From positions 1-64,000 of the forward strand of contig JABYQU010000047.1 of NCBI GenBank assembly GCA_022264855.1: DNA of 64,000 nucleotides, in the 5' to 3' direction. This DNA is from Lenzites betulinus. Its lineage: Eukaryota > Basidiomycota > Agaricomycetes > Polyporales > Polyporaceae. Positions within the stretch are counted from its first letter, which is position 1; each line of letters starts with the position of its first letter. Positions 1 to 64,000 of the stretch are shown piece by piece. The notes beneath the pieces were generated by a model that had not been told where the DNA came from, ran no database searches, and saw nothing but the letters and a program-made list of their open reading frames with translations. Position numbers and translations under genes: made by a program.

Positions 1-469
1 GGTCGCGCTCGGTGAGGCTATAGACTCCAGACTTGATGAGGCTTGCGGTGATCGCCTTGAACTCGCGATGGTACTCAGCCATCTCTGCGATAGAGTTGAT
101 GACGGCCGCGCCGCGTCGGAGCGCGAGCGCTTGGGCATCCCGCACGAAGTAGGCCTTAACGACCCCTGCGCCCGGGTAGAGTTGGATAAGCGCGGCCTTG
201 AATTCGGCGTACGTGGCCACCCCCTCCGACTCGGGCAATGCCTCCGCCAAGTCTGCGACGTCGATGGGAAGGTACCGAACGACCCAGCTCTTGCGCTCCA
301 CCTCGCCATGAGTCGCTGTGCGCTCGAACAAGAACTCCAGGTCCTGGAAGAAGCGGCGGAGCGTTCGAGGGTTCGCGGGATCGAAAACGGGTGCAGTGCT
401 ATGTCCGCGCGCGGGCATGGCTGCGCGCGCGTGTTGCACGAGCGGTTCCTGATGCTGTTCGTCGGCCAT
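1..469 (-). CDS. Ty3/gypsy-type Gag, partial (element 1)
   Basis: Retrotransposon capsid protein, cut by the left window edge. From the first ATG (469) the minus strand reads MADEQHQEP..., then a proline/alanine segment with the motif MPARGHSTAP and RTLRRFFQDLE, WVVRYLPID and YPGAG. The same motifs recur in the Gag at 22.6-23.5 kb (MPARGHSTAP, RTLRRFFQDIE, WVVRYLPIDV, LYPGA), so the two are paralogous Gags. The frame stays open without an ATG for about 140 more codons upstream, to about position 897, and that stretch (ASDLAAELL...WFQELAQAL) is also conserved in the other element. It directly follows a primer-binding site and LTR in the expected order. Only the N-terminal half is visible, so the zinc knuckle and any pol lie outside the window. 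Assignment as Gag rests on paralogy and context. Confidence 0.8.
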   Translation of the reverse strand, partial: MADEQHQEPLVQHARAAMPARGHSTAPVFDPANPRTLRRFFQDLEFLFERTATHGEVERKSWVVRYLPIDVADLAEALPESEGVATYAEFKAALIQLYPGAGVVKAYFVRDAQALALRRGAAVINSIAEMAEYHREFKAITASLIKSGVYSLTERD

Positions 470-938
470 ATCGCGCGCTGGAGGGCTAGGGGAGCGCGCG
501 CTTTCAGAAGTGCTTAGCGGTGTAGGGACGGCGGATTCGAGAATGTCCCGCTCTGAAGATGCTGGCAGCGCGGTAGTGGAGATGGTACGGCGCGAATGAC
601 GTAGGTTCGTAGGGAAGTCGAAGTCCGAAGGTGGGGATGGGGGAACCTCTGGTGAGGAAGGCGCCGAGTCTTCTCGAGGGAGGGCCTGGGCCAACTCTTG
701 GAACCACGTGGTGGTGGGATTCGAACGCAGGCGCCGAGCGCTGTAGCTGAGGAAGAGGGAAAGGGACTCGACGACGGTGTGGAGGTCTTGAGGGGTGCAC
801 TGGGTGTATCCGATGGCGAGTAACTCGCGCAAGGCACTATCGAGCAGTTCCGCAGCTAGGTCGGACGCCGTGGTAGCAGCGCGCGCGCGCAGTCGGCTCT
901 AGGGTGCGTTCCGAAGGTGTAGGTCGAGATCTGAAACC

Positions 939-956
939 CCCTCGCGGTGGGCTCCA
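939..956 (-). other. Primer-binding site of LTR element 1
   Basis: On the minus strand the sequence starts TGGAGCCCACCGCGAGGG, three bases after the LTR end. A TGG start matches the complement of a tRNA 3' CCA end. The same 18 bases at the same 3-base distance are found at 23995-24012. The priming tRNA was not identified. Confidence 0.7.
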
Positions 957-959
957 AAA

Positions 960-1829
960 TGATACGGTAAGAGGTGCTCTGACGGCCGATAGCCGAGGGG
1001 TAGAGGACGTCTAGGTGTGTGATGAAGGGGAGTAAGGTCTCGAGCTCCCTAGGTTCGCTAGTAGGCCGGCCCGCGTACTGTTCGCGCGCTAGCAGAAGGG
1101 AAGCCTCTCGCGCACAAGGCAAGAGCGCGCGCGGACTCGCACTGTAGAAGGGCGCGCGCGGAGGTAAGCTCGGTAACGCAGCGCGCGCAGGAATAACGCA
1201 ACGCTCGCAGTCAGCCGCGGGGCTTCGCAACGCAGTACGCACGCAGTAAAACGCAGGAGGAACGGAATAGACGCAATATACGCAACTGACGGTACGCTGT
1301 CACAGCGGAGAGGTCTCCAGTCGTCCTGCCTTGAAGGGGAAGCTGTTGCACGTTAAGAAGCGCGAGGGACACGTTCCCAGCAGTTGAGAGAGTGAGGGGT
1401 GGATTGTCTGGGGGGTTCGAATGCCCCGAAATGACTATGTACAGGAATGCCCGCAGGCTGAATCAAAAACACGTGCTACCCTACGGAAGATAAGCGGAAA
1501 CCGGGCCCGGGATGCCTCGCGCGCCGGGCGCACTCGCCGCGCGCGATCCGACTCTTCGCGCGCCTCGTGCGCGCGCCACTGATGCGCTCAGCGGCCCCGC
1601 GCGCGCGAGCTGCTAGGGCAGAGGGCTCTGGATAGCGACAGGCATCGCGCGCGCCGTGGTGAAGTGCCCCGCGCGCATCTTGACCTTGCGCGCGATGGCT
1701 ACGCTCACTACGCGCGCGACGTAGGGGGCACCAAGGTGAGCGGTGGGCTCTGCGCGCGCTGTGGTTGGCGTGCGCGCGCAAGGGTGGAAAAGGAGGGTTT
1801 CTGGCCTGGAACGCCTGTGGAGCGTATCA
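960..1829 (-). repeat. 5' LTR of element 1 (870 bp)
   Basis: The stretch begins TGATACG and ends CGTATCA, a perfect 7-bp terminal inverted repeat of the TG...CA type, and abuts the primer-binding site at its left end. Its right end cuts directly into a Ty3/gypsy pol frame (1830 onward), which shows an insertion boundary there. It contains long GCGCGC-rich stretches (about 1490-1790). The 3' LTR would lie left of the window. Confidence 0.75.
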
Positions 1830-2565
1830 GCGGAACCACTCCGCCTTGAGCATCGTGACATCATTGGACGTGTCCAGACCACCCGCATGGTCGACACGTC
1901 TTGACAATGCATCGGCTTTGCCCATCGTCGAGCCAGGACGATGCGTGAGTGTGAAGTCGTAGTTTTGCAGCTCTACAACCCATCGTGCCTGTCGAGGGTT
2001 TAGACGTTGTGGCCGACGGAAGAATTCGAGATTTTTATGATCGGAGTGAATCTCAAACGGTTCCCGTGCTCCCATTAGGAAGTGTCGCCACTCGTCCAGG
2101 GCTGCCATGACAGCAAGCAGCTCACGGTCGTATATCTCGTAGTTACGTTCCGTTGGTGTCAACGCCTTCGACAGATATGCAATTGTGCGCCATTTCCCAT
2201 TCTGACGTTGCGCTAGCTCCGCCCCGAGTGCGTAGTTAGAAGCGTCACAGGAGACCCTGAACTGGTCCGTGTCGTTCGGGACTGCAAGCACTGGTGCGCT
2301 CGTGATTGCCTGTTTGATCACCGAGAACGCTGCTGACTGCTCTGCTCCCCACCTCCACTCGACTAGTCCCGTCAAGGCGTGCAAAGGGCTGGCGATTTTG
2401 GAGAAGCCTGCAATGAACCGACGGTAGAAGTTAACAAAGCCAAGGAAGCTTTGCAGCTCCTTCTTTGTTGTCGGCTCCGGCCATTCCGTAACGCCTGCCA
2501 CCTTTGCTGGGTCCATCCTCACAACCCCATCGCTGATGATGTGCCCAAGGTACTCGGTCTCGCGC
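1830..2565 (-). pseudogene. Ty3/gypsy pol fragment (RT thumb plus RNase H)
   Basis: Remnant of an older retrotransposon polyprotein, about 245 codons, truncated at both ends by later LTR insertions. It reads HQRETEYLGHIIS (connection after reverse transcriptase), FLGFVNFYRRFI, then RNase H with all four carboxylates in context: CDAS, YDRELLAV, HSDHKN and KADALSRR. At its 3' end the frame runs ...LKAEWFR and meets TGA, which is the first base triplet of the inserted LTR (1829 downward). At its 5' end it joins the LTR at 2566. No polymerase active site, protease or integrase is present, so it cannot function alone. Confidence 0.9.
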
Positions 2566-3200
2566 TGATGCACTGGAACCTGCTATAACAGCAGGATAGA
2601 GGGCGCGGCCGAGAGCCTAGGGGGCGAGGCCGGACGTAGTGCGGGGAGGGAAGGATAATGCCTGCGAGTAAGGGCCGGTTTCCCTTCACTGGGCTTCCAC
2701 GAAGCGTCGCAGGTCGCGGTCGTCCCGCTATCGCAGAGGGAAGGTGGGTACGCGGTCCGTCGGTTCTATCGCAACCGGTCGCAGTGCCAGCGAACTGGTA
2801 AGGAGGCGTGGACGGGGCAGTCGCGGTGGTCAGGGGAAGCCGTGATCGCAGTCGCAAGTTCGCGTCGCAGCTCGCGGTCGCAGTTCGCAGTTCGCGGTCG
2901 CAGTCGCAGTCGCAGTCGGTACCGGGGCCGGTCTATGAGATCTGAGGGGTGGGGATTGCTTGCCTCCTGAAAACTACGGAGCACGGAATATATACATGGA
3001 CGATACCGGGTCGCTCTCCCAAAGTCCGAGATCAGCCGGTCGCACGGCCAGACTCCTCCTGCTGCGACTACGGTCCTCAGGCGCCCGCGACTCAGCCGGG
3101 CGTGCGACGGCTCGCGACGGCTTGCGACGGCTGCGCCGAAGCCTGCTACGCCCGTACCTAACTGTACCGCTCCGGCCTCAGCGGGCCGCAGGTCGCATCA
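2566..3200 (-). repeat. 3' LTR of element 2 (copy A)
   Basis: 635 bp, TGATGC...GCATCA, near-identical to 24016-24647 and 61531-62162. A 17-base hairpin-like word, CCTGCTATAACAGCAGG, lies 15 bases inside the left end, and a TATA-like stretch (gaatatatacatgg) lies near 2986-3000. Confidence 0.85.
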
Positions 3201-3212
3201 TCTCCCCCTCAC
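3201..3212 (-). other. Polypurine tract of element 2
   Basis: Minus strand GTGAGGGGGAGA immediately precedes the TGATGC start of the 3' LTR, the expected position of the plus-strand primer. The same tract adjoins copy C at 62163. Confidence 0.65.
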
Positions 3213-3341
3213 TGAGATCCCGACCGCCCTCGGTCGGCCATCGATGCGATCGCGCGATAGACCCTGCGATAAAGGTCACCATCTGCCCACGGAGGCCCAC
3301 CTATCCTTTTCGCTCTCTCTCCTATGCGCGGTATCGCCACC

Positions 3342-3988
3342 ATGGATAACTTGGTCGAAATCGAGGCCGCATCGGCTCGCCTGCGACAGACTACTATCTC
3401 CCTGGCCCGTGTACAGGTCGAAGAGCAGGCGGCCATTATGGAGGAGATGGTCGAGACCGGCTATAGCGTCGCAGATTGGGAGGACGCCATCGACCGCTTC
3501 CTGTACCGCACGGTACGTCCTATCGGCCAGTCTCCTGCTCTGCGAGCGATGCGATACTGAGCTTGCCTTCCTAGGAGTCGTACTTCTTGATTTCCCTCGG
3601 CGATACCGTGATGACGCCTCTCCTTACTCGCGCCCGAGTGGCCTTGCGCGCCCTGGAACGACACAGCGAGTACCGCGGCGCAGTCGCAGACTTCGACCGA
3701 CGACTCTTTACCATGTCGCGCGACCTGGAAGGTGTCTTCTTAGCTGCCGCCCGCCAGCGCCTGGTCCTTCTACGCTCTCGCTCCTCTGCGATCCACAACG
3801 TTCTTGCGATCGCGGGCGCCGACCGGTCCGTGGACATGGCCCAGTCGCAGGATATCGCGGGCGCGATCGCCCGTCTTCAGCGCGACGTCGCGGCCGCCCA
3901 AGACGCCTACCGTGGTGGAGAGCGCACGGTACTGGTCGACCGCCCTGAGGAGGCTGGTGGTCGCAGCCATGGAGGAGGTTGCGACTAA
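3342..3988 (+). pseudogene. Antisense ORF1 of element 2, copy A (frameshifted)
   Basis: Antisense to the retroelement. The start sits in a strong context (GCCACCATGG). Exon 1 (3342-3512, MDNLVEIEAASARL...) joins by a gtacgt...cctag intron to exon 2 from 3575 (ESYFLISLGDTVM...). The product is a small, charged, mostly helical protein, rich in Arg, Ala and Glu, with no domain I recognise. Compared with the copy at 62304-62965 it has lost bases around 3950-3960 (gctggtggtc against gccggatgggtc), which shifts the last ~10 codons. The close match between copies suggests recent common origin. Confidence 0.6.
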
Positions 3989-4181
3989 TCGTTCGGGTTA
4001 GGAAGGAGGGAAGACACCTGAAGGCAGGAGACGAATTGCGATGCGTGTAGTCTAGCCCATCGATGGATTAGATGTCTTGCGATCGGTTCCCGATTGCGAC
4101 CTCGTGTGGCCCACTCCTTCCTATAAGTCTGCGACCTGCGATGCGACCAGCCTGGTATCGCACGCCCCAGTACTCCGCGCC

Positions 4182-4779
4182 ATGGATCCCCTTCCTGACC
4201 TTGTCCGCGCTATAGACTCTCTCTGCGGCGAACTTGTCGACCCCGCCCTCTACCAGTTAGAGTCGCAGGTTGCGACCATCGAGGGCACCCTTCTTCCGTG
4301 GACCGCCTGATATCCGCCACTGGCACGTCCTTGCGACGCGTGTCCTGGTCGCCATAGTGCGTATGCTAGCTGCTTCCCAGCGCAGTCATTGACCCGTAGT
4401 CGCAGGAAGCCTGTATTGCGATGGGCTGCGACCAAGCTCTTGTGGATGCCGCGACCGCCCGCGCCCTCTCGGTCCTGCGATCGCAGACTGCGTACCCCGA
4501 CCTCGGCCCCTGGTTCCTGCGAGAGAGACTTCGGTACACAGCCGCTCAAGAATGCCTTACTCTCGAAGTGACTCGCGCCCAGCTACGTTTTTGGTGTCGC
4601 GGGCCGACGCGGCTCGCGGAGTGGCCAGTCGCGCGGGCGGGCCGGGCATACATTGTCTTCTGCTCTTCCAGCATCCGAGGGGCTTCGGCGCGCGCCTTGC
4701 GGGGAACTGAGCACGCGCTTACCGAATTAGGGGAGATGGAGGCGTCGGCCTCGGTGCCGCGGGGGCGGGACTGGACTAG
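4182..4779 (+). pseudogene. Antisense ORF2 of element 2, copy A (frameshifted)
   Basis: Begins MDPLPDLVRAIDSLCGEL and continues in the next exon from about 4406 (EACIAMGCDQALVD..., ...RERLRYTAAQECLTLEVTRAQ). The intact counterpart is 63146-63749. Copy A carries indels near 4290 (lost bases before the DSPDI segment), around 4590 and near 4741, so it cannot encode the full product. The predicted protein is helical and charged; no known domain is visible. Confidence 0.55.
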
Positions 4780-5203
4780 TCAGGGGAGGCGGGCCGCCCG
4801 AAACGGAGGAGTAGGGAAGCCCGGCGCGGCCGCCGTTGGCGTCTATGGTGTATTTCTGGCGCGCCAATCCTAGCTCTGGCATTTGCGACCCGTTGCGATC
4901 GGGGACGATCTGGTGGGAACGCGTCGCGCGCTCCGCTGCGCTCTGAATGTACCCGCGTAGCGCCTGTTCGACTGGGTCGCGGCGCGTCAGCGCTAAGTCT
5001 CCGTGCGCTGGAAATTTTGCTTCCGCGATGCTTCGGCGCTTGACGTGCCGCGTGCTTGCGACTGTCAGCGCTTCCCGACCCTGCGCTGCTGCCGTCCGCG
5101 AAGGGCTGCGAACAGCTAAGTACTCGTCGCATCGGTCGCTGGACTTTGCTCTCTTCGACCTCTCTCCGCTTACTCCCCCGCTTGCTTCATCATCCCGCAC
5201 GCC

Positions 5204-7001
5204 ATGGCCAGCTCTCTACGCCCGCCGCCAAGAAAGGCAAAGGTCGCGCCGACCCCGCGACCGTCTGCGCCGAGACCGTAGAGTACCTCGAGGACTTGTT
5301 CAAGGCGCTCCCGAGGGCGTCGCAGGCCCTTCCGACTACGCCGCCTTCGCCTTCTCCGCCTTGGGATGGATGTACGTCCCTTGCGACTGCGACCGCTCCT
5401 CTTTGCTGACTTGCCTCTCCCAGCACCGCCTAGAGCGCTACGACGCCGAGCCCGCGCTAGTCGCTCAGTGGGGCGACCGCGTGTTCGCGGCCGTCGACGC
5501 GGGGCTCGGCGGCTACTCGGGCGCGGACGACCCCTCTCGCGACGACCTATACGTCGCGCGCGCGAGCGCGCCGCCGCCGCCCTGGTCGCGCGACGCGAGG
5601 AAGAGCCCGGAGCGAGATCGAGGCTCGTCGCAAGGTTGGGCAGACGCGCGCGCCGCGGCCGCGGACTCGGACGACGAAGACGACGTCCCCTTGCGACCCC
5701 GCCCCAGCTCGCCCCGCTCCGCCCGCTCCTCCCGCTGCTCCCCGGACCCGTGCGATGATGCGAGCGTCCAACGCCCCTCCGATCGCGGTGAAGGCTCCGG
5801 CCGCGACCAAGTCGCGCCCCCGCAAAGCTCGCGCCTGCGATCCAGCTCGCGCCCGCGACCAAGCCCGCGTCTGCGACCAAGCCCGCCTCCACGCTGAAGG
5901 TCACTCCCGTGGCCAAGTCCGCGCCCGCGCCTGCCCCCTCGACGCCCCAGAAGTCCGCCGCGCCGGCCGCGACCGCTCCCACACCTCGCCCATCTCTCCG
6001 GCTGGCCCCTCGCGCAAGCGCGCCCGCGAAGGCGAGGACTTCGTGCTGGTCACGAAGCGACCGCGGACCGGAGGGCTTCGAGCCTGCGACCTACCCGCCG
6101 GTGCGGCCTGCCCTCGGGCAAGGAGGCGGTAAGTCTTGTCTGTCCGTCTGCGACCACGCTAACCCCCCCTTCTATAGTGTGCGCAGTGCCAGACCCTTGC
6201 GCGCCCCCGATGCGTCCTGCGTCGCGGGTGCGCAAGTGCGATCCGCTGCGTGTACTCGCAGAAGGGGTGTTATGCCGCGGCCACATCGACTATGGAGAGT
6301 GGTACGACAGCAACGGCTTCGACCACGGTACGTCGCAATGCGCCCCCCTTTGATTTTCTTGCGATATTGACCTCTTTCCTCGGCCTAGCGAACCCGCCCA
6401 TCGGGCACATCTGGCGTGCGGTCCTGACCGCGAAAGGCGCCCCTCCGACATCCCCAGAGTGCTGCCGCTTGCCCGAAGGAGTCACGGAGGAGCAGGCGAC
6501 CGCCCAGGAGATCGTCGACATCACAGCCGGTGTCGTCGCGCAGCACGCTGCCACTGGAGCCGCGACCGACCCCGCCCCTGCGATCGCGACCTCGCCTGCG
6601 ACCGCGGCGGCGACCGCTCCCGCGACCACTCCTGCGACCGCGCCAGAGGCCGCGCCGAAGACCACGCCTAAGGCCACACCGAAGGCCGCGACGACGGTGA
6701 TTACGCCCAAAGGGACGGGCTCCTTTCTCCTCCGGCCCTTCCCCCCTTGCGCCTCGACGCCTCCGCCCGCTCCTCGCGCCCCGACGCCCCCTTCTGCGAT
6801 CGCAGCCGCCCGGGAGGAAGACATCACCATGGCCCCCTCTAGCGCGGCCCAGGACGCGGAGCGACTTCCTTCAGTTTTGGTGAGCAAGTTGTTCCCTCCG
6901 GTACAGTATACTCGGCTGATCGTGTCCTACCCCGGCCAGGAGGATCTGCTCCACATCAGGACGCGACCTCCTCCGCGCACCTACACCTCCTGCTGTAACA
7001 C
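5204..7001 (+). pseudogene. Antisense ORF3 of element 2 (Cys-cluster protein, decayed, interrupted by KDZ)
   Basis: Third plus-strand gene of the antisense cluster. Pieces in different frames give a consistent product: MASS, KKGKGRADPATVCAETVEYLEDLF, then ALGWM, an intron (gtacgt...ccag, about 5371-5422), HRLERYDAEPALVAQWGD, an acidic/proline-rich linker with the basic patch KRAREGEDF, a second intron near 6130-6178, a cysteine cluster beginning CAQCQTLARP, GHIDYGEWYDSNGFDH, a third intron, and an Ala/Thr/Pro-rich tail. At least three small indels (near 5212, 5310 and 6215) break the frame. The tail reads into the KDZ insertion point at 7002; skipping KDZ it would continue for about 20 codons from 19577. 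The Cys cluster suggests zinc binding; function is unknown. Confidence 0.5.
6981..7001 (-). pseudogene. Last codons of Gag of element 2
   Basis: If the KDZ element and one copy of its flanking TGATGCATCA are removed, the Gag frame from 19577 continues over these bases as VLQQEV and a TAG stop. Gag therefore ended tail-to-tail, overlapping antisense ORF3. Confidence 0.4.
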
Positions 7002-7011
7002 TGATGCATCA
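7002..7011. repeat. Left flanking TGATGCATCA of KDZ element
   Basis: Palindromic 10-mer present on both sides of the KDZ element (also 19567-19576). Keeping one copy restores open frames on both strands, so it is probably a target-site duplication or contains one. Confidence 0.6.
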
Positions 7012-7410
7012 GAGGCCGTACAGCGCCCACCCCCCGTGATGCACCAAAGACCGTACGTTTAGGCGCCCCCTTGGCGAGGTGCGGGGTTACTACTGGGCCC
7101 TCTCGGCACCTCGGCACATGTCCTAAAGCGGTAATTCGTGTGTAATATGTCGCGCGCACCGCGTAAACGCCTCCCGGACGTATTATTCAGCTTCGCGTAG
7201 TGTATACAGAGCGCCCGGGCGCCCCTTCCTCCTCCCGGGCACCTCGGGGATGCCCTTGGAGAGCGCCCGGCCACCTACCAGCCTCCCGGGCACCTCGGGG
7301 ATGTCCTGGGAGAGCGCCCGGCCACCTACCAGCCTCCCGGGCACCTCGGGGATGTCCTGGGAGAGCGCCCGGCCACCTACCAGCCTCTCGGGCACCTCGG
7401 GCATGATCTA
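7012..7410 (+). repeat. Left terminal inverted repeat of KDZ element with 51-bp subrepeats
   Basis: About 399 bp, matching the reverse complement of 19169-19566 with few differences. The inner ~200 bp hold three to four tandem copies of a 51-bp GC-rich unit that contains CCACCTACCAGCC and GGGCACCTCGGGG. Confidence 0.9.
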
Positions 7411-7445
7411 GAATGGAGATTACTTATATTATATGTACTAAAGTC

Positions 7446-10400
7446 CTATCCCCAAACAGTTTGCTCGGTGCTTTCCTGTCCTTGGCTCTCGAGATATAGT
7501 TCATACAGATGCCTGTCGTCAGTTGCTGCAGAATCAGCTGCCTGATATGTGGCGGTCCTACTGGATGACGTGTCAGTCACCGCTGCCCACTCCTGCCCGA
7601 TGCCCTGTCCAACAGAGTGTGCCAAGGTGAGCCACATGTTGCGGAATGTGGCTCGCATTGAGCGCCGCGCCTGCGCCTGGCTGATCGCGTATGCAGCCAG
7701 GCCTTCCTCCAGTGCCTCGCCGGTATCGGAACGGCGGCCAATCTGTACATACCAATGTACCTCTTGCCACTCGAGGAACGCGAGCACCCGCCGCATTTCC
7801 TCTGGCAGCAGTCGCCTCTCCTCTGCCCAGCGAGTGACCCGTGCGCGTGACTTGCACCATTCCACCCTGAGGGACTCCACCATGCCCACATCGCCGTCGC
7901 GATCTGATGCACGCCAGATCCACGAAAGTACGCGATGTCCTTCTGACTCTCCAGTGTCCTTCTCGCGCCGCCGCCGTCTCTGGACTGCCTCCAGATCGTC
8001 GTCTTGCACGCATCGAATGTCCTTGTCTGCGAGGACTCGGAATTCGGTTTCCCATTCGCCAGCACCGCGCAGGGAGAGGAGGGCCGATCGTGCACGGCGA
8101 TACTTCGCTGCCGCACCCCGGATTCGAGCTTCCTGCGCTGCAAGATCGGCGCGCGCGCGGGTGTTGGGTCCCTGGTGTCGAACGTGTAACTTCTTGTATG
8201 TGAATAGCCGCTGCTTGACGTGAAGTTGGTTTCGGAGATCTTGAAGCGAGTCTCGGCACTGCGCGTCCCGTAGCTGCATCTCCATGTCCACCAGGCCCTC
8301 GGCGCAAGTAGCATGACGAGATTCCACCGGAATTTGTGAGGGCAACCCGAGGATGACGTCCTCGAGTGTCTCGGTCGTTGTTTGAGCCGCTGGCATCGTA
8401 AGGAGGATGGGAGTTGCGGCCGGCATGTACACGGCTAGAAGTTCGCGGAACTTCTGTAGACGACGGCGAAGCACAGTGCGCTGTTCGTGCACCTGGGGGA
8501 CCTCGGAGAGCGTCGCATTCACCCTGTGACACTGTATCCGGTATCTAACATAAGTCAGCACACAACCGATGGACACAGGGATCACCACTTCACGTACTGT
8601 AGATCCTCTACGTCCAACCCAGATGTTATAAACCCTAGCATGCTCACTTCATTCAAAGCCACGTATCCCGCCGCCGCCGCCGCCGCCTGCTCTTTCGCGA
8701 CCAGCGTCTTCTTGGTCTCCGCCTCTGTGGGACCTGTGTTTACGCCATCTCAGAGAAACACAGGACATTGGAGAATGGGAGATATATACCGGTTGTGACC
8801 ACTACATACGGATCCGGAGCGGTGGAGGGGCTTTTCTCCCATGCTTCAACAGCTGCCCGCCATGCAGCGACGTTGTTGTCTTCCAGAGAGCTCGTTAGAG
8901 CGTTGAATAGCTCCTCGTGTTCAGCATGCTGCTGGATAGCTTTCTCTAACCGCCGATAGAGCAATAAGCCTGTAGGTAATCAGTCAGAACACCATTGAGC
9001 GTATCAATGTACAACGCACCAATGTCGCAGGTCTTCCGCCAGTTAGCGTAGTTCCACTGATCCTCCAAGATCCCCTGCCGCTGCCCTGGCCCCATGACTC
9101 TCGTACTATGTGCAGTCGGCTGGATCCACCACCACCGCCTCTCTGATCCTTCACCGTCACCCCGTGCAGCCCCCGGAATGTAGTTCAACGAAAATCGCGA
9201 ATGGTCGACGGACGTGTGGCTATGGAAGTGTAACTTCGGGATTCCGTACTTGATCGACCCTTCCGGCAGGGGAATTTGGAGGTGAGAGGGAAAGCGAGCG
9301 ATGCGCTCGACAAGATGTTTGGACCACTGACATGCGATATCGTATGTGACGAGCTTGCCCAACCGGAGGAAGTAGCGAAGGGCGCACACAAATATGTAGT
9401 CCATGTAGATGTATCTGCGTTCGGATCATCAGCAAATGCCTCAGCAAGGAAGACTGGATACTCACCGTTCGCCCTTCAAAATATCCGCTAATCCATTAGC
9501 TAGCATAAACTCGTGACGTGCACATATGATTGCGCCGACCCCGGTCGCTGCGTAGCCACTTGAGAACTTCGAATTAGCATGGGCAATGGCAGAGAGACCT
9601 GTACAGGTAGACTCCTACGTCGAGTATAAGTTAGAGTAGCTATATCACCCGGTAGGCAGTATAACTCACCTCATCCTGGTCGCCGTAATCCTTTAGTAAA
9701 GCATGGTATGCAGCATCCTCCACAAAGTAACCCCAACCACTCCCTAGGATCGGATCTTTGTCCGTATTTGAGACGTCGCGACGTTTGAGACGAAAACACG
9801 CATCCATCGCGACGGTAAGGATATACAGGTACCTGCCCAGATATTGTACATCAGGATGAATCAATCGCATATGAACGTAGGCAAACTCACTTCAGGTCGT
9901 CAGACGCGTCCTCCCAATTTGGTGGAAGATTGATGTCCGGCTGGGGACATGCTGGGCAGCGAATTGCTAACTCTCCCTCCCGAGTGCCATCGACCCCGGT
10001 TGGGTCGTGTCCTCGTCCTGCACGCTTGAGCATCTTCAGATGACGCCATTGGGCGACGACCCGCATGAAGGCCTTGTATCGGTCCTGGAGCTTCACTGAC
10101 CCAGTGTTGTCGGTTTGCCTCTCCAGGGTCGTGTAGTAGTCGTACATCGAGATCTTCCCCTGTAGGCTCTGGATGTGGTAGTGCTCCAGTAGGCGGAATG
10201 TGAAGGCAGTGTTCGGGTCTGTCTGTGTAGCAGGGAAAAGGCGGCGGCGTAGTAGTTGCTCATAACGGGACCCGGCCTTCTTTGCTTGATCGCATGCACA
10301 GAACGACAAGGCGATATTGTGCTGTCCGTGGATATCGACCACGCAGAAGTCTTTGCGCGCGGGGTCGGGGTTGGCACAGGGAGAATTGTCTGCATGTCCT

Positions 10401-11246
10401 AGTTGTACACGAAGACCTAAGTCGCGAAGGTTTGTAACGACATATGCCCGTCCGGTCCACCTCTGCAAGCCATGTCAGCGATGTTCTCGCTCCATCAGAG
10501 CCAATACTCACCTGTACCCTATGACACCATCCATACTTGTGTGCCTCGATCGCACATCCCTCACAGCGAAGCGGTTGTGGGTCACAGTCGAGACAGCGAA
10601 TGACCGCGCGATGCATGGGTGCGTCATGGCAATGAAGGCACATTTCGAAGGGGTAGTCCCCTCGTCCTTCGTGTCGAAGTAGCTCGTTGAGGTATGAGTC
10701 GCGATATGGCACAAAAGCGCCCATAGGCTCATCCTATTGGTATGTCAGACTCTGTCCAGACAGTGCAGGAAAGCAGCGCCAACTCACTGAACTGAGATAT
10801 CTTTTAGCTGCCTCTTCCAGGATATCCGACGCTGCATTAGCTGTCGCCTGTTGCGGTATCCCATCCTCGACGGAGTACGCCTCAAAATCGAAGGTTGGCC
10901 CTGGCAAGTCTTGCGCATAGTGAGAAGCCAGTTCGAACGGCACAGGTGCCGGGGATTCTTCAAGTGCACCGGAAGGCTCGGCGGGGGAGGGCCCCGGAAT
11001 GGGACTTCGGTAGAGGCGTCGAAGGTCGGAAGATTGAACGTCGGCGGAGGCATAAGGGAGCTGAGTGTTGGCAGTGAACGCTGCTGGCGTGGAAGGACCG
11101 CTGGTAGGCGTAGCACGACCAGAGGTAGCCACGAGGAGAGCTGGTGTTGATCGTTGTCCAAGAGCAGCCTCAGAGGAGATGTCGAAGTCGGCGCATGCGG
11201 TGTTGAGAGACTTCACGCGCTGTCGTTTGTGCCTCCTAGGTAGCAT
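7446..11246 (-). CDS. KDZ transposase with CxC2-like cysteine cluster
   Basis: Catalyses movement of the surrounding element. Nine exons in descending order: 11246-10788, 10733-10512, 10462-9891, 9832-9670, 9614-9466, 9414-9020, 8969-8790, 8733-8598, 8544-7446; all junctions keep phase and give 1124 residues. Residues ~165-245 form the Cys/His cluster known from these transposases (CLHCHDAP, CLDCD, CEGCAIEAHKYGWCH, then RWTGRAYV). The RNase H-like core follows with candidate acidic residues in TVAMDACFRL, VTYDIACQWS and GILEDQWNYAN, plus the family signatures TGVGAIICARHEF and KGERYIYMDYIF. The C-terminal third is a long charged helical region (RRLLPEEMRRVLAFLEWQ). The start at 11246 gives a basic N-terminus (MLPRRHKRQR). 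No stop or frameshift was found, so it may be active. Confidence 0.9.
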
Positions 11247-11635
11247 GAGCAGGGATAGATTTCGTGTAGACGCACAGGCCGGCTGTCGTCCGCCATATTT
11301 GTCCAGGGCCTGTGCGCAGTACACAGGAGATTAGTTTCATGCTTAGATCTACGCGCTCAGGCAGCGTCGGCAATGTGATGATTGTGATACTCACCCTTCA
11401 CCCCGGCCGGGTTATTTCGATTGAGATTCCAACTTGGCGGCATACGCCCAACGACATCTACAGCTGCGTTCCTAGTGGGGATAGACTTGGTGAGTGTTCT
11501 CAGTGCATGCAATGATAGGGAGACGGCGTACCTCGCGTGGATCCGCCCTTGGAACCCGGATGGCACTATGTCTCAACTTGCATCTGCATTGCACCTGTGC
11601 GAAGTTGTGAGTTCTGTTCTGACTACATTACAGAC
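11247..11635. promoter_or_regulatory. Divergent promoter region between transposase and TET/JBP genes
   Basis: 389 bp separate the two start codons, so both genes are probably driven from here. No clear TATA box was recognised. Confidence 0.4.
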
Positions 11636-13406
11636 ATGTCCTCGATGGCCGCCTTTGATTTACACAAGGTAAGTGGCGAATGTTTGAACTGTATGCTTGA
11701 ACTTAGCAGCATGCCCTAACCACCGAATTCGAACAGACCCGATCGGGAAGGGAATTCTCACCCTGGGCCGGAAGTCCGGGCAGGCCCCTCTACGCTCCTG
11801 CATCCTTTGAACTCGACATGCTACTCAAAGTCGCAATCGCACACGATGAAGAGACCTCGAAAAACGAACGACGGGAGGCTGAAGCCCCCGAAGGTATAGA
11901 GGACATTGACCGCCGTACCAGCACACCGGTTCCCTCCCCAGACGCCCGCACCTCGCCAGACACCTTGGCAGTTCCCCCTGCTGCTCCCAACTCCGCGGCC
12001 ATCCCCTCCCCCTCGTTTGACAACTCGATTAGCAAGAAGCAATTCCACGACAAGCAGCGGTCAAAGGCACGACGCAAGAAGGCCCGCAACACTACTCAGC
12101 GTGCAGACGCAGCGGCAGCCAGTACGCATCAACTCAAGGGCGTTACGAAGAAGCGGCGCTACGCTGCTAAGATCTTACAGACCTCCACTGCACTCGAAGA
12201 CATCGCCGACTCACTCGCGCAGGACGCGGCCGCCACGTCGCTGAAACCAGAACATCCGATCAATACCCCGCTCTCTCTGGACATCCGGCACCTCCCCGTT
12301 ACCAGTACTGCATTCACCGCCCTGCGCGACGACCCAGAAACCAAGAACCTCGGCCTGCTGACGAAGGAGGACGGTTTGCGAGCTGGACTGGAGTGCGTGG
12401 CTTGGGACGGCAGGTACGCCAGACGCCACATTGTTGTCGCCCTCAGCCAACTAATGTCTTTCAGGGAACCGCGGCCCCTTCTCGACAAACACGGAAGAAT
12501 CTTTGCGGTACTCGCCGGAAGCCCGTATCACGACGATTGGAAAAACGTCGTGCGCGAGGCCCAAGGTCTTTATGAAGATGCGCGGCGGCAGTTCGGTACC
12601 AACGACGAGGACTACAAGCATCGCCGAGGTTACTACCCAGCAGTGGGTGCAGGGCTCTCATACGGTGGAGGGCAGCAGGTATGTCGCGTTCCTAGCCTGT
12701 TGCTATCGGCGTTCACCGTGCCCAGTTCCCCAAGAACCTCAAGATTACAGGCGTAGAGAGAGACATCGCCAATACTCTACTTCGAAGCACCGCAGTTCGG
12801 CGCATAGCCAATTTCGCTAGTGGTAAGCTTGCAACGGCATTATTTATCTCTGCGATCGCTCTGCTAACAAATCCCGTTCTTCCAGCTGCGATGCAGGCGT
12901 ACGCCCCACGGCTGTATGCACACTACAGCCGTACACTGGACGCCCTTGTAGCGTCCTCGCCCTCGATGAAGCCGAACTTCCAGAACAACGTCTTCGGTGC
13001 TGCTTATTTCAACCTCGGCCCGCGCGTGGTCACGCTCCGCCACAAGGACTTCCAGAACCTCGCGTGGGGCTGGTGCAGCGTCACGGCGATGGGCGACTTC
13101 AACCCCTCCCTTGGCGGCCATATTGTCCTGTGGGACCTGAACATGATGATTGAATTTCCCCCCGGCTCGACCATCCTCATCCCCTCTGCTCTCCTTTTGC
13201 ACTCCAACATCGCTATACAGCCGGGCGAAACCAGGTTCTCGCTCACTCAGTTCTCCGCCGGTGGTCTGTTCAGATGGGTAGAGTGCGATTTCAGGAGTCA
13301 GTACCAATATGAGCAAGCTGGAGGGGTATTGCCTTCTGGACAGGACAGGTGGAATCAGGGTATAAGCATGTACAGTACTTGGGCAGAACTTTGTGTTGAC
13401 GAATAG
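11636..13406 (+). CDS. TET/JBP-family 2-oxoglutarate/Fe(II) dioxygenase
   Basis: Predicted DNA-base oxidase of the kind that hydroxylates 5-methylcytosine or thymine, carried by the KDZ element. Five exons (11636-11668, 11737-12413, 12465-12678, 12726-12822, 12886-13406) give about 513 residues. The N-terminus MSSMAAFDLHKTRSGREFSPW leads into a basic, Ser/Ala-rich stretch, then WDGREPRPLLD and HGRIFAVLAG, typical of this fungal family. The catalytic double-stranded beta-helix is near the C-terminus: the iron-binding HxD in LRHKDFQN, a second histidine in LLLHSNIAIQ and the 2-oxoglutarate-binding arginine in GETRFSLTQF. Acceptor of exon 4 could be 12726 or 12735; both keep frame. All catalytic residues are in place. 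The substrate cannot be told from sequence. Confidence 0.88.
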
Positions 13407-13563
13407 ACACTCTGATGGCTCGTCTCAGTGAGGGCGCCTAAAAGCGTCTTAAGACGCTCCTGTGCTGAGCTGCAGTTGAGTTCGCAGCGTCTACTCTAGA
13501 GACGCCAGGCTGTTGGGCTCAATCGGCGTCACTTCGCACTTCAACCATCTCTCTCTGGCCAAT

Positions 13564-14301
13564 ATGTACCACATCATCGGTCCCATCACAAGGCAGCAAG
13601 CTCTACGTCGTGCTCGCAATAGGCGTTTCAGGGAAAAACAGGCACTGTGAGTATTGATGGTGTTCGCCTCGGCGCACTGAACTGACTATGTCCTAATAAG
13701 TGAACGCGAAAGGCTCAGGAAGGAGGCATGCCGGATGCAGCACTCCTGTGGCGCAGCTCCCGGCCCAAGTTCCGCCGTAGAATCCAACATAGCTCTCAAT
13801 ACAGCAGCCAGCGCAGAGCTTGAGGTCGGCATGCACGACGCAGAGCCAGCGCCGCGGTGAGTCCCGATCATCTGTTCAGATGCAAGACTGTTGTGTAAAC
13901 ATATCATATACATTATCAGGCCTGCAGACGAGGACATAATCTCGTACAGAGCCCAGTTGCTCACACCAGCGTTTGCTCGCTCGCTCGCTCACCTCAATCG
14001 CAAGCTTCGGATATGGTGTCTTCCCAACGACCCTCGCGCCCTTATACCTGCACTCCAGGCCGCCGCCGTTGAGGCACGTCTCAACGAAACCCAGCGTGTT
14101 CAATGGATCAGCCAGCAGGAGGATTGGGTAATCGCCGGAGACCACCTGTTAGATGACCTCGAAGACGCCATCGTCGAGCTTGCCAGCCAGGATGTATGCA
14201 AGGACGAATTACGCGCGCTCTGGCGAAGCATCTCCTCTGTCCTATTCAAGGTGCAGTGGGCTGTGAGCGCTGTTGAGGTTTACTTAGATGGATGTCGTTG
14301 A
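13564..14301 (+). CDS. Small KDZ-cargo protein of unknown function
   Basis: Three exons (13564-13646, 13701-13856, 13920-14301) with consensus gtgagt donors join in phase to 206 residues. The N-terminus is strongly basic (MYHIIGPITRQQALRRARNR, RERLRKEACRM) and the rest is helical with many acidic residues (LEDAIVELASQDV). No domain was recognised. It follows the TET/JBP gene by about 160 bp on the same strand inside the transposon, which suggests an accessory role for the element; this is inference from position only. Confidence 0.65.
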
Positions 14302-14430
14302 TTCTCCATATAATTGATGCACCACTCTAAGTTTGGGGGGAGGACACAAGGCATCTGAATTGTAGCGATACTGAAGCACACATCATACATCAAAGCAGAC
14401 ATAGATGGGGGACTAATAAAATGTCCGCGC

Positions 14431-15506
14431 TCAGGCATTCTCCATGATTGGCTGACCAACACGGCCGGCGGCCAGCTCCTGTTCATAGAATCTAGCCGCC
14501 TTCCTACGGGAACGGAAGGCGGACATCTTACGGCCAGGCAGGTTCCCCATCATGATCGCAGCCGTCTCCCTGGGCGAAAGTATGTTAGTTACCCGAGCGC
14601 GCAGAGACAATTGTACACCTACTTGTCAGTGTACACTCCAGGGTGGTCCCCTCTCACGACGACGTACGCCCTGCCTTCGGGCACAACGATCGACGACGTG
14701 GCAGTTGAAGCCAGCGAAGACAGAGTGACCGCGGGGGATGCAATAAGCCCGGCGGGGGTGTGCGCCTTGGCGACGCTCTCAGGCTTAGCCGAGGCACCCT
14801 GAGAGTTGTTCGGCGGCTGCAAGTTTGACGCCGCGTGGAGGGTGGGCGGCTTGGCCGATGCTTTGGTGCCAGGCTGAGGCGACACCCGTGAGGAGACCAT
14901 GATGGGAGAGGGCCGAGGTCGAAGAGGAGTTGAACGCACGGCGGGGGCGGGAGTGGGTAAAGCATTGGCGAGTTCCTCGCAGGAGAAGTAGGTCTCATCT
15001 GTCCCAGAGCTCGGTCCCTGTTTCTTCGAAGCACCGGAAGCCTTGGTCGGTCCCTCCGGTGTGGAAGCCGCGATTGTAGGGGATGGAGGAGGGGTTGGCG
15101 TGGCGACATCAGGCCCGAGGCCAGGCAACGCGGCGGGTCCGTAGCCTGGTGTGGGGAGGGCGGGGCGAGGATGGACAGGCGGGGTCCAGACGCCGCGCAA
15201 AGGTCCCCAGTCCGGCCCCTCAAGCCACGCCTGACGAGCCCGCTGGAGATTCTTGAATCCTTTGAAGAGGGTGCCCGGGAACCCAGAGGTGAGTGCTCCA
15301 CATATGCCCCTGTATTTCAAGACCGCCGGTGAGCTGTATTCAAAGGAAGATGAGGCTACAACGTACCAGCCGAACACTATCCCCATCGCCCTCCCATGCC
15401 AAACGACGTAGATAATCTCTCCCTTATGATACTCGCCGATGGGGACGATTTCCCCGGATTCATCGTAGATGGGGTGGGCCCCAGCTGAACGGCCACCGCA
15501 TCCCAT
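14431..15506 (-). CDS. KDZ-cargo protein with two RNase H1-N (viroplasmin)-like domains
   Basis: Three exons (15506-15367, 15309-14623, 14569-14431) give 321 residues. The first domain reads YVVWHGRAMGIVFGW, then after the intron SGFPGTLFKGFKNLQRARQAW; the second, at the C-terminus, reads YVVVRGDHPGVYTDKE, NLPGRKMSAFRSRRKAARFYE. Both fit the pattern of the caulimovirus viroplasmin / RNase H1 N-terminal fold, which binds RNA:DNA hybrids or dsRNA. Between them lies a ~190-residue Pro/Ser/Ala-rich linker. No RNase H catalytic domain is attached. The start at MGCGG was chosen; an upstream in-frame start at 15704 would overlap the promoter of the divergent gene. Its role in transposition is unknown; domain calls are from motif pattern only. 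Confidence 0.7.
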
Positions 15507-15737
15507 TGCCGGATGGTTTCTGGATTGATTCTGGAGGCCATACGAGCGGGGGGATGAGAACAGATGGCAGTTTGAGAACAAGTTGCCTGGGAGCGGGTTC
15601 CTCGCGTATGGATTTAAATAACGTGACCGTAACGAGTGCCTTGCGGTCAGCACGTGTGCGCGTTGAGTGCCGAGTCTTGCGCGCTTAACACTCTGCTCGC
15701 CCACTCCGGTCTGCTGCTCGCTGCGCTCTGCCTAGCT

Positions 15738-18700
15738 ATGCCCGTCAGATATCGCTCATCTGCAGCTGTCCGGAAGAAGAGGACGTCAAAGCGGAAGAAG
15801 AAGGGCGGAAAGGCCGGGAACCAGGGGCTCTTCCACGGCCAGCGCAAGGAGTTCATGGACCGCTGGTTCTCGCGCTTCGTGGATGTCATCGACCAACCTA
15901 ATGCCACCGTCAACGAGTTCTGGCAAGATCTCTTCGAAGAATACTGGGCTACATTCCCGTGGCTTCTTCCTCTCGATAAGGAGCCGGATGAAGAGGGCGA
16001 CTGGGATGAACCGGAGGAGATGTCGGAGGACATGCAGGAGCAAAAACGGGGAGTCATTGGCAAGATACAGCAGGTACGTTCGCTGCATAATGCCTATTGT
16101 GATTGGTGCATGATGCATTCTCTTTAGCAAATTAAGAACCACATGCGCTACCGCAGGAATGCCCGCTCGCGTAAGGAACAAAACCCGTGGGCAGGCGTCC
16201 TCGACTCCTTGCGCCATCATGCCACCATTGCTCCACCGCGCAAACTCCCGCCTTGGCAGCTCTATATGACTCTGAAGGCGACTGAAGTATCGGAAGTCTT
16301 CGACGAGCGATGGCCGGCAGCAGGGCTCAGGGACTCTGAGGGGCTTAGCTTCCGCGCAGCTATTGCGCGCGAGTTGTTACGCGCAGAATCGGATGACTAC
16401 AAGAAAGAGCTCCGGGACGAATGCGACCGTCGTCACAATGAGGACTTGGAACGGATGGCGGAGTACATCCCTCCTGACGGTCCCTCAGATGCGGAGCAGC
16501 AAATAGCGTGAGTGCCGTGCTACTACCTCTAGATGACGCGCAACTTACAGTCTTGTATAGGGCTCGCGATCAGCTTGCAGTCGTCGTGCAACCTCTGCTT
16601 GAGATGCTCCGGGCCTACACGGGAATGTACTTCACTCTCATTGCCGGTGTCCCCAACATCACGGACCAGAAGGAATTTTGCTTGAAGATGTAAGTTACAC
16701 TCAGTCGCAGCAGACATGAATTACACTAACCTTCATCCTCAGTATCAACGCCGGTAAGACTGCGGGGCCAGTCGGTCTTCATTGGTACCAATACGAGGGT
16801 CAACGCTTCAGCGACGACGTCATGCAGTCCTTCACACGATTCCTCATGGCAACCCCTGGTATGTATCCCCGTTTGTTACCTAACGTCCTGCATGGCTGAT
16901 TGATGTTATAGAATATGCACAACGGCAAGCTACTCTCCAAACCTCATCGACACCATCCACGCTCTCAACTCCTACGACACTCTCCTCCCTTGGCCTCAAC
17001 CTCGCAGCTCCTCCGAGTACAACACCCACCCCTCCGGTAGCTACGACACAATTATCGACTGTACCTGCCGGTGCGTCGGTGGCTCAGAGACGTAAAGGCA
17101 AGGCAGGGCAGTCTGGGAAGAAGAGACAGGGAAAAGGGAAAGCCCGTGCGCGTGACTCAGACGAGTCTTCGGCGGAAGAATGGGAGAGTGACTCTCGGGA
17201 CAATGACGACGAGGTGGATGAGCTACTCGGTGATGACGATGAGGACGAACTCGAGGAAGACGACGACCTTGGCGCGGACGACGAGGACGAGGACAACGAG
17301 AACGATGACGAGGACGACGACTACTACTGGCTTGGCCTGGACGAAGACGACATACCTACTATGGAGGAGCTTGGCGTAGGCCCAGTGATGGCAGTCGAGC
17401 TCGATGCTATGACTGAAGCTGCCCGGCGCCGGTGGCTCGTCGAGGCCGGGGATTTGCCCACGTTTGAGCGGGTCGCCTATATCAACAGGAAAGAGCACAC
17501 CGCCAATATGCGCCGTATCCGCGAGGAGGTCGGGTTTCTGATGAAGCCATCGAAAAAACCCACCCCGCCTGCTGCAAAATCTGCAGTCGCCACTCGCCAA
17601 TCTTCGCGCCTGCGTAAGGCCGCAACGTCCAACGGTGGGACAACATCAGCAACCACAACAACCACCGCGGGCGCGACGGCCACCACCGCGGGCACGACGG
17701 CCACCACCGCGGGCACGACGACCGCCGCCGCGGGCGCGACGACCGCCGCCGCGGGCACGACGACCGACGCCGCGGGCACGACCGCCGCGGGCACGACGAC
17801 CGACGCGGGCACGACGACCGACGCGGGCACGATGAGCGCCGCGGGCACGACCACGACCGCCGCGGGCACGACCACGACCGCCGCGGGCACGACCACGACC
17901 GCCGCGGGCACGACCACGGCCGCGGGCACGACCACGACCGCCGCGGGCGCGACCACGACCGCCGCGGGCGCGACCACGACCGCCGCGGGCGCGACCACGA
18001 CCGACGCGGGCACGACGACCGCCGCCGCGGGCACGACCGCCGCGGGCGCGACCACGACCGCCGCGGGCACGACCGCCGCGGGCGCGACGACCACCGCCGC
18101 CGCCACCTCAGGCTCGACAACAGCTACCGGAGCCGCGACGGCTCCAGCAGCCGCGACAACTCCGACGTTGCTCACAGCGGCCACGCCCACTCCGGCAGCT
18201 TGCACTACGCCCCCAATGCCAGCAGAGGCAGTGGCGACCACGCAGGAAAGCGCATCTGCAATCGTATCCTCTAGCGCGCTCACAACGGCAACAATTGCGC
18301 CAACAACAAGCGCAATTTCTCGCCCCCGAGAGTGGAGTGGCCTGTATGGGTCAGCGAGGTGTATGAACACCTTGCAGCGCGTGGGTATGGTGACGAATAC
18401 CAAGGGGCGCTGGAAGGCTGGGTTGTCTTGGAAGGGACTTACAAGTGGGAGACTCCGGTGAGCTTCCTTGCCACCAATCTCTCGCATTGGACGTTGACTA
18501 ACATCTTTAAAGACTCAAGGGCTACCCACTGCAAACCGGCCAAAGGAGGTCAGCGAGTGGATGAAGTGGGGGCGCAAGCTCAACCGCCTCCCATCCATGC
18601 CTCAGGACGTCAACTTCGCCAAGTCCTGGTGGGCATGGTGGAGATCTCTCCAGCCAGGGTGGCGCACATTCGGCGAAGACGGCCGTCCTCTTCCACTTCA

Positions 18701-18997
18701 TGGCGCTCAAGGCGAGTGGGGGGAACTTGTCAGGCCTGGTAAGAACGGAATCATGCTGGTACTTCTCACTCTGGCATGGTGGAAGGACGTGATCAGTCCG
18801 GCGACGCTTCAAGACTGGCATCAGGCGGTGACCGATGTTTGCTGGGTTGTCACTCAGATGGGAGCTAGTGGTCGAGTCTCCGGGTGAGTGGCGCGGCCGT
18901 ATAGTATTATTGCTCATACTCAACAAGTCGTAGCATCAAGCGTGGACGAGGAAACGATGGCACGTCGTCCTCACGGTCTGCTAAGCGTCGCCGCTAG
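15738..18997 (+). CDS. Large KDZ-cargo protein with acidic and Ala/Thr repeat regions
   Basis: Multi-exon gene: 15738-16073, 16128-16507, 16561-16689, 16743-16858, 16912-about 18263, about 18311-18462, 18518-18883, 18934-18997. The N-terminus is basic (MPVRYRSSAAVRKKRTSKRK), followed by WFSRFVDVID and INAGKTAGPVGLHWYQYEG, an acidic run (DDDEDELEEDDD, 17220-17330), an Ala/Thr/Gly low-complexity region, then a Trp-rich C-terminal domain (EWPVWVSEVYEHL, WWAWWRSLQPGWR, LTLAWWKDVI) and a basic tail (SAKRRR). Proteins of this layout are common next to such transposons in mushrooms, but the function is unknown to me. Around 18264-18325 the frame changes: either a 47-bp intron (gtatcc...acaag) or a one-base slip in a run of five C. 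Confidence 0.7.
17640..18110 (+). repeat. GC-rich coding repeat (Ala-Ala-Gly-Thr-Thr units)
   Basis: Tandem copies of a 15-24 bp unit around gccgcgggcacgaccacgacc encode AAGTTT-like peptides. The pattern is imperfect, with units of differing length, as expected from slippage. Confidence 0.85.
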
Positions 18998-19168
18998 TGG
19001 ATTACATGACAACATCCTTCACCGCCCTTGTATCTGTGCACTTCCCTGTACCTCGTTCCCCATGATGATCCTTTATAACTCTCCGCCTAGCCCCCTTGTA
19101 TACATTTACTTCTGTAGTTGTGCAATCTACATGTAACCAGGCGCTCTCCAAGGGTATAAACCCCATGG

Positions 19169-19566
19169 TAGATCATCCCCGAGGTGCCCGAGAGGCTGGT
19201 AGGTGGCCGGGCGCTCTCCCAGGACATCCCCGAGGTGCCCGGAGGCTGGTAGGTGGCCGGGCGCTCTCCCAGGACATCCCCGAGGTGCCCGGGAGGCTGG
19301 TAGGTGGCCGGGCGCTCTCCAAGGGCATCCCCGAGGTGCCCGGGAGGAGGAAGGGGCGCCCGGGCGCTCTGTATACACTACGCGAAGCTGAATAATACGT
19401 CCGGGAGGCGTTTACGCGGTGCGCGCGACATATTACACACGAATTACCGCTTTAGGACATGTGCCGAGGTGCCGAGAGGGCCCAGTAGTAACCCCGCGCC
19501 TCGCCAAGGGGGCGCCTAAACGTACGGTCTTTGGTGCATCACGGGGGGTGGGCGCTGTACGGCCTC
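19169..19566 (-). repeat. Right terminal inverted repeat of KDZ element
   Basis: Reverse complement of 7012-7410 with few differences, including the same 51-bp subterminal tandem units (about 19180-19345). Confidence 0.9.
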
Positions 19567-19576
19567 TGATGCATCA
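19567..19576. repeat. Right flanking TGATGCATCA of KDZ element
   Basis: Second copy of the palindromic 10-mer at 7002-7011. Confidence 0.6.
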
Positions 19577-19860
19577 TCGCTACAACAGCAGCTGGGCGGA
19601 GTCCCCGGTCGTGGCCGTTGGGTAGGTCGCCGATAGGAAGGTACCTCTACTCCGTCGAAGCGTTCTTTGGTCCGTCGCAGAGCGTAAAGCTCGTACTCCA
19701 GCTGTGCGATCCGGTCCTCCGTCGCAAGCGCAAAGCCACTCGCCGTGTACGGGTCCTCTGCGATCTCGAACACCATCTGCGACGCCGGCCGCGACGCGAG
19801 CTGATTGGGATTGCGACGATGCCACTCGTAGACTCGATCGCGCATAGTGAGGCCATTGAA
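19577..19860 (-). pseudogene. C-terminal part of Gag, element 2
   Basis: Minus strand reads FNGLTMRDRVYEWHRRNP, then an acidic/helical stretch (ATEDRIAQLEYELYALRR) and a Pro-rich tail (SYRRPTQRPRPGTPP). It is the continuation of the Gag at 22572-23530, separated from it by the foldback element. If the foldback and one copy of ATTGAA are removed, the two Gag halves join but are one base out of frame, so this copy is probably dead. Confidence 0.65.
19855..19860. repeat. Target-site duplication ATTGAA, left of foldback element
   Basis: ATTGAA occurs again at 22566-22571, directly after the right end of the foldback element. Confidence 0.6.
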
Positions 19861-19861
19861 G

Positions 19862-22565
19862 CACTTGTGGTTGCCACCATAATAATATAATCCCCCACCA
19901 GACTGGTGCACACCTCGTGTATTTTGTGATCACCACTTGTAATTGTTTAACGCTACCCAGCCATTGTATTATAAGTGTCAAGTATTATATTATAAGGACC
20001 ACCTATTGTACAATCCCTGGGCAGTTTGTTTTTGATACTGTGGGCGCGTATTTGGGATTGTACAATCCCTGGGCAGTTTGTTTTATATTCTGGCAGCTGT
20101 GCCTGGTTTGCGTTTATCCATTATACAATCAGTGCCTGCTTGTAGGTCCCTGTTTACCGCTTAATGGGCGCTTTTTTGGCTTCCTAATAGGGTAGGCATA
20201 CCAAATGACCGCATTTGGGCGCTTTTTTGGCTTCCAAATGGGGCAGGGCCTACTACCACCCCCTGGGGGCTCCCTTTTGGCCCCCTGGGTGCATTATTGC
20301 CCACTTTGTGCCCTATGTATATGTGGTGATCATGATACATATCAGGGTGTTCTGTGGGGGCTAAAAACCGACCAAAAGCAGTCAAAAAAGCGAACCCAGG
20401 GCAGGGGTCAGCAGGTCCTGGTAGGTGCATGCAGCATATTATTGGTTCCTCTGGGCCCATTATGTTGATCAATATATCATTTGAAAGCTATAGCACAGGG
20501 CTTTCTGGGACAGCTATTTGCATAGCCCCCGATGCTGTACTGATGAAGATATGGCCTTTCGCATTTTCGCAAAAAGCAGCCGTTTTGTTTGCTCAATAGC
20601 TCCTGATCCAGGGCACATATAAATCCACCCTATACACCGTTAGATTTGTATTTAGCAGACCTTTGAACAGGCCTACTCTCAGGATATTCCATCCACATGT
20701 ATTCTGCCCTCCTCCTGCCTCCCTGCCAATAGATCACCCTCCAGGGCCCTCAGTTCCTAATGGATTCCCTTGAAAGCCTTTGTAGTGTGTACTGGCAATA
20801 TATCCATACATATTGCCAGCTTGGCATGGTTTAAATGGCCTACCCCTTACGTGCCCTCTTGCTGTACATTTGGGGCACTTCCAGCTTGTTTGCTCCATAA
20901 TATTATATCCTGTACAGATATGGCCCTGCTCTCTTTTGCATGTTGTCTGTGTATACTATAGCTACCATAAATGTGCTCAAAAGTGTTATCATACATCTAG
21001 ATCTCTTATAGGCTCCTTATCAGTAGCCCACAGTGTAGCCCAATCTATCGCTTTTGGGGGCATATTATTTAGATCAGACAGCACAGCTGTACTGGCATAG
21101 TGTTCAGGATTACATTGCACCAAACATCATGAGATTTGGTGGAGAAGTGACGGAGGTATGGGCAGAATATCCCAAATGGTGGTCTACATGCTTAAGCACA
21201 GCTTACAGCAGTGCATTCATGTATTCTTCACCAACTGCATCAGAGGCTGTTCTGAGTGTTCCTCCATACCTCCGTCACTTCTCCACCAAATCTCATGATG
21301 TTTGGTGCAATGTAATCCTGAACACTATGCCAGTACAGCTGTGCGTCTGATCTAAATAATATGCCCCCAAAATGCGATAGATTGGGCTACTTGTGGGCTA
21401 CTGATAAGGAGCCTATAAGAGATCCAGATGTCTGATAACAGTTTTGAGTGCATTTATTGGTAGCTATAGCATACACAGACAACATGCAAAAGAGAGCAGG
21501 GCCATATCTATACAGGATATAATATTATGGAGCAAACAACTGGAAGTGCACCAAATGTACAGCAAGAGGGCACGAAGGGGTAGGCCATTTAAATCATGCC
21601 AAGCTGGAAATATGTATGGATATATTGCCAGTACACACTACAAAGGCTTTCAAGGGAATCCATTAGGAACTGAGGGCCCTGGAGGGCGATCTATTGGCAG
21701 GGAGGCAGGAGGAGGGACAGAATACATGTGGATGGAATATCCTGAGAGTAGGCCTGTTTAAAGGTCTGCTAAATACAAATCTAACGGTGTATAGGGTGGA
21801 TTTATATGTGCCCTGGATCAGGAGCTATTGAGCAAACAAAACGGCTGCTTTTTGCGAAAATGCGAAAGGCCATATCTTCATCAGTACAGCATCGGGGGCT
21901 ATGCAAATAGCTGTCCCAGAAAGCCCTGTGCTATAGCTTTCAAATGATATATTGATCAACATAATGGGCCCAGAGGAACCATTATATGCTGCATGCACCT
22001 ACCAGGACCTGCTGACCCCTGCCCTGGGTTCGCATTTTTGACTGCTTTTGGTCGGTTTTTAGCCCCCACAGAACACCATAATATGTATCATGATCACCAT
22101 ATATACATAGGGCACAAAGTAGGGCAATAATGCGCCCAGGGGGGCCAAAAGGGAGCCCCCAGGGGGTGGTGGTAGGCCCCTGCCCCATTTGGAAGCCAAA
22201 AAAGCGCCCAAATGCGGTCATTTGGTATGCCTACCCTATTAGGAAGCCAAAAAAGCGCCCATTAAGCGGTAAACAGGGACCTACAAGCAGGCACTGATTG
22301 TATAATGGATGAACACAAACCAGGCACAGCTGCCAGAATATAAAACAAACTGCCCAGGGATTGTACAATCCCAAATACGCGCCCACAGTATCAAAAACAA
22401 ACTGCCCAGGGATTGTACAATAGGTGGTCCTTATAATATAATACTTGACACTTATAATACAATGGCTGGGGTAGCGTTAAACAATTACAAGTGGTGATCA
22501 CAAAATACACGAGGTGTGCACCAGTCTGGTGGGGGATTATATTATTATGGTGGCAACCACAAGTG
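19862..22565. mobile_element. 2.7-kb foldback (long inverted-repeat) element
   Basis: Two arms of about 1.3 kb each (19862-about 21165 and about 21265-22565) are near-perfect reverse complements, with a ~100-bp centre. The ends read CACTTGTGGTTGCCACCAT... and ...ATGGTGGCAACCACAAGTG, flanked by ATTGAA on both sides. The arms are AT-richer than the surrounding element and hold repeated words such as TTGTACAATCCCTGGGCAG (20010-20110). No ORF of any length that looks coding is present, so it must be mobilised by a transposase encoded elsewhere. It sits within gag of the LTR element. The superfamily could not be assigned; a 6-bp duplication is only suggestive. Confidence 0.85.
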
Positions 22566-22571
22566 ATTGAA
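22566..22571. repeat. Target-site duplication ATTGAA, right of foldback element
   Basis: Partner of 19855-19860. Confidence 0.6.
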
Positions 22572-23530
22572 CCATGCATGAACCTGGGCACATACATCCC
22601 GTTGGGTAGACAGACCCGTCCTTCGTGGTTCCGGATACACCGCCCTGCGTCGACGTCTTCCTGGACAAAGGGGCAGTTCCGTAGCATGCAGCCGGCGTTC
22701 CCGCAATAGTGGCAGAAGCCGTCGTTCTGGTCCTGCGTCGCGTAGCTCCCCGACAAGCGATTCTGTTGCGACTGTGCGGCAGGACCAGGGGCGTTTCCTC
22801 GCTCGTTCACGGACTGTGCGAGCAATCGCAACAGAGGGGCGAGGTCTTCCACCTTTACTGACGGGTTCGCGACATTTGCGGTCGCGTTGGCGCTAGATGG
22901 GAGGGGGGCGGTTGCGAGCGTTCCGTGGAGGACAAACTTCGCGGCCTCGTACACTTTGTTTAGCTCGTAAGGGTCGTCCGGATAGTGGTCCGGGTCTTTG
23001 AGCTGCAGCCTCTGCGACACTTGGTCCCATAGGGGAGCGCGGATTCCTTTGACGAACAGACGCGACTGCTCGGACGTCGACAGTCGCGCTTGCGATATGA
23101 GGTAGGTGGTCATCGCGAAGAAGTCGCGATAGTAGCTGGATAGCTCGGTGATGCTAGTGATTGCGACGGCCGCTCGTCTTGCGACGAGTGCCTCGACATC
23201 TGCGACCGAATATTTGCGCGACTCTTCCGCGCCAGGGTATAGGTCTGTAACCGCTTTGACGAACTCGCGATACGCGACTCCAGCTCCATAGGCCGGGAGG
23301 CTCTCGCAGAGCTCGGATACGTCGATCGGTAGGTACCGCACTACCCACTGCTTGCGCTGTCGGTCCTCCTCTACTCCGCTGCGCTCGAAGAGCGCTTCGA
23401 TATCTTGAAAGAAGCGTCGCAGCGTACGCGGCTGTTCCGGAGTGAAGGTGGGCGCGGTCGAGTGACCTCGCGCTGGCATGGCCGGTCGCAACTGCGGCGC
23501 TGGTGGTGGCGCTTCCTGTGGTTCTGGCAT
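22572..23530 (-). pseudogene. Gag N-terminal and zinc-knuckle part, element 2 (split by foldback)
   Basis: Retroelement capsid/nucleocapsid protein. From the ATG at 23530 the frame reads MPEPQEAPPPAP, MPARGHSTAP, the capsid-like helical region (RTLRRFFQDIE, WVVRYLPIDV, LRLLAQSVNER) and a zinc knuckle near residue 265, CHYCGNAGCMLRNCP, which has a Cys in place of the usual His (CX2CX4CX4C). It ends in PNGMYVPRFMHG at the foldback insertion. The frame is open with no ATG for ~150 codons upstream to about 23987 and is similar there to element 1. The codons are rich in GCGA/TCGC. It lies directly behind primer-binding site and LTR. No protease or polymerase follows. Confidence 0.75.
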
Positions 23531-23994
23531 AACGTCCACGAATGGGTTCTCGAAGAGGTCCTCTAAGGGGGACAGGGGGGAATGAAAGGCTGGCGCTTGG
23601 TATTCAGTCGGTTCGCGGCCTTCCGAGTCGCGTGGTGTGGGACTAGCGGGTGAGAGGCTGGTCGGGGAGAGGTTTGCGATGGCTAGGGCCGCGTCGCGGA
23701 ACCAGTCGCAGGCTGCGGGGTCGCGTCGCAGAAGTTCGCAGCCGCGGTCGAGGAGAACAAAGACCGGTTCTATGATCGCAGAGAGCCTCTCGTCGTCTAG
23801 GTGGTGGCTGAACTGGGTGATGAGCAGCTTGAATCTTGCGACGAGTAGCTCGGAACCGAGATCGGGATCCTTGGTCGCTGCTCTTGTCTTGCGCTTCGGC
23901 GCCTGTTGTGTGCGTTGTCCCGGCTCAATGGCTGCTGCGACGACTGCCGTTTGGCCCGGGGAAGGAGGAATGCGGACTACTGCTTGCTATATCC

Positions 23995-24012
23995 CCCTCG
24001 CGGTGGGCTCCA
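23995..24012 (-). other. Primer-binding site of element 2
   Basis: TGGAGCCCACCGCGAGGG on the minus strand, three bases (TTT) after the LTR end; identical to the site of element 1. A tRNA ending ...CCCTCGCGGTGGGCTCCA would fit. Confidence 0.7.
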
Positions 24013-24015
24013 AAA

Positions 24016-24647
24016 TGATGCACTGGAACCTGCTATAACAGCAGGATAGAGGGCGCGGCCGAGAGCCTAGGGGGCGAGGCCGGACGTAGTGCGGGGAGGG
24101 AAGGATAATGCCTGCGAGTAAGGGCCGGTTTCCCTTCACTGGGCTTCCACGAAGCGTCGCAGGTCGCAGTCGTCCTGCTATCGCAGAGGGAAGGTGGGTA
24201 CGCGGTCCGCCGGTTCTATCGCAACCGGTCGCAGTGCCAGCAAATTGGTAAGGGGGCGTGGACGGGGCAGTCGCGATGGTCAGAGGAAGCCGCGATCGCA
24301 GTCACAAGTTCACGTCGCAGCTCGCGGTCGCAGTTCGCAGTTCGCAGTCGCAGTCGCAGTCGCAGTCGATACCAGGGCCGGTCTATGAGATCTGAGGGGT
24401 GGGGATTGCTTGCCTTCTGAAAACTACGAACTACGGAATATATACATGGACGATACCGGGTCGCTCTCCCAAAGTCCGAGATCAGCCGGTCGCACGGCCA
24501 GACTCCTGCTGCGACCACGATCCTCAGGCGCCCGCGACTCAGCCTGGGCGTGCGACGGCTCGCGACGGCTGCGACGGCTGCGCCTCAGCCTGTTACGCCT
24601 GTGTCCAGCTGTACCGTCCCGGCCTCAGCGGACCGCGGGTCGCATCA
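24016..24647 (-). repeat. 5' LTR of element 2 (copy B)
   Basis: 632 bp, TGATGC...GCATCA, near-identical to copies A and C. Its left end borders the primer-binding site; its right end joins the coding frame of a MULE transposase gene. Confidence 0.85.
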
Positions 24648-27564
24648 ACGTCCAACGTGATCGAGGTCTCTGTAAAGCACTCCGCAGAGCATGTAGCATA
24701 TGTGGACATTGCGTTGCCAGAGAAGTGGAAGGCGTTCATACATGAACATGCTCAAAGGCTGACGCCAGGAAAGGTACACAAATATTCACAGAACGAGTCG
24801 GTCATATGAACCTTGAGTTAATCTATGATCTAGATCTGGCAGCATATTCTGCAAGACGAAGGCACGGAAGCAGATATCCCTTTTGGGCCAAACGCGATCT
24901 ACTACTACTGGCACATCATTTCTCGTGAGGAATGGCGTCTTGCAGATAACCCGCTCGCATCAGCACGCAAATTCATCGAAACCCGTGGTGAAGAACACAA
25001 CATAGAAGTGCTTGACATCGCGGCAGAGCCAGGGACCGAGGTCCTCGGCTTCTATAATACAGACTTTGTCGCTGCGTGGGCCAGAAACACTCAGGAACTG
25101 GCGATGGACTCAACATGTTCGCTATTACTATATCTATTATCAATTATCTCTGATTTCAATGTTAGGGAACACCAACGGCGGCAACTTTGAACTGTTCGCA
25201 GCCGTTGCAGATATGAACCGTGCCGGCCTGCCGCTCGCGTTCCTATTCGTTCGGACCACAAAAGAAGCCGCGTCTGGCGCCAAGCAAGCTATTCTCGAAC
25301 GTTTTCTCTCACACCTGAAAGCATTCGGGGTCGACCCGGAGTTTACGTTGACAGACAAAGACTGGTCAGAAATCAACGCCATGGCTACAACTTGGCCCGA
25401 CGCCAAACAACAGCTCTGTTTCTGGCATGGTCTCCGGGCTGTCAAGCAGCGCCTTTGCAAATCAAAGGATACCCCGGCGTTCTATGACGCAGCAGTAGCT
25501 CATCAAGAGTTCAATTTTATTGATCTTGGGTTTGTGCCCCTTGCGCACCGGCCCGCGAACTCACAACCGGTACATTATTAGCAATATTGGTGTAATAAGT
25601 GATTTAACCTCAATTTTCAGCCCCCTGCCCCGCCATCGAAACCCGTGCCCCGTGTGCGCCTCCTTGTTGATGGCCGCCCACCGGTCCTCACAGCGTCACT
25701 CCCGAGAATTCGCCTCGCACCCAATATAATCGCACATGCCCTTCGAGGCAAGACACGTGGCTTTGATGTCCAGCGCGCTGGAAGCTGCGCGGCGCGCCCC
25801 TCGACCATCGTCCTCACAGAAGACGAAGAACACAGCAGCACAGAGTCCGAGCGGAGTGACAGCGGGCTGTTTTGGGCTGACCAGGCGGAAGCCGGTGTGG
25901 AGCTGGACGACGCTGGCTACTGGGTCTCAGAGGAAAGCCAATCAGAGGGCGAGATTGATGAGGATGACTACCGATATGAGGTCGACCATATCGAGCACGA
26001 CGGGACCAATATCGACCTCGAGGCGCCCTCTATTCCATCTGAGACCGGCCGCCCGGCAACTGTCCCCGACTACCAATTCTGCCCGCCTGCGCACCGCCTT
26101 CCTATCCTGCGGCTGTTTGCCAAGCACGCCTGCCAACATCCTCTGCTTCCAGAACGCCACGGAGTAGCGCGGTCAGCGGAGAATGTGTACCGTGACGCCG
26201 TGGAGGAGATCTATCGGCACTGCAAGACAAATCACCTCTGTGAGGTTTGGGCTTACTTATGGAACTCTTGGTATAGCCGGCCGCGGTGGAAGCTGTGGGC
26301 GCGATCGGCCCATCCAACTAGCATCCCCCGTAAGCGGACAACCATGATAGTTGAGGCACTCTGGCGAAACCTCAAGCGTCTGGTTCTCCATATGTACAAC
26401 CGGCCCCCGATCGACCTTGCACTCCACGCTATTGTCACAAAGTCATTACCGCCGTATCGGCAGACGCTCAAGAGGGCTATCAAGAACCCACGCTTAGGCC
26501 GCGCAGCAAAGCTCACCCATCTGCAGAAGGATCTGAAACGGTCGTGGGAGCGTCTCGAAAAGGTCCCCATCAAGGGCGTGTACGAGACGGACATCAAGAC
26601 CTGGACCTGCGACTGCGGCTCACAAAAATATCACGCCCATCTCCTGTGTAAACACCTTGTGCAAGCTGTTGGACATCCACCGGCCAATTGGTGGACATCC
26701 ATACTTCGCTATCATATTCCCCCCTTCTATACAGTCCCCATCGAAGGCATCGTTGCACCACCACCCGAGCATGTCGACAATTACGGCTGGGCCGAGCGTC
26801 TCCATAGCGCGCCATCGGCTATCATAGTTCCCCAGCACCAGCGCATCCAAGCGTCCCCCTCAAATCATTCTGGGTCTGAATCACCGGTCCACATTCCAGA
26901 ACATGAAGATGGTTTCCAATCGTCATCCTCTGTACGTCTTCGCTTCCCCTGCATATTGTATATTCTCATATTTTTCTATAGATTTGCTCCTCCCCGGCGA
27001 AGCCGCCACCAACTGGGCCAGATGGACTCTACCGGGTGAATGCAGGTGGAGGCGCAGGCTTTGCAGTAAGCATTATTTAACAATATTTTGCAGTATATTG
27101 ACAAGTTTGAGTAACAGCTCGAAGACGACGAGTCCGTTTCCATGGATGAAATCGAGCGCCGTCTCACGTCCGCGACCAATATCCTCCGCAGCCAGAACAA
27201 TAACCCCGATCTCCGATTTATTCAAAATGCGACTAAATCAATGTATTCCATGATCAAATGGGCATGCAAACTCGACCGGTGCCCTGCACCGGAGGTGATG
27301 GATGTGAATTCTGATGCTCTAACATGCTTCCTCCGCAGAGCATTGGCCTTATTTCAAGAGCACCGCCAGGCAGGGGAAGGGAAAGCACTGCGCAAGGCCA
27401 TCCGAAGTGTGCGCGGCGTGACAGAGTGGGTGCGTGCGCTTGAGCTAGCTGAATCCCGCCGCACAATGCCCATTACCAATACACGCCATCGCGGGGAGCC
27501 TAATCCGACACTTATCTACGGTTATCGGTACCGCGAGGAGGAGGATGAACTGGTCAATATGTGA
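24648..27564 (+). pseudogene. MULE-type transposase with SWIM zinc finger, 5'-truncated
   Basis: Mutator-like transposase. After splicing of about five introns (for example near 24771-24833, 25118-25166, 25569-25619, 26931-26981 and 27065-27117) the frame is open to TGA at 27564. Seen in order: SNVIEVSVKHSAEH and ALPEKWKAFI; the catalytic core with LAMDSTWNTNGGNFELF, AAVADMNRAGLPLAFLF (first Asp region), FTLTDKDWSEINAM (second Asp) and CFWHGLRAVKQRL; an acidic linker; VEALWRNLKRLVL (candidate Glu); and the SWIM finger CDCGSQKYHAHLLCKHLVQ. The C-terminus is a separate helical segment. The normal N-terminus is missing because the LTR at 24647 joins the frame at STSNV. No start codon of its own and no TIRs were found, so it is probably dead, although the remainder is well preserved. 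Confidence 0.85.
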
Positions 27565-27870
27565 AGATAATGTTACTTACATAGTGTCCTTGAAAACACC
27601 CTGCCCTCACCGATCTGACCCTTGTGGGTGCATATAGGTCCATACCCAAACACGTGGGCGGGTGGCTGACGGACAAGCCCGCGCGCATGACGGTGAGCGC
27701 GACGCGCGATCGCGCGCGCGAGGGTGCGCGACATCGCGACGTGCGCGAGCTCGCGTCAACTGTCGCGCCCGTCGGTGAACTAAGCGCCCGTACGGCGGCG
27801 GGACGGCAAGGGGGGCGCGCCACAGCGGAGTCCGAAATGCAGAACAAACCCGCTGGGCCATTAAGGTGAG
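27565..27870. other. Unassigned GC-rich spacer
   Basis: 306 bp between the MULE stop and the retroelement frame. It holds a GCGCGC/CGCGAC-rich stretch (27690-27760). No LTR matching 38070-38359 is seen, so the 5' LTR of the following element is absent. Confidence 0.5.
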
Positions 27871-30800
27871 GTGCCTGTTACCACGCCGACGACTGAGGAC
27901 ATACCCGGTGAGCATCTTAACTCTCACAGCCTGAGCTCTGATGCCCCCGCTGGATCTAGCCCCTTGACCAGCGTTGTCACTCCCGAGAGCCCTCGTCTTG
28001 GCGCCGAGCGTCGTCCCGGCCTGACTTATAGTCAGGTCGTCGCCTCGAGAAGCCCGTCCCCGTCGTTCAACGCGGGAGCGGAGACCTTTGGCTCAGAAGC
28101 CAACAATATATCTCATTATGATACACCTCCCCCCGAGACCGAAGGCACAGCTACAGAGCCTGTCGGTCGTCACCCGGTGACCGTCGAGGACGTCACTGAT
28201 GAAGATGAGAATGGGCCGTGGACCCCTGTTGTCCGCCGCCGCCGCACTCGAAGCACGGGCTCGATGCCCCTCCCGCGTGATGTCCCTCCTAGACAGCACC
28301 CCCGTCTCTCTACAGCACAGCAGGCCACTGTGCGTAAGGCGGAAGAACGGCTCGCGCAGTCAGAGCGCGAACGGATAGCTCGTCGCGCGGCGACGAGCCT
28401 CAACGCTATCAACTGTATCAGTTCCGAAAGCACCACTTCGCGGGGTGAAGGCCCCTCCAAACCGATGCCGAAGGGCAAGACTATTGATGCACGGAACTGG
28501 GGCGGGATCAATATACCTGAGCATGAGCTAGATCCCGAGGCTCAGCAGCGTGAGCTTGGCCGGTACTCCCCGGGAAGAACATCACATAATAGCATTGTGG
28601 ATGACTATGACAGTGACGAGCAGCATGAAATGCTGGATTACTGGAGGACTCGGAAAGGTGCCGAACCGACAGGGGGCTCGTCAAGCGCTGCGCTAATGCA
28701 GCAGATAAAACGACTGCAGCAGGAGCTCGATGCCTTGCGCAAGCAAACTCTCGACACCGAGGGTGTTGTGACCAAGCCGAGAAACAAACAAAAGAAGACG
28801 GTGCGGGCCCGCAGAAACTCATCCGGAGATGAGGCCGTTGAGACGGCTGCTGCTCGCGATCCTACCCACCGGATTAATGAGCATACGAAGGCTCCTCGCC
28901 GGTCATCCTTGCGACCAGTAACGCAGCTGGCGCCTGGAAGCTACCTGGGTCGTGCATTCGAAGAACTCATTGGCGGAGGAAGCCCAGGATCGGGCTCATC
29001 AGGTAGCTCGAGCTCGAGCACATCGAGTTCGCGGTCCTCAGAAACGGGACGCCCCACCCGGGCCCGCCGATCTTGTCGTAAAGACGACAGTAGTAGTGAT
29101 TCATCTGATAAGGATGCATCAGCCATGCACTCGAAAAGCAAGAAGAAGAAGCTTCGACTGAAGCCTGAGAAGCCAGAAGCATACGATGGGCGCGCCGATG
29201 CGCAAGTATTCCATAAGTTTATGAGACAAACAATTGAGTACTTGTCGGCCTTTGACGTCGAACGGAATATGCTTGTGTCACAAGCGTCGAACTTCTTGAA
29301 GGGCGATGCGTACAAGTTCTGGGTAACATCCGTCGAGTCGAAAGCCCCGCGCACCTGGACGCTGCGTCGGTTCTTCATTGAACTATTCAATTATTGTTTT
29401 CCGGTTGACTACCGTCTGCAGATGCGTGAGAAGCTGCGAACAAGCTCTCAGCGCGGAAGAACTGTCCGAGAATATGTGCACGAGCTGGAAAGCTTGTTCC
29501 TCATGGTCGGGTTTGTTTCAGACACCGAGAAGGTTGATAAGCTATGGCACGGTCTGAACGTTAGTATCCAAAAGGAACTCTGGAAAAGAGAACTCACGCC
29601 GACTAGTTCCTCATGGGAACAAGTTCGCGAGGCCGCGGAGCTGATCGAAATAGCCGACCGAGTCGGGCAGCGCCTCGGAAATGGAGGGCGCGAGCCTTTC
29701 TCGGGATATGACCGACGAAACGAAACCACGCGAAGTAATAACCCGCGGACTCGTGAACAGCGCGATAATCGGCGCAACTTGAGTCCCAGGACAGGTCGTT
29801 TCTCAAAGCCAACTGCCACGGGAAGTAGTGGCAGTAATGTTGACCGCCGACCCCGACAGGATGGACGTACATTCCGAACGAATGACCGATCACACGGGCC
29901 TGGGAATGGCCGCTCTGATGGCACCAGTACGGTCACATCAGCTCTCTCTAAGGAAGAAAAGAATGACTTAGCTGCGGCAGGGAAGTGCTTCACCTGTAAG
30001 AAGGCCGGACATTACCAGCGAGACTGTCCTACACGCAGCCGTGTGAAATCCGATAAGCCAGGAAAGCCTCCGGGGCTGACCTCCTACCACATGAGTGTGG
30101 GGCGTCCTGACAGCGCTGAGGAGCTTCGTGCACTGGCGGAAGGTACCGAGACGACTGCCGGGATTGACCTTTTTGCAATTCCGTATGACGTTGCACCCTC
30201 TGAGGATGAGGGCGACTCAGATTGGGATATGGACACACCAAATCCATTAGCATTATCCTTGGGTGACGATGAACGGTTCGGGTACATACCTGTGCGCATT
30301 GAGTTCCCTGCCACAATAGCTGAGGGACGGGAGCGAACAGCGCTCGGGGATCTGTATGCTCAACGGGCCGAGGAAGTCTTGAACCGTTGCGGCCCGTACT
30401 GTTGTGCGGAAACTCACTTTGATGGTGAAGATACATATGATGCGAATGTTTACCGCACCGCGCCGCTCTTGCATGTCATTATGCACTACCGCTTTGACAC
30501 GTTAATCGAGTCCTCCCGTTTGAAGGATCCAGATTTTGACTTACCACGATGGTACCGACAAGTAGTCGTACATTCGTTTGCACCCGATCATCAGCCGTGC
30601 TACCTATCGACCCATGGTGAGAAAATGGGCAATGCACTAGCCATAGGTGCGCGACGTACTCTGGAAACGGCCTTCCCATGGCCGGAGGGATCTTGCGCAG
30701 ATGTCTTGCGGTTCACATGTGTGCAGCGTGGAGGGCTCGTACGGGTCTTCGACATGTACCTGAGCCTGGCAATTGATATTCCATGTCATATGCTCGAGAA

Positions 30801-32508
30801 CATTGCATTGGACTTACCAAATTATTATGCAGTTCACGTGCGACGCTACTTTCGGCGCCCATTATTCTCACTTGATGACCTGTGCAAGGAGCTAGAGTCC
30901 ATATTTTCGGAAGCAGACGACGTGAACGACCCAGTCGTTTGCCTTGAACTGAACGCAGTCGGTCGCATGTCTGCACATGAACCTACGGATCGCCTAGTGG
31001 CCATCCAGCGCAATGCCGCAACGGCCCGTGACTTCACTCGCCTGATCCCAGAACCTGTAGTGGTCATGGTTCACATCAATGGACACCCCGCACGGGCACT
31101 CCTGGACTCGGGTTCACTATCCGATTTCATGTCAGCAAAACTCGCGCATCAACTGGGAGTACCCACGTTTGAACTAGAGAAACCGCTGCCGGTGCACCTG
31201 GCCGTGCAGGGGTCCCGAGCAAAGATCAACTACGGATGCCGTACTATCCTCGAATATCAGCGGATTAAGTCTGAGCGCTATTTTGACGTTGTTAACTTAC
31301 TACACTATGATCTGATCCTTGGAACACCTTTTCTGTTTCAGCATAAGGTGGCGTTTAGCTTCAATCCCACAACTATTGTGGTTGGAAGCACGAAGGCGTT
31401 GCCTATTGAGGGCAAGTCTGTCCATGTACTTCAGTCACATGCCGCCGAAATTCTAGAGGATCGACTCGAGTCCGCACGACAGGATCTTCGTAAGTATGCG
31501 GCGCCCATCTGCAAGGAAGCGAGTGACTCACCGTTGCCCCCGCTTCGCGCCATCAACCATCGTATTCCTCTCATAGACGAGGACAAGGTCTACTCTTGGC
31601 GACCGTCCAAATGCCCCGATGCTCTGCGACCCCTGTGGGTCGAGAAGCGGGACGCGTACCTCAAATCCGGCCGCTGGCGGATGACGAGTGCCAGGAACAC
31701 TTCACCAATGCTCCTCTTGACGAAGCCCGGAACGGGCGTAAAAGGGATCCCGCCTCGACTACGTGTGGTATGTGATCTTCGTGAGCGGAATGCAAATACG
31801 AAGAAAGTGACCTCACCTTTGCCTGATATGGAAGGAATATTACGGCGCATAGCGCGACACCCATACCGGTCACTCATCGATGGCAAGGATGCATACGAGC
31901 AGATTCGAGTGGAACCGGATCATGTTCAGCGAACGGCTATGACCACACCTGACGGAAATGTTGTCAGCCTCGTACTACAGCAAGGCGATTGTAATGCGGT
32001 AGCAACTTACCAGAGCCTAATGAACCATATTTTTGGCCCATATATCGGTGTTTTTCTTGATGTCTACCTTGACGATATTGCCATTTATTCGGACACCCTG
32101 AACGATCATGTTAAGCACGTCCATACCGTTATTGATATTCTCCGGCGTGAGCAACTCTACCTTAGTGCAAGTAAGCTGCATTTCCTGTGCCGTGAAATGA
32201 AGGTTCTGGGCCGCATCGTAGATGACGCCGGGATACGAATGGATCCGGACAAGGTTGACTCTGTAACAAATTGGAAGGTTCCGACAAGCAAGGAGCTTCT
32301 GCGAGGCTTCCTGGGCTCTGTCGGTTACCTTGCTGATGACATTGCAACGATCCGGATTCCGATGGGCATCCTTACAGCCCTGACGGGATCCGAAGTGTCC
32401 TTCAACTGGGACTTTACCCATCAGCGTGCATTCGATGAGATTCGACGGCTGGTTCAGGCTCACCGAGATCATCACCGAGTACCGCTAGATTACTCGCCGT
32501 CGGCGCCT
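27871..32508 (+). pseudogene. Gag-Pol, first part: Gag, zinc knuckle, protease, RT
   Basis: About 1545 codons open in one frame. The first ~570 residues form a Gag-like region with low-complexity basic parts and the capsid segment (FHKFMRQTIEYL, DYRLQMREKL, VREYVHELESLFLMV). A zinc knuckle, CFTCKKAGHYQRDCP, is near 29987-30031. The aspartic protease motif ALLDSGSLSDF is near 31093-31125. Reverse transcriptase follows with LIDGKDAYEQIRV, VLQQGDCNAVATY and the active site DVYLDDIAIYSD; then FLGSVGYLADDI and the start of RNase H. It breaks at YSPSAP where the short-TIR element inserted. The frame opens after a TAA at 27862 without a nearby ATG, so the true N-terminus has probably been lost along with the 5' LTR. 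Confidence 0.88.
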
Positions 32509-34412
32509 CATCAGGAAACACCTCACCAGGCTGTTGCACCCAGCCAAACTCCATTGTGTACTGTAGTACCCGTAGTGCCCTGTAACATCCCGAGTTATTA
32601 TAGTAATATATTGTATACTATAGAATATTCCGGTGGTTTATTGTATCCTATAGAGTGTCTCAGCGGTTTATTGTACAATAAAAGTCATCATGTTCTAGAG
32701 AGCACATATGATGCGCTCTTTTGATGTTGTTACACTGCCAGTATATTATAAAAATATGAGAGAGATCAAACAGCGTCTCAAACACCCGTGTAGATAGGTC
32801 TGGCCGGATTTCGTCAACAAGCGCTTATTCGGAGGTCTGGGCGCTTCGTACTTCAAACTCGCGCCCAGCTGAACTTGTCAGCGCTTATTCACTCTGTCTT
32901 CTGCCACGTCAACCGTCTGCCAGCTGCTTTGCTCATGTTCTGCTGCGGCTCGCTCTCTTCCTCCGTCTCTCTCCTCATGGCTCTCCAGGTCGAACACTTA
33001 GGTTAGGTGGAGCTTCTAGTGCTGGCAGCACACGCCCTCGTCCCAGTTGTACTTGCCCTCGCGCCGTTGGACGATGACGGCCCACTTCATGCCGACAACC
33101 CACGCGAGCACGAGGACCACCTGTATCCCTAAGGTGAGCACGAACCAGCATGCGATGAGCCCGAAGAGGACGAAGATCTGGCGTGGGCCGTGCCGGAAGA
33201 GGTGCAGGTGTGGGAGGTGCAGCCGCAGCTGGTTTAGGATCTGCATGCCGACGACAGCCCCGATCGACCAGTAGCCCGCGGCGAGCACCGCGATGGCGAC
33301 ATTGATGAGCACGAGCAGCGCGTACAGGAACACGAAGAAGGCTGCGCGGCGCTCGTAGAGCGTGCGCCCAAACGGCGTCGTTGTCGGTGTGCCGTCGTCC
33401 GCATCCGCCACGCCGCTGCCCTTCTTGAAGCACACGGCCTCGCCCGCCTCGTTCCCCATCCACACCAAGCCATCCGCGTACATGCCCCCGCACCGGCCCA
33501 GCGCGCCTGAGCCCATCACTGTGCGCTTGCCCACGGTCGTCTCCGGGAGGAGCACGACGCGGTCCGCGACCATCGCACCGGTGCCCAGCACAATCCGCCC
33601 GCTGCCCTCACCATCCATCGTCAACAGCTCCGAGCGCAACCCGAACACGACTCGCCCCCAGATCGCATCGCTGCGCAACCTCGTACGTCATCTCACATGT
33701 ATGAATGGCACGCAGTCCCCGGAGCCCCGCTTTTAAGCAGTCCACGCGGCTGGCCTACAGCGCCAGGTGAGGCACAGGACGTCGACGACGCCGCGCACGG
33801 GCCATCCGCCCAATCAATCGCCGGAACATCTCCAGTCTGGCATCTTCGCCGTGACCTTGCGCCCGCGACAGACCCTCACCGCCCGAGGGGCTCGTTTGAA
33901 ACCGAATGCGAGGGCCATCGGCGTGCTGGTATTGTGGAGACAACGCCCACGGCTGCCTTCCTGCAGTCCTTGCAGTGTGCATGCCGTCGCTGCTCTGCGG
34001 AGGACCAGGTCTTGTCCGAGCGAACGAGCGAGTCACTCACCAACGTAGCGCGTTGATAGCCGCAAGGGACTAATGGTGCCATAACAGCCCGCTGTGGTTT
34101 AGGAGGTCGCCTCTGCTCGGGTTTCGCTGTTGTCAAGTCTCCGGGTCCGAGTCCACTACTGTTTCTAATACACATGTTCTTGTATGTGTATGTCTACTAC
34201 ATGATACTATCTATATTTTGGGTTATGAATGTCGCTGGTGTGTGCATATCAAGCAAATGGTGACAGTAGAAGGTCTGTCTATGGGCATTTATGTAGTACT
34301 ATATGGTGCTACAGATCTGCCACCAGATCTCTGTGGAGGGGGGGTGGCAATGGGGCTATGACTGCTATATAGCAGCTGTAGCACAATGTTGCAACTAAAA
34401 GTTTTCCTGATG
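32509..34412. mobile_element. 1.9-kb short-TIR element carrying a host gene fragment
   Basis: Starts CATCAGGAAAC and ends GTTTTCCTGATG, an inverted repeat of 11-12 bp, flanked by CT on both sides (32507-32508; 34413-34414; a CTC duplication with one-base-shorter TIR is also possible). Removing it with one CT restores the polyprotein as SPSAP-P-IWLVTDGS, which fixes the boundaries. It has no transposase. It contains a piece of a cellular gene (33016-33678, minus), so it resembles Pack-type non-autonomous transposons. The superfamily is not determined. Confidence 0.75.
33016..33678 (-). pseudogene. Captured 3' fragment of a Pls/PosA-like adenylating synthetase gene
   Basis: The ~220-residue reading frame has no ATG at its start (first codon TTG) and looks like the C-terminal part of a much larger protein. 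It begins with left-handed beta-helix repeats (GTGAMVADRVVLLPETTVGK, VMGSGALGRCGG), typical of hexapeptide folds, then two hydrophobic segments (FFVFLYALLVLINVAIAVLA; IFVLFGLIACWFVLTLGIQV) and the ending REGKYNWDEGVCCQ. This combination is known from fungal and bacterial AMP-binding/PP-binding synthetases with a membrane-bound C-terminal part. Adenylation and carrier domains are absent. It lies inside the short-TIR element, so it is a transduplicated fragment. Family assignment is from memory of motif pattern. Confidence 0.55.
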
Positions 34413-37400
34413 CTCCAATATGGCTGGTGACGGATGGATCACATGGCGGCATCGCAGGTGTAGTGACACAGGGCGACGATTTCCGCCGTGGCCGCGTTGC
34501 TGCATTCTTCTCCGCGAAATTGTCGTCAGCACAGATGAACTACCCTGTGCATGAAATTGAGATGTTAGCGGGAGTTGAGGCTATGCGCCGCCACCGCGAC
34601 ATTCTCCTGGGATGCGCATTTACCTGGGTAACCGACCATAAAGGTCTTGTTCACCTGCTTGGTCAACGTAACTTATCGGGACGCCAAGCGCGCTGGCTTG
34701 AGCATATCTCTGAGTTTAATTTTCGAATTGAGCACGTACCGGGTGTCGAAAATGTGCTTGCCGATGCACTATCTCGGATTTACTCCAATGATCAGCCTGG
34801 TACTGTACGTGCGGCGTCAGAATATGCTGTATATGATGAGGACGAAGACCTACCAATGTTGCTTGAGTCGCATGCTATCTCGGTGCCGGTCCTCGTCGAG
34901 GGCGAAGGACGTGCCACGGCAGATGTCTCCATGGCCATTACACACCAGCATAACCCTTCGAGCAGTCAGAATCGCAAACGGCGTACGAGGCGCTCTGAAA
35001 TCGCTTCGGCTGAAACTGGCCGTCCGGAGACGGCAGCTGAGTTCTCTAAGCGTGTTCGGCTCGTCCTGCGAGGCCCGCGGCCACGAGAACGAGCGGAGGG
35101 CGCAGGGACGAGCACCATAGCTCCCCAACGAGCACAGGCATCACCAGAACTGGCTAGCCAGGAACTTGTCAGCAATGGTAACGCACCAGACCAGCCGACT
35201 GACATACCACAACAGCCGGAGGGAGAGCCAGACCGTCCGGCGGACCCATCGCAAAGGCCGGAGGGCGAGCCGTACAAGTCGTACCATAAGACGCCGCTGC
35301 AGGAACCAATTATTGAGCATCTAGCGGGATCATCCAATGAAATACACTTACTGGATGAAATCCGTCACCGATACAGCGAGGACGCGTTCTTTGCAGACAT
35401 TGTAAAGAACCCTAAGCAGCACAAGAATTTCCGTGTCAGTGATGGTCTTGTAGTACTAAAGGAGCGCGAGCGCGAGCTGCTATGTATCCCAGGAGTCATA
35501 GTTAATGGACGGAATGCTCGTGAGATCATAATCTCTCACGCGCACTCACTCCTTGCACATCTGGGGTCGCACAAAACGTCAAGCCTCCTCAGGGATCATG
35601 TATGGTGGAAAACGCTGCTCCCTGACGTGCAGAAATACTGTGACACCTGCATGACGTGCCGGCGCAGCAAACCAGCCAACCAGAAGCCATATGGGCTACT
35701 CAATCCATTACCAGTCCCGAGTACACCCTGGGAGGCAGTCGGTATTGACTTTGTGGGCCCGCTACCTCCGTCAAAGAACCGAGACGGGACATTCGATGCA
35801 ATCACTACAATAATTGACTTACTTACCGGGATGGTACACTTGGTCCCTAGTCGCACTGATTACCGCGCACGCGACGTGGCCGAGCTAGTGTTTTCGGAGA
35901 TCTATAAGCACCATGGGCTACCTAAGGCAATAATTAGTGATCGGGATGTTCTTTTTACAAGTACATTCTGGACGCACCTTCATCGCCTGATCGGTGTTGA
36001 ACTGCGCATGTCAAGCGCATATCACCCCGAGTCGGACGGTTCTACGGAGCGGGCTAATCGAACTATCTCACAGATGTTGCGTCAGTGTGTTGGTCCAGCG
36101 CAGCGCGATTGGGTCTCTAAACTACCTGCCATTGAGTTTGCCATTAACATGGCCCGTTCTGACTCAACCGGCTATGCGCCGTTCTTCTTGAATACAGGAC
36201 GTATGCCGAGACCTATGATCTGGGACCATGCGTCTTCAGACGAATATCCGGGTGTGCGTGTCTATGCACAAAGAGTGAAGTCAGCTGTTATGGCTGCACA
36301 TGACAGCCTGATTGCGGCGCGGGTCAAACATACCCGTGACGCCAACCGCCGGCGGCGACCCGCACCATTCACTGAGGGTGATCTGGTGTATGTTTCGATG
36401 AAGAACATATCTATACCTAAGGGGTTAGCACGTAAACTGGCCCCTAAGTATGTCGGTCCGTACCGAATCATCCGCGACTTCGGTAATAGCTCGTTTCGTA
36501 TCGAATTGCCGCCCTCTCTGCGTCGACGCGGCATCCATGATGTATTTCATGCTTCCTTGCTTCGTGTCCACGAGCCGAACGACGACCGTCTATTCCCGGG
36601 ACGGCTAGATACGCAGATTCTTGAGTTAGAGGATAGGGATAACGAATGGGCGATCAGTAAAATACTGACGCACCATGGCGACGGCCCTAGGGCACTGTTC
36701 GAGGCCGAGTGGAAGTCAGGCGATCGGACTTGGGTGCCCCTGTCTGCCGTAGCGCATCTGGAGGCGTTGAAACTGTATCTTGAGGCTCAGGGCGTCGACC
36801 AAGTTGAGGATTTGCCGTCGGGAACCGGTAATCCTCCCGATGATCCTCAGATATTCGTTGGCATGATCGACCTTATCTTGGAAGAGCTGGCCCGGCTGGA
36901 TGGAGATATAAAGGAGGAGGCGGTTGTCAGCTCGAGTACACTTCGGGCCTCCACGCGACTCCGCACCTCTCTCGACCCTGCTCCAACCCTATCTCTCCCT
37001 CGATCTCCCGCCTCTTCTTATCCTCCCTCCATCCTATCGGTTCCTTCTTCCCATCCTCGCCATCCCTCTCGTTTACTCCGCGACGCCAATGCCCGGGCCG
37101 CCCAGAGCGAAACGCGGTGTCCTGCCGGCTGGATTCAGCATCGACTCGGCGACCGGGGACATCCTCGCTACGGACCTCGCGGACGACAATATCTATCGGT
37201 TTACCCGCGAACAAGTCAGACATATGCTCGCGATGGACGAAGCTCTCCGTCGACGCACCTTCGACCCCACCGAGTACCCCATACAATCGGGTTATACGCG
37301 GTTCCGGACACTCTGGAAGCGGGACGCCTCGGTCTCCTGCGAGCTGGCTCCGTGGCCCGAGGACGGCTACAAGGGGGTCCTCCTTCCATCCATATCCCCG

Positions 37401-37963
37401 GCCCTGGTGCTACCTCGACGCGAGGACGACGAGTCTCAGAACCCTCAGACCTACCGGAAGCTCGTAACGGTCGCCGCCAACGCCTACCTCAGGGAGCAGG
37501 ACGTCAAATCTTACCACGTCGGCAAGCGCTTGCAAACCAAGGCTTCTCGGAGCGCTGTCGCCGCTCATCACGCAGCTACGAAGCGCTTCCAGCCGTACTC
37601 CCGCGCCTCGTCGATCCTTACAGAGACCTCCGCGACTGCTCCGACCGAGTTCGGTTTCGGGCCCGAGGGAGCTATGTTCGGGTTCCACGAACCCGACATG
37701 GTGTTCAATATGCAGGCTCCGGACTCCGGTCCACAGGCGCATGCTGTCCCCGCTGCGCACGACCAGCCTGCCGCTCCCCACTCCGAAGTGGCCCTGTCGG
37801 GGCCTACTCCACGTCCGGTCACTATCGCCACAGCTCCCCAGCCTCCTACTCCTGCAGTAACGCCGGTTGCGGGGCCTTCACGCTCCGGAGATGCTACTAC
37901 CTCGGCGATGGCGCCCGCGATCTCAGCGACCCCTGCGGTTGTCACCGAGGACTCCAGGACTAG
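34413..37963 (+). pseudogene. Gag-Pol, second part: RNase H, integrase, chromodomain
   Basis: Continues the polyprotein after the insertion. RNase H: WLVTDGSHGG, EIEMLAGVEAM, VTDHKGLVHLL, VLADALSRI. Integrase: zinc-binding HHCC (HAHSLLAHLGSHK, CDTCMTC), core with GIDFVGPLPPS (Asp), IISDRDVLFTS (Asp) and YHPESDGSTERAN (Glu). After a basic GPYRII segment comes a chromodomain, EWAISKILTHHG, FEAEWKSGDRTWVPL. The biologically meaningful end is probably near 36960; the same frame stays open to 37963 beneath ORF3, where its sequence becomes Arg/Ser/Pro-rich and looks like a shadow. No stop codon interrupts the enzymatic part. Confidence 0.85.
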
Positions 37964-38039
37964 CTCCTCGGGACGCCGCGCCCCCCTCGAACCGGACATT
38001 TCGATGCAGGACGACCTCATCGACTATGACGGACCATAG
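37089..38039 (+). CDS. Extra 3' ORF of the chromodomain retroelement
   Basis: 316 residues, in a different frame from pol and overlapping the open tail of that frame by ~875 bp. The start MPGPPRAKRGVLPAGFSID is chosen as the first ATG after the chromodomain. The N-terminal half looks folded (DNIYRFTREQVRHMLAMDEA, YTRFRTLWKRD, LVTVAANAYLREQDVKSY); the C-terminal half is Pro/Ala/Ser-rich with an acidic end (DISMQDDLIDYDGP). It is not gag, pol or env-like in any way I recognise. It ends 30 bases before the 3' LTR, so it would be carried on the genomic RNA and needs its own subgenomic message or re-initiation. The function is unknown. Confidence 0.6.
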   Translation: MPGPPRAKRGVLPAGFSIDSATGDILATDLADDNIYRFTREQVRHMLAMDEALRRRTFDPTEYPIQSGYTRFRTLWKRDASVSCELAPWPEDGYKGVLLPSISPALVLPRREDDESQNPQTYRKLVTVAANAYLREQDVKSYHVGKRLQTKASRSAVAAHHAATKRFQPYSRASSILTETSATAPTEFGFGPEGAMFGFHEPDMVFNMQAPDSGPQAHAVPAAHDQPAAPHSEVALSGPTPRPVTIATAPQPPTPAVTPVAGPSRSGDATTSAMAPAISATPAVVTEDSRTSSSGRRAPLEPDISMQDDLIDYDGP

Positions 38040-38069
38040 GCGATCATACGACGATCGCCGGAGGGCGTA

Positions 38070-38359
38070 TGTAACGACTCGATCAGAAACCCGGTTCCTA
38101 TCTCACCGACTACTTATCCTACTTACAAACCGACCTACTACGCTCCTTACCCCGTTCTTACTCGTTCTCTTACCTTACCCCCGACACTCGTTAGTCAGCA
38201 GCCCCGTGACCTCTCAGATAGTATATAAGGCTTCTGGTTGTAAAGCGACAACCTCAGTGTTCTAGCAATCGACAGACCTTAGACCTGTCATTTCCTCGCT
38301 CGAACCTCTTCTCTCTCGTGTCGCGCCACCGGAGCGCTAGCCGATCCGCGAACGCGACA
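38070..38359 (+). repeat. 3' LTR of chromodomain retroelement (about 290 bp)
   Basis: Starts TGTAACGACTCG directly after a purine-rich stretch (CGCCGGAGGGCG) that follows ORF3, and ends ...AACGCGACA. A TATA-like box (agtatataagg) lies near 38219. The right end is a best guess because no second copy is present. Confidence 0.6.
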
Positions 38360-38646
38360 GGTAGTAATAGCTAGTAATAGAAATCGCTACTGAGTACAGT
38401 ATTTGACCGCCAGACGGAGAGGGTGACGTCTTTGCGCGAGCGATATATAGAGCACAGATTGACGCGCAATTGTGATATACACGTAGCCGACATTATTCTG
38501 ATCGTAATATAGGTAGCAGCCAGTGTATCTGGTGTAGTTGCGGATGGAGGATGCAGTCGACCGCACGACATCGGTCGTTGACCACCAGGTAGAAAATGAT
38601 AAGCGCGCACCGCGACCTCACCGGCCTCACCTCCGGCTACTTTAGC

Positions 38647-40497
38647 ATGCTTCGCCTTGGAAGGGCGAGTTCCGTCGTCCTCAATAAGCTCAAAGCTCCC
38701 GCTTCTCCGCGACCGTTATTCTCTTCCTTCCGGAGCTTCATCTCCACAACACGTCCGCTGCCACGTCGCGGCTTGTCCTCCGTGTCTCCAAATGACCTCT
38801 ACGACTACACTTCTGGGCGTTGGGTGTAAGCCTCATAAGCGTTGTTCTAGCGCACATATATCTGATATGTCACCTCTATCGTTCAGCTACAACGACGCTC
38901 TTCGCCACCAGGAGCGGAGGGTCGCCTTCGATGTGGACGGGCTCTGTCGACTTGCAGCCGAGTCTGTGCATCAAAGTCCTGCGGATGTCATCAGCATTTC
39001 CAAGCTCGCTGAGGGCGGCTTCAACCGCACCTTCGTCATCGCTCTGCGCGACGGTCAACAGGTGGTCGCCCGGGTTCCCTACCCGATGACGGTCCCTTAC
39101 TACTTCGCCGTCGCCAGCGAGGTGGCTACGATCAAGTACCACCAGTCCCGCGGGATTCCTGTCCCTGAGATATACGGGTACTCGGCCGACTCGGACAACG
39201 TCGCTGGAACCCCGTATATCCTCATGGAGTTTGTTCATGGTCCAAAGCTCAGCGGGGTCTGGCCCAGCCTCGGGGACGAGGCAGTCATCTCCGTCATCCG
39301 CCAGCTCACCCAGATTGGATCACGAATGATGTCTCAGCTATTCCCCGCTGGCGGGAGCCTGTACTTCACCGATGACCTCGAGAAGGTCGCCCCAGGGCTA
39401 GGCGTGCCTCTGGAGGACAAGTGTTTCTGCATCGGCCCAGACACGAAGCTGGCGTTGTGGTATGGCCGAAGGGCAGGGCTTGACGTAAATCGAGGACCGT
39501 GTATGCCGCTCTCCGCCTCTTGATTTGACGCCCCTCGAACTAACTGGCATCTATAGATCATAACGTCGAAGCAGCTCTCGCGGCAGCGGCGCAGAAGGAG
39601 ATTGCCTATCTAAAGCACTACGGACAACCGCTCCTACCGCTGCGGCGCGAAAGGAGGCCCAGTTACAAGTACCAGCAGCAGTCGCCGTCGGACCACGTCA
39701 AGAACTTGGAGCGGTACCTCAGCATCACGTCGTCGCTCGTTCCTAAGGACCCCGCTTTAAGTCGTTTCTACATCCGCCATCCAGACCTCCAGCCGAACAA
39801 CATCTTCGTGTCGTGGTCGCCCGGCGCCGACTGCACAATCGTCAGCGTGTTTGACTGGCAACATACCTCTATCCTGCCCATGTTTCTCCTCGCCGGCATT
39901 CCCCAACGCCTCCAGAACCACGCAGATGGCGCGTCGCAGTCCATGACGCCGCCCTCTCGACCGGAGAACCTCGACGAGATGAGCGAAGCTCGGCGAGCCC
40001 GCGAGGAGTATCGCTACCGTTGTCGCCTCGTTCACTATCTCTACGTCACCCGCACGAGGGAGTACAACCCGCTCCACTACGCCGCCTTTACGGACCGCCT
40101 GTACGCACTCCGTAGCCAACTCTTCCAGTATGCTGGTGGCCCGTGGGAGGGCGAGACTTCCGACCTGAAGGCTGCGCTGATCCAAGCCACGAACAAGTGG
40201 GAGGAGCTTACGGGTGGAGGCGTGCCGTGTCCCCTCGAGTTTGACGCCAAGGACTTGGACGAGACGGCGGTGCTGGATAAAGAACTGAGCGAAGCGACTA
40301 GGGGCTTTGAGCGCTTACAGTCCATGTACGGCGTCGGGGAGGAGGGCTGGGTCCTGGTTGAGGACTACGAGCGTGCCGTGGCTTTCTTCAAGGAGTGCAA
40401 GGAGGGTGCGTTGGCGGGGGCTCAGTCGGCGAAGGAGCGGGAGGAGATTATGGCTCACTGGCCGTGGGACGACATGGACGAGGATATGTATATGTAA
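38647..40497 (+). CDS. AIM9: AIM9-like mitochondrial APH-fold protein
   Basis: Member of the aminoglycoside-phosphotransferase/choline-kinase fold family related to yeast Altered Inheritance of Mitochondria 9. Three exons (38647-38825, 38887-39500, 39557-40497) give 577 residues. The start MLRLGRASSVVL begins a basic, Ser/Arg-rich presequence (FRSFISTTRPLPRRG) suited to mitochondrial import, followed by DLYDYTSGRWVYN, characteristic of this family. The kinase-like core shows the nucleotide-binding loop EGGFNRTF, VARVPYP, YILMEFVHG, the catalytic HPDLQPNNIFV and the metal-binding FDWQHT. The C-terminal part is helical and acidic. The biochemical substrate is not known for the family. It is the first host gene right of the transposon block. 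The alternative upstream in-frame ATG at 38596 is possible. Confidence 0.85.
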
Positions 40498-41134
40498 CGA
40501 CGCATGCTAGATATTTCGTCCTGCTCTGTCTCATCTGTAAATTGTATATATAGGCCGGTCGGCCTCGTTCGTTTAACTGTAGCTGTAGGAAACGCCGCGC
40601 TTTCTTTCTCTATCGACGATCGTTTGTCTATGCTACCACCGTCCGCGTCATTCTTGAATCTCGACCGTGTTTCCGTCATTACGCCACCCGCGCTCTCCAG
40701 AGTTCGCATCTCGTGTGTTCAGGTTAGCTTGCTTTCATTATGACCTTTGATATCTGGGACGGCGCACGTCCCCTCACGACGACGTAGGCCACGCGTGTGC
40801 CAACGTCCCGAATAGAGAAGATATGGTTTCCCGAACCAGCTAAGCCTAGTGTCTGAGTTGGTGTCTGAGTTGACCCATGTGCGTAATGCATTTCCCCCGG
40901 TGGTGAAGGGGCCACAGGCCCCATATCCTGCACATCTCATGGAAGCGGCTGCAACCTGCACACCATGAGAGCACCACAAAAAGAATGATAAGCGCCACGA
41001 CATCGCGTGCATGCCTACATACCGCTTCGCGCCTCGTTCAGTACTACATAGTACTTCTAGCTCGCTGTTTCATTCATCGTTTGTGTCCAACATCACGATG
41101 CACATCACGATGCATACATGCAATATACCTTCGC
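40498..41134. other. Intergenic region between AIM9 and URA4 (convergent)
   Basis: 637 bp between two 3' ends. No coding signal or RNA gene was recognised. Confidence 0.6.
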
Positions 41135-42460
41135 TCAGGAGACTTGCTCTTCTTCTGCGATCTCCCACCCAAGCGTCTTGCCCGCCCAGAAAGGCACCAC
41201 GTGCGTCGCACCAGTCCCGTAGCCTTCGATCCCCACCACCATGTTCGACGCCCGCCGAAGAACAACCCGTCGCTCACTCTCCGACACGGGCCGCCCGTAG
41301 AACGCCCGCCCGTGCGCGCTCACAAAGCCCTCGAGCTTGTCCAGCGCCCCGAACGACTCCAACAAATGCGCCACAAGCGGGAGCAGGATCGGAGACGTGT
41401 ACACGCCCGCTGCGCACGGCTGCGTCGGCGCCGCCGTCGCCTTTGTCTCCGCCGGATGGGGGGCAGAGTCGGACCCGAGGAAGAATCGCGGATGGCCTGC
41501 GAAGGAAATCGAGAAACGTGAGCAACATGCGATGCGGCAACCAACTCAGCCATCGCGCATGCTGCCGCGCCCGCCGGGGGACTGACGGGAGCCCGCGCAC
41601 CTTCTCGCACCACCTCCCACAGCGCCGCGCGGTCGTCCGGGTACTTCGCGACCGGCTTGCAGAAGTGCCACGCCTGGCCGGCCCAGTCGTCGACGGTGAG
41701 CGCGAGGTGGTGCGCGGTGATCGTGCAGGCGACGGTGTCGCCGAGCGCGCGCACGCACTCGACCGCCGCGCGCGTCGTCGCGTGCTCGAGCACGATGCGC
41801 AGGCGCGGGAACGCCGCGTGCAGCGCGCGCAGGTGCGGCAGGAACGCGGGCTCCGCGTTCAGCACGCAGGTGTTCGTCGCCGCCGCGCTCGGCACCTCGC
41901 CGTGCAGGTTCAGCACCAGGCCTGCCTCCTCCATCGCGGCGAACACGGGGTAGTACGCCTCGTACGACTCGATCCCGCCCTCGGAGTTCGTCGTCACCCC
42001 GCGCGGGTACGACTTGACGCCTGGATCGTGGATGGGGGCGGTCAGCCAGATGAATCACGGTGGTGCCCGCATGGAGGACTGGCGCGCGCGCGCGATCGTA
42101 CCGACTACGCCTGCGCGAGCGGCCTTGCGGATCTCGTCTGGCGTGAGCTCAGGGCACAGGTAGAGCGTCATGAGGTATTCGACGGCGGGATCGATCGCCT
42201 GGAGCTGTGCTCTGTAGAGCAGGGCCTGTTCGGTGTTCGTGATAGGTGGCTTGAGGTTCGGCTATGTTGGATCGCGGCGGAGGTGAGATGGAGCGTCAAG
42301 CTGGGAGGACCCGAGGTGCGGAACGGTAACGTGCCATGACATAGGCGAGACGGAAGCCGCCCTGGCGGACATGTTTTGTGACGAGCTCTGCGAGAGGGCC
42401 CTGGCGGAGGTGGACGTGGAAGTCGGCTGGCGAGGCCACCGAGATCGTATCCGGAGACAT
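41135..42460 (-). CDS. URA4: Dihydroorotase
   Basis: Third step of pyrimidine biosynthesis: cyclises N-carbamoyl-L-aspartate to dihydroorotate, in the cytosol, with a binuclear zinc centre. Four exons (42460-42335, 42261-42102, 42020-41601, 41496-41135) give 355 residues, the usual length for the monofunctional enzyme. Metal and substrate motifs are present in order: DFHVHLRQG, LNLHGEVPS, VLEHATTRAA, CTITAHHLAL and RFFLGSDSAPH. The first intron appears to use a GC donor (ATG|gcacgt...atag|CCG), the only way to join VM with PNLKPPITNTEQA. The start at MSPDTIS was chosen because homologues begin a few residues before DFHVHLR; an upstream in-frame ATG exists at 42526. GC content is high in exon 3. 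Confidence 0.93.
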
Positions 42461-43037
42461 GGCTGTGGTCGCTAAAGGAGATCTGAGTCTTTCGAGAGGA
42501 ACACTGCTGTAAACAGGCGCCCACAAATATTGCGGCGCGGTCTGGCGAGGCCCGGGTGTACCGGGTTACGGTCGTCTTATAAAGCTTGCTACCTACCACT
42601 AACTCTCGCCACAGTAGCACTTACATCCAACACTAGATGCACGCCAAATCATATATCTACATAGGGGAATCGTAAGTGCAATGTCCTATAATTTGGCGCA
42701 TTAATGCTCATAACTCTTTCGATCTGTATCTAGTGGTACCCAGTACCAGTCCCCCAGTATAGAACTCATGTAGTTGTTCTGTACTCCCAGTTCCGAGTTA
42801 TTCCAGTACTTACAGGTCGTCAGTACAGAGGTAAAGGCCATAATCAGCCGCTAAAGCCAACACGGACAATGCTTCGATCGCGCGCTGTGCGGTCCGGCCA
42901 TCCTGCAAGTGCCTGCAAGTGCCCTTATGACTTGCTACCGCAGCTGTTTGGGTTAGAGCTCCGATGCTGAACACTGAAGAGGCCTTCGCGTCGCAACCCC
43001 CATCCCTCCTCGCAAGTTGCTTCAGCTCACCGTGACG
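42461..43037. other. Intergenic region between URA4 and F-box gene (divergent)
   Basis: 577 bp between two start codons. No clear TATA box, RNA gene or ORF was supported. Confidence 0.5.
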
Positions 43038-44360
43038 ATGATCACTATTCCTCCGGAGGTCGCCCTTGTTATTCTCGAGAACGCTCGAGTTGGATCGCAC
43101 CCCGACAAAGAGACGCTTGCAAATTGCACTCTCGTCTGCCGCGCCTGGCGGGACTTCGCCCAATCACAGCTCTTCCAGGAAGTACATGTCTACTTGGAAA
43201 ATCCCCGCGGAATGTTCGACCGATTCTGCCAGTTCCTACAATCGTCACCAACGATGGCGTCCTACATCTGCTCCCTCAAGATCTCCCATTGGTCCGACCG
43301 TGGACCCCGCTGGGTTGACTTCGAGGAGGACCTCGATGACGACGAGGAGACGAACATGCTAATCGGCGCCAGGCTCCTCAGCGCTTGGCTCTCGCCTGTC
43401 GTGCTCATGAAACTCGTGGCCTTGTTGTCCCCAAATCTCGCACTCTAACTGAACAACTTTAATCTCTCGGGGTGGCCTCAGGACACGCCACTTCCCGAAG
43501 CTCCCGCAAGGCTTCGTCGGTTGACGCTCTACAATATCGTCCTCGACTTTAAATCACCTGCCATTCCGTTTGACCTCCTCGGCCTGTTCGAACTTGACGA
43601 GCTCGTCATAGAAGTGACCTACATCCACAAGAGTCTTTACTCGACATCCTCCGCCACTACACCCATTCCAGCGCCCGCCATACAGCCTATTGCCGGCAGC
43701 GTTAAGGTTACCGGCATGGACCACCTCGCTATGTCGACGATCTTGAACGGGGGGTTTGACCAGGAACATCTTGAAATCTTACGCCTTAACCCTCTCCATT
43801 ATGACTCCTTTAAGCTTGCCGAGATGATGCTCCGGGCTTATAAGAACTGTGTGCGCGAGGTCACCACGAACCGGATCGCAGAGGAAGTTAGACAATCACT
43901 GCGGGTCACTGGTGAGTGTGTGTGACTCTACTGTCCATTCATACTCATTGGGATGTAGCGATACTCACGTTATCTCGCAGGTCTCATGGATGCCCTCGCA
44001 TCATGTACCCACCTTGAAACACTCGTTCTGTCTTGGCCAAACAATTCGACGCGTGTGCTCGCAGACGACCGGGTCCTAAAGAACTGCAGCACCTTCGGTG
44101 TCATTCTAGCGGCTGCGCCGCGTAGCGTGCACCATCTTACGTTCTCCTTGCCACGGGTGCCCACTCCCGATGCTTTAGCCCATATCCTGTGCCACCTCCT
44201 GCCTCGGATTGAACAAGCCAGTGTGGACCTCCCCGAGCTCCAAACCATCCGTCTCCTGTTTGAGCGAGACTTCCTGAGCGCCGCGGCGGCGACTGTCATA
44301 CATCGCATCCTTCCCTCCGCGATCTTGGACGGTGGGATGTTGCAGATAACAGACTCGTAA
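43038..44360 (+). pseudogene. F-box/LRR-like protein with internal nonsense codon
   Basis: The N-terminus MITIPPEVALVILENARVG...CTLVCRAWRDFAQSQLFQEV fits a degenerate F-box as found in the expanded F-box-like families of mushrooms. The rest is a leucine-rich-like region (LRRLTLYNIVLDF, HLETLVLSWPNN). One intron (gtgagt at about 43911 to cag 43980) joins in phase. A TAA at 43446-43448 stops the frame, yet the same frame continues after it and aligns with the paralogue at 59690-61127 (SGWPQDTPLP against PGWPRDTPLP), so the interruption is a point change or a sequence error, not an intron. If the stop is real, only ~136 residues are made. F-box proteins recruit substrates to SCF ubiquitin ligases. 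Confidence 0.7.
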
Positions 44361-45010
44361 GCCGTCGGCCTGATATACGTGCAAGATTTGAATCTAACCT
44401 GTCGTTGTATGCAAGATTGTTTGTTAAGCAGGTCGCACTAACGCGTCCAATTTAATTCTCCGGTTTGGATGCTTTGCGTTCTGCACTGAACGTTTGAGTC
44501 GGGCCTGGCCCTAGCATGTCTACTGCGATTTGAAGACTGAGATTCCGGACCTCAGGGCTCATGCTAGCGTATGGGTCGCGTTTCTCGTGACTCAGATGTG
44601 GCGTATGCGGACATGCACCGTATAGCTGGTTGCAGATGTGCTCTGTTCTCGTCTCCCCGATGTCCGCCGTTCATGAATTGACACCTACTACAAGACACTT
44701 TTCTGCTCCGTTATATGTGCCTCCACTCCGCTCGTGAGACTGCCTCCTCTTCTACAATCTTCTAACACGGTGTATCAGTGCCTTCATATTACTGTGAACT
44801 CCCCTTATTTTCTTTCCGGGCTTAACGGTTATGTTCTACTCGGGAGTCGATCTTGAGATCTGGGTATGGCACCTTAGATAGCCGCCGGGCTTGACTCGAT
44901 CGCGATTCGAGGGAACTTCAAGTTCACGGCAAGATCATCTTACTCCTCAGATCCCTTCCGCTCCTCATCTGCTTCACTCTGGGCTTTCTGAGGCTGGGGC
45001 GGTTATAACC
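44361..45010. other. Intergenic region upstream of FRS1
   Basis: 650 bp. Contains the 3' flank of the F-box gene and the FRS1 promoter; nothing else was recognised. Confidence 0.5.
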
Positions 45011-47371
45011 ATGCCTACTGTCGCGTGCGATAAGGAAGACCTATGGCGGAGGCTGGGGCGGGCGTACAGTATGCATAGCTACAACACTCTTCGCACCAGC
45101 CACTGATTTTGGACTGTAGCCTCAGAGGAGTTTGATCACCTGTTGTTCGAGTTCGGCCTCGAGCTCGATGAGGACGTGCGTGGACTCAGACGATGGGGCA
45201 TCCTATTCAACCTCTTAACTACGCGTTTGGCAGACGACTGAGGAGGTGGAAGCACTGAGAAAGAAGGGGCTCCCGGCGGAACGTCCGGTGCGTAGCGCCT
45301 TTCTTTTGTAAGGGTCCAAGACTGAACCATCACTTGGTTGTAGCAATTGAAAATCGAGATCCCTGCCAACCGGTTCGTATGGGTCACAAGGAGGACCTGT
45401 GCCGATGCTAAAGGCTCATCGCAGATATGACCTGCTTTGCATTGAGGGCATCGCTCGCGCACTGCGGGTCTTCCTCGAGCTCGACAAACCGCCTCAATAT
45501 AAGCTCGCTTACCCCGCTGGCGGAGAGGCCGATCTTCTCACTGCGACCATTGAGCCGGACGTGCGTACGGATGTCCTAGAAACCTCCAAGCCGTCTTTAA
45601 CCTACCACACACTGTAGACTGCGAAGATTCGTCCGTATTTCGCGTGCGCGGTGCTCCGCAATGTCAAGTTCACACAGCTGTCGTACGATTCGTTCATCGA
45701 CCTCCAGGACAAGTTGCACCAGAATATCTGCAGACGGCGGCAGTTCGTCGCGATCGGTACCCATGATCTCGACACCATTGAAGGCCCCTTCCGGTATCGG
45801 GCACTTCCCCCGAAGGACATCAAGTTCAAGCCGTTGGGAAAGGCGCAGGAGTTCACCGCGGAAGAACTCATGACGGTCTACGAGGTACGTGAGAACTACA
45901 CAAGGTGGCTCACAGACACCGACCGCTTTGCAGTCGGAGAAGCACCTGTCGCGGTACCTGCACATCATCCGCGACTCGCCCGTGTACCCCATCATCTACG
46001 ACAAGAACGACGTCGTGCTGTCTATGCCACCGATCATCAACTCGGAACATAGTAAAATCACGCTTAACACGCGAAATATCTTCATCGATGTCACCGCGAC
46101 CGACGAGACGAAGTTAAACATTGTCACGAACATCATCGCGACCATGTTCTCAGAGTACTGCGAGGAGCCGTTCACGTATGCACCACGCACTCTCATGCGG
46201 AGCCTCAATTGACGACCAAACTTCGCTGTAGGATTGAGCCCGTGAAGGTTATCCGCCCCGACGGAACTACCCAGATCTCACCGGACCTTTCCTACCGACC
46301 ATCCACGGCGCATGCGTCGTATGTGAACTCATGTACAGGTCTCCAACTGGACGCGCCCAAAGTGGCCAAGCTGCTCGAGCGCATGACGCTGACCGCCTCG
46401 GTCTCTCCTAACGAGGCGGACGAGATCATCGTGCAAATTCCGCCTACACGACCCGACATCCTGCACGAGTGCGACTTGATGGAGGACGCTGCCATCGCGT
46501 ACGGATTCAACAACCTTCCCGACACGTTCCCCACGACGAGCACGGTCGCGCAGCCGCTCGCGATCAGCAAGCTGAGCGACATCGTCCGTCTCGAGTGGGG
46601 CCTAGCGGGCTGGGTCGAGGCCCTCCCCCTCATCCTGGTACGCCCCTCCTACACCCGTCGCACATGTTTCCAGCCCGCTGACGCGCCCCACAGTGCTCGC
46701 ACGAGGAAAACTTCGAGTGGCTGAACCGCCCGGACGACGGCACGAGCGCGGTGCGCATCGCGAACCCGAAGACGCTCGAATTCCAGGTCGTGCGCACGTC
46801 GCTCCTGCAGGGCCTGCTCAAGACGATCCGCGAGAACCGCTCGCGGCCGCTCCCGATCCGCGTGTTCGAGACTGCGGACGTCGTGCGCAAGGACCCCGCG
46901 CTCGAACGCCAGGCGCGCAACATCCGCCACGCGGCCGCCGTGTGGTGCAACAAGAGCGCGGGCTTCGAGGTCGTGCACGGCCTGCTCGACCGCATCATGC
47001 TCATGCTCGAGGTGCCGCGCATCGCGGGCGACGATGCGGACGCGCCAACGGGGTATTATATCAAGGAGCGTGATGGTGAGTTCTCTCCACCTGTGTATAT
47101 GGCAGCAGAAAATTGACGGTACGGCGTAGACCCGACCTTCTTCCCTGGGCGCGCCGCGACGATTTACTATCGCGCCCCAAAGGGCGTAGGACGCACGGGC
47201 GTGCTCGCCACGCTGAAGGCTGCCTTGAACCGTCCGAACGACCTCGAGGTAGGCGTGCTCGGCATCCTGCACCCATCCGTGCTCGAGCGCTTCGAGATCT
47301 CGTACCCGTGCTCCGCGCTCGAGTTTACACTCGAGCCCTTCAAGCGCGAGCTGCAGACGGTGTTCACGTAG
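45011..47371 (+). CDS. FRS1: Phenylalanyl-tRNA synthetase beta subunit, cytosolic
   Basis: Beta chain of the alpha2beta2 enzyme that charges tRNA-Phe. Start [19 protein letters not shown], then [20 protein letters not shown] across a short intron, is the standard N-terminus. About ten exons; clear introns include 45069-45119, gtgcgt donors near 45174 and 45295, gtacgt near 45885, gtatgc near 46176, gtacgc near 46637 and gtgagt near 47076. Seen in order: [33 protein letters not shown] (B3/B4 editing region), [18 protein letters not shown] (B5 domain), [20 protein letters not shown], then the synthetase-like core ([29 protein letters not shown]) and the end [28 protein letters not shown]. About 590-600 residues after splicing, normal for eukaryotes. 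No break was found. Confidence 0.92.
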
Positions 47372-47799
47372 CGTCGTGGGCGGGGCCTGGGTCAGGTAGA
47401 ACAATGTGGGTGGGCGGGTGAGGAGTGCTAGTGTAGTTGGGGATGTAGAACAAACAGCAGCTGTGATATATGTACCTTGGGAGAAGAATGAACCCTTCGC
47501 ACCTTAAGCTACTCAGGACGGAAACGGGCACACGTGTGGCTGCTCGCGCATCAAACTAACTATTACAAGTATACAGTATCCTTCAGCATGAAAGCCAAGA
47601 GATGTATGATACAAGGCAACTCCGCACGGGATGACTATCTCATTTCCGGTAAAACTATGCTTGAAGCGTGAGCGACAAATTGAGCAAGAGTTGGGTGCGA
47701 CTTACGTTGCGCCTAAAGTTGAACCATAGCGAGAGACATCCTCTATCAAAGCTACTCCGGAATCCCCTGCAAAATCATTCAGCGCACCGCCAGACTTAG
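47372..47799. other. Intergenic region between FRS1 and cactin (convergent)
   Basis: 428 bp between two 3' ends. No feature recognised. Confidence 0.6.
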
Positions 47800-50125
47800 C
47801 TACCATTCAGGCAATACATACCGTTTGTGCGAGAACTCCCATTCTCTGTTAACGATCCGGAATGCGATATCTTCATATGGGGGTCCAGCGCTGAAGTACA
47901 GTAGGACCGTCTCGTCGTTGCCAGGCTCTTTGATGATTCTGTACGTCGGAGCCTTCGACTTGTCGATAAGATCAGGGTAGAAGATGTTGAACTACAGCCG
48001 TAGGTCAATACACATTGATAGACATATCAGGGTCAAGCAATCTTACCTTGTAGCCTTGCACAACTTTGGGAGGAGGATTATCCGTGCTATAGGAATTTAA
48101 GCATCACGCAAAAAAATCAAGTCAGGGTTGGACGTACTCATAGTGCGTTTGATTATACTTGTTCCACTCGTATCCAGTGTGGACACGGTTGAAGTACCTC
48201 GGCTTCCGCGGGCGGTACTTGTCTTCCCAGTTGTAGGCGGTGGTGCGATTGATCGCTTCTTCTACGTTGAAGAGCTCCTCCTCTTCATCGAGCTCTCGCT
48301 CCGCCTCTGCACGATACAACGCTTCTGCAAGATCGGCGTTGCTTGGAGCCTCCACGGCCTGCTCCTCGACAGGTGCCTGAACTGGCTTGGGAATGTATCG
48401 AGAACCTGTGACGTTGTGGCGCAGTTGCATCTGCGATTCTCTGTCAGCGCGGATCCGTCCAAAGAGTCGAGGGTATATATACCAAATAGCGGAGGTCCTC
48501 CACTGCAGTAACAATATCCATTTCCCGATCTTCGTGTTTCAAGTCGCGTATGTCTAGCAATGGAGGGCTCATGGAGCGGTCGTAAGGCTCGATGTCCTCG
48601 GAGGTTTCCTGCTCGACACCCTCCGCAGGCATAACGTTTCGGGCATCGCCTCTCTGGGCGGACCTTGCAACGCCAGCCAACAGTTCCTCCTGAGCCTGAA
48701 GGGCCTCGTCTCGCTGCCGCTTCCGCAGCTGCTCGAGACGATTGCGAACAACGACCTCGTGGAAGGTTCGGAGTTTTGCCTGTAGATGTGGTGAGCGTGT
48801 GTTGGGCCAGTCATACGATCTAACCCTACCTTCGCCTTCCATACAAGCAACTTTTGCAAGAGGTTCTCCCAGTAGTCAGTATCAATGGGCTCTCCGCTCA
48901 CGAGCTTGGCCTGGATTTGCTTCTGGAGCTGAACAAGATGATCGTACGTTTTGCCCTGTAGTAGAGCACTGATATCGGCTTCGACCGCCGCGGCCGCAGC
49001 AGCACCCATTCTACGTGAAGCTTTGATGCGTTCCAACGCGTCCTTCGTAATGACCATCATATTCTGTAGGTAGAGTCAGCAAACGTTCTAGACCTGTGAA
49101 CAAGTTCACATACCGTCCAGAATTCGAGATTCGACTCAGATTTCTCGAGACGAAGATACTTCTCGATGTCATCGTGCAACTCTTCGACTTGCTCGGGGGT
49201 GAGGCTCTGAAAAGAGAGTCAATGCACCGTCGGCAACGTTGATCAAGTCAGTGACGTACGTCAACGATGGTGTACGGTTCGTCCAAATCAATCTCAAGTC
49301 CCTCCTTGGTGAGTGAATCGTCCTCTTCATCTTCAGGATTGACATAGTGAAGATTGAGTGCAAGGAAGTCAATGGCTTTCGCTCGCTTCTCCTTGATGCG
49401 AATCATTGCACGGTTGCGCTCTTGGTCGAGTTGGAAATCCTCCTCCTTCGCAAGCCAATCCGCCATCTGGACGGATTCGGCTAACCGCTGCATCCGTATC
49501 TCTTCCTCCTCCCTGAGCCTTTGTTCGACCTCCCTCTCAGCTCTCCGCTTGTTCAGCCGTTCCAGCTCCTCCTTGGCTTCCTGTCTGCGAATAGCATCCC
49601 TTCGTTGTGCCTCCTCTAGAGAAAGTCCCTGTTTCTTCTCCTTTTCATTCTTCTTGTGCCAGCGGAATTGCTGGTCAAGGTTGACGTCGTGGAATGGATT
49701 GTCAGTCGCGCTATACACACTCAGCTCCGCAACGCGACGAGCTTCTTCTTCCTCTTTGGCTCGTCGTTTCTCCGCTTTGCGAGCCTTGCGGTCTGTAGAC
49801 TTGTCACGTTTACGCCTACATAAGGTCAGCATACAAGCCTAAGCGTGAGTAATTAAGCAACATACTTCTTCTTGTCCCGCTCTGAACTGGCACTTCTGTC
49901 TCGGTGCCTACGATGAGACTTGGGTTCCCTGTCTTTGCTCTCGCTGTGGTGCCGACTGCGAGGACGGCGTTCCTCCCTGATGTCCTTTTCGTCACCTTTA
50001 TGAGATGGTTTCCGCTCGTCACGCTCGCGGGATCTCGCGCGAGGAGACCTGGACCTATCGCGGTAGCGGTCACGATCACGATCCCTACGGTCTGAAGTAG
50101 CAGAGCGAGAGCGGTCTCTACCCAT
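47800..50125 (-). CDS. CACTIN: Cactin, spliceosome-associated protein
   Basis: Nuclear protein that binds the spliceosome and is needed for faithful pre-mRNA splicing. The start MGRDRSRSATSDRRDRDRDR opens an RS/RD-rich N-terminus. After an intron (49868-49815 region) comes a long highly charged coiled-coil region (RRAKEEEEARRVAELS, NPFHDVNLDQQFRWHKK, EELERLNKRRAEREVEQ) and the mid-region cactin domain (WLAKEEDFQLDQERNRAMIR, LEIDLDEPYTIVD). The conserved C-terminal domain is clear: NWEDKYRPRKPRYFNRVHT, EWNKYNQTHYE, FNIFYPDLIDKSKAPTY and the terminal KRYVLPEW. About eight exons. It is head-to-head with MCX1. No defect was seen. Confidence 0.9.
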
Positions 50126-50363
50126 TACAGCCTTCTATGGTGTATGCGCCAGCAACAAGCGGAAGGAGGACCAAAGAACAGAGGGAACAGTGGTGGCGGA
50201 GGACAAGCAGCTGCAGGTGGGCGCCAAATCAGCCGACGCTGCCATCGGCTCTGTCGGCCCGCAGCCTCCGTACTACGTACAAGAACGCGTGGGGTCGCCG
50301 TCGACGAGTGTAGGGTCTTCGCCTCTGCCATCACCGTCGTGCTCTTGGTGTTGTCTTCCTGCG
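50126..50363. promoter_or_regulatory. Bidirectional promoter between cactin and MCX1
   Basis: 238 bp between the two chosen start codons; an upstream in-frame extension of MCX1 to 50190 would shorten it to 64 bp. No defined box was recognised. Confidence 0.45.
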
Positions 50364-52794
50364 ATGCTCGACGGCTGCTCGACGGCTCTGAATTGCTGTC
50401 GTGCAACTGCGGCATTGAATCGCCCTCGCTCTCGTCTCTTCGCGCGGTCGGTCCGTACACAGGCACGGCATACGCACGAAAGCAGCGACCAACTGTATGA
50501 TACGAGACATATGGGTTTGGCGACACCTCGACAGGTACAGACAGCTAATACATACTATAAGCTGCTGCTGACAGCCGTGAAAGCTGGTCAAATACCTCAA
50601 CGACTATGTTATTGGTCAAGAGAACGCCAAGAAGGTCCTTTCTGTGGCGTGCGTAGGCTTCGTGACCCCCTGCTCTGCTCGATCCTGTTCTGGAGCCTGA
50701 TATACCACCTCTTTGGAAGCGTGTTTAACCATTACACGCGAGTGCACGCAAACATGAACGCCATGTACTATGATGAGCCGCCACATCTTGCGAGAACGCG
50801 CTACCCTTTAGCAAACAACTGTATGCATGCAACTCCTGCAATGCACTATGTATCCGACTGTTTCACACTCTATATTACAGCTAATCCCCTGGATGAGGGA
50901 GCAGGCTCATACCGCGGCCCGGACAGGATGGTAGAGCCATCCCTTATACCTCGGACTTCCCTACCGCCCTTTGAGAAGAGTAACGTACTGGTCATGTATG
51001 TCCCTATCGCGCTTTTCAGTATCACTTGTAGCTTATGGGACACTACTCATGCATTCGAGTTACAGCGGGCCCACAGGATCAGGTAGGACTACTCGTAACA
51101 AACCTCTGGTATGTAAGTTCATGCGGCCTAGGAAAAACCCTCTTGGCGAAAACCCTGGCGAAGGTGCTTGACGTGCCCTTTTCAATCAGTGACGCCACTA
51201 CCTTTACGCAGGTAAGTCCCGAATGCTATATTGAACGATGACTCGCCGTGAATATTCCGGTATTCCATATTCATAGGCTGGATGTGCGTATCCACTTCAC
51301 ATGTCGGCTCAAATGAGATATTGATGTTGATCAGATGTCGGAGACGATGTAGACATGTGTGTTCAGCGGCTGGTGCGTATATCGATTCTGGGGGAGGCCT
51401 CGTCGATAACTGTAGCTCTGGCTCAGCTTCAAGCAGCTAATTGGGATCCGTACAAAGCCAAGTAAGACTGCCTTGCTATTCTCGTGGTGTTGATTTTGAT
51501 TCCGCGAACCCCCCTAGCATGGGGATTATCTACATAGACGAAGTGGACAAGGTCGCTCGTAAGTCCATTGGTCCAGAAACGACAAGAGACGTCGGCGGGG
51601 AGGGCGTTCAGCAAGCTCTCCTCCGCATCATGGAGGGCTCTGTCGTCAATGTCCCGGCGAAGGGTCCGTCCATGCCAACTCCAGCAGGCGGCGGGCGCGG
51701 CGTGCGCCAGGGTATGCCCTCACCAGTGCGTGAGTACACTGAGCATGTACAATGCAAATCGCACGCTTACTGTCGTATTTTAGAATGGCCTGAGTCGTAC
51801 TCGGTGGATACCTCGAACGTCTTGTTTATTCTGAGTGGCGCATTCGTTGGATTGGAAGATATCATCAAAAAACGAATGGCCAAAGGTGTATGTGCCAAAT
51901 TTTCCGAACTTGAACAGAACCCTGACAGCTCATTATCAACTGTTTAGTCTATTGGGTTCACTGCAAACCTCTCTACCGAGGCGACTCCCGCCCCAGAGGG
52001 CAATCCCTCGCGCATGCCATTCTTCACTGCTAACGTGAATACAACTCCATTACTAGACCAAGTGCAGCCAAACGGTAGGTCAACTCAAGTCTCTCCGTCA
52101 CCGGGACTGAGTACTGAATATTTGAATGCTCTTCTCGTCAGATCTAGTCAAATTCGGGTATATTTCATACTGTTGCTTCGACAGCGCCCAACACTCACAG
52201 CGTGATTAAGGTTTATCCCTGAGTTTATTTCCCGGATGCCCTCTATCACGACCCTCTCTCCACTCTCTCCGAAAGACTTGCGCCGAGTGCTCACAGAGGT
52301 CAAGGGGTCTCTCATCTCCCAGTACACTACGCTCTTTGGGTTCTCCGGGATCGAGATCCGGTTCACAAGTGCCGCCCTTGACCAGATCTGCAAGAAAGCA
52401 GCAGCGAGAGGGGGTGGTGCTCGAGGGCTCCGAGGGATCATGGTATGCACTTCTATGTGTCCAACTCGTATTCCGCTCGGAGGATTGAACATCATTTGTA
52501 GGAATCAATATTACTGGAGCCCATGTATGAAGCACCGTGAGTCACTCCATTTCCAGAATCGCCTCATTTCGCTGACGGCTGAACCTGTAGCGGATCTGTG
52601 AGCTGCGCGTATGTAAGTACGAAATGCCGTCTTGCTGACTTCAAACGCAGTGGATCAAGCATATCCTCATTCGTGAGGCCGCGGTGCTCGGAGAGGAGCC
52701 CCCCGATTATTGGGGTGGAAGCAAGGGCGATATGGAGAACTTCTGGAAAGCTTGGGACGAGGAAGAAGGTAGATATTCAGGCCATATGCGCTGA
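50364..52794 (+). CDS. MCX1: Mitochondrial ClpX-type AAA+ unfoldase
   Basis: ClpX-family ATPase of the mitochondrial matrix; unfolds proteins and acts as a chaperone. Many short exons. Exon 1 (50364-50534) gives a basic presequence ([17 protein letters not shown]), ending TPRQ; exon 2 (50584-50648) [20 protein letters not shown]; exon 3 from 50720 [12 protein letters not shown]. Then the Walker A GPTGSGKT (spread over two exons at 51065-51140), [17 protein letters not shown], the Walker [12 protein letters not shown], the arginine/sensor region [47 protein letters not shown], and [11 protein letters not shown]. The N-terminal zinc finger of bacterial ClpX is absent, as usual in fungi. The last exon is uncertain: the frame can end at 52794 or splice on to about 52900. 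Confidence 0.88.
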
Positions 52795-53107
52795 TCACTG
52801 CAGCCGGCTGCATTCACCATCATCATGATGTACACGAACTTTACAGAGGATGTTGTATGCCAAGTTATTGTATTGTACGTATCAGTTTGCGGATGCGAAA
52901 GCACGCTACACATTTGATCATGGTGAGAGAAGCGGAGGATGAATGTGAAGATATATACCATACAGGCTACACACAAGCAGGCCAACCTCTACAGAACGCA
53001 AGAGCTACAGACATACCGCTCGCCCTGTGCAGAGACGGCGGCGCGCGACGGATGCCACGGATGGATATCGATATCGATGGACAATATAGTAACAGTGGAT
53101 GGTATGT
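52795..53107. other. Intergenic region between MCX1 and YRB1 (convergent)
   Basis: 313 bp; may include a last small exon of MCX1. Nothing else recognised. Confidence 0.5.
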
Positions 53108-54025
53108 TTAGTCTTCCTTCTTCTCTTCCTCGGCCGCCTTGGGTTCCTCAGCGGGCTCCTCCTTGGTTTCTTCGACCGGCTCCTCCTTCTTCTCATCTAC
53201 GGGCTCGTCCTTCTTCTCCTCCGAAGCGGGCGTCTCTTCTGAGGCGGGGGTTGGGCCAGCGAGTTCGATGTTGGTCTTCTGTGCACTCTCGAACGCGTCT
53301 TTGAACTGCTGAGCGTCTGCGTACATGGGTTAGGCTCCGTTTACCCGACTTAAATAGTGCTTGCTACATACTTTCAGCGTTCGCGAAACGGATAGCGAGG
53401 GTCTCAGAGGTGGGCGGGGTCTCGGAGTAGTCCGCCGCCACTTTCCAGACCCAGCTGCGGTCCGAGCCAATGTTGGGCTGGAGGCGCATGTCCGCGGTGA
53501 CTGTACGAACCGTCAATCACACCGCCACGCCAGAGAGAGAGGACATCAGGCTTACTTGCGTGGTTCGCGCAGACCTTGTAGGTCTTATCGCGCCTCATCA
53601 CAAGACGGACCTTCTTGGTCTCCTTGTGCTGGAGGAGACGGACGTCGCCCGTACCACGTTCCTTCCACTCTGAGGACTCTGTTGAGAACCTGAAGAGCTT
53701 CGCGCGCCTGTGGGGTTACACAGCACGTAAGTACCGAGCTCGGCACGCGGGACACGGGCGATCGGAGCGCACATTTTGAAGAGGACGTCCTCATCTTCCT
53801 CGTGCGTCTTCGTCTCGACCTGCTCGGTGAGCCTGATCACGGGCTCATAATGAGGGTCGTGCTCCTCTTCCTGAAGATCATATTTGGTGCAGTCAGTACA
53901 AGCGCGTTCGCCGTCCGCAGAGGGTGGCGCGATCTATGTGCATCGATTGCACCGACGCGGTCGCCCGACCACCATGAAGAGCGAGGGCTCACCCTGGGCG
54001 CGAGAGCATCGTTAGACTCAGCCAT
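53108..54025 (-). CDS. YRB1: Ran-binding protein 1
   Basis: Cytosolic RanGTP-binding protein that helps RanGAP release export complexes. Exon 1 [11 protein letters not shown] (54025 downward) is followed by [78 protein letters not shown] and [19 protein letters not shown], which together form the RanBD1 pleckstrin-like domain. The C-terminus is a Glu/Lys/Pro-rich acidic tail ([16 protein letters not shown]). Five exons, each junction in phase. Length about 210-220 residues, normal for the family. Head-to-head with EMP24. Confidence 0.92.
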
Positions 54026-54304
54026 GGCGTCGTGTTGTTTGGTCGTAAGAAGGAAAAATACAGACGAGGTCGAGGTGAGGGCGAGAGCTGAAAAAGCGGG
54101 TAGAGAAAGGTCTCGCGTTCTTGCCCTTCTCCAGATCGCGAGAAGGACCCCGAGATGGCAATCATAGGTGGCCCGGGTCCTGCATCAGGCACGCACGTGA
54201 TACCGTACAGCAGTGGTGTTGCCGCCTGTGCCCACCGTCCACGGCGCAACTCTGCTCAACAAGACTACATTCTCTTTCTTACCTGGAGCAGGCACTCGAC
54301 GACC
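54026..54304. promoter_or_regulatory. Divergent promoter region between YRB1 and EMP24
   Basis: 279 bp between the two start codons; shared promoter by position only. Confidence 0.4.
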
Positions 54305-55195
54305 ATGCAACGACCATATACCCCTGCGCTTTCCTTGATGTGGCTTGTGATTCTGGTGCTGCCCGTACTGGTTTCTGGGCATTTGATTGAGGTACCAGCC
54401 GCCAAGAAAGAGTGCTTCTTCGAGGACCTCCATGTAAACGACAAAGTAGGCCAGGCGACCCTATGAACCTCTTCAGCTTGTTGACGAAGTCGCGCAGATG
54501 ACGGTGACATGGCAAGTGGCAGGCGGCGGTCACCTGGACCTCGACTTCTGGGTAGGTTCTCCTCTTCGTGCTGCATACGTCACGTTGGTGCGACCTTTTC
54601 CCCTTGCAGCTCACGGACCCGGACAACCACGCGCTCGTAAAGCACATTAAGCAGTCCACCGCGACTGGCGCCATTACCGCGAAGAAAGATGGCCGTTACG
54701 AGTACTGTTTCTCAAATCAAATGTCCACCGTGGTGGACAAGATGGTCGCGTACGTGTCACTTGCACAGGCGAGACGCGCACCGCATAATGAACACTCCCT
54801 GCTTTAGCTTTAACGTGCATGGCGTCATCTACGTCGACGACGAAGGTGCGTTCACGATTTCCTGCGCGCGGGGCTATGTCGGCTGAATGTGTCACTGCTC
54901 TTGTAGACATTGTCTCACCCATCGAGCGTGAGATTCGTCAAATGTCTCATGCTGTTACCGCGGTGAAGGACGAGCAACGGTACATTATCTTCCGCGAGCT
55001 CACACATCGGAACACCGCCGAGTCTACAAACAGCCGTGTCAAGTGGTGGTCCATCCTCCAGGCGGTCGTCCTTTTCTCGGTCGTCGGCTGGCAGGTGTAC
55101 TATTTGAAGGTTTGTACCGTTATGATGTTTATGACCTCATACTGTTGCTTTATAACTGTCTACAGTCGTTCTTCGAAGTTAAGCGCGCGTTTTAG
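54305..55195 (+). CDS. EMP24: p24-family cargo receptor (Emp24/TMED2 type)
   Basis: Type I membrane protein cycling between ER and Golgi in COPII/COPI vesicles. Start MQRPYTPALSLMWLVILVLP is a signal peptide; mature protein begins around HLIEVPAAKKECFFED. The GOLD domain follows (MTVTWQVAGGGHLDLDFW, TDPDNHALVKHI, KKDGRYEYCFSNQMSTV, with the two conserved Cys), then a coiled coil (IEREIRQMSHAVTAVKDEQ, THRNTAESTNSRVKWWSIL), one transmembrane helix (AVVLFSVVGWQVYYLK) and a short tail SFFEVKRAF with the double-Phe ER-exit motif and basic residues. Six exons with in-phase introns. About 205 residues, as expected. Confidence 0.92.
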
Positions 55196-55723
55196 TATCT
55201 GGGAATGTATGGTCCTCTTGCATAATTTATCCGTCTTTTCCGCTATGAAGAGACTAATACTTAGACCTGCCACCCCGTATCACAAGTTAGTGCAGCCCGA
55301 CGGTGCCGAGATATGGAACCATAGTGAACCCGGCTTCGATTTCATGCTGCACGCGCAAACATGTGGGCAGTAGAAATGTGCATATGATAGTAGTAACAAC
55401 AATAAACGAGTCGCAGCGAGGGTATACGCAGTCTTACAACGGTCAAAACATACGACGGAACCGGATCTCAGAGGGTTGGGGACGCGCAGACGGAGAGTAA
55501 GACAGCGAAAGAGTCGCGAGAGGGATGATTGCATGTGCGTAATAGTAGAGTGGAACAGAGCAAAACAAGAGAACGGAAACAGTGCGGGCATGTCGCGTCG
55601 TGATAAATCGAGTACACATATTGGGATACTTAGAGTAACGCCATCTCGGGGAACCTGCCGCCAAGACCCGCTCTACCGAATCCACCACGCAATCAACGTC
55701 CGTAGCAAAGTCCAACGCGCCGC
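55196..55723. other. Intergenic region between EMP24 and KIP3 (convergent)
   Basis: 528 bp between two 3' ends. No feature recognised. Confidence 0.6.
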
Positions 55724-58700
55724 TCACCGCCATGTCGGCCTCGACCCGCCTCCTCCCCGGAAGCTTAGCTCCATGCTCGCGTTCGGGTCGGGGACAGAGG
55801 TCGGTGACGGAGCCTTGGTACTACGCGCCAATGCACTCTGTAGCTGCAGGCGCGCCGACGACACCGCCAGCAACGACATGCGCTTCGGACGCTTAGCAGG
55901 GGACATCGCGATGCGCCGCGGGCCCGACGAGCTTTTCCCCGTCCCGGACGAGCCACCGCCGCCAAGCGACGCACGCCCCTGCGGGGAAAGCTGGGGGATC
56001 ATGCTGGAACGCCGCCGCGGTCGCTCGCTGCGCATGGGTCCGATGTTCGATCGTCTCCGCCCGGCCTTGCTCGAGCCGACGGCCTTGGGGGTAAGCGGCA
56101 CGCGCTTCGCAGGGCTACTGTAGTGGTGTTCGCGCGCCTTGCCCTTCGACGTGTCCGAGCTGCTCGAGTCTTCAGATGGCGAGGAGACGCGGTTCATGTT
56201 GCGGTCGGAGAGCGGGCCCATGCGTCGAGGCGAGCCTTGAGCCGCCGCACGCTCCTCGTCGTCTTCAGCAAGGCTGCCCAGCGTCGAGCCGCGGGATCGT
56301 GACTTGAGGAATCCAGGATCGAGTCGGCTCGCCCTTGGTCGCCGCGGTCCGTTTCCGCGCATGAAGGAAGAGGAAGAGGAGCCCGCCGCCGATGATGATG
56401 AGGCGGAGAAGAGGCTGAGGTCAAGGCTAGTATCCGTCTTCTCGTCTTCCCACTCGCTTTCAGAGCCGGCCAACGAGAGATTGCGCTGAGACGGCTCCGG
56501 GGCTGTGAACACGGTCGGAGTGGTGTCCGCGGGGGTGATGGAGATAACCACAGGCGCGGCCGCGGACCCCTCTCCGCCGTCGTCGATCTCGCCCTGCCCG
56601 GCATAATCACGCCACTGTACTCCCTTCTTCTTTCCCTTGTCTTTGTCAGAAACCCGGCGGTACGGGGCCGCAGACGGGGCGAGACTTGAGCGCAGCGATT
56701 TCCGCGGACTCTTGTGCGACTTGCGTAGCGGCGAGCCCGCGGAGGAGCCGTAGGATGATGACCGCCTCGACAGCTTCGCCTTCACCTGCTGTGACATGAC
56801 TGGGCCCGATACGACGCGCCCCACCCCGAGGGATCCGTAGCCACTGAAGTTACTGAGAGACGACGTGCCTGCTTGTGGACTGGGGGCCGCCGCCGCATAC
56901 GCAGCAATCGAATGCCCGAGAAGAGACTTGAAGGCCGAGTCGTTGCCGTCCGCGACGCCCTTTAGCGATAAGCTGAGACTCTTCGCCGTGGTCTCTAACC
57001 CGCTGCCACCATCCTCGCTGGCCGAGCCTAACGTCTTGCTTGCCTCGTTGAGCATGACCGTACAGCGACCGACGAGACCAACCAGGCTGACGACGGCCTG
57101 CGCTTGTGCGGTAACGGCCTCCCGGAGAGCCTCCTGTCTGGCCTCCGCCTTGATGCGCTCCATCTCCGCCTTCCGCCAACGTGCATCGAGCTTCACGTTC
57201 TCCACAGAAACCTCGTCCAGTCGATCTGACGAGCGGCGTTCCTGCAGCGCACGAAGAGTCGCCTCGAAGAGCGCGCCCGAGTTGTTCGCTCGTTGCATGC
57301 GCACGTTCAACGCGCTCTCCGACTTCAGCACCTGCTCCTCCGGACCCGCGAGTGCCTGCAGCAGAGCCCGTTCCGTCTCGAGGTCAGGCGAAAGCGGAGA
57401 AGACGAGGACGAAGCCTGCGTGTCAAGCTCCGCTAAACGCGCACGGATGACCTTCAGTTTCGCTTCCGCAACCGCAATCTTGCCCGCGCAGCTCGCGCCG
57501 TCCGCGATGCTCGGCTGCATCTGCTGAGCCTTGAGCTGCAGGTCGTTCTTCGCCTTCTCGACCTCCACCATCGCTTCACGACGCCTCCGTTTCTCCGTAT
57601 CCCGCTCGGAATCGCGCTTGCCCGCGAGCTTCTCCTTGAGCTCCGCGACCTCGAGGTTCAGTCGATTGATCGCCTCGACGTATTGTCCGACGTGACGGTC
57701 CACGTTCACGACGTTGCGAGTGATGACCTTTGTCTTGATCCTCGTGGCACGCTCTGCGTAGATCAGGGTGTTGTGGGTGTCGTCGAAGTGGGCGCTCGTG
57801 GGCGCGACGCAGACGATCATCACGGTCTTACAGTTGCCCGCGAGGGAGAATTTGAGCAGTCGGGTGAGTTTGCTGTTTCGGTAGGGAATGTGTCGGAGTG
57901 CGCCGCCGTTTTCGCAGAGCGCATTGATGCAGTTTCCAAGTGCGAGAAGAGACTTGTTGATGTTCGCGCCCTCGACCATCCGCTGACCCATGTTGGTGGT
58001 TGCCGCCGCGCGCTCACTGCCCGCAAGGTCGATGATGGAGAGTGTCGCCATAGTCCGTGACTCTGTCAAGGCTGCTGTCCGTGGGGCCTGAGACACGTGC
58101 ACCTGCAGAACCGCGTGCGAGCGAGAGCTCGTCTCGTTTGCGTGTGTTGGACTCTGTGTGCGGCGCGAGTTGCCCAGCAGTACGATCTCCTTCACCTCGT
58201 CCGCCGTCCGTGGCCTCAGCTCCGTCAGGCCGACGACTTTCACGTTCTTGTCTTCACGGATCTGCAGGCCGCCGCGCGGCGTCGGGGTGCCCGGTTCCGA
58301 GAGGAGGTCACGGATCTCCTCGTTGTAGATTTCCAGGAAGGTGACAGCGACGTCTATGCTGTAGTCGTCTTTGCGATCCTCGATATCCTGGAAGAGATCC
58401 GCCATGGTAAGATAGATGAGTCCGGGATCGGCGTCCGTCCCGCTGATGGTGTGTGTCTTGCCGCACCCGGTGGCCTACATGGGTGCATCGACTACAATTA
58501 GTGTCTCCGCGTAGATGTACCAGGAAACGTGATGCTCACACCATAGGCAAAGATCGTTGTGTTGTACCCGTCTAGCAGGTTGCTCAAAAGTGGCCTCGCG
58601 GTGCCCTGGTATACATCCTGTTGTGTCGCGTCGTGCCGAAACACGCGGTCGAAGATAAACCGCCTGTCCTTGTAGCGCCGCGTCCCCGGAGGTAGAAAGC

Positions 58701-59025
58701 CGCGCTCGACAAACGCACGCGTCTGGTCCTTCTCCTGAGGGTCGAACGTGAGGACGCGGTCGTCCACGATCTCAACAATGTCGCGAAGCGGGGCGGAATT
58801 GGCCACACGGCCGGGAGTAGAGAGCGCTCCGTCTCCTCGGAACATATCATCGTGGACCTGCTGAGGTAGTCGGGCAGCTTCCCATGACGTGGGGGGGCGC
58901 ACGCGCACTGTTCAGCGAAGAAGAGGCCCGTGTGTCAGTAACAGCCCGTGCTTTGAATGAGGTACGGAGGCGAGACAAAGAGCAGAAGGCGTACCTGCAA
59001 CGGAGATGGAACCCGCAGCGGACAT
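55724..59025 (-). CDS. KIP3: Kinesin-8 motor protein
   Basis: Plus-end-directed microtubule motor with depolymerase activity of the Kip3/Klp5/Klp6 class. Three exons (59025-58995, 58907-58540, 58474-55724) give 1049 residues. The N-terminus MSAAGSISVAVRVRPPTSWE starts the motor; a kinesin-8-like insertion precedes RRYKDRRFIFDRVF. P-loop FAYGATGCGKTHTISGT is built across the second intron; switch I NETSSRSHAVLQV; switch II SIIDLAGSERA; then HIPYRNSKLTRLLKFSLAGN. The neck (NRLNLEVAELKEKL) and coiled coils follow, and the C-terminal ~350 residues are Ser/Arg/Pro-rich and probably disordered. The tiny first exon was chosen because it provides the only start that reads directly into VRVRPP. Confidence 0.92.
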
Positions 59026-59689
59026 GGTTGTGGAGGAAAGGAGAGATGTGGGTGGGTTAGTGGTGGTTGCCCAGGGAGGCTGGGTGCGGGTGAGGGGGTG
59101 GCCAGGCGGAGGAGGAAGTGGATGGTCTGTTCAAGTCGCGGTCGCGATCCAAACTCGAGCCAGAACCAAACCAAATCGCCGCGTGCCACTTAAGCGCCGT
59201 CGCGTCCTCCCCTCTCCCACGTGACCGTTTCATTCACGCGCGCTTAATATAAGCGCTTCCCCCCCTGCTCCGAACTCTCCGCCATACTCAGCATACAAAG
59301 TCACTCAGTCCTCGGCCTTCTCCCACTGGTACTACACTTGAAAGCTTGATATGTCGTCATCTCGGCCTAGTCAATATGCGCTTCGCAATCACGCACATAT
59401 AATAGGCATGGCTGAGGAAATGAGGGAATGCAGAATTCAACGTTCAGTGGCATACAACGTGACACGACAAGAATGTCCGTCGCTGATCCGAAACGACAAG
59501 CCCGGGAGATACACAACGCAACACGACACGCAATCCGCGATATACAACTGTTCACAGCATGACAGACGAGACACGGCACCACCACACATAGCAGGCTTGA
59601 AGCAACAGTCGACATAGCGAGTCACATGGGATTTCTCTTCTAATATTCTGTCATTTAGATACGGAAGCCCATCAGCTCGTTTCCGAACT
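59026..59689. other. Intergenic region between KIP3 and F-box-like gene
   Basis: 664 bp containing the KIP3 promoter and the 3' flank of the next gene. A plus-strand ORF of 88 codons (59351-59617) has no homology cue and is not called. Confidence 0.5.
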
Positions 59690-61127
59690 CTACAAGACAG
59701 CGCAAGACGTACGATGGTATGTTTCTCTGTACTCATACTTCAACTTCCCGCTATCCACGACCTTTCTCGGCACTACACTACTCCGTAAAACATCCGCACA
59801 TTTTCCCTTCATGGAGCACGCAGACAGGATCACAACAGTGACTGTCTCCAAGTTCGGAAACAGCGCAATCGCTGTCTCAATTATAGGGACGAGGAGGCGC
59901 ATGATGGGAGCTAGCATTTCGGGGGTCCGATCGACGTATGGTGGACACAACTCAAGCTTCCGAAGGGACCGCGGGGTGGACGCGACCATCGCAGCCAGTG
60001 CCTCATATATCTCGGGACCCGACGCGCTGGTTGCGTCAGTAGAGGTTGGTGCCCACCAGGACATGATGAGTCTCTCGAGGCAGATGCACGATGATAATTT
60101 GAATAGATTTGCGTATACTGTGTAGTATTATGCATGCGTGAGCATACACATGTAGACGTGGGGTCTCAGTGGTTTTACGTACTGACGTCAACGGACCCTC
60201 CCAGGTGAACACGTGTGATATTGGTTACATCTATCCGCAGATCGTGTATGCAGCGGCTATGGAGTTGGAGCATCATGCCTGCAAGCACCAGAGCGTCGTA
60301 ATTCTTCAAAGTGAAGGAGAGCGTTGTCAAGTGTTTCGGGTCAAATCCGCCGTGCGCGAGGGTTGACATTGCCAGGTCGTCCAGCCCTATGACCTCCACA
60401 TACCGGGCGATGGGTCGCGGGGAGCCTAGAGTGGCCAACGAGATCTCGTCGGGGACCTCAAGAAACTCGAGAGTGAAGGGAGAATCCGACCGGCCGTTGA
60501 ACAAGCGGAGCTCGTCCACGTCAAATAGTCCGAGGAAGTCGAAGGGCACGGTGTAGGGCTGTTTAGGTGTCTGGTACAGCGGGCTCAGAAGCGTCAGCCA
60601 GTGAAGTCTGGCACGCCTTGTAGGGAGGGGTGTGTCGCGAGGCCAGCCGGGTATGTGAACCCCTTCGAGCTTCAGGTTGACGCGTGCCTCCTTAGATAGT
60701 TGCATCGCGATATTGTACATCAGAGAAGGACAAAGCGAACTGGGTGTGGGTTGGAGCATATCGGCTGTAACAGCGGCGGAGTCTGCTGGTGCCGCCGTGT
60801 CGGTGACATTATCCACAGCATTCGCTGGTGGGTCCTCTCCAGCGTCATCCCAATCCTCCCCAGCATCATCCCAGTCGATGTTGTCGGCGATCAAACCCCC
60901 ATCGAAGTAATATATGTCTAGAAGGCGAATGGCTTTAGCAAGGTGAGGCCTAGCCTCGAGAAACGCGAGAAATTGGTCGAGCGGTCGATTCAGAACACCC
61001 AGCCGCACGTCCTGGAAAAGCTGTGGTTGAGCAAACGACCTACAGGTGCTAGAGACGAGGGAGCATGCTGCCAAGGCTTCTTTGTCGAGCTGCAAAATAT
61101 CCAGCCCGCTTTGGGTACTCTCTGTTA
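59690..61127 (-). pseudogene. F-box/LRR-like gene, 5' end incomplete
   Basis: Paralogue of the gene at 43038-44360: both share LACSLVSS/CTLVCRAW-like F-box remnants (AACSLVSSTCRSFAQPQLFQDV), GWPRDTPLP, PFDFLGLFDVDELRLF and GLDDLAMSTLAHGGFD. One intron (donor gtacgt near 60185, acceptor acag near 60120) joins to a second exon ending TSCAVL. An Asp/Ala-rich insert (DWDDAGEDWDDAGED) is unique to this copy. The frame opens upstream to about 61185 without any ATG, and the region where the start should be is part of a 112-bp tandem duplication next to LTR-like sequence. Either an unseen upstream exon supplies the start or the gene lost its 5' end. Confidence 0.6.
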
Positions 61128-61340
61128 AGACGATGCCCAGTGGTTCGCTTGTTAGGCTTTCAGCACAGGGACTTAGACGCTTCACACAGAGGGATCGAGG
61201 TTCAGAGGGGAGGTTCGAAGGGCAATAGATAACCTGTTAAGACGATGCCCAGTGGTTCGCTTGTTAGGCTTTCAGCACAGGGACTTAGACGCTTCACACA
61301 GAGGGATCGAGGTTCAGAGGGGAGGTTCAAAGGGCGATAG
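61122..61340. repeat. 112-bp tandem duplication
   Basis: CTGTTAAGACGATGCCCAG... begins at 61122 and again at 61234, each copy ending near AGGTTC(G/A)AAGGGC(A/G)ATAG. Only a few bases differ. Confidence 0.85.
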
Positions 61341-61513
61341 TGTAAGAATGACGGGGTAGGTGCCTTACTGGGCTCCTATCCCTTGGGTACTCTGGTCCGG
61401 GCTCGTAGTTGGGCTCGGCGTACTCGTAGGGATGGTGGAGGGTAGTAAGGACTTGCCCTCCACCAGGCGCCCGAGTTCCGAACACTCGGGACACCGTACG
61501 CGGTGGTATTACA
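61341..61513. repeat. Possible solo LTR (173 bp)
   Basis: Starts TGTAAGAATG and ends GGTGGTATTACA, giving TGTAA...TTACA ends. No matching 5-bp duplication is seen (GATAG left, TACAT right), so it may be truncated or not an LTR. Confidence 0.35.
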
Positions 61514-61530
61514 TACATGCGGCTATCCGC

Positions 61531-62162
61531 TGATGCACTGGACCCTGCTATAACAGCAGGATAGAGGGCGCGGCCGAGAGCCTAGGGGGCGAGGCCGGGC
61601 GTAGTGCGGGGAGGGAAGGATAATGCCTGCGAGTAAGGGCCGGTTTCCCTTCACTGGGCTTCCACGAAACGTCGCAGGTCGCGGTCGTCCTGCTATCGCA
61701 GAGGGAAGGTGGGTACGCGGTCCGCCGGTTCTATCGCAACCGGTCGCAGTGCCAGCGAATTGGTAAGGAGGCGTGGACGGGGCAGTCGCGATGGTCAGAG
61801 GAAGCCGCGATCGCAGTCACAAGTTCACGTCGCAGCTCGCGGTCGCAGTTCGCAGTTCGCGGTCGCAGTCGCAGTCGCAGTCGATACCAGGGCCGGTCTA
61901 TGAGATCTGAGGGGTGGGGATTGCTTGCCTTCTGAAAACTACGAACTACGGAATATATACATGGACGATACCGGGTCGCTCTCCTAAAGTCCGAGATCAG
62001 CCGGTCGCACGGCCAGACTCCTGCTGCGACTACGATCCTCAGGCGCCCGCGACTCAGCCTGGGCGTGCGACGGCTCGCGACGGCTGCGACGGCTGCGCCT
62101 CAGCCTGTTACGCCCGTGCCCAGCTGTACCGTCCCGGCCTCAGCGGACCGCAGGTTGCATCA
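61531..62162 (-). repeat. LTR of element 2 family (copy C)
   Basis: 632 bp, TGATGC...GCATCA, followed by the same TCTCCCCCTCAC purine tract complement as copy A. It is therefore the 3' LTR of a minus-strand element. Confidence 0.8.
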
Positions 62163-62303
62163 TCTCCCCCTCACTGAGATCCCGACCGCCCTCGGTCGGC
62201 CATCGATGCGATCGCGTGATAGACCCTGCGATAAAGGTTACCATTTGCCTGCGGAGGCCCACCTATCCTTTTCGCTCTCTCTCCTATGCGCGGTATTGCC
62301 ACC

Positions 62304-62965
62304 ATGGATAACTTGGTCGAAATCGAGGCCGCATCGGCTCGCCTGCGACAGACTACTATCTCCTTGGCCCGTGCACAGGTCGAAGAGCAGGCGGCCATGA
62401 TGGAGGAGATGGTCGAGACCGGCTATAGCGTCGCAGATTGGGAGGACGCCATCGACCGCTTCCTGTACCGCACGGTACGTCCTATCGGCCATTCTCCTAC
62501 TCTGCGAGCGATGCGATACTGAGTTTGCCTTCCTAGGAGTCGTACTTCTTGATTTCCCTCGGCGATACCGTGATGACGCCCCTCCTTACTCGCGCCCGAG
62601 TGGCCTTGCGCGCCCTGGAACGACACAGCGAGTGCCGCGGCGCGGTCGCAGACTTCGACCGACGACTCTTTACCATGTCGCGCGACCTGGAAGGTGTCTT
62701 CTTAGCTGCCGCCCGCCAGCGCCTGGTCCTTCTACGCTCTCGCTCCTCTGCGATCCACAACGTTCTTGCGATCGCGGGCGCCGACCGGTCCGTGGACATG
62801 GCCCAGTCGCAGGATATCGCGGGCGCGATCGCCCGCCTTCAGTGCGACGTCGCGGCCGCCCAAGACGCCTACCGTGGTGGAGAGCGCACGGTACTGGTCG
62901 ACCGCCCTGAGGAGGCCGGATGGGTCGCAGCCATGGAGGAGGTTGCGACTAATCGTTCGGGTTAG
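62304..62965 (+). CDS. Antisense ORF1, element 2 family (intact copy)
   Basis: Two exons (62304-62474, 62537-62965; gtacgt...cctag intron) give 199 residues. The start ATG lies in GCCACCATGG, 18 bases after another ATG. The product is helical: MDNLVEIEAASARL, VEEQAAMMEEMVETG, ADWEDAIDRFLYR, then ESYFLISLGDTVM, RALERHSECRGAVADFDRRL, MSRDLEGVFLAAAR and WVAAMEEVATNRSG. It may form coiled coils. No known domain. Antisense to the LTR element and about 140 bp from its purine tract; transcription would start in or next to the LTR. Function unknown. Confidence 0.6.
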
Positions 62966-63145
62966 GAAGGAGGGAAGACACCTGGAGGCAGGAGACGAAT
63001 TGCGATGCGTGTAGTCTAGCCCATCGATGGATTAGATGTCTTGCGATCGGTTCCCGATTGCGACCTCGTGTGGCCCGCTCCTTTCTATAAGTCTGCGACC
63101 TGCGATGCGACCAGCCTGGTATCGCACGCCCCAGTACTCCGCGCC

Positions 63146-63749
63146 ATGGATCCCCTTCCTGACCTTGTCCGCGCTATAGACTCTCTCTGCGGCGAACTTG
63201 TCGACCCCGCCCTCTACCAGTTAGAGTCGCAGGTTGCGACCATCGAGGGCGCCCCTTCTTCCGTGGACTCGCCGGATATCCGCCACTGGCACGTCCTTGC
63301 GACGCGTGTCCTGGTCGCCATAGTGCGTATGCTAGCTGCTTCCCAGCGCAGTCATTGACCCGTAGTCGCAGGAAGCCTGTATTGCGATGGGTTGCGACCA
63401 AGCTCTTGTGGATTCCGCGACCGCCCGCGCCCTCTCGGTCCTGCGATCGCAGACTGCGTACCCCGACCTCGGCCCCTGGTTCCTGCGAGAGAGACTTCGG
63501 TACACAGCCGCTCAAGAATGCCTTACTCTCGAAGTGACTCGCGCCCAGCTACGTTTGTTGGTGTCACGGGCCGACGCGGCTCGCGGAGTGGCCAGTCGCG
63601 CGGGCGGAGCCGGGCATACATTGTCTTCTGCTCTTTCCAGCATCCGAGGGGCTTCGGCGCGCGCCTTGCGGGGAACTGAGCGCGCGCTTACCGAATTAGG
63701 GGAGATGGAGGTCGTCGGCCTCGGTGCCGCGGGGGCGGGACTGGACTAG
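63146..63749 (+). CDS. Antisense ORF2, element 2 family (intact copy)
   Basis: Two exons (63146-63322, 63372-63749; gtgcgt...cgcag intron) give 184 residues: MDPLPDLVRAIDSLCGEL, DSPDIRHWHVLATRVLVAI, EACIAMGCDQALVD, YPDLGPWFLRERLRYTAAQE, VTRAQLRLLVSRADAARG, ending LGEMEVVGLGAAGAGLD. Mostly helical, no recognised domain. The upstream spacer (62966-63145) has no other ORF. It keeps frame where copy A is broken, which supports real coding. Confidence 0.6.
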
Positions 63750-64000
63750 TCAGGGGAGGCGGGCCGCCCGAAACGGAGGAGCAGGGAAGCCCGGCGCGGC
63801 CGCCGCTTGGCGCTATGGTGTATTTCTGGCGTGCCAATCCTAGCTCTGGCATTTGCGACCCATTGCGATCGGGGCACGATCTGGTGGGAACGCGTCGCGC
63901 GCTCCGCTGCGCTCTGAATGTACCCGCGTAGCGCCTGTTCGACTGGGTCGCGGCGCGTCAGCGCTAAGTCTCTGTGCGCTGGAAATTTGCTTCCGCGATG
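63750..64000. other. Spacer before antisense ORF3 (copy C, end of window)
   Basis: Matches 4780-5030 of copy A. The ORF3 start would lie just beyond the window edge. Confidence 0.6.

Follow-up and report, generated by a model that had tools for sequence, protein, structure and literature searches.

The plant retrotransposons Grande, RIRE2 and Retand are known to carry antisense genes between pol and the 3' LTR, and a review of these elements notes Boty of Botrytis too (PMC7264820). There, the Grande antisense protein is described as nuclear and as having its own promoter, and a dsRNA-type limiting of retrotransposition is also raised for plant antisense ORFs (PMC7264820). For Boty of Botrytis cinerea, a reference title (Zhao et al. 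2011, as listed in PMC8365987) names the antisense gene brtn, and the antisense gene HBZ of HTLV-type retroviruses is mentioned with its relatives in passages of PMC11963269. The possibility, raised in the initial annotation of the locus analysed here, that such an architecture is undescribed therefore has to be set aside, the plant elements having already been reviewed and Boty noted (PMC7264820). LTR elements are thus known to have antisense accessory genes, although these are unexplained, and with the fungal lineage described below their role can be tested directly in fungi.

The locus belongs to an element family (family 1) of Lenzites betulinus and was analysed in a window of 64,000 nucleotides (assembly GCA_022264855.1, contig JABYQU010000047.1, positions 1-64,000, forward strand). 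Two copies were detected, with the following parts.

2566-3200, minus strand: first copy (family 1), 3' LTR of 635 bp (TGATGC...GCATCA)
3201-3210, minus strand: polypurine tract (GAGGGGGAGA, read on that strand)
3342-~4001, plus strand: antisense ORF1, first copy (exons 3342-3512 and 3575-~4001; frameshifted near the end)
4182-4776, plus strand: antisense ORF2, first copy (two exons, frameshifted)
5204-6984, plus strand: antisense ORF3 of type B, first copy (exons 1-3 plus a portion of exon 4, carrying both frameshifts and stops and truncated by a transposon)
~6985-19593: KDZ transposon, a foreign insert with inverted terminal repeats (Pfam KDZ 1e-27, CxC2 3e-44)
19594-19862, minus strand: piece of the gag region, first copy (element positions 10209-10477)
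~19856-22571: fold-back element, a foreign insert (19863-22565 between the neighbouring gag pieces; 2.7-kb inverted repeat; 8-bp overlap of element positions at its flanks)
22566-23986, minus strand: N-terminal part of gag, first copy, including a zinc knuckle (C-x2-C-x4-C-x4-C)
23993-24012, minus strand: primer-binding site, TGGAGCCCACCGCGAGGGGG on the minus strand
24016-24647, minus strand: 5' LTR of the first copy (TGATGC...GCATCA)
61531-62162, minus strand: second copy, 3' LTR (the copy extends past the window end, through pol and gag, to about C51:73855)
62304-62965, plus strand: antisense ORF1, second copy (open, with exons at 62304-62474 and 62537-62965)
63146-63749, plus strand: antisense ORF2, second copy (open, with exons at 63146-63322 and 63372-63749)

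The direct LTRs, primer-binding site and purine tract of a minus-strand element, all reported in the initial annotation, were located, as were Gag on the sense (minus) strand and three spliced plus-strand ORFs beside the 3' LTR, whose GT-AG boundaries are kept across copies. The same annotation was borne out for the second copy, in which ORF1 and ORF2 are open and have GT-AG introns.

Alignment of the first copy with a 12.6-kb relative indicated that positions ~4424-10209 of the latter are missing, comprising the 3' part of ORF3, all of pol and part of gag, and the KDZ transposon occupies the exact site of this gap. Frameshift events numbered 2 in ORF1, 6 in ORF2 and 18 in ORF3, the last of which ends at the cut at ~6984. 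The LTR pair exhibited 94.2% identity, and no target duplication was detected at its flanks. This copy is a deleted, twice-interrupted remnant and was probably joined from two elements.

The position of pol was evident in other copies. Ty3/Gypsy pol adjoins ORF3 in seven of the eight copies whose sequence resumes beyond ORF3, although two of the seven may be a single locus; the second window copy is among them, with pol at C51:66636-69877, past the window end. Two copies, C60 and C81, may not be independent, having the same right flanks (437/437 bases) and different left flanks. Other copies were traced only part of the way: C37 meets a contig end, C31b and C61 were read for about 3 kb, C20b is a fragment, the match of C26 stops inside ORF3 with further ORF3 at the contig end, and that of C18 stops at ~2497, the remainder of the 16 kb read being free of family-1 pol. 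Fuller copies, of about 12.6 kb when complete, have the order gag-protease (an ORF of 957 aa), RT-RH-INT (a pol ORF of 1289 aa) and then the antisense ORFs. Pfam matched protease, RNase H, H2C2 and rve in that order; it returned no RT match in family-1 pol, and some relatives carry PF00078. Paired TG...CA LTRs, a primer-binding site, a purine tract, and gag-protease and pol in the expected order place the family in Ty3/Gypsy, and the antisense ORFs, sitting between pol and the 3' LTR, are placed as in the aORF-3R type. A search for pol in viral contigs gave nine pattern matches, none of which was a relative. Copies with matching LTRs and 5-bp target duplications, proposed for collection in the initial annotation, were absent among five complete family-1 LTR pairs, one of which (C81) had a 4-bp duplication.

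The claim that the antisense ORFs stand in place of pol was therefore wrong; the first copy looks pol-less because its copying machinery has been deleted. We consider it probable (about 0.68) that the elements are a Ty3/Gypsy lineage with its own gag-protease and RT-RNaseH-integrase, plus an accessory module that lies in the opposite orientation between pol and the 3' LTR. This module would encode ORF1 and ORF2, two small and probably paralogous proteins, and ORF3, a large protein that includes a six-cysteine exon.

The coding status of the module was assessed in intron and codon comparisons across copies. GT-AG was retained in 54 of 55 intron comparisons, and intron lengths in ORF3 varied between copies by non-multiples of three. 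Using C81 as the reference, and omitting C60 as almost identical to it, dN/dS values were 0.06-0.22 for ORF1 (11 copies), 0.08-0.22 for ORF3 (10 rows from 9 copies) and 0.12-0.38 for ORF2 (8 copies), with two exceptions for ORF2 in C20a and C26 (0.75 and 1.13) that rest on 3-4 changes. A spurious second alignment enters the figure of 0.46 for C60 pol (1100 codons). In the other forward frames, the values were high, at 0.65-3.9 where defined and not zero. One reverse frame was also low (0.05-0.40), as expected because wobble sites coincide, and in most cases it is interrupted by stop codons. Of the 11 copies that gave ORF3 rows, 7 had frameshifts in this gene (C51a, C51b, C98, C87, C20a, C26 and C37), some of these events possibly being alignment artefacts, and ORF1 of C31b holds a stop. 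Most copies retain the module, and its coding sequence is conserved, again as in the aORF-3R type. Frame controls, together with the conservation of splice sites and codons over many copies, ruled out chance open frames. At the level of sequence, these results indicated that the antisense module is genuine and is under purifying selection in family 1.

The encoded proteins were compared with one another and with known domains. Shuffle z values for the six ORF1/ORF2 cross pairs were 30.0, 17.6, 8.7, 5.0, 3.6 and 2.1, with helical composition uncontrolled in the shuffles, and the profile match spans 97 columns; ORF1 and ORF2 are probably paralogues. The match between family-1 ORF2 and family-2 ORF2 was not significant (z 2.1). 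ORF3 has a near-invariant six-cysteine exon beside a variable N terminus. In agreement with the initial annotation, none of the three ORFs matched a pol domain in Pfam; no other known domain was detected there either, and PDB sequence searches found none (best E values of 0.2 and 1.1). The cysteine exon had no Pfam match up to E 10, and a comparison of ORF3 residues 285-400 with a protein collection gave 258 candidates, none at E 1e-3. An ORF1 profile matched 4 family-2-like proteins among 7996 scored. AlphaFold prediction for ORF1 exon 2 (four sequences) gave a pLDDT of 58.3 and a pTM of 0.43.

The same layout was detected in two further families of this genome, with three antisense genes in family 2 (ORF1, ORF2 and ORF3, as in family 1) and two in family 3 (one ORF1-like gene and ORF3). 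The claim of an LTR element with a spliced antisense module was thus upheld by splice sites, low dN/dS values and both additional families. The family-3 exon has the spacing C-x2-C-x6-C-x8-C-x2-C-x6-C; its cysteine stretch exhibited no frame contrast, at about 0.6 in each of the first readings, in a 300-nt piece that mixes exon and intron. Intron-bearing antisense genes look host-like, and it is conceivable, though unlikely, that the cluster is a separate transposon, or a set of host genes that were captured, and entered an LTR element in a single insertion. Two pol relatives with 50% identity, C80 and C19, share only ~1.2 kb after pol and had no match in ORF searches of the genome; the module has therefore been gained or lost, and a single capture would be in keeping with this. 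Against such a capture, the module occupies the same place in three families with pol identities of 75-81% and ORF1 identity of ~31%, and is therefore old and inherited. Moreover, every ORF-search match among those read, a part of the total, lies in such elements, and a repeat search saw no terminal repeats belonging to the cluster itself.

Under the favoured reading of an inherited accessory module, the antisense genes would have promoters of their own and give rise to spliced antisense mRNAs. Genomic RNA of the element would carry just the complement of the introns, which would not be spliced out and would survive reverse transcription; antisense placement may let a retroelement keep intron-bearing genes because of this. 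The proteins would act in the nucleus as regulators of the element that encodes them, affecting its transcription, copy number or integration. Alternatively, the stretch could act as RNA, with convergent transcription producing dsRNA that limits retrotransposition and the ORFs being incidental or secondary. The module is convergent with pol, the stop codons of ORF3 and pol being ~390 bases apart in C81, and the same idea appears for plant antisense ORFs in PMC7264820. However, codon-level constraint and conserved introns favour proteins, making an RNA function of this kind distinctly unlikely as the explanation, although the two roles can coexist.

Copies with gag sequences 97-98% synonymously identical bear different types of ORF3, with dS of up to ~1; between C81 and C51b, dS was 0.6-1.2 for ORF3 and 0.03 for gag. 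Sharp edges of identity blocks were detected before ORF3 and near the pol end, and trees of separate blocks conflict. These alignments indicated that ORF3 has been exchanged between copies, which might have occurred by template switching. Between types A and B, divergence is far greater in the N-terminal exons than in the cysteine exon, as positive selection without exchange could produce, but the non-coding stretch directly upstream of ORF3 is equally diverged (67-68% at 2601-2800), dN/dS is low and the block trees conflict, so that selection of this sort is very improbable. One speculative suggestion, to which we attach little probability, is that ORF3 and its upstream region form an exchangeable self-recognition cassette, each type regulating or excluding only elements of its own type, with selection for compatibility groups keeping several types per genome. 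Such a cassette would resemble the immunity regions of temperate phages, near-identical gag-pol being combined with old, incompatible ORF3 types. These data are also explained if ORF3 was simply acquired from a diverged relative.

A pol-less make-up with antisense genes present does exist in one deleted copy of family 3, C46, which has identical 872-bp LTRs, a primer-binding site, a purine tract and a matching 4-bp flank (CCGG) and lacks gag and nearly all of pol. Despite this copy and the pol-less look of the first window copy, a non-autonomous element of Gag and antisense module mobilised by another element, as the initial annotation proposed, is scarcely credible and is rejected for family 1, since pol lies between Gag and the ORFs, the arrangement that this annotation itself named as refuting, in seven of the eight copies followed that far, the gap in the window copy coincides with the KDZ transposon, and the C46 junction was found in C46 alone among the copies scored (40 of 102 candidates). 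A single damaged copy can suggest an architecture that is absent from intact copies.

The canonical cysteine spacing of the fungal Zn2Cys6 DNA-binding domain fits family 3 only, families 1 and 2 having x7 and x11 in the first loop, and the likeness is a candidate one without a Pfam match. Membership of Retand was rejected, TRP28 (PF04195) being absent from the antisense ORFs in Pfam searches. HBZ of HTLV-type retroviruses offers an analogy only, as a regulatory gene that lies antisense and is read from the 3' side of a retroelement. Boty, compared through a title and a mention, is similarly a fungal LTR element with an extra antisense gene but differs in that the title names one gene. According to PMC7264820 and passages of PMC11963269, the plant antisense-ORF elements are alike in position, orientation, presence in most copies and conservation. 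The fungal families differ from them in having two or three genes with introns (known here from the fungal side alone), a six-cysteine exon and exchange of ORF3 types. Overall, the fungal module is a new, elaborate variant of a known antisense-gene architecture, offering two or three antisense genes, codon-level constraint, conserved introns, a probable duplication and exchange of one gene.

The antisense ORFs (ORF1 to ORF3) are genes with predicted introns lying opposite the gag-pol strand, and the initial annotation had placed them, with gag, in an LTR element "in place of pol". Thirteen copies of this lineage (family 1), named by contig of the same genome, were compared, with the fragment C20b set apart. 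Element sequence extended past ORF3 in eight copies and was pol, adjoining ORF3, in seven of these (C81, the reference copy, C60, C51b, C98, C87, C20a and C72); the eighth was the window copy (2566-24647, minus strand). C60 and C81 had a common right flank and may represent a single locus. C51b is the second copy of the initial annotation (61531 onward), followed here beyond the window end, where its pol lies. In a C31 copy, gag-protease (957 aa) and pol (1289 aa) were read in overlapping frames, with matches to protease, RNase H, H2C2 and rve. The presence of pol in seven of eight copies and the C31 frames therefore indicated that family 1 encodes its own pol. Mycena chlorophos (64%) was among the 120 pol relatives listed.

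All the annotated parts were present in the window copy: the LTRs, the primer-binding site (PBS) and the purine tract, gag, and the three ORFs on the plus strand. The C81 copy comprised 12,555 bases in the order LTR, antisense ORFs, pol, gag, LTR; alignment to it showed that the window copy spanned C81 positions 1-4424, 10209-10477 and 10470-12555. The missing 5.8 kb (the greater part of the final ORF3 exon, the whole of pol and a portion of gag) was occupied by an inverted-repeat transposon with KDZ (1e-27) and CxC2 (3e-44) matches, and gag was interrupted by a 2.7-kb fold-back insert. The left and right window LTRs exhibited 97.8% and 93.1% identity to a C81 LTR and differed from each other by 5.8%, and no target duplication was found in the flanks of this LTR pair. 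The window copy is a remnant, and we infer that it consists of two damaged elements, joined perhaps via the KDZ transposon. Inserts of ∼2.5 to 2.8 kb in ORF2, ORF3 and gag of C98 and C87, with element positions overlapping by 7 to 10 bases, are perhaps related to the fold-back insert. Using the LTR and 800 adjacent bases as a query of the genome (37.4 Mb, 108 contigs), at least 41 matches were obtained (40 of 48 candidates scored), several of them paired 12 to 18 kb apart. The window, which covers contig 51 up to position 64,000, also contained other elements and pieces of elements, including one of a related lineage (family 3).

Other features of the window
1-1829: 5' terminal part of a family-3 element, with its LTR at 960-1829 (95.6% to the LTR of the C46 copy), PBS sequence identical to that of family 1, gag-like minus-strand frame continuing past the contig start
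1830-2582, minus strand: RNase H fragment (7e-36) of a further Gypsy element, the target of the family-1 LTR insertion at 2566
6985-19593: KDZ transposon, CxC2/CxC1 cysteine-cluster matches; also a 525-aa frame with Ala/Thr-rich 21-base repeats (17618-18149)
27865-37963, plus strand: different Gypsy element; 1619-aa gag-protease-RT frame, gap, 1193-aa RNase H-integrase frame
61122-61340: 107-base tandem duplicate (98% identical) immediately left of the second copy

ORF1 and ORF2 of C81 each had two exons (199 and 184 aa) and ORF3 had four (665 aa). GT-AG was retained in the five introns in 13/13, 13/13, 10/11, 9/9 and 9/9 copies, the sole miss being the window copy, at the alignment edge. The dN/dS ratios suggested by the initial annotation were computed pairwise against C81 and were low in the coding frame of all three ORFs: 0.06 to 0.22 for ORF1 (11 copies), 0.12 to 0.38 for ORF2 (8 copies) and 0.08 to 0.22 for ORF3 (10 rows from 9 copies). 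Two further ORF2 pairs, with 3 to 4 changes each, gave 0.75 and 1.13, and C31b had zero nonsynonymous changes across 76 codons of ORF3. For comparison, the values were 0.03 to 0.07 for pol and 0.05 to 0.22 for gag (C60 excluded). The other two forward frames gave 0.65 to 3.9 (where defined and non-zero), and one reverse frame also had low ratios (0.05 to 0.40) because its wobble sites coincide. These results mark the antisense ORFs as real genes. Frameshifts were present in ORF3 in 7 of the 11 copies having ORF3 rows, and hence many copies are now broken.

Identity between C51b and C81 was 94 to 99% at positions 1-2600, 67 to 85% at 2601-4800 and 94 to 100% from 5201. Between these two copies, dS was 0.03 in gag, 0.105 in pol and 0.04 to 0.05 in ORF1 and ORF2 but 0.6 to 1.2 in ORF3.

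Types of ORF3 among the family-1 copies
Type A: C81, C60, C31b
Type A': C98, C87, C37, C72
Type B: both window copies, C20a (5' part), C26, C61

C31b grouped with C87, C18 and C37 in the tree of the ORF1-2 block (100/100) but with C81 and C60 in that of the ORF3 block (94/87). This conflict was accompanied by rejection of four forced groupings (p ≤ 7e-5), which had been picked after the identity profile was viewed. Elements have exchanged ORF3 together with the region upstream of it.

The third exon of ORF3 contained C-x2-C-x7-C-x8-C-x2-C-x6-C in family 1, x7 being replaced by x11 in a further related lineage (family 2) and by x6 in family 3. Only 3 of 50 residues of this exon differed between types A and B, in contrast to a dS of ∼0.7 in the preceding exon. 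The ORF3 protein has a basic stretch, KRARDDEDLVLVTKRPR, that may direct it to the nucleus; Pfam and PDB searches detected no convincing match for this protein.

A family-1 ORF1 query detected ten more distant places in the genome (30 to 33% identity). The one read, over 14 kb, was C43 (family 2), which had pol at 75%, an identical order and three antisense ORFs, although its ORF1 splice acceptor would be AAG instead of the usual YAG. The cysteine exon detected 12 places (41 to 43%), and the two read, C24 and C46, represented family 3, with ORF1 and ORF3 and no recognisable second ORF1-like gene. In all three families the ORF1 intron directly preceded E-(A/S)-x. Exon 2 of family-3 ORF1 had a dN/dS of 0.065 (103 codons; other frames 3.1 and undefined), and no contrast between frames was detected in 300 bases around the cysteine exon of this family. 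Elements C80 and C19 (pol at 50%) had ∼1.2 kb after pol in common, and genome searches with the ORFs and cysteine exon gave no antisense-ORF matches in them. This absence, and the presence of the module in three families, argue that it marks one branch of elements. Family-2 ORF1 aligned with family-1 ORF2 over ∼165 residues (z, 17.6), a genome search connected the two (E, ∼1e-4), and a profile comparison of ORF1 and ORF2 gave a probability of 84% (E, 7e-6); ORF1 and ORF2 are probably paralogues.

A family-3 copy at C46:194877-200352 had identical 872-bp LTRs, a PBS, a purine tract and antisense genes, only the tail of pol, and CCGG at both flanks; it is an internal deletion, either preceding or following insertion. 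In family 2 (sequence L027, ∼8200-8290), a stretch in the RNase H-integrase linker resembled the purine-tract side of the 3' LTR, and one guess is a central purine tract.

Overall, these elements have their own gag-pol and convergent antisense genes, with selection and exchange detected. The antisense genes would be driven by their own promoters and produce spliced antisense mRNAs, and introns could survive in a retroelement because the genomic RNA holds their complement. The proteins may have a nuclear regulatory role, and ORF3 may have been exchanged through template switching. Among the titles and abstract openings listed by searches of one open-access library, none described a basidiomycete Gypsy element with a spliced antisense module of several genes. 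The antisense gene brtn of Boty is a fungal precedent, mentioned in PMC7264820 and named in a reference title of PMC8365987.
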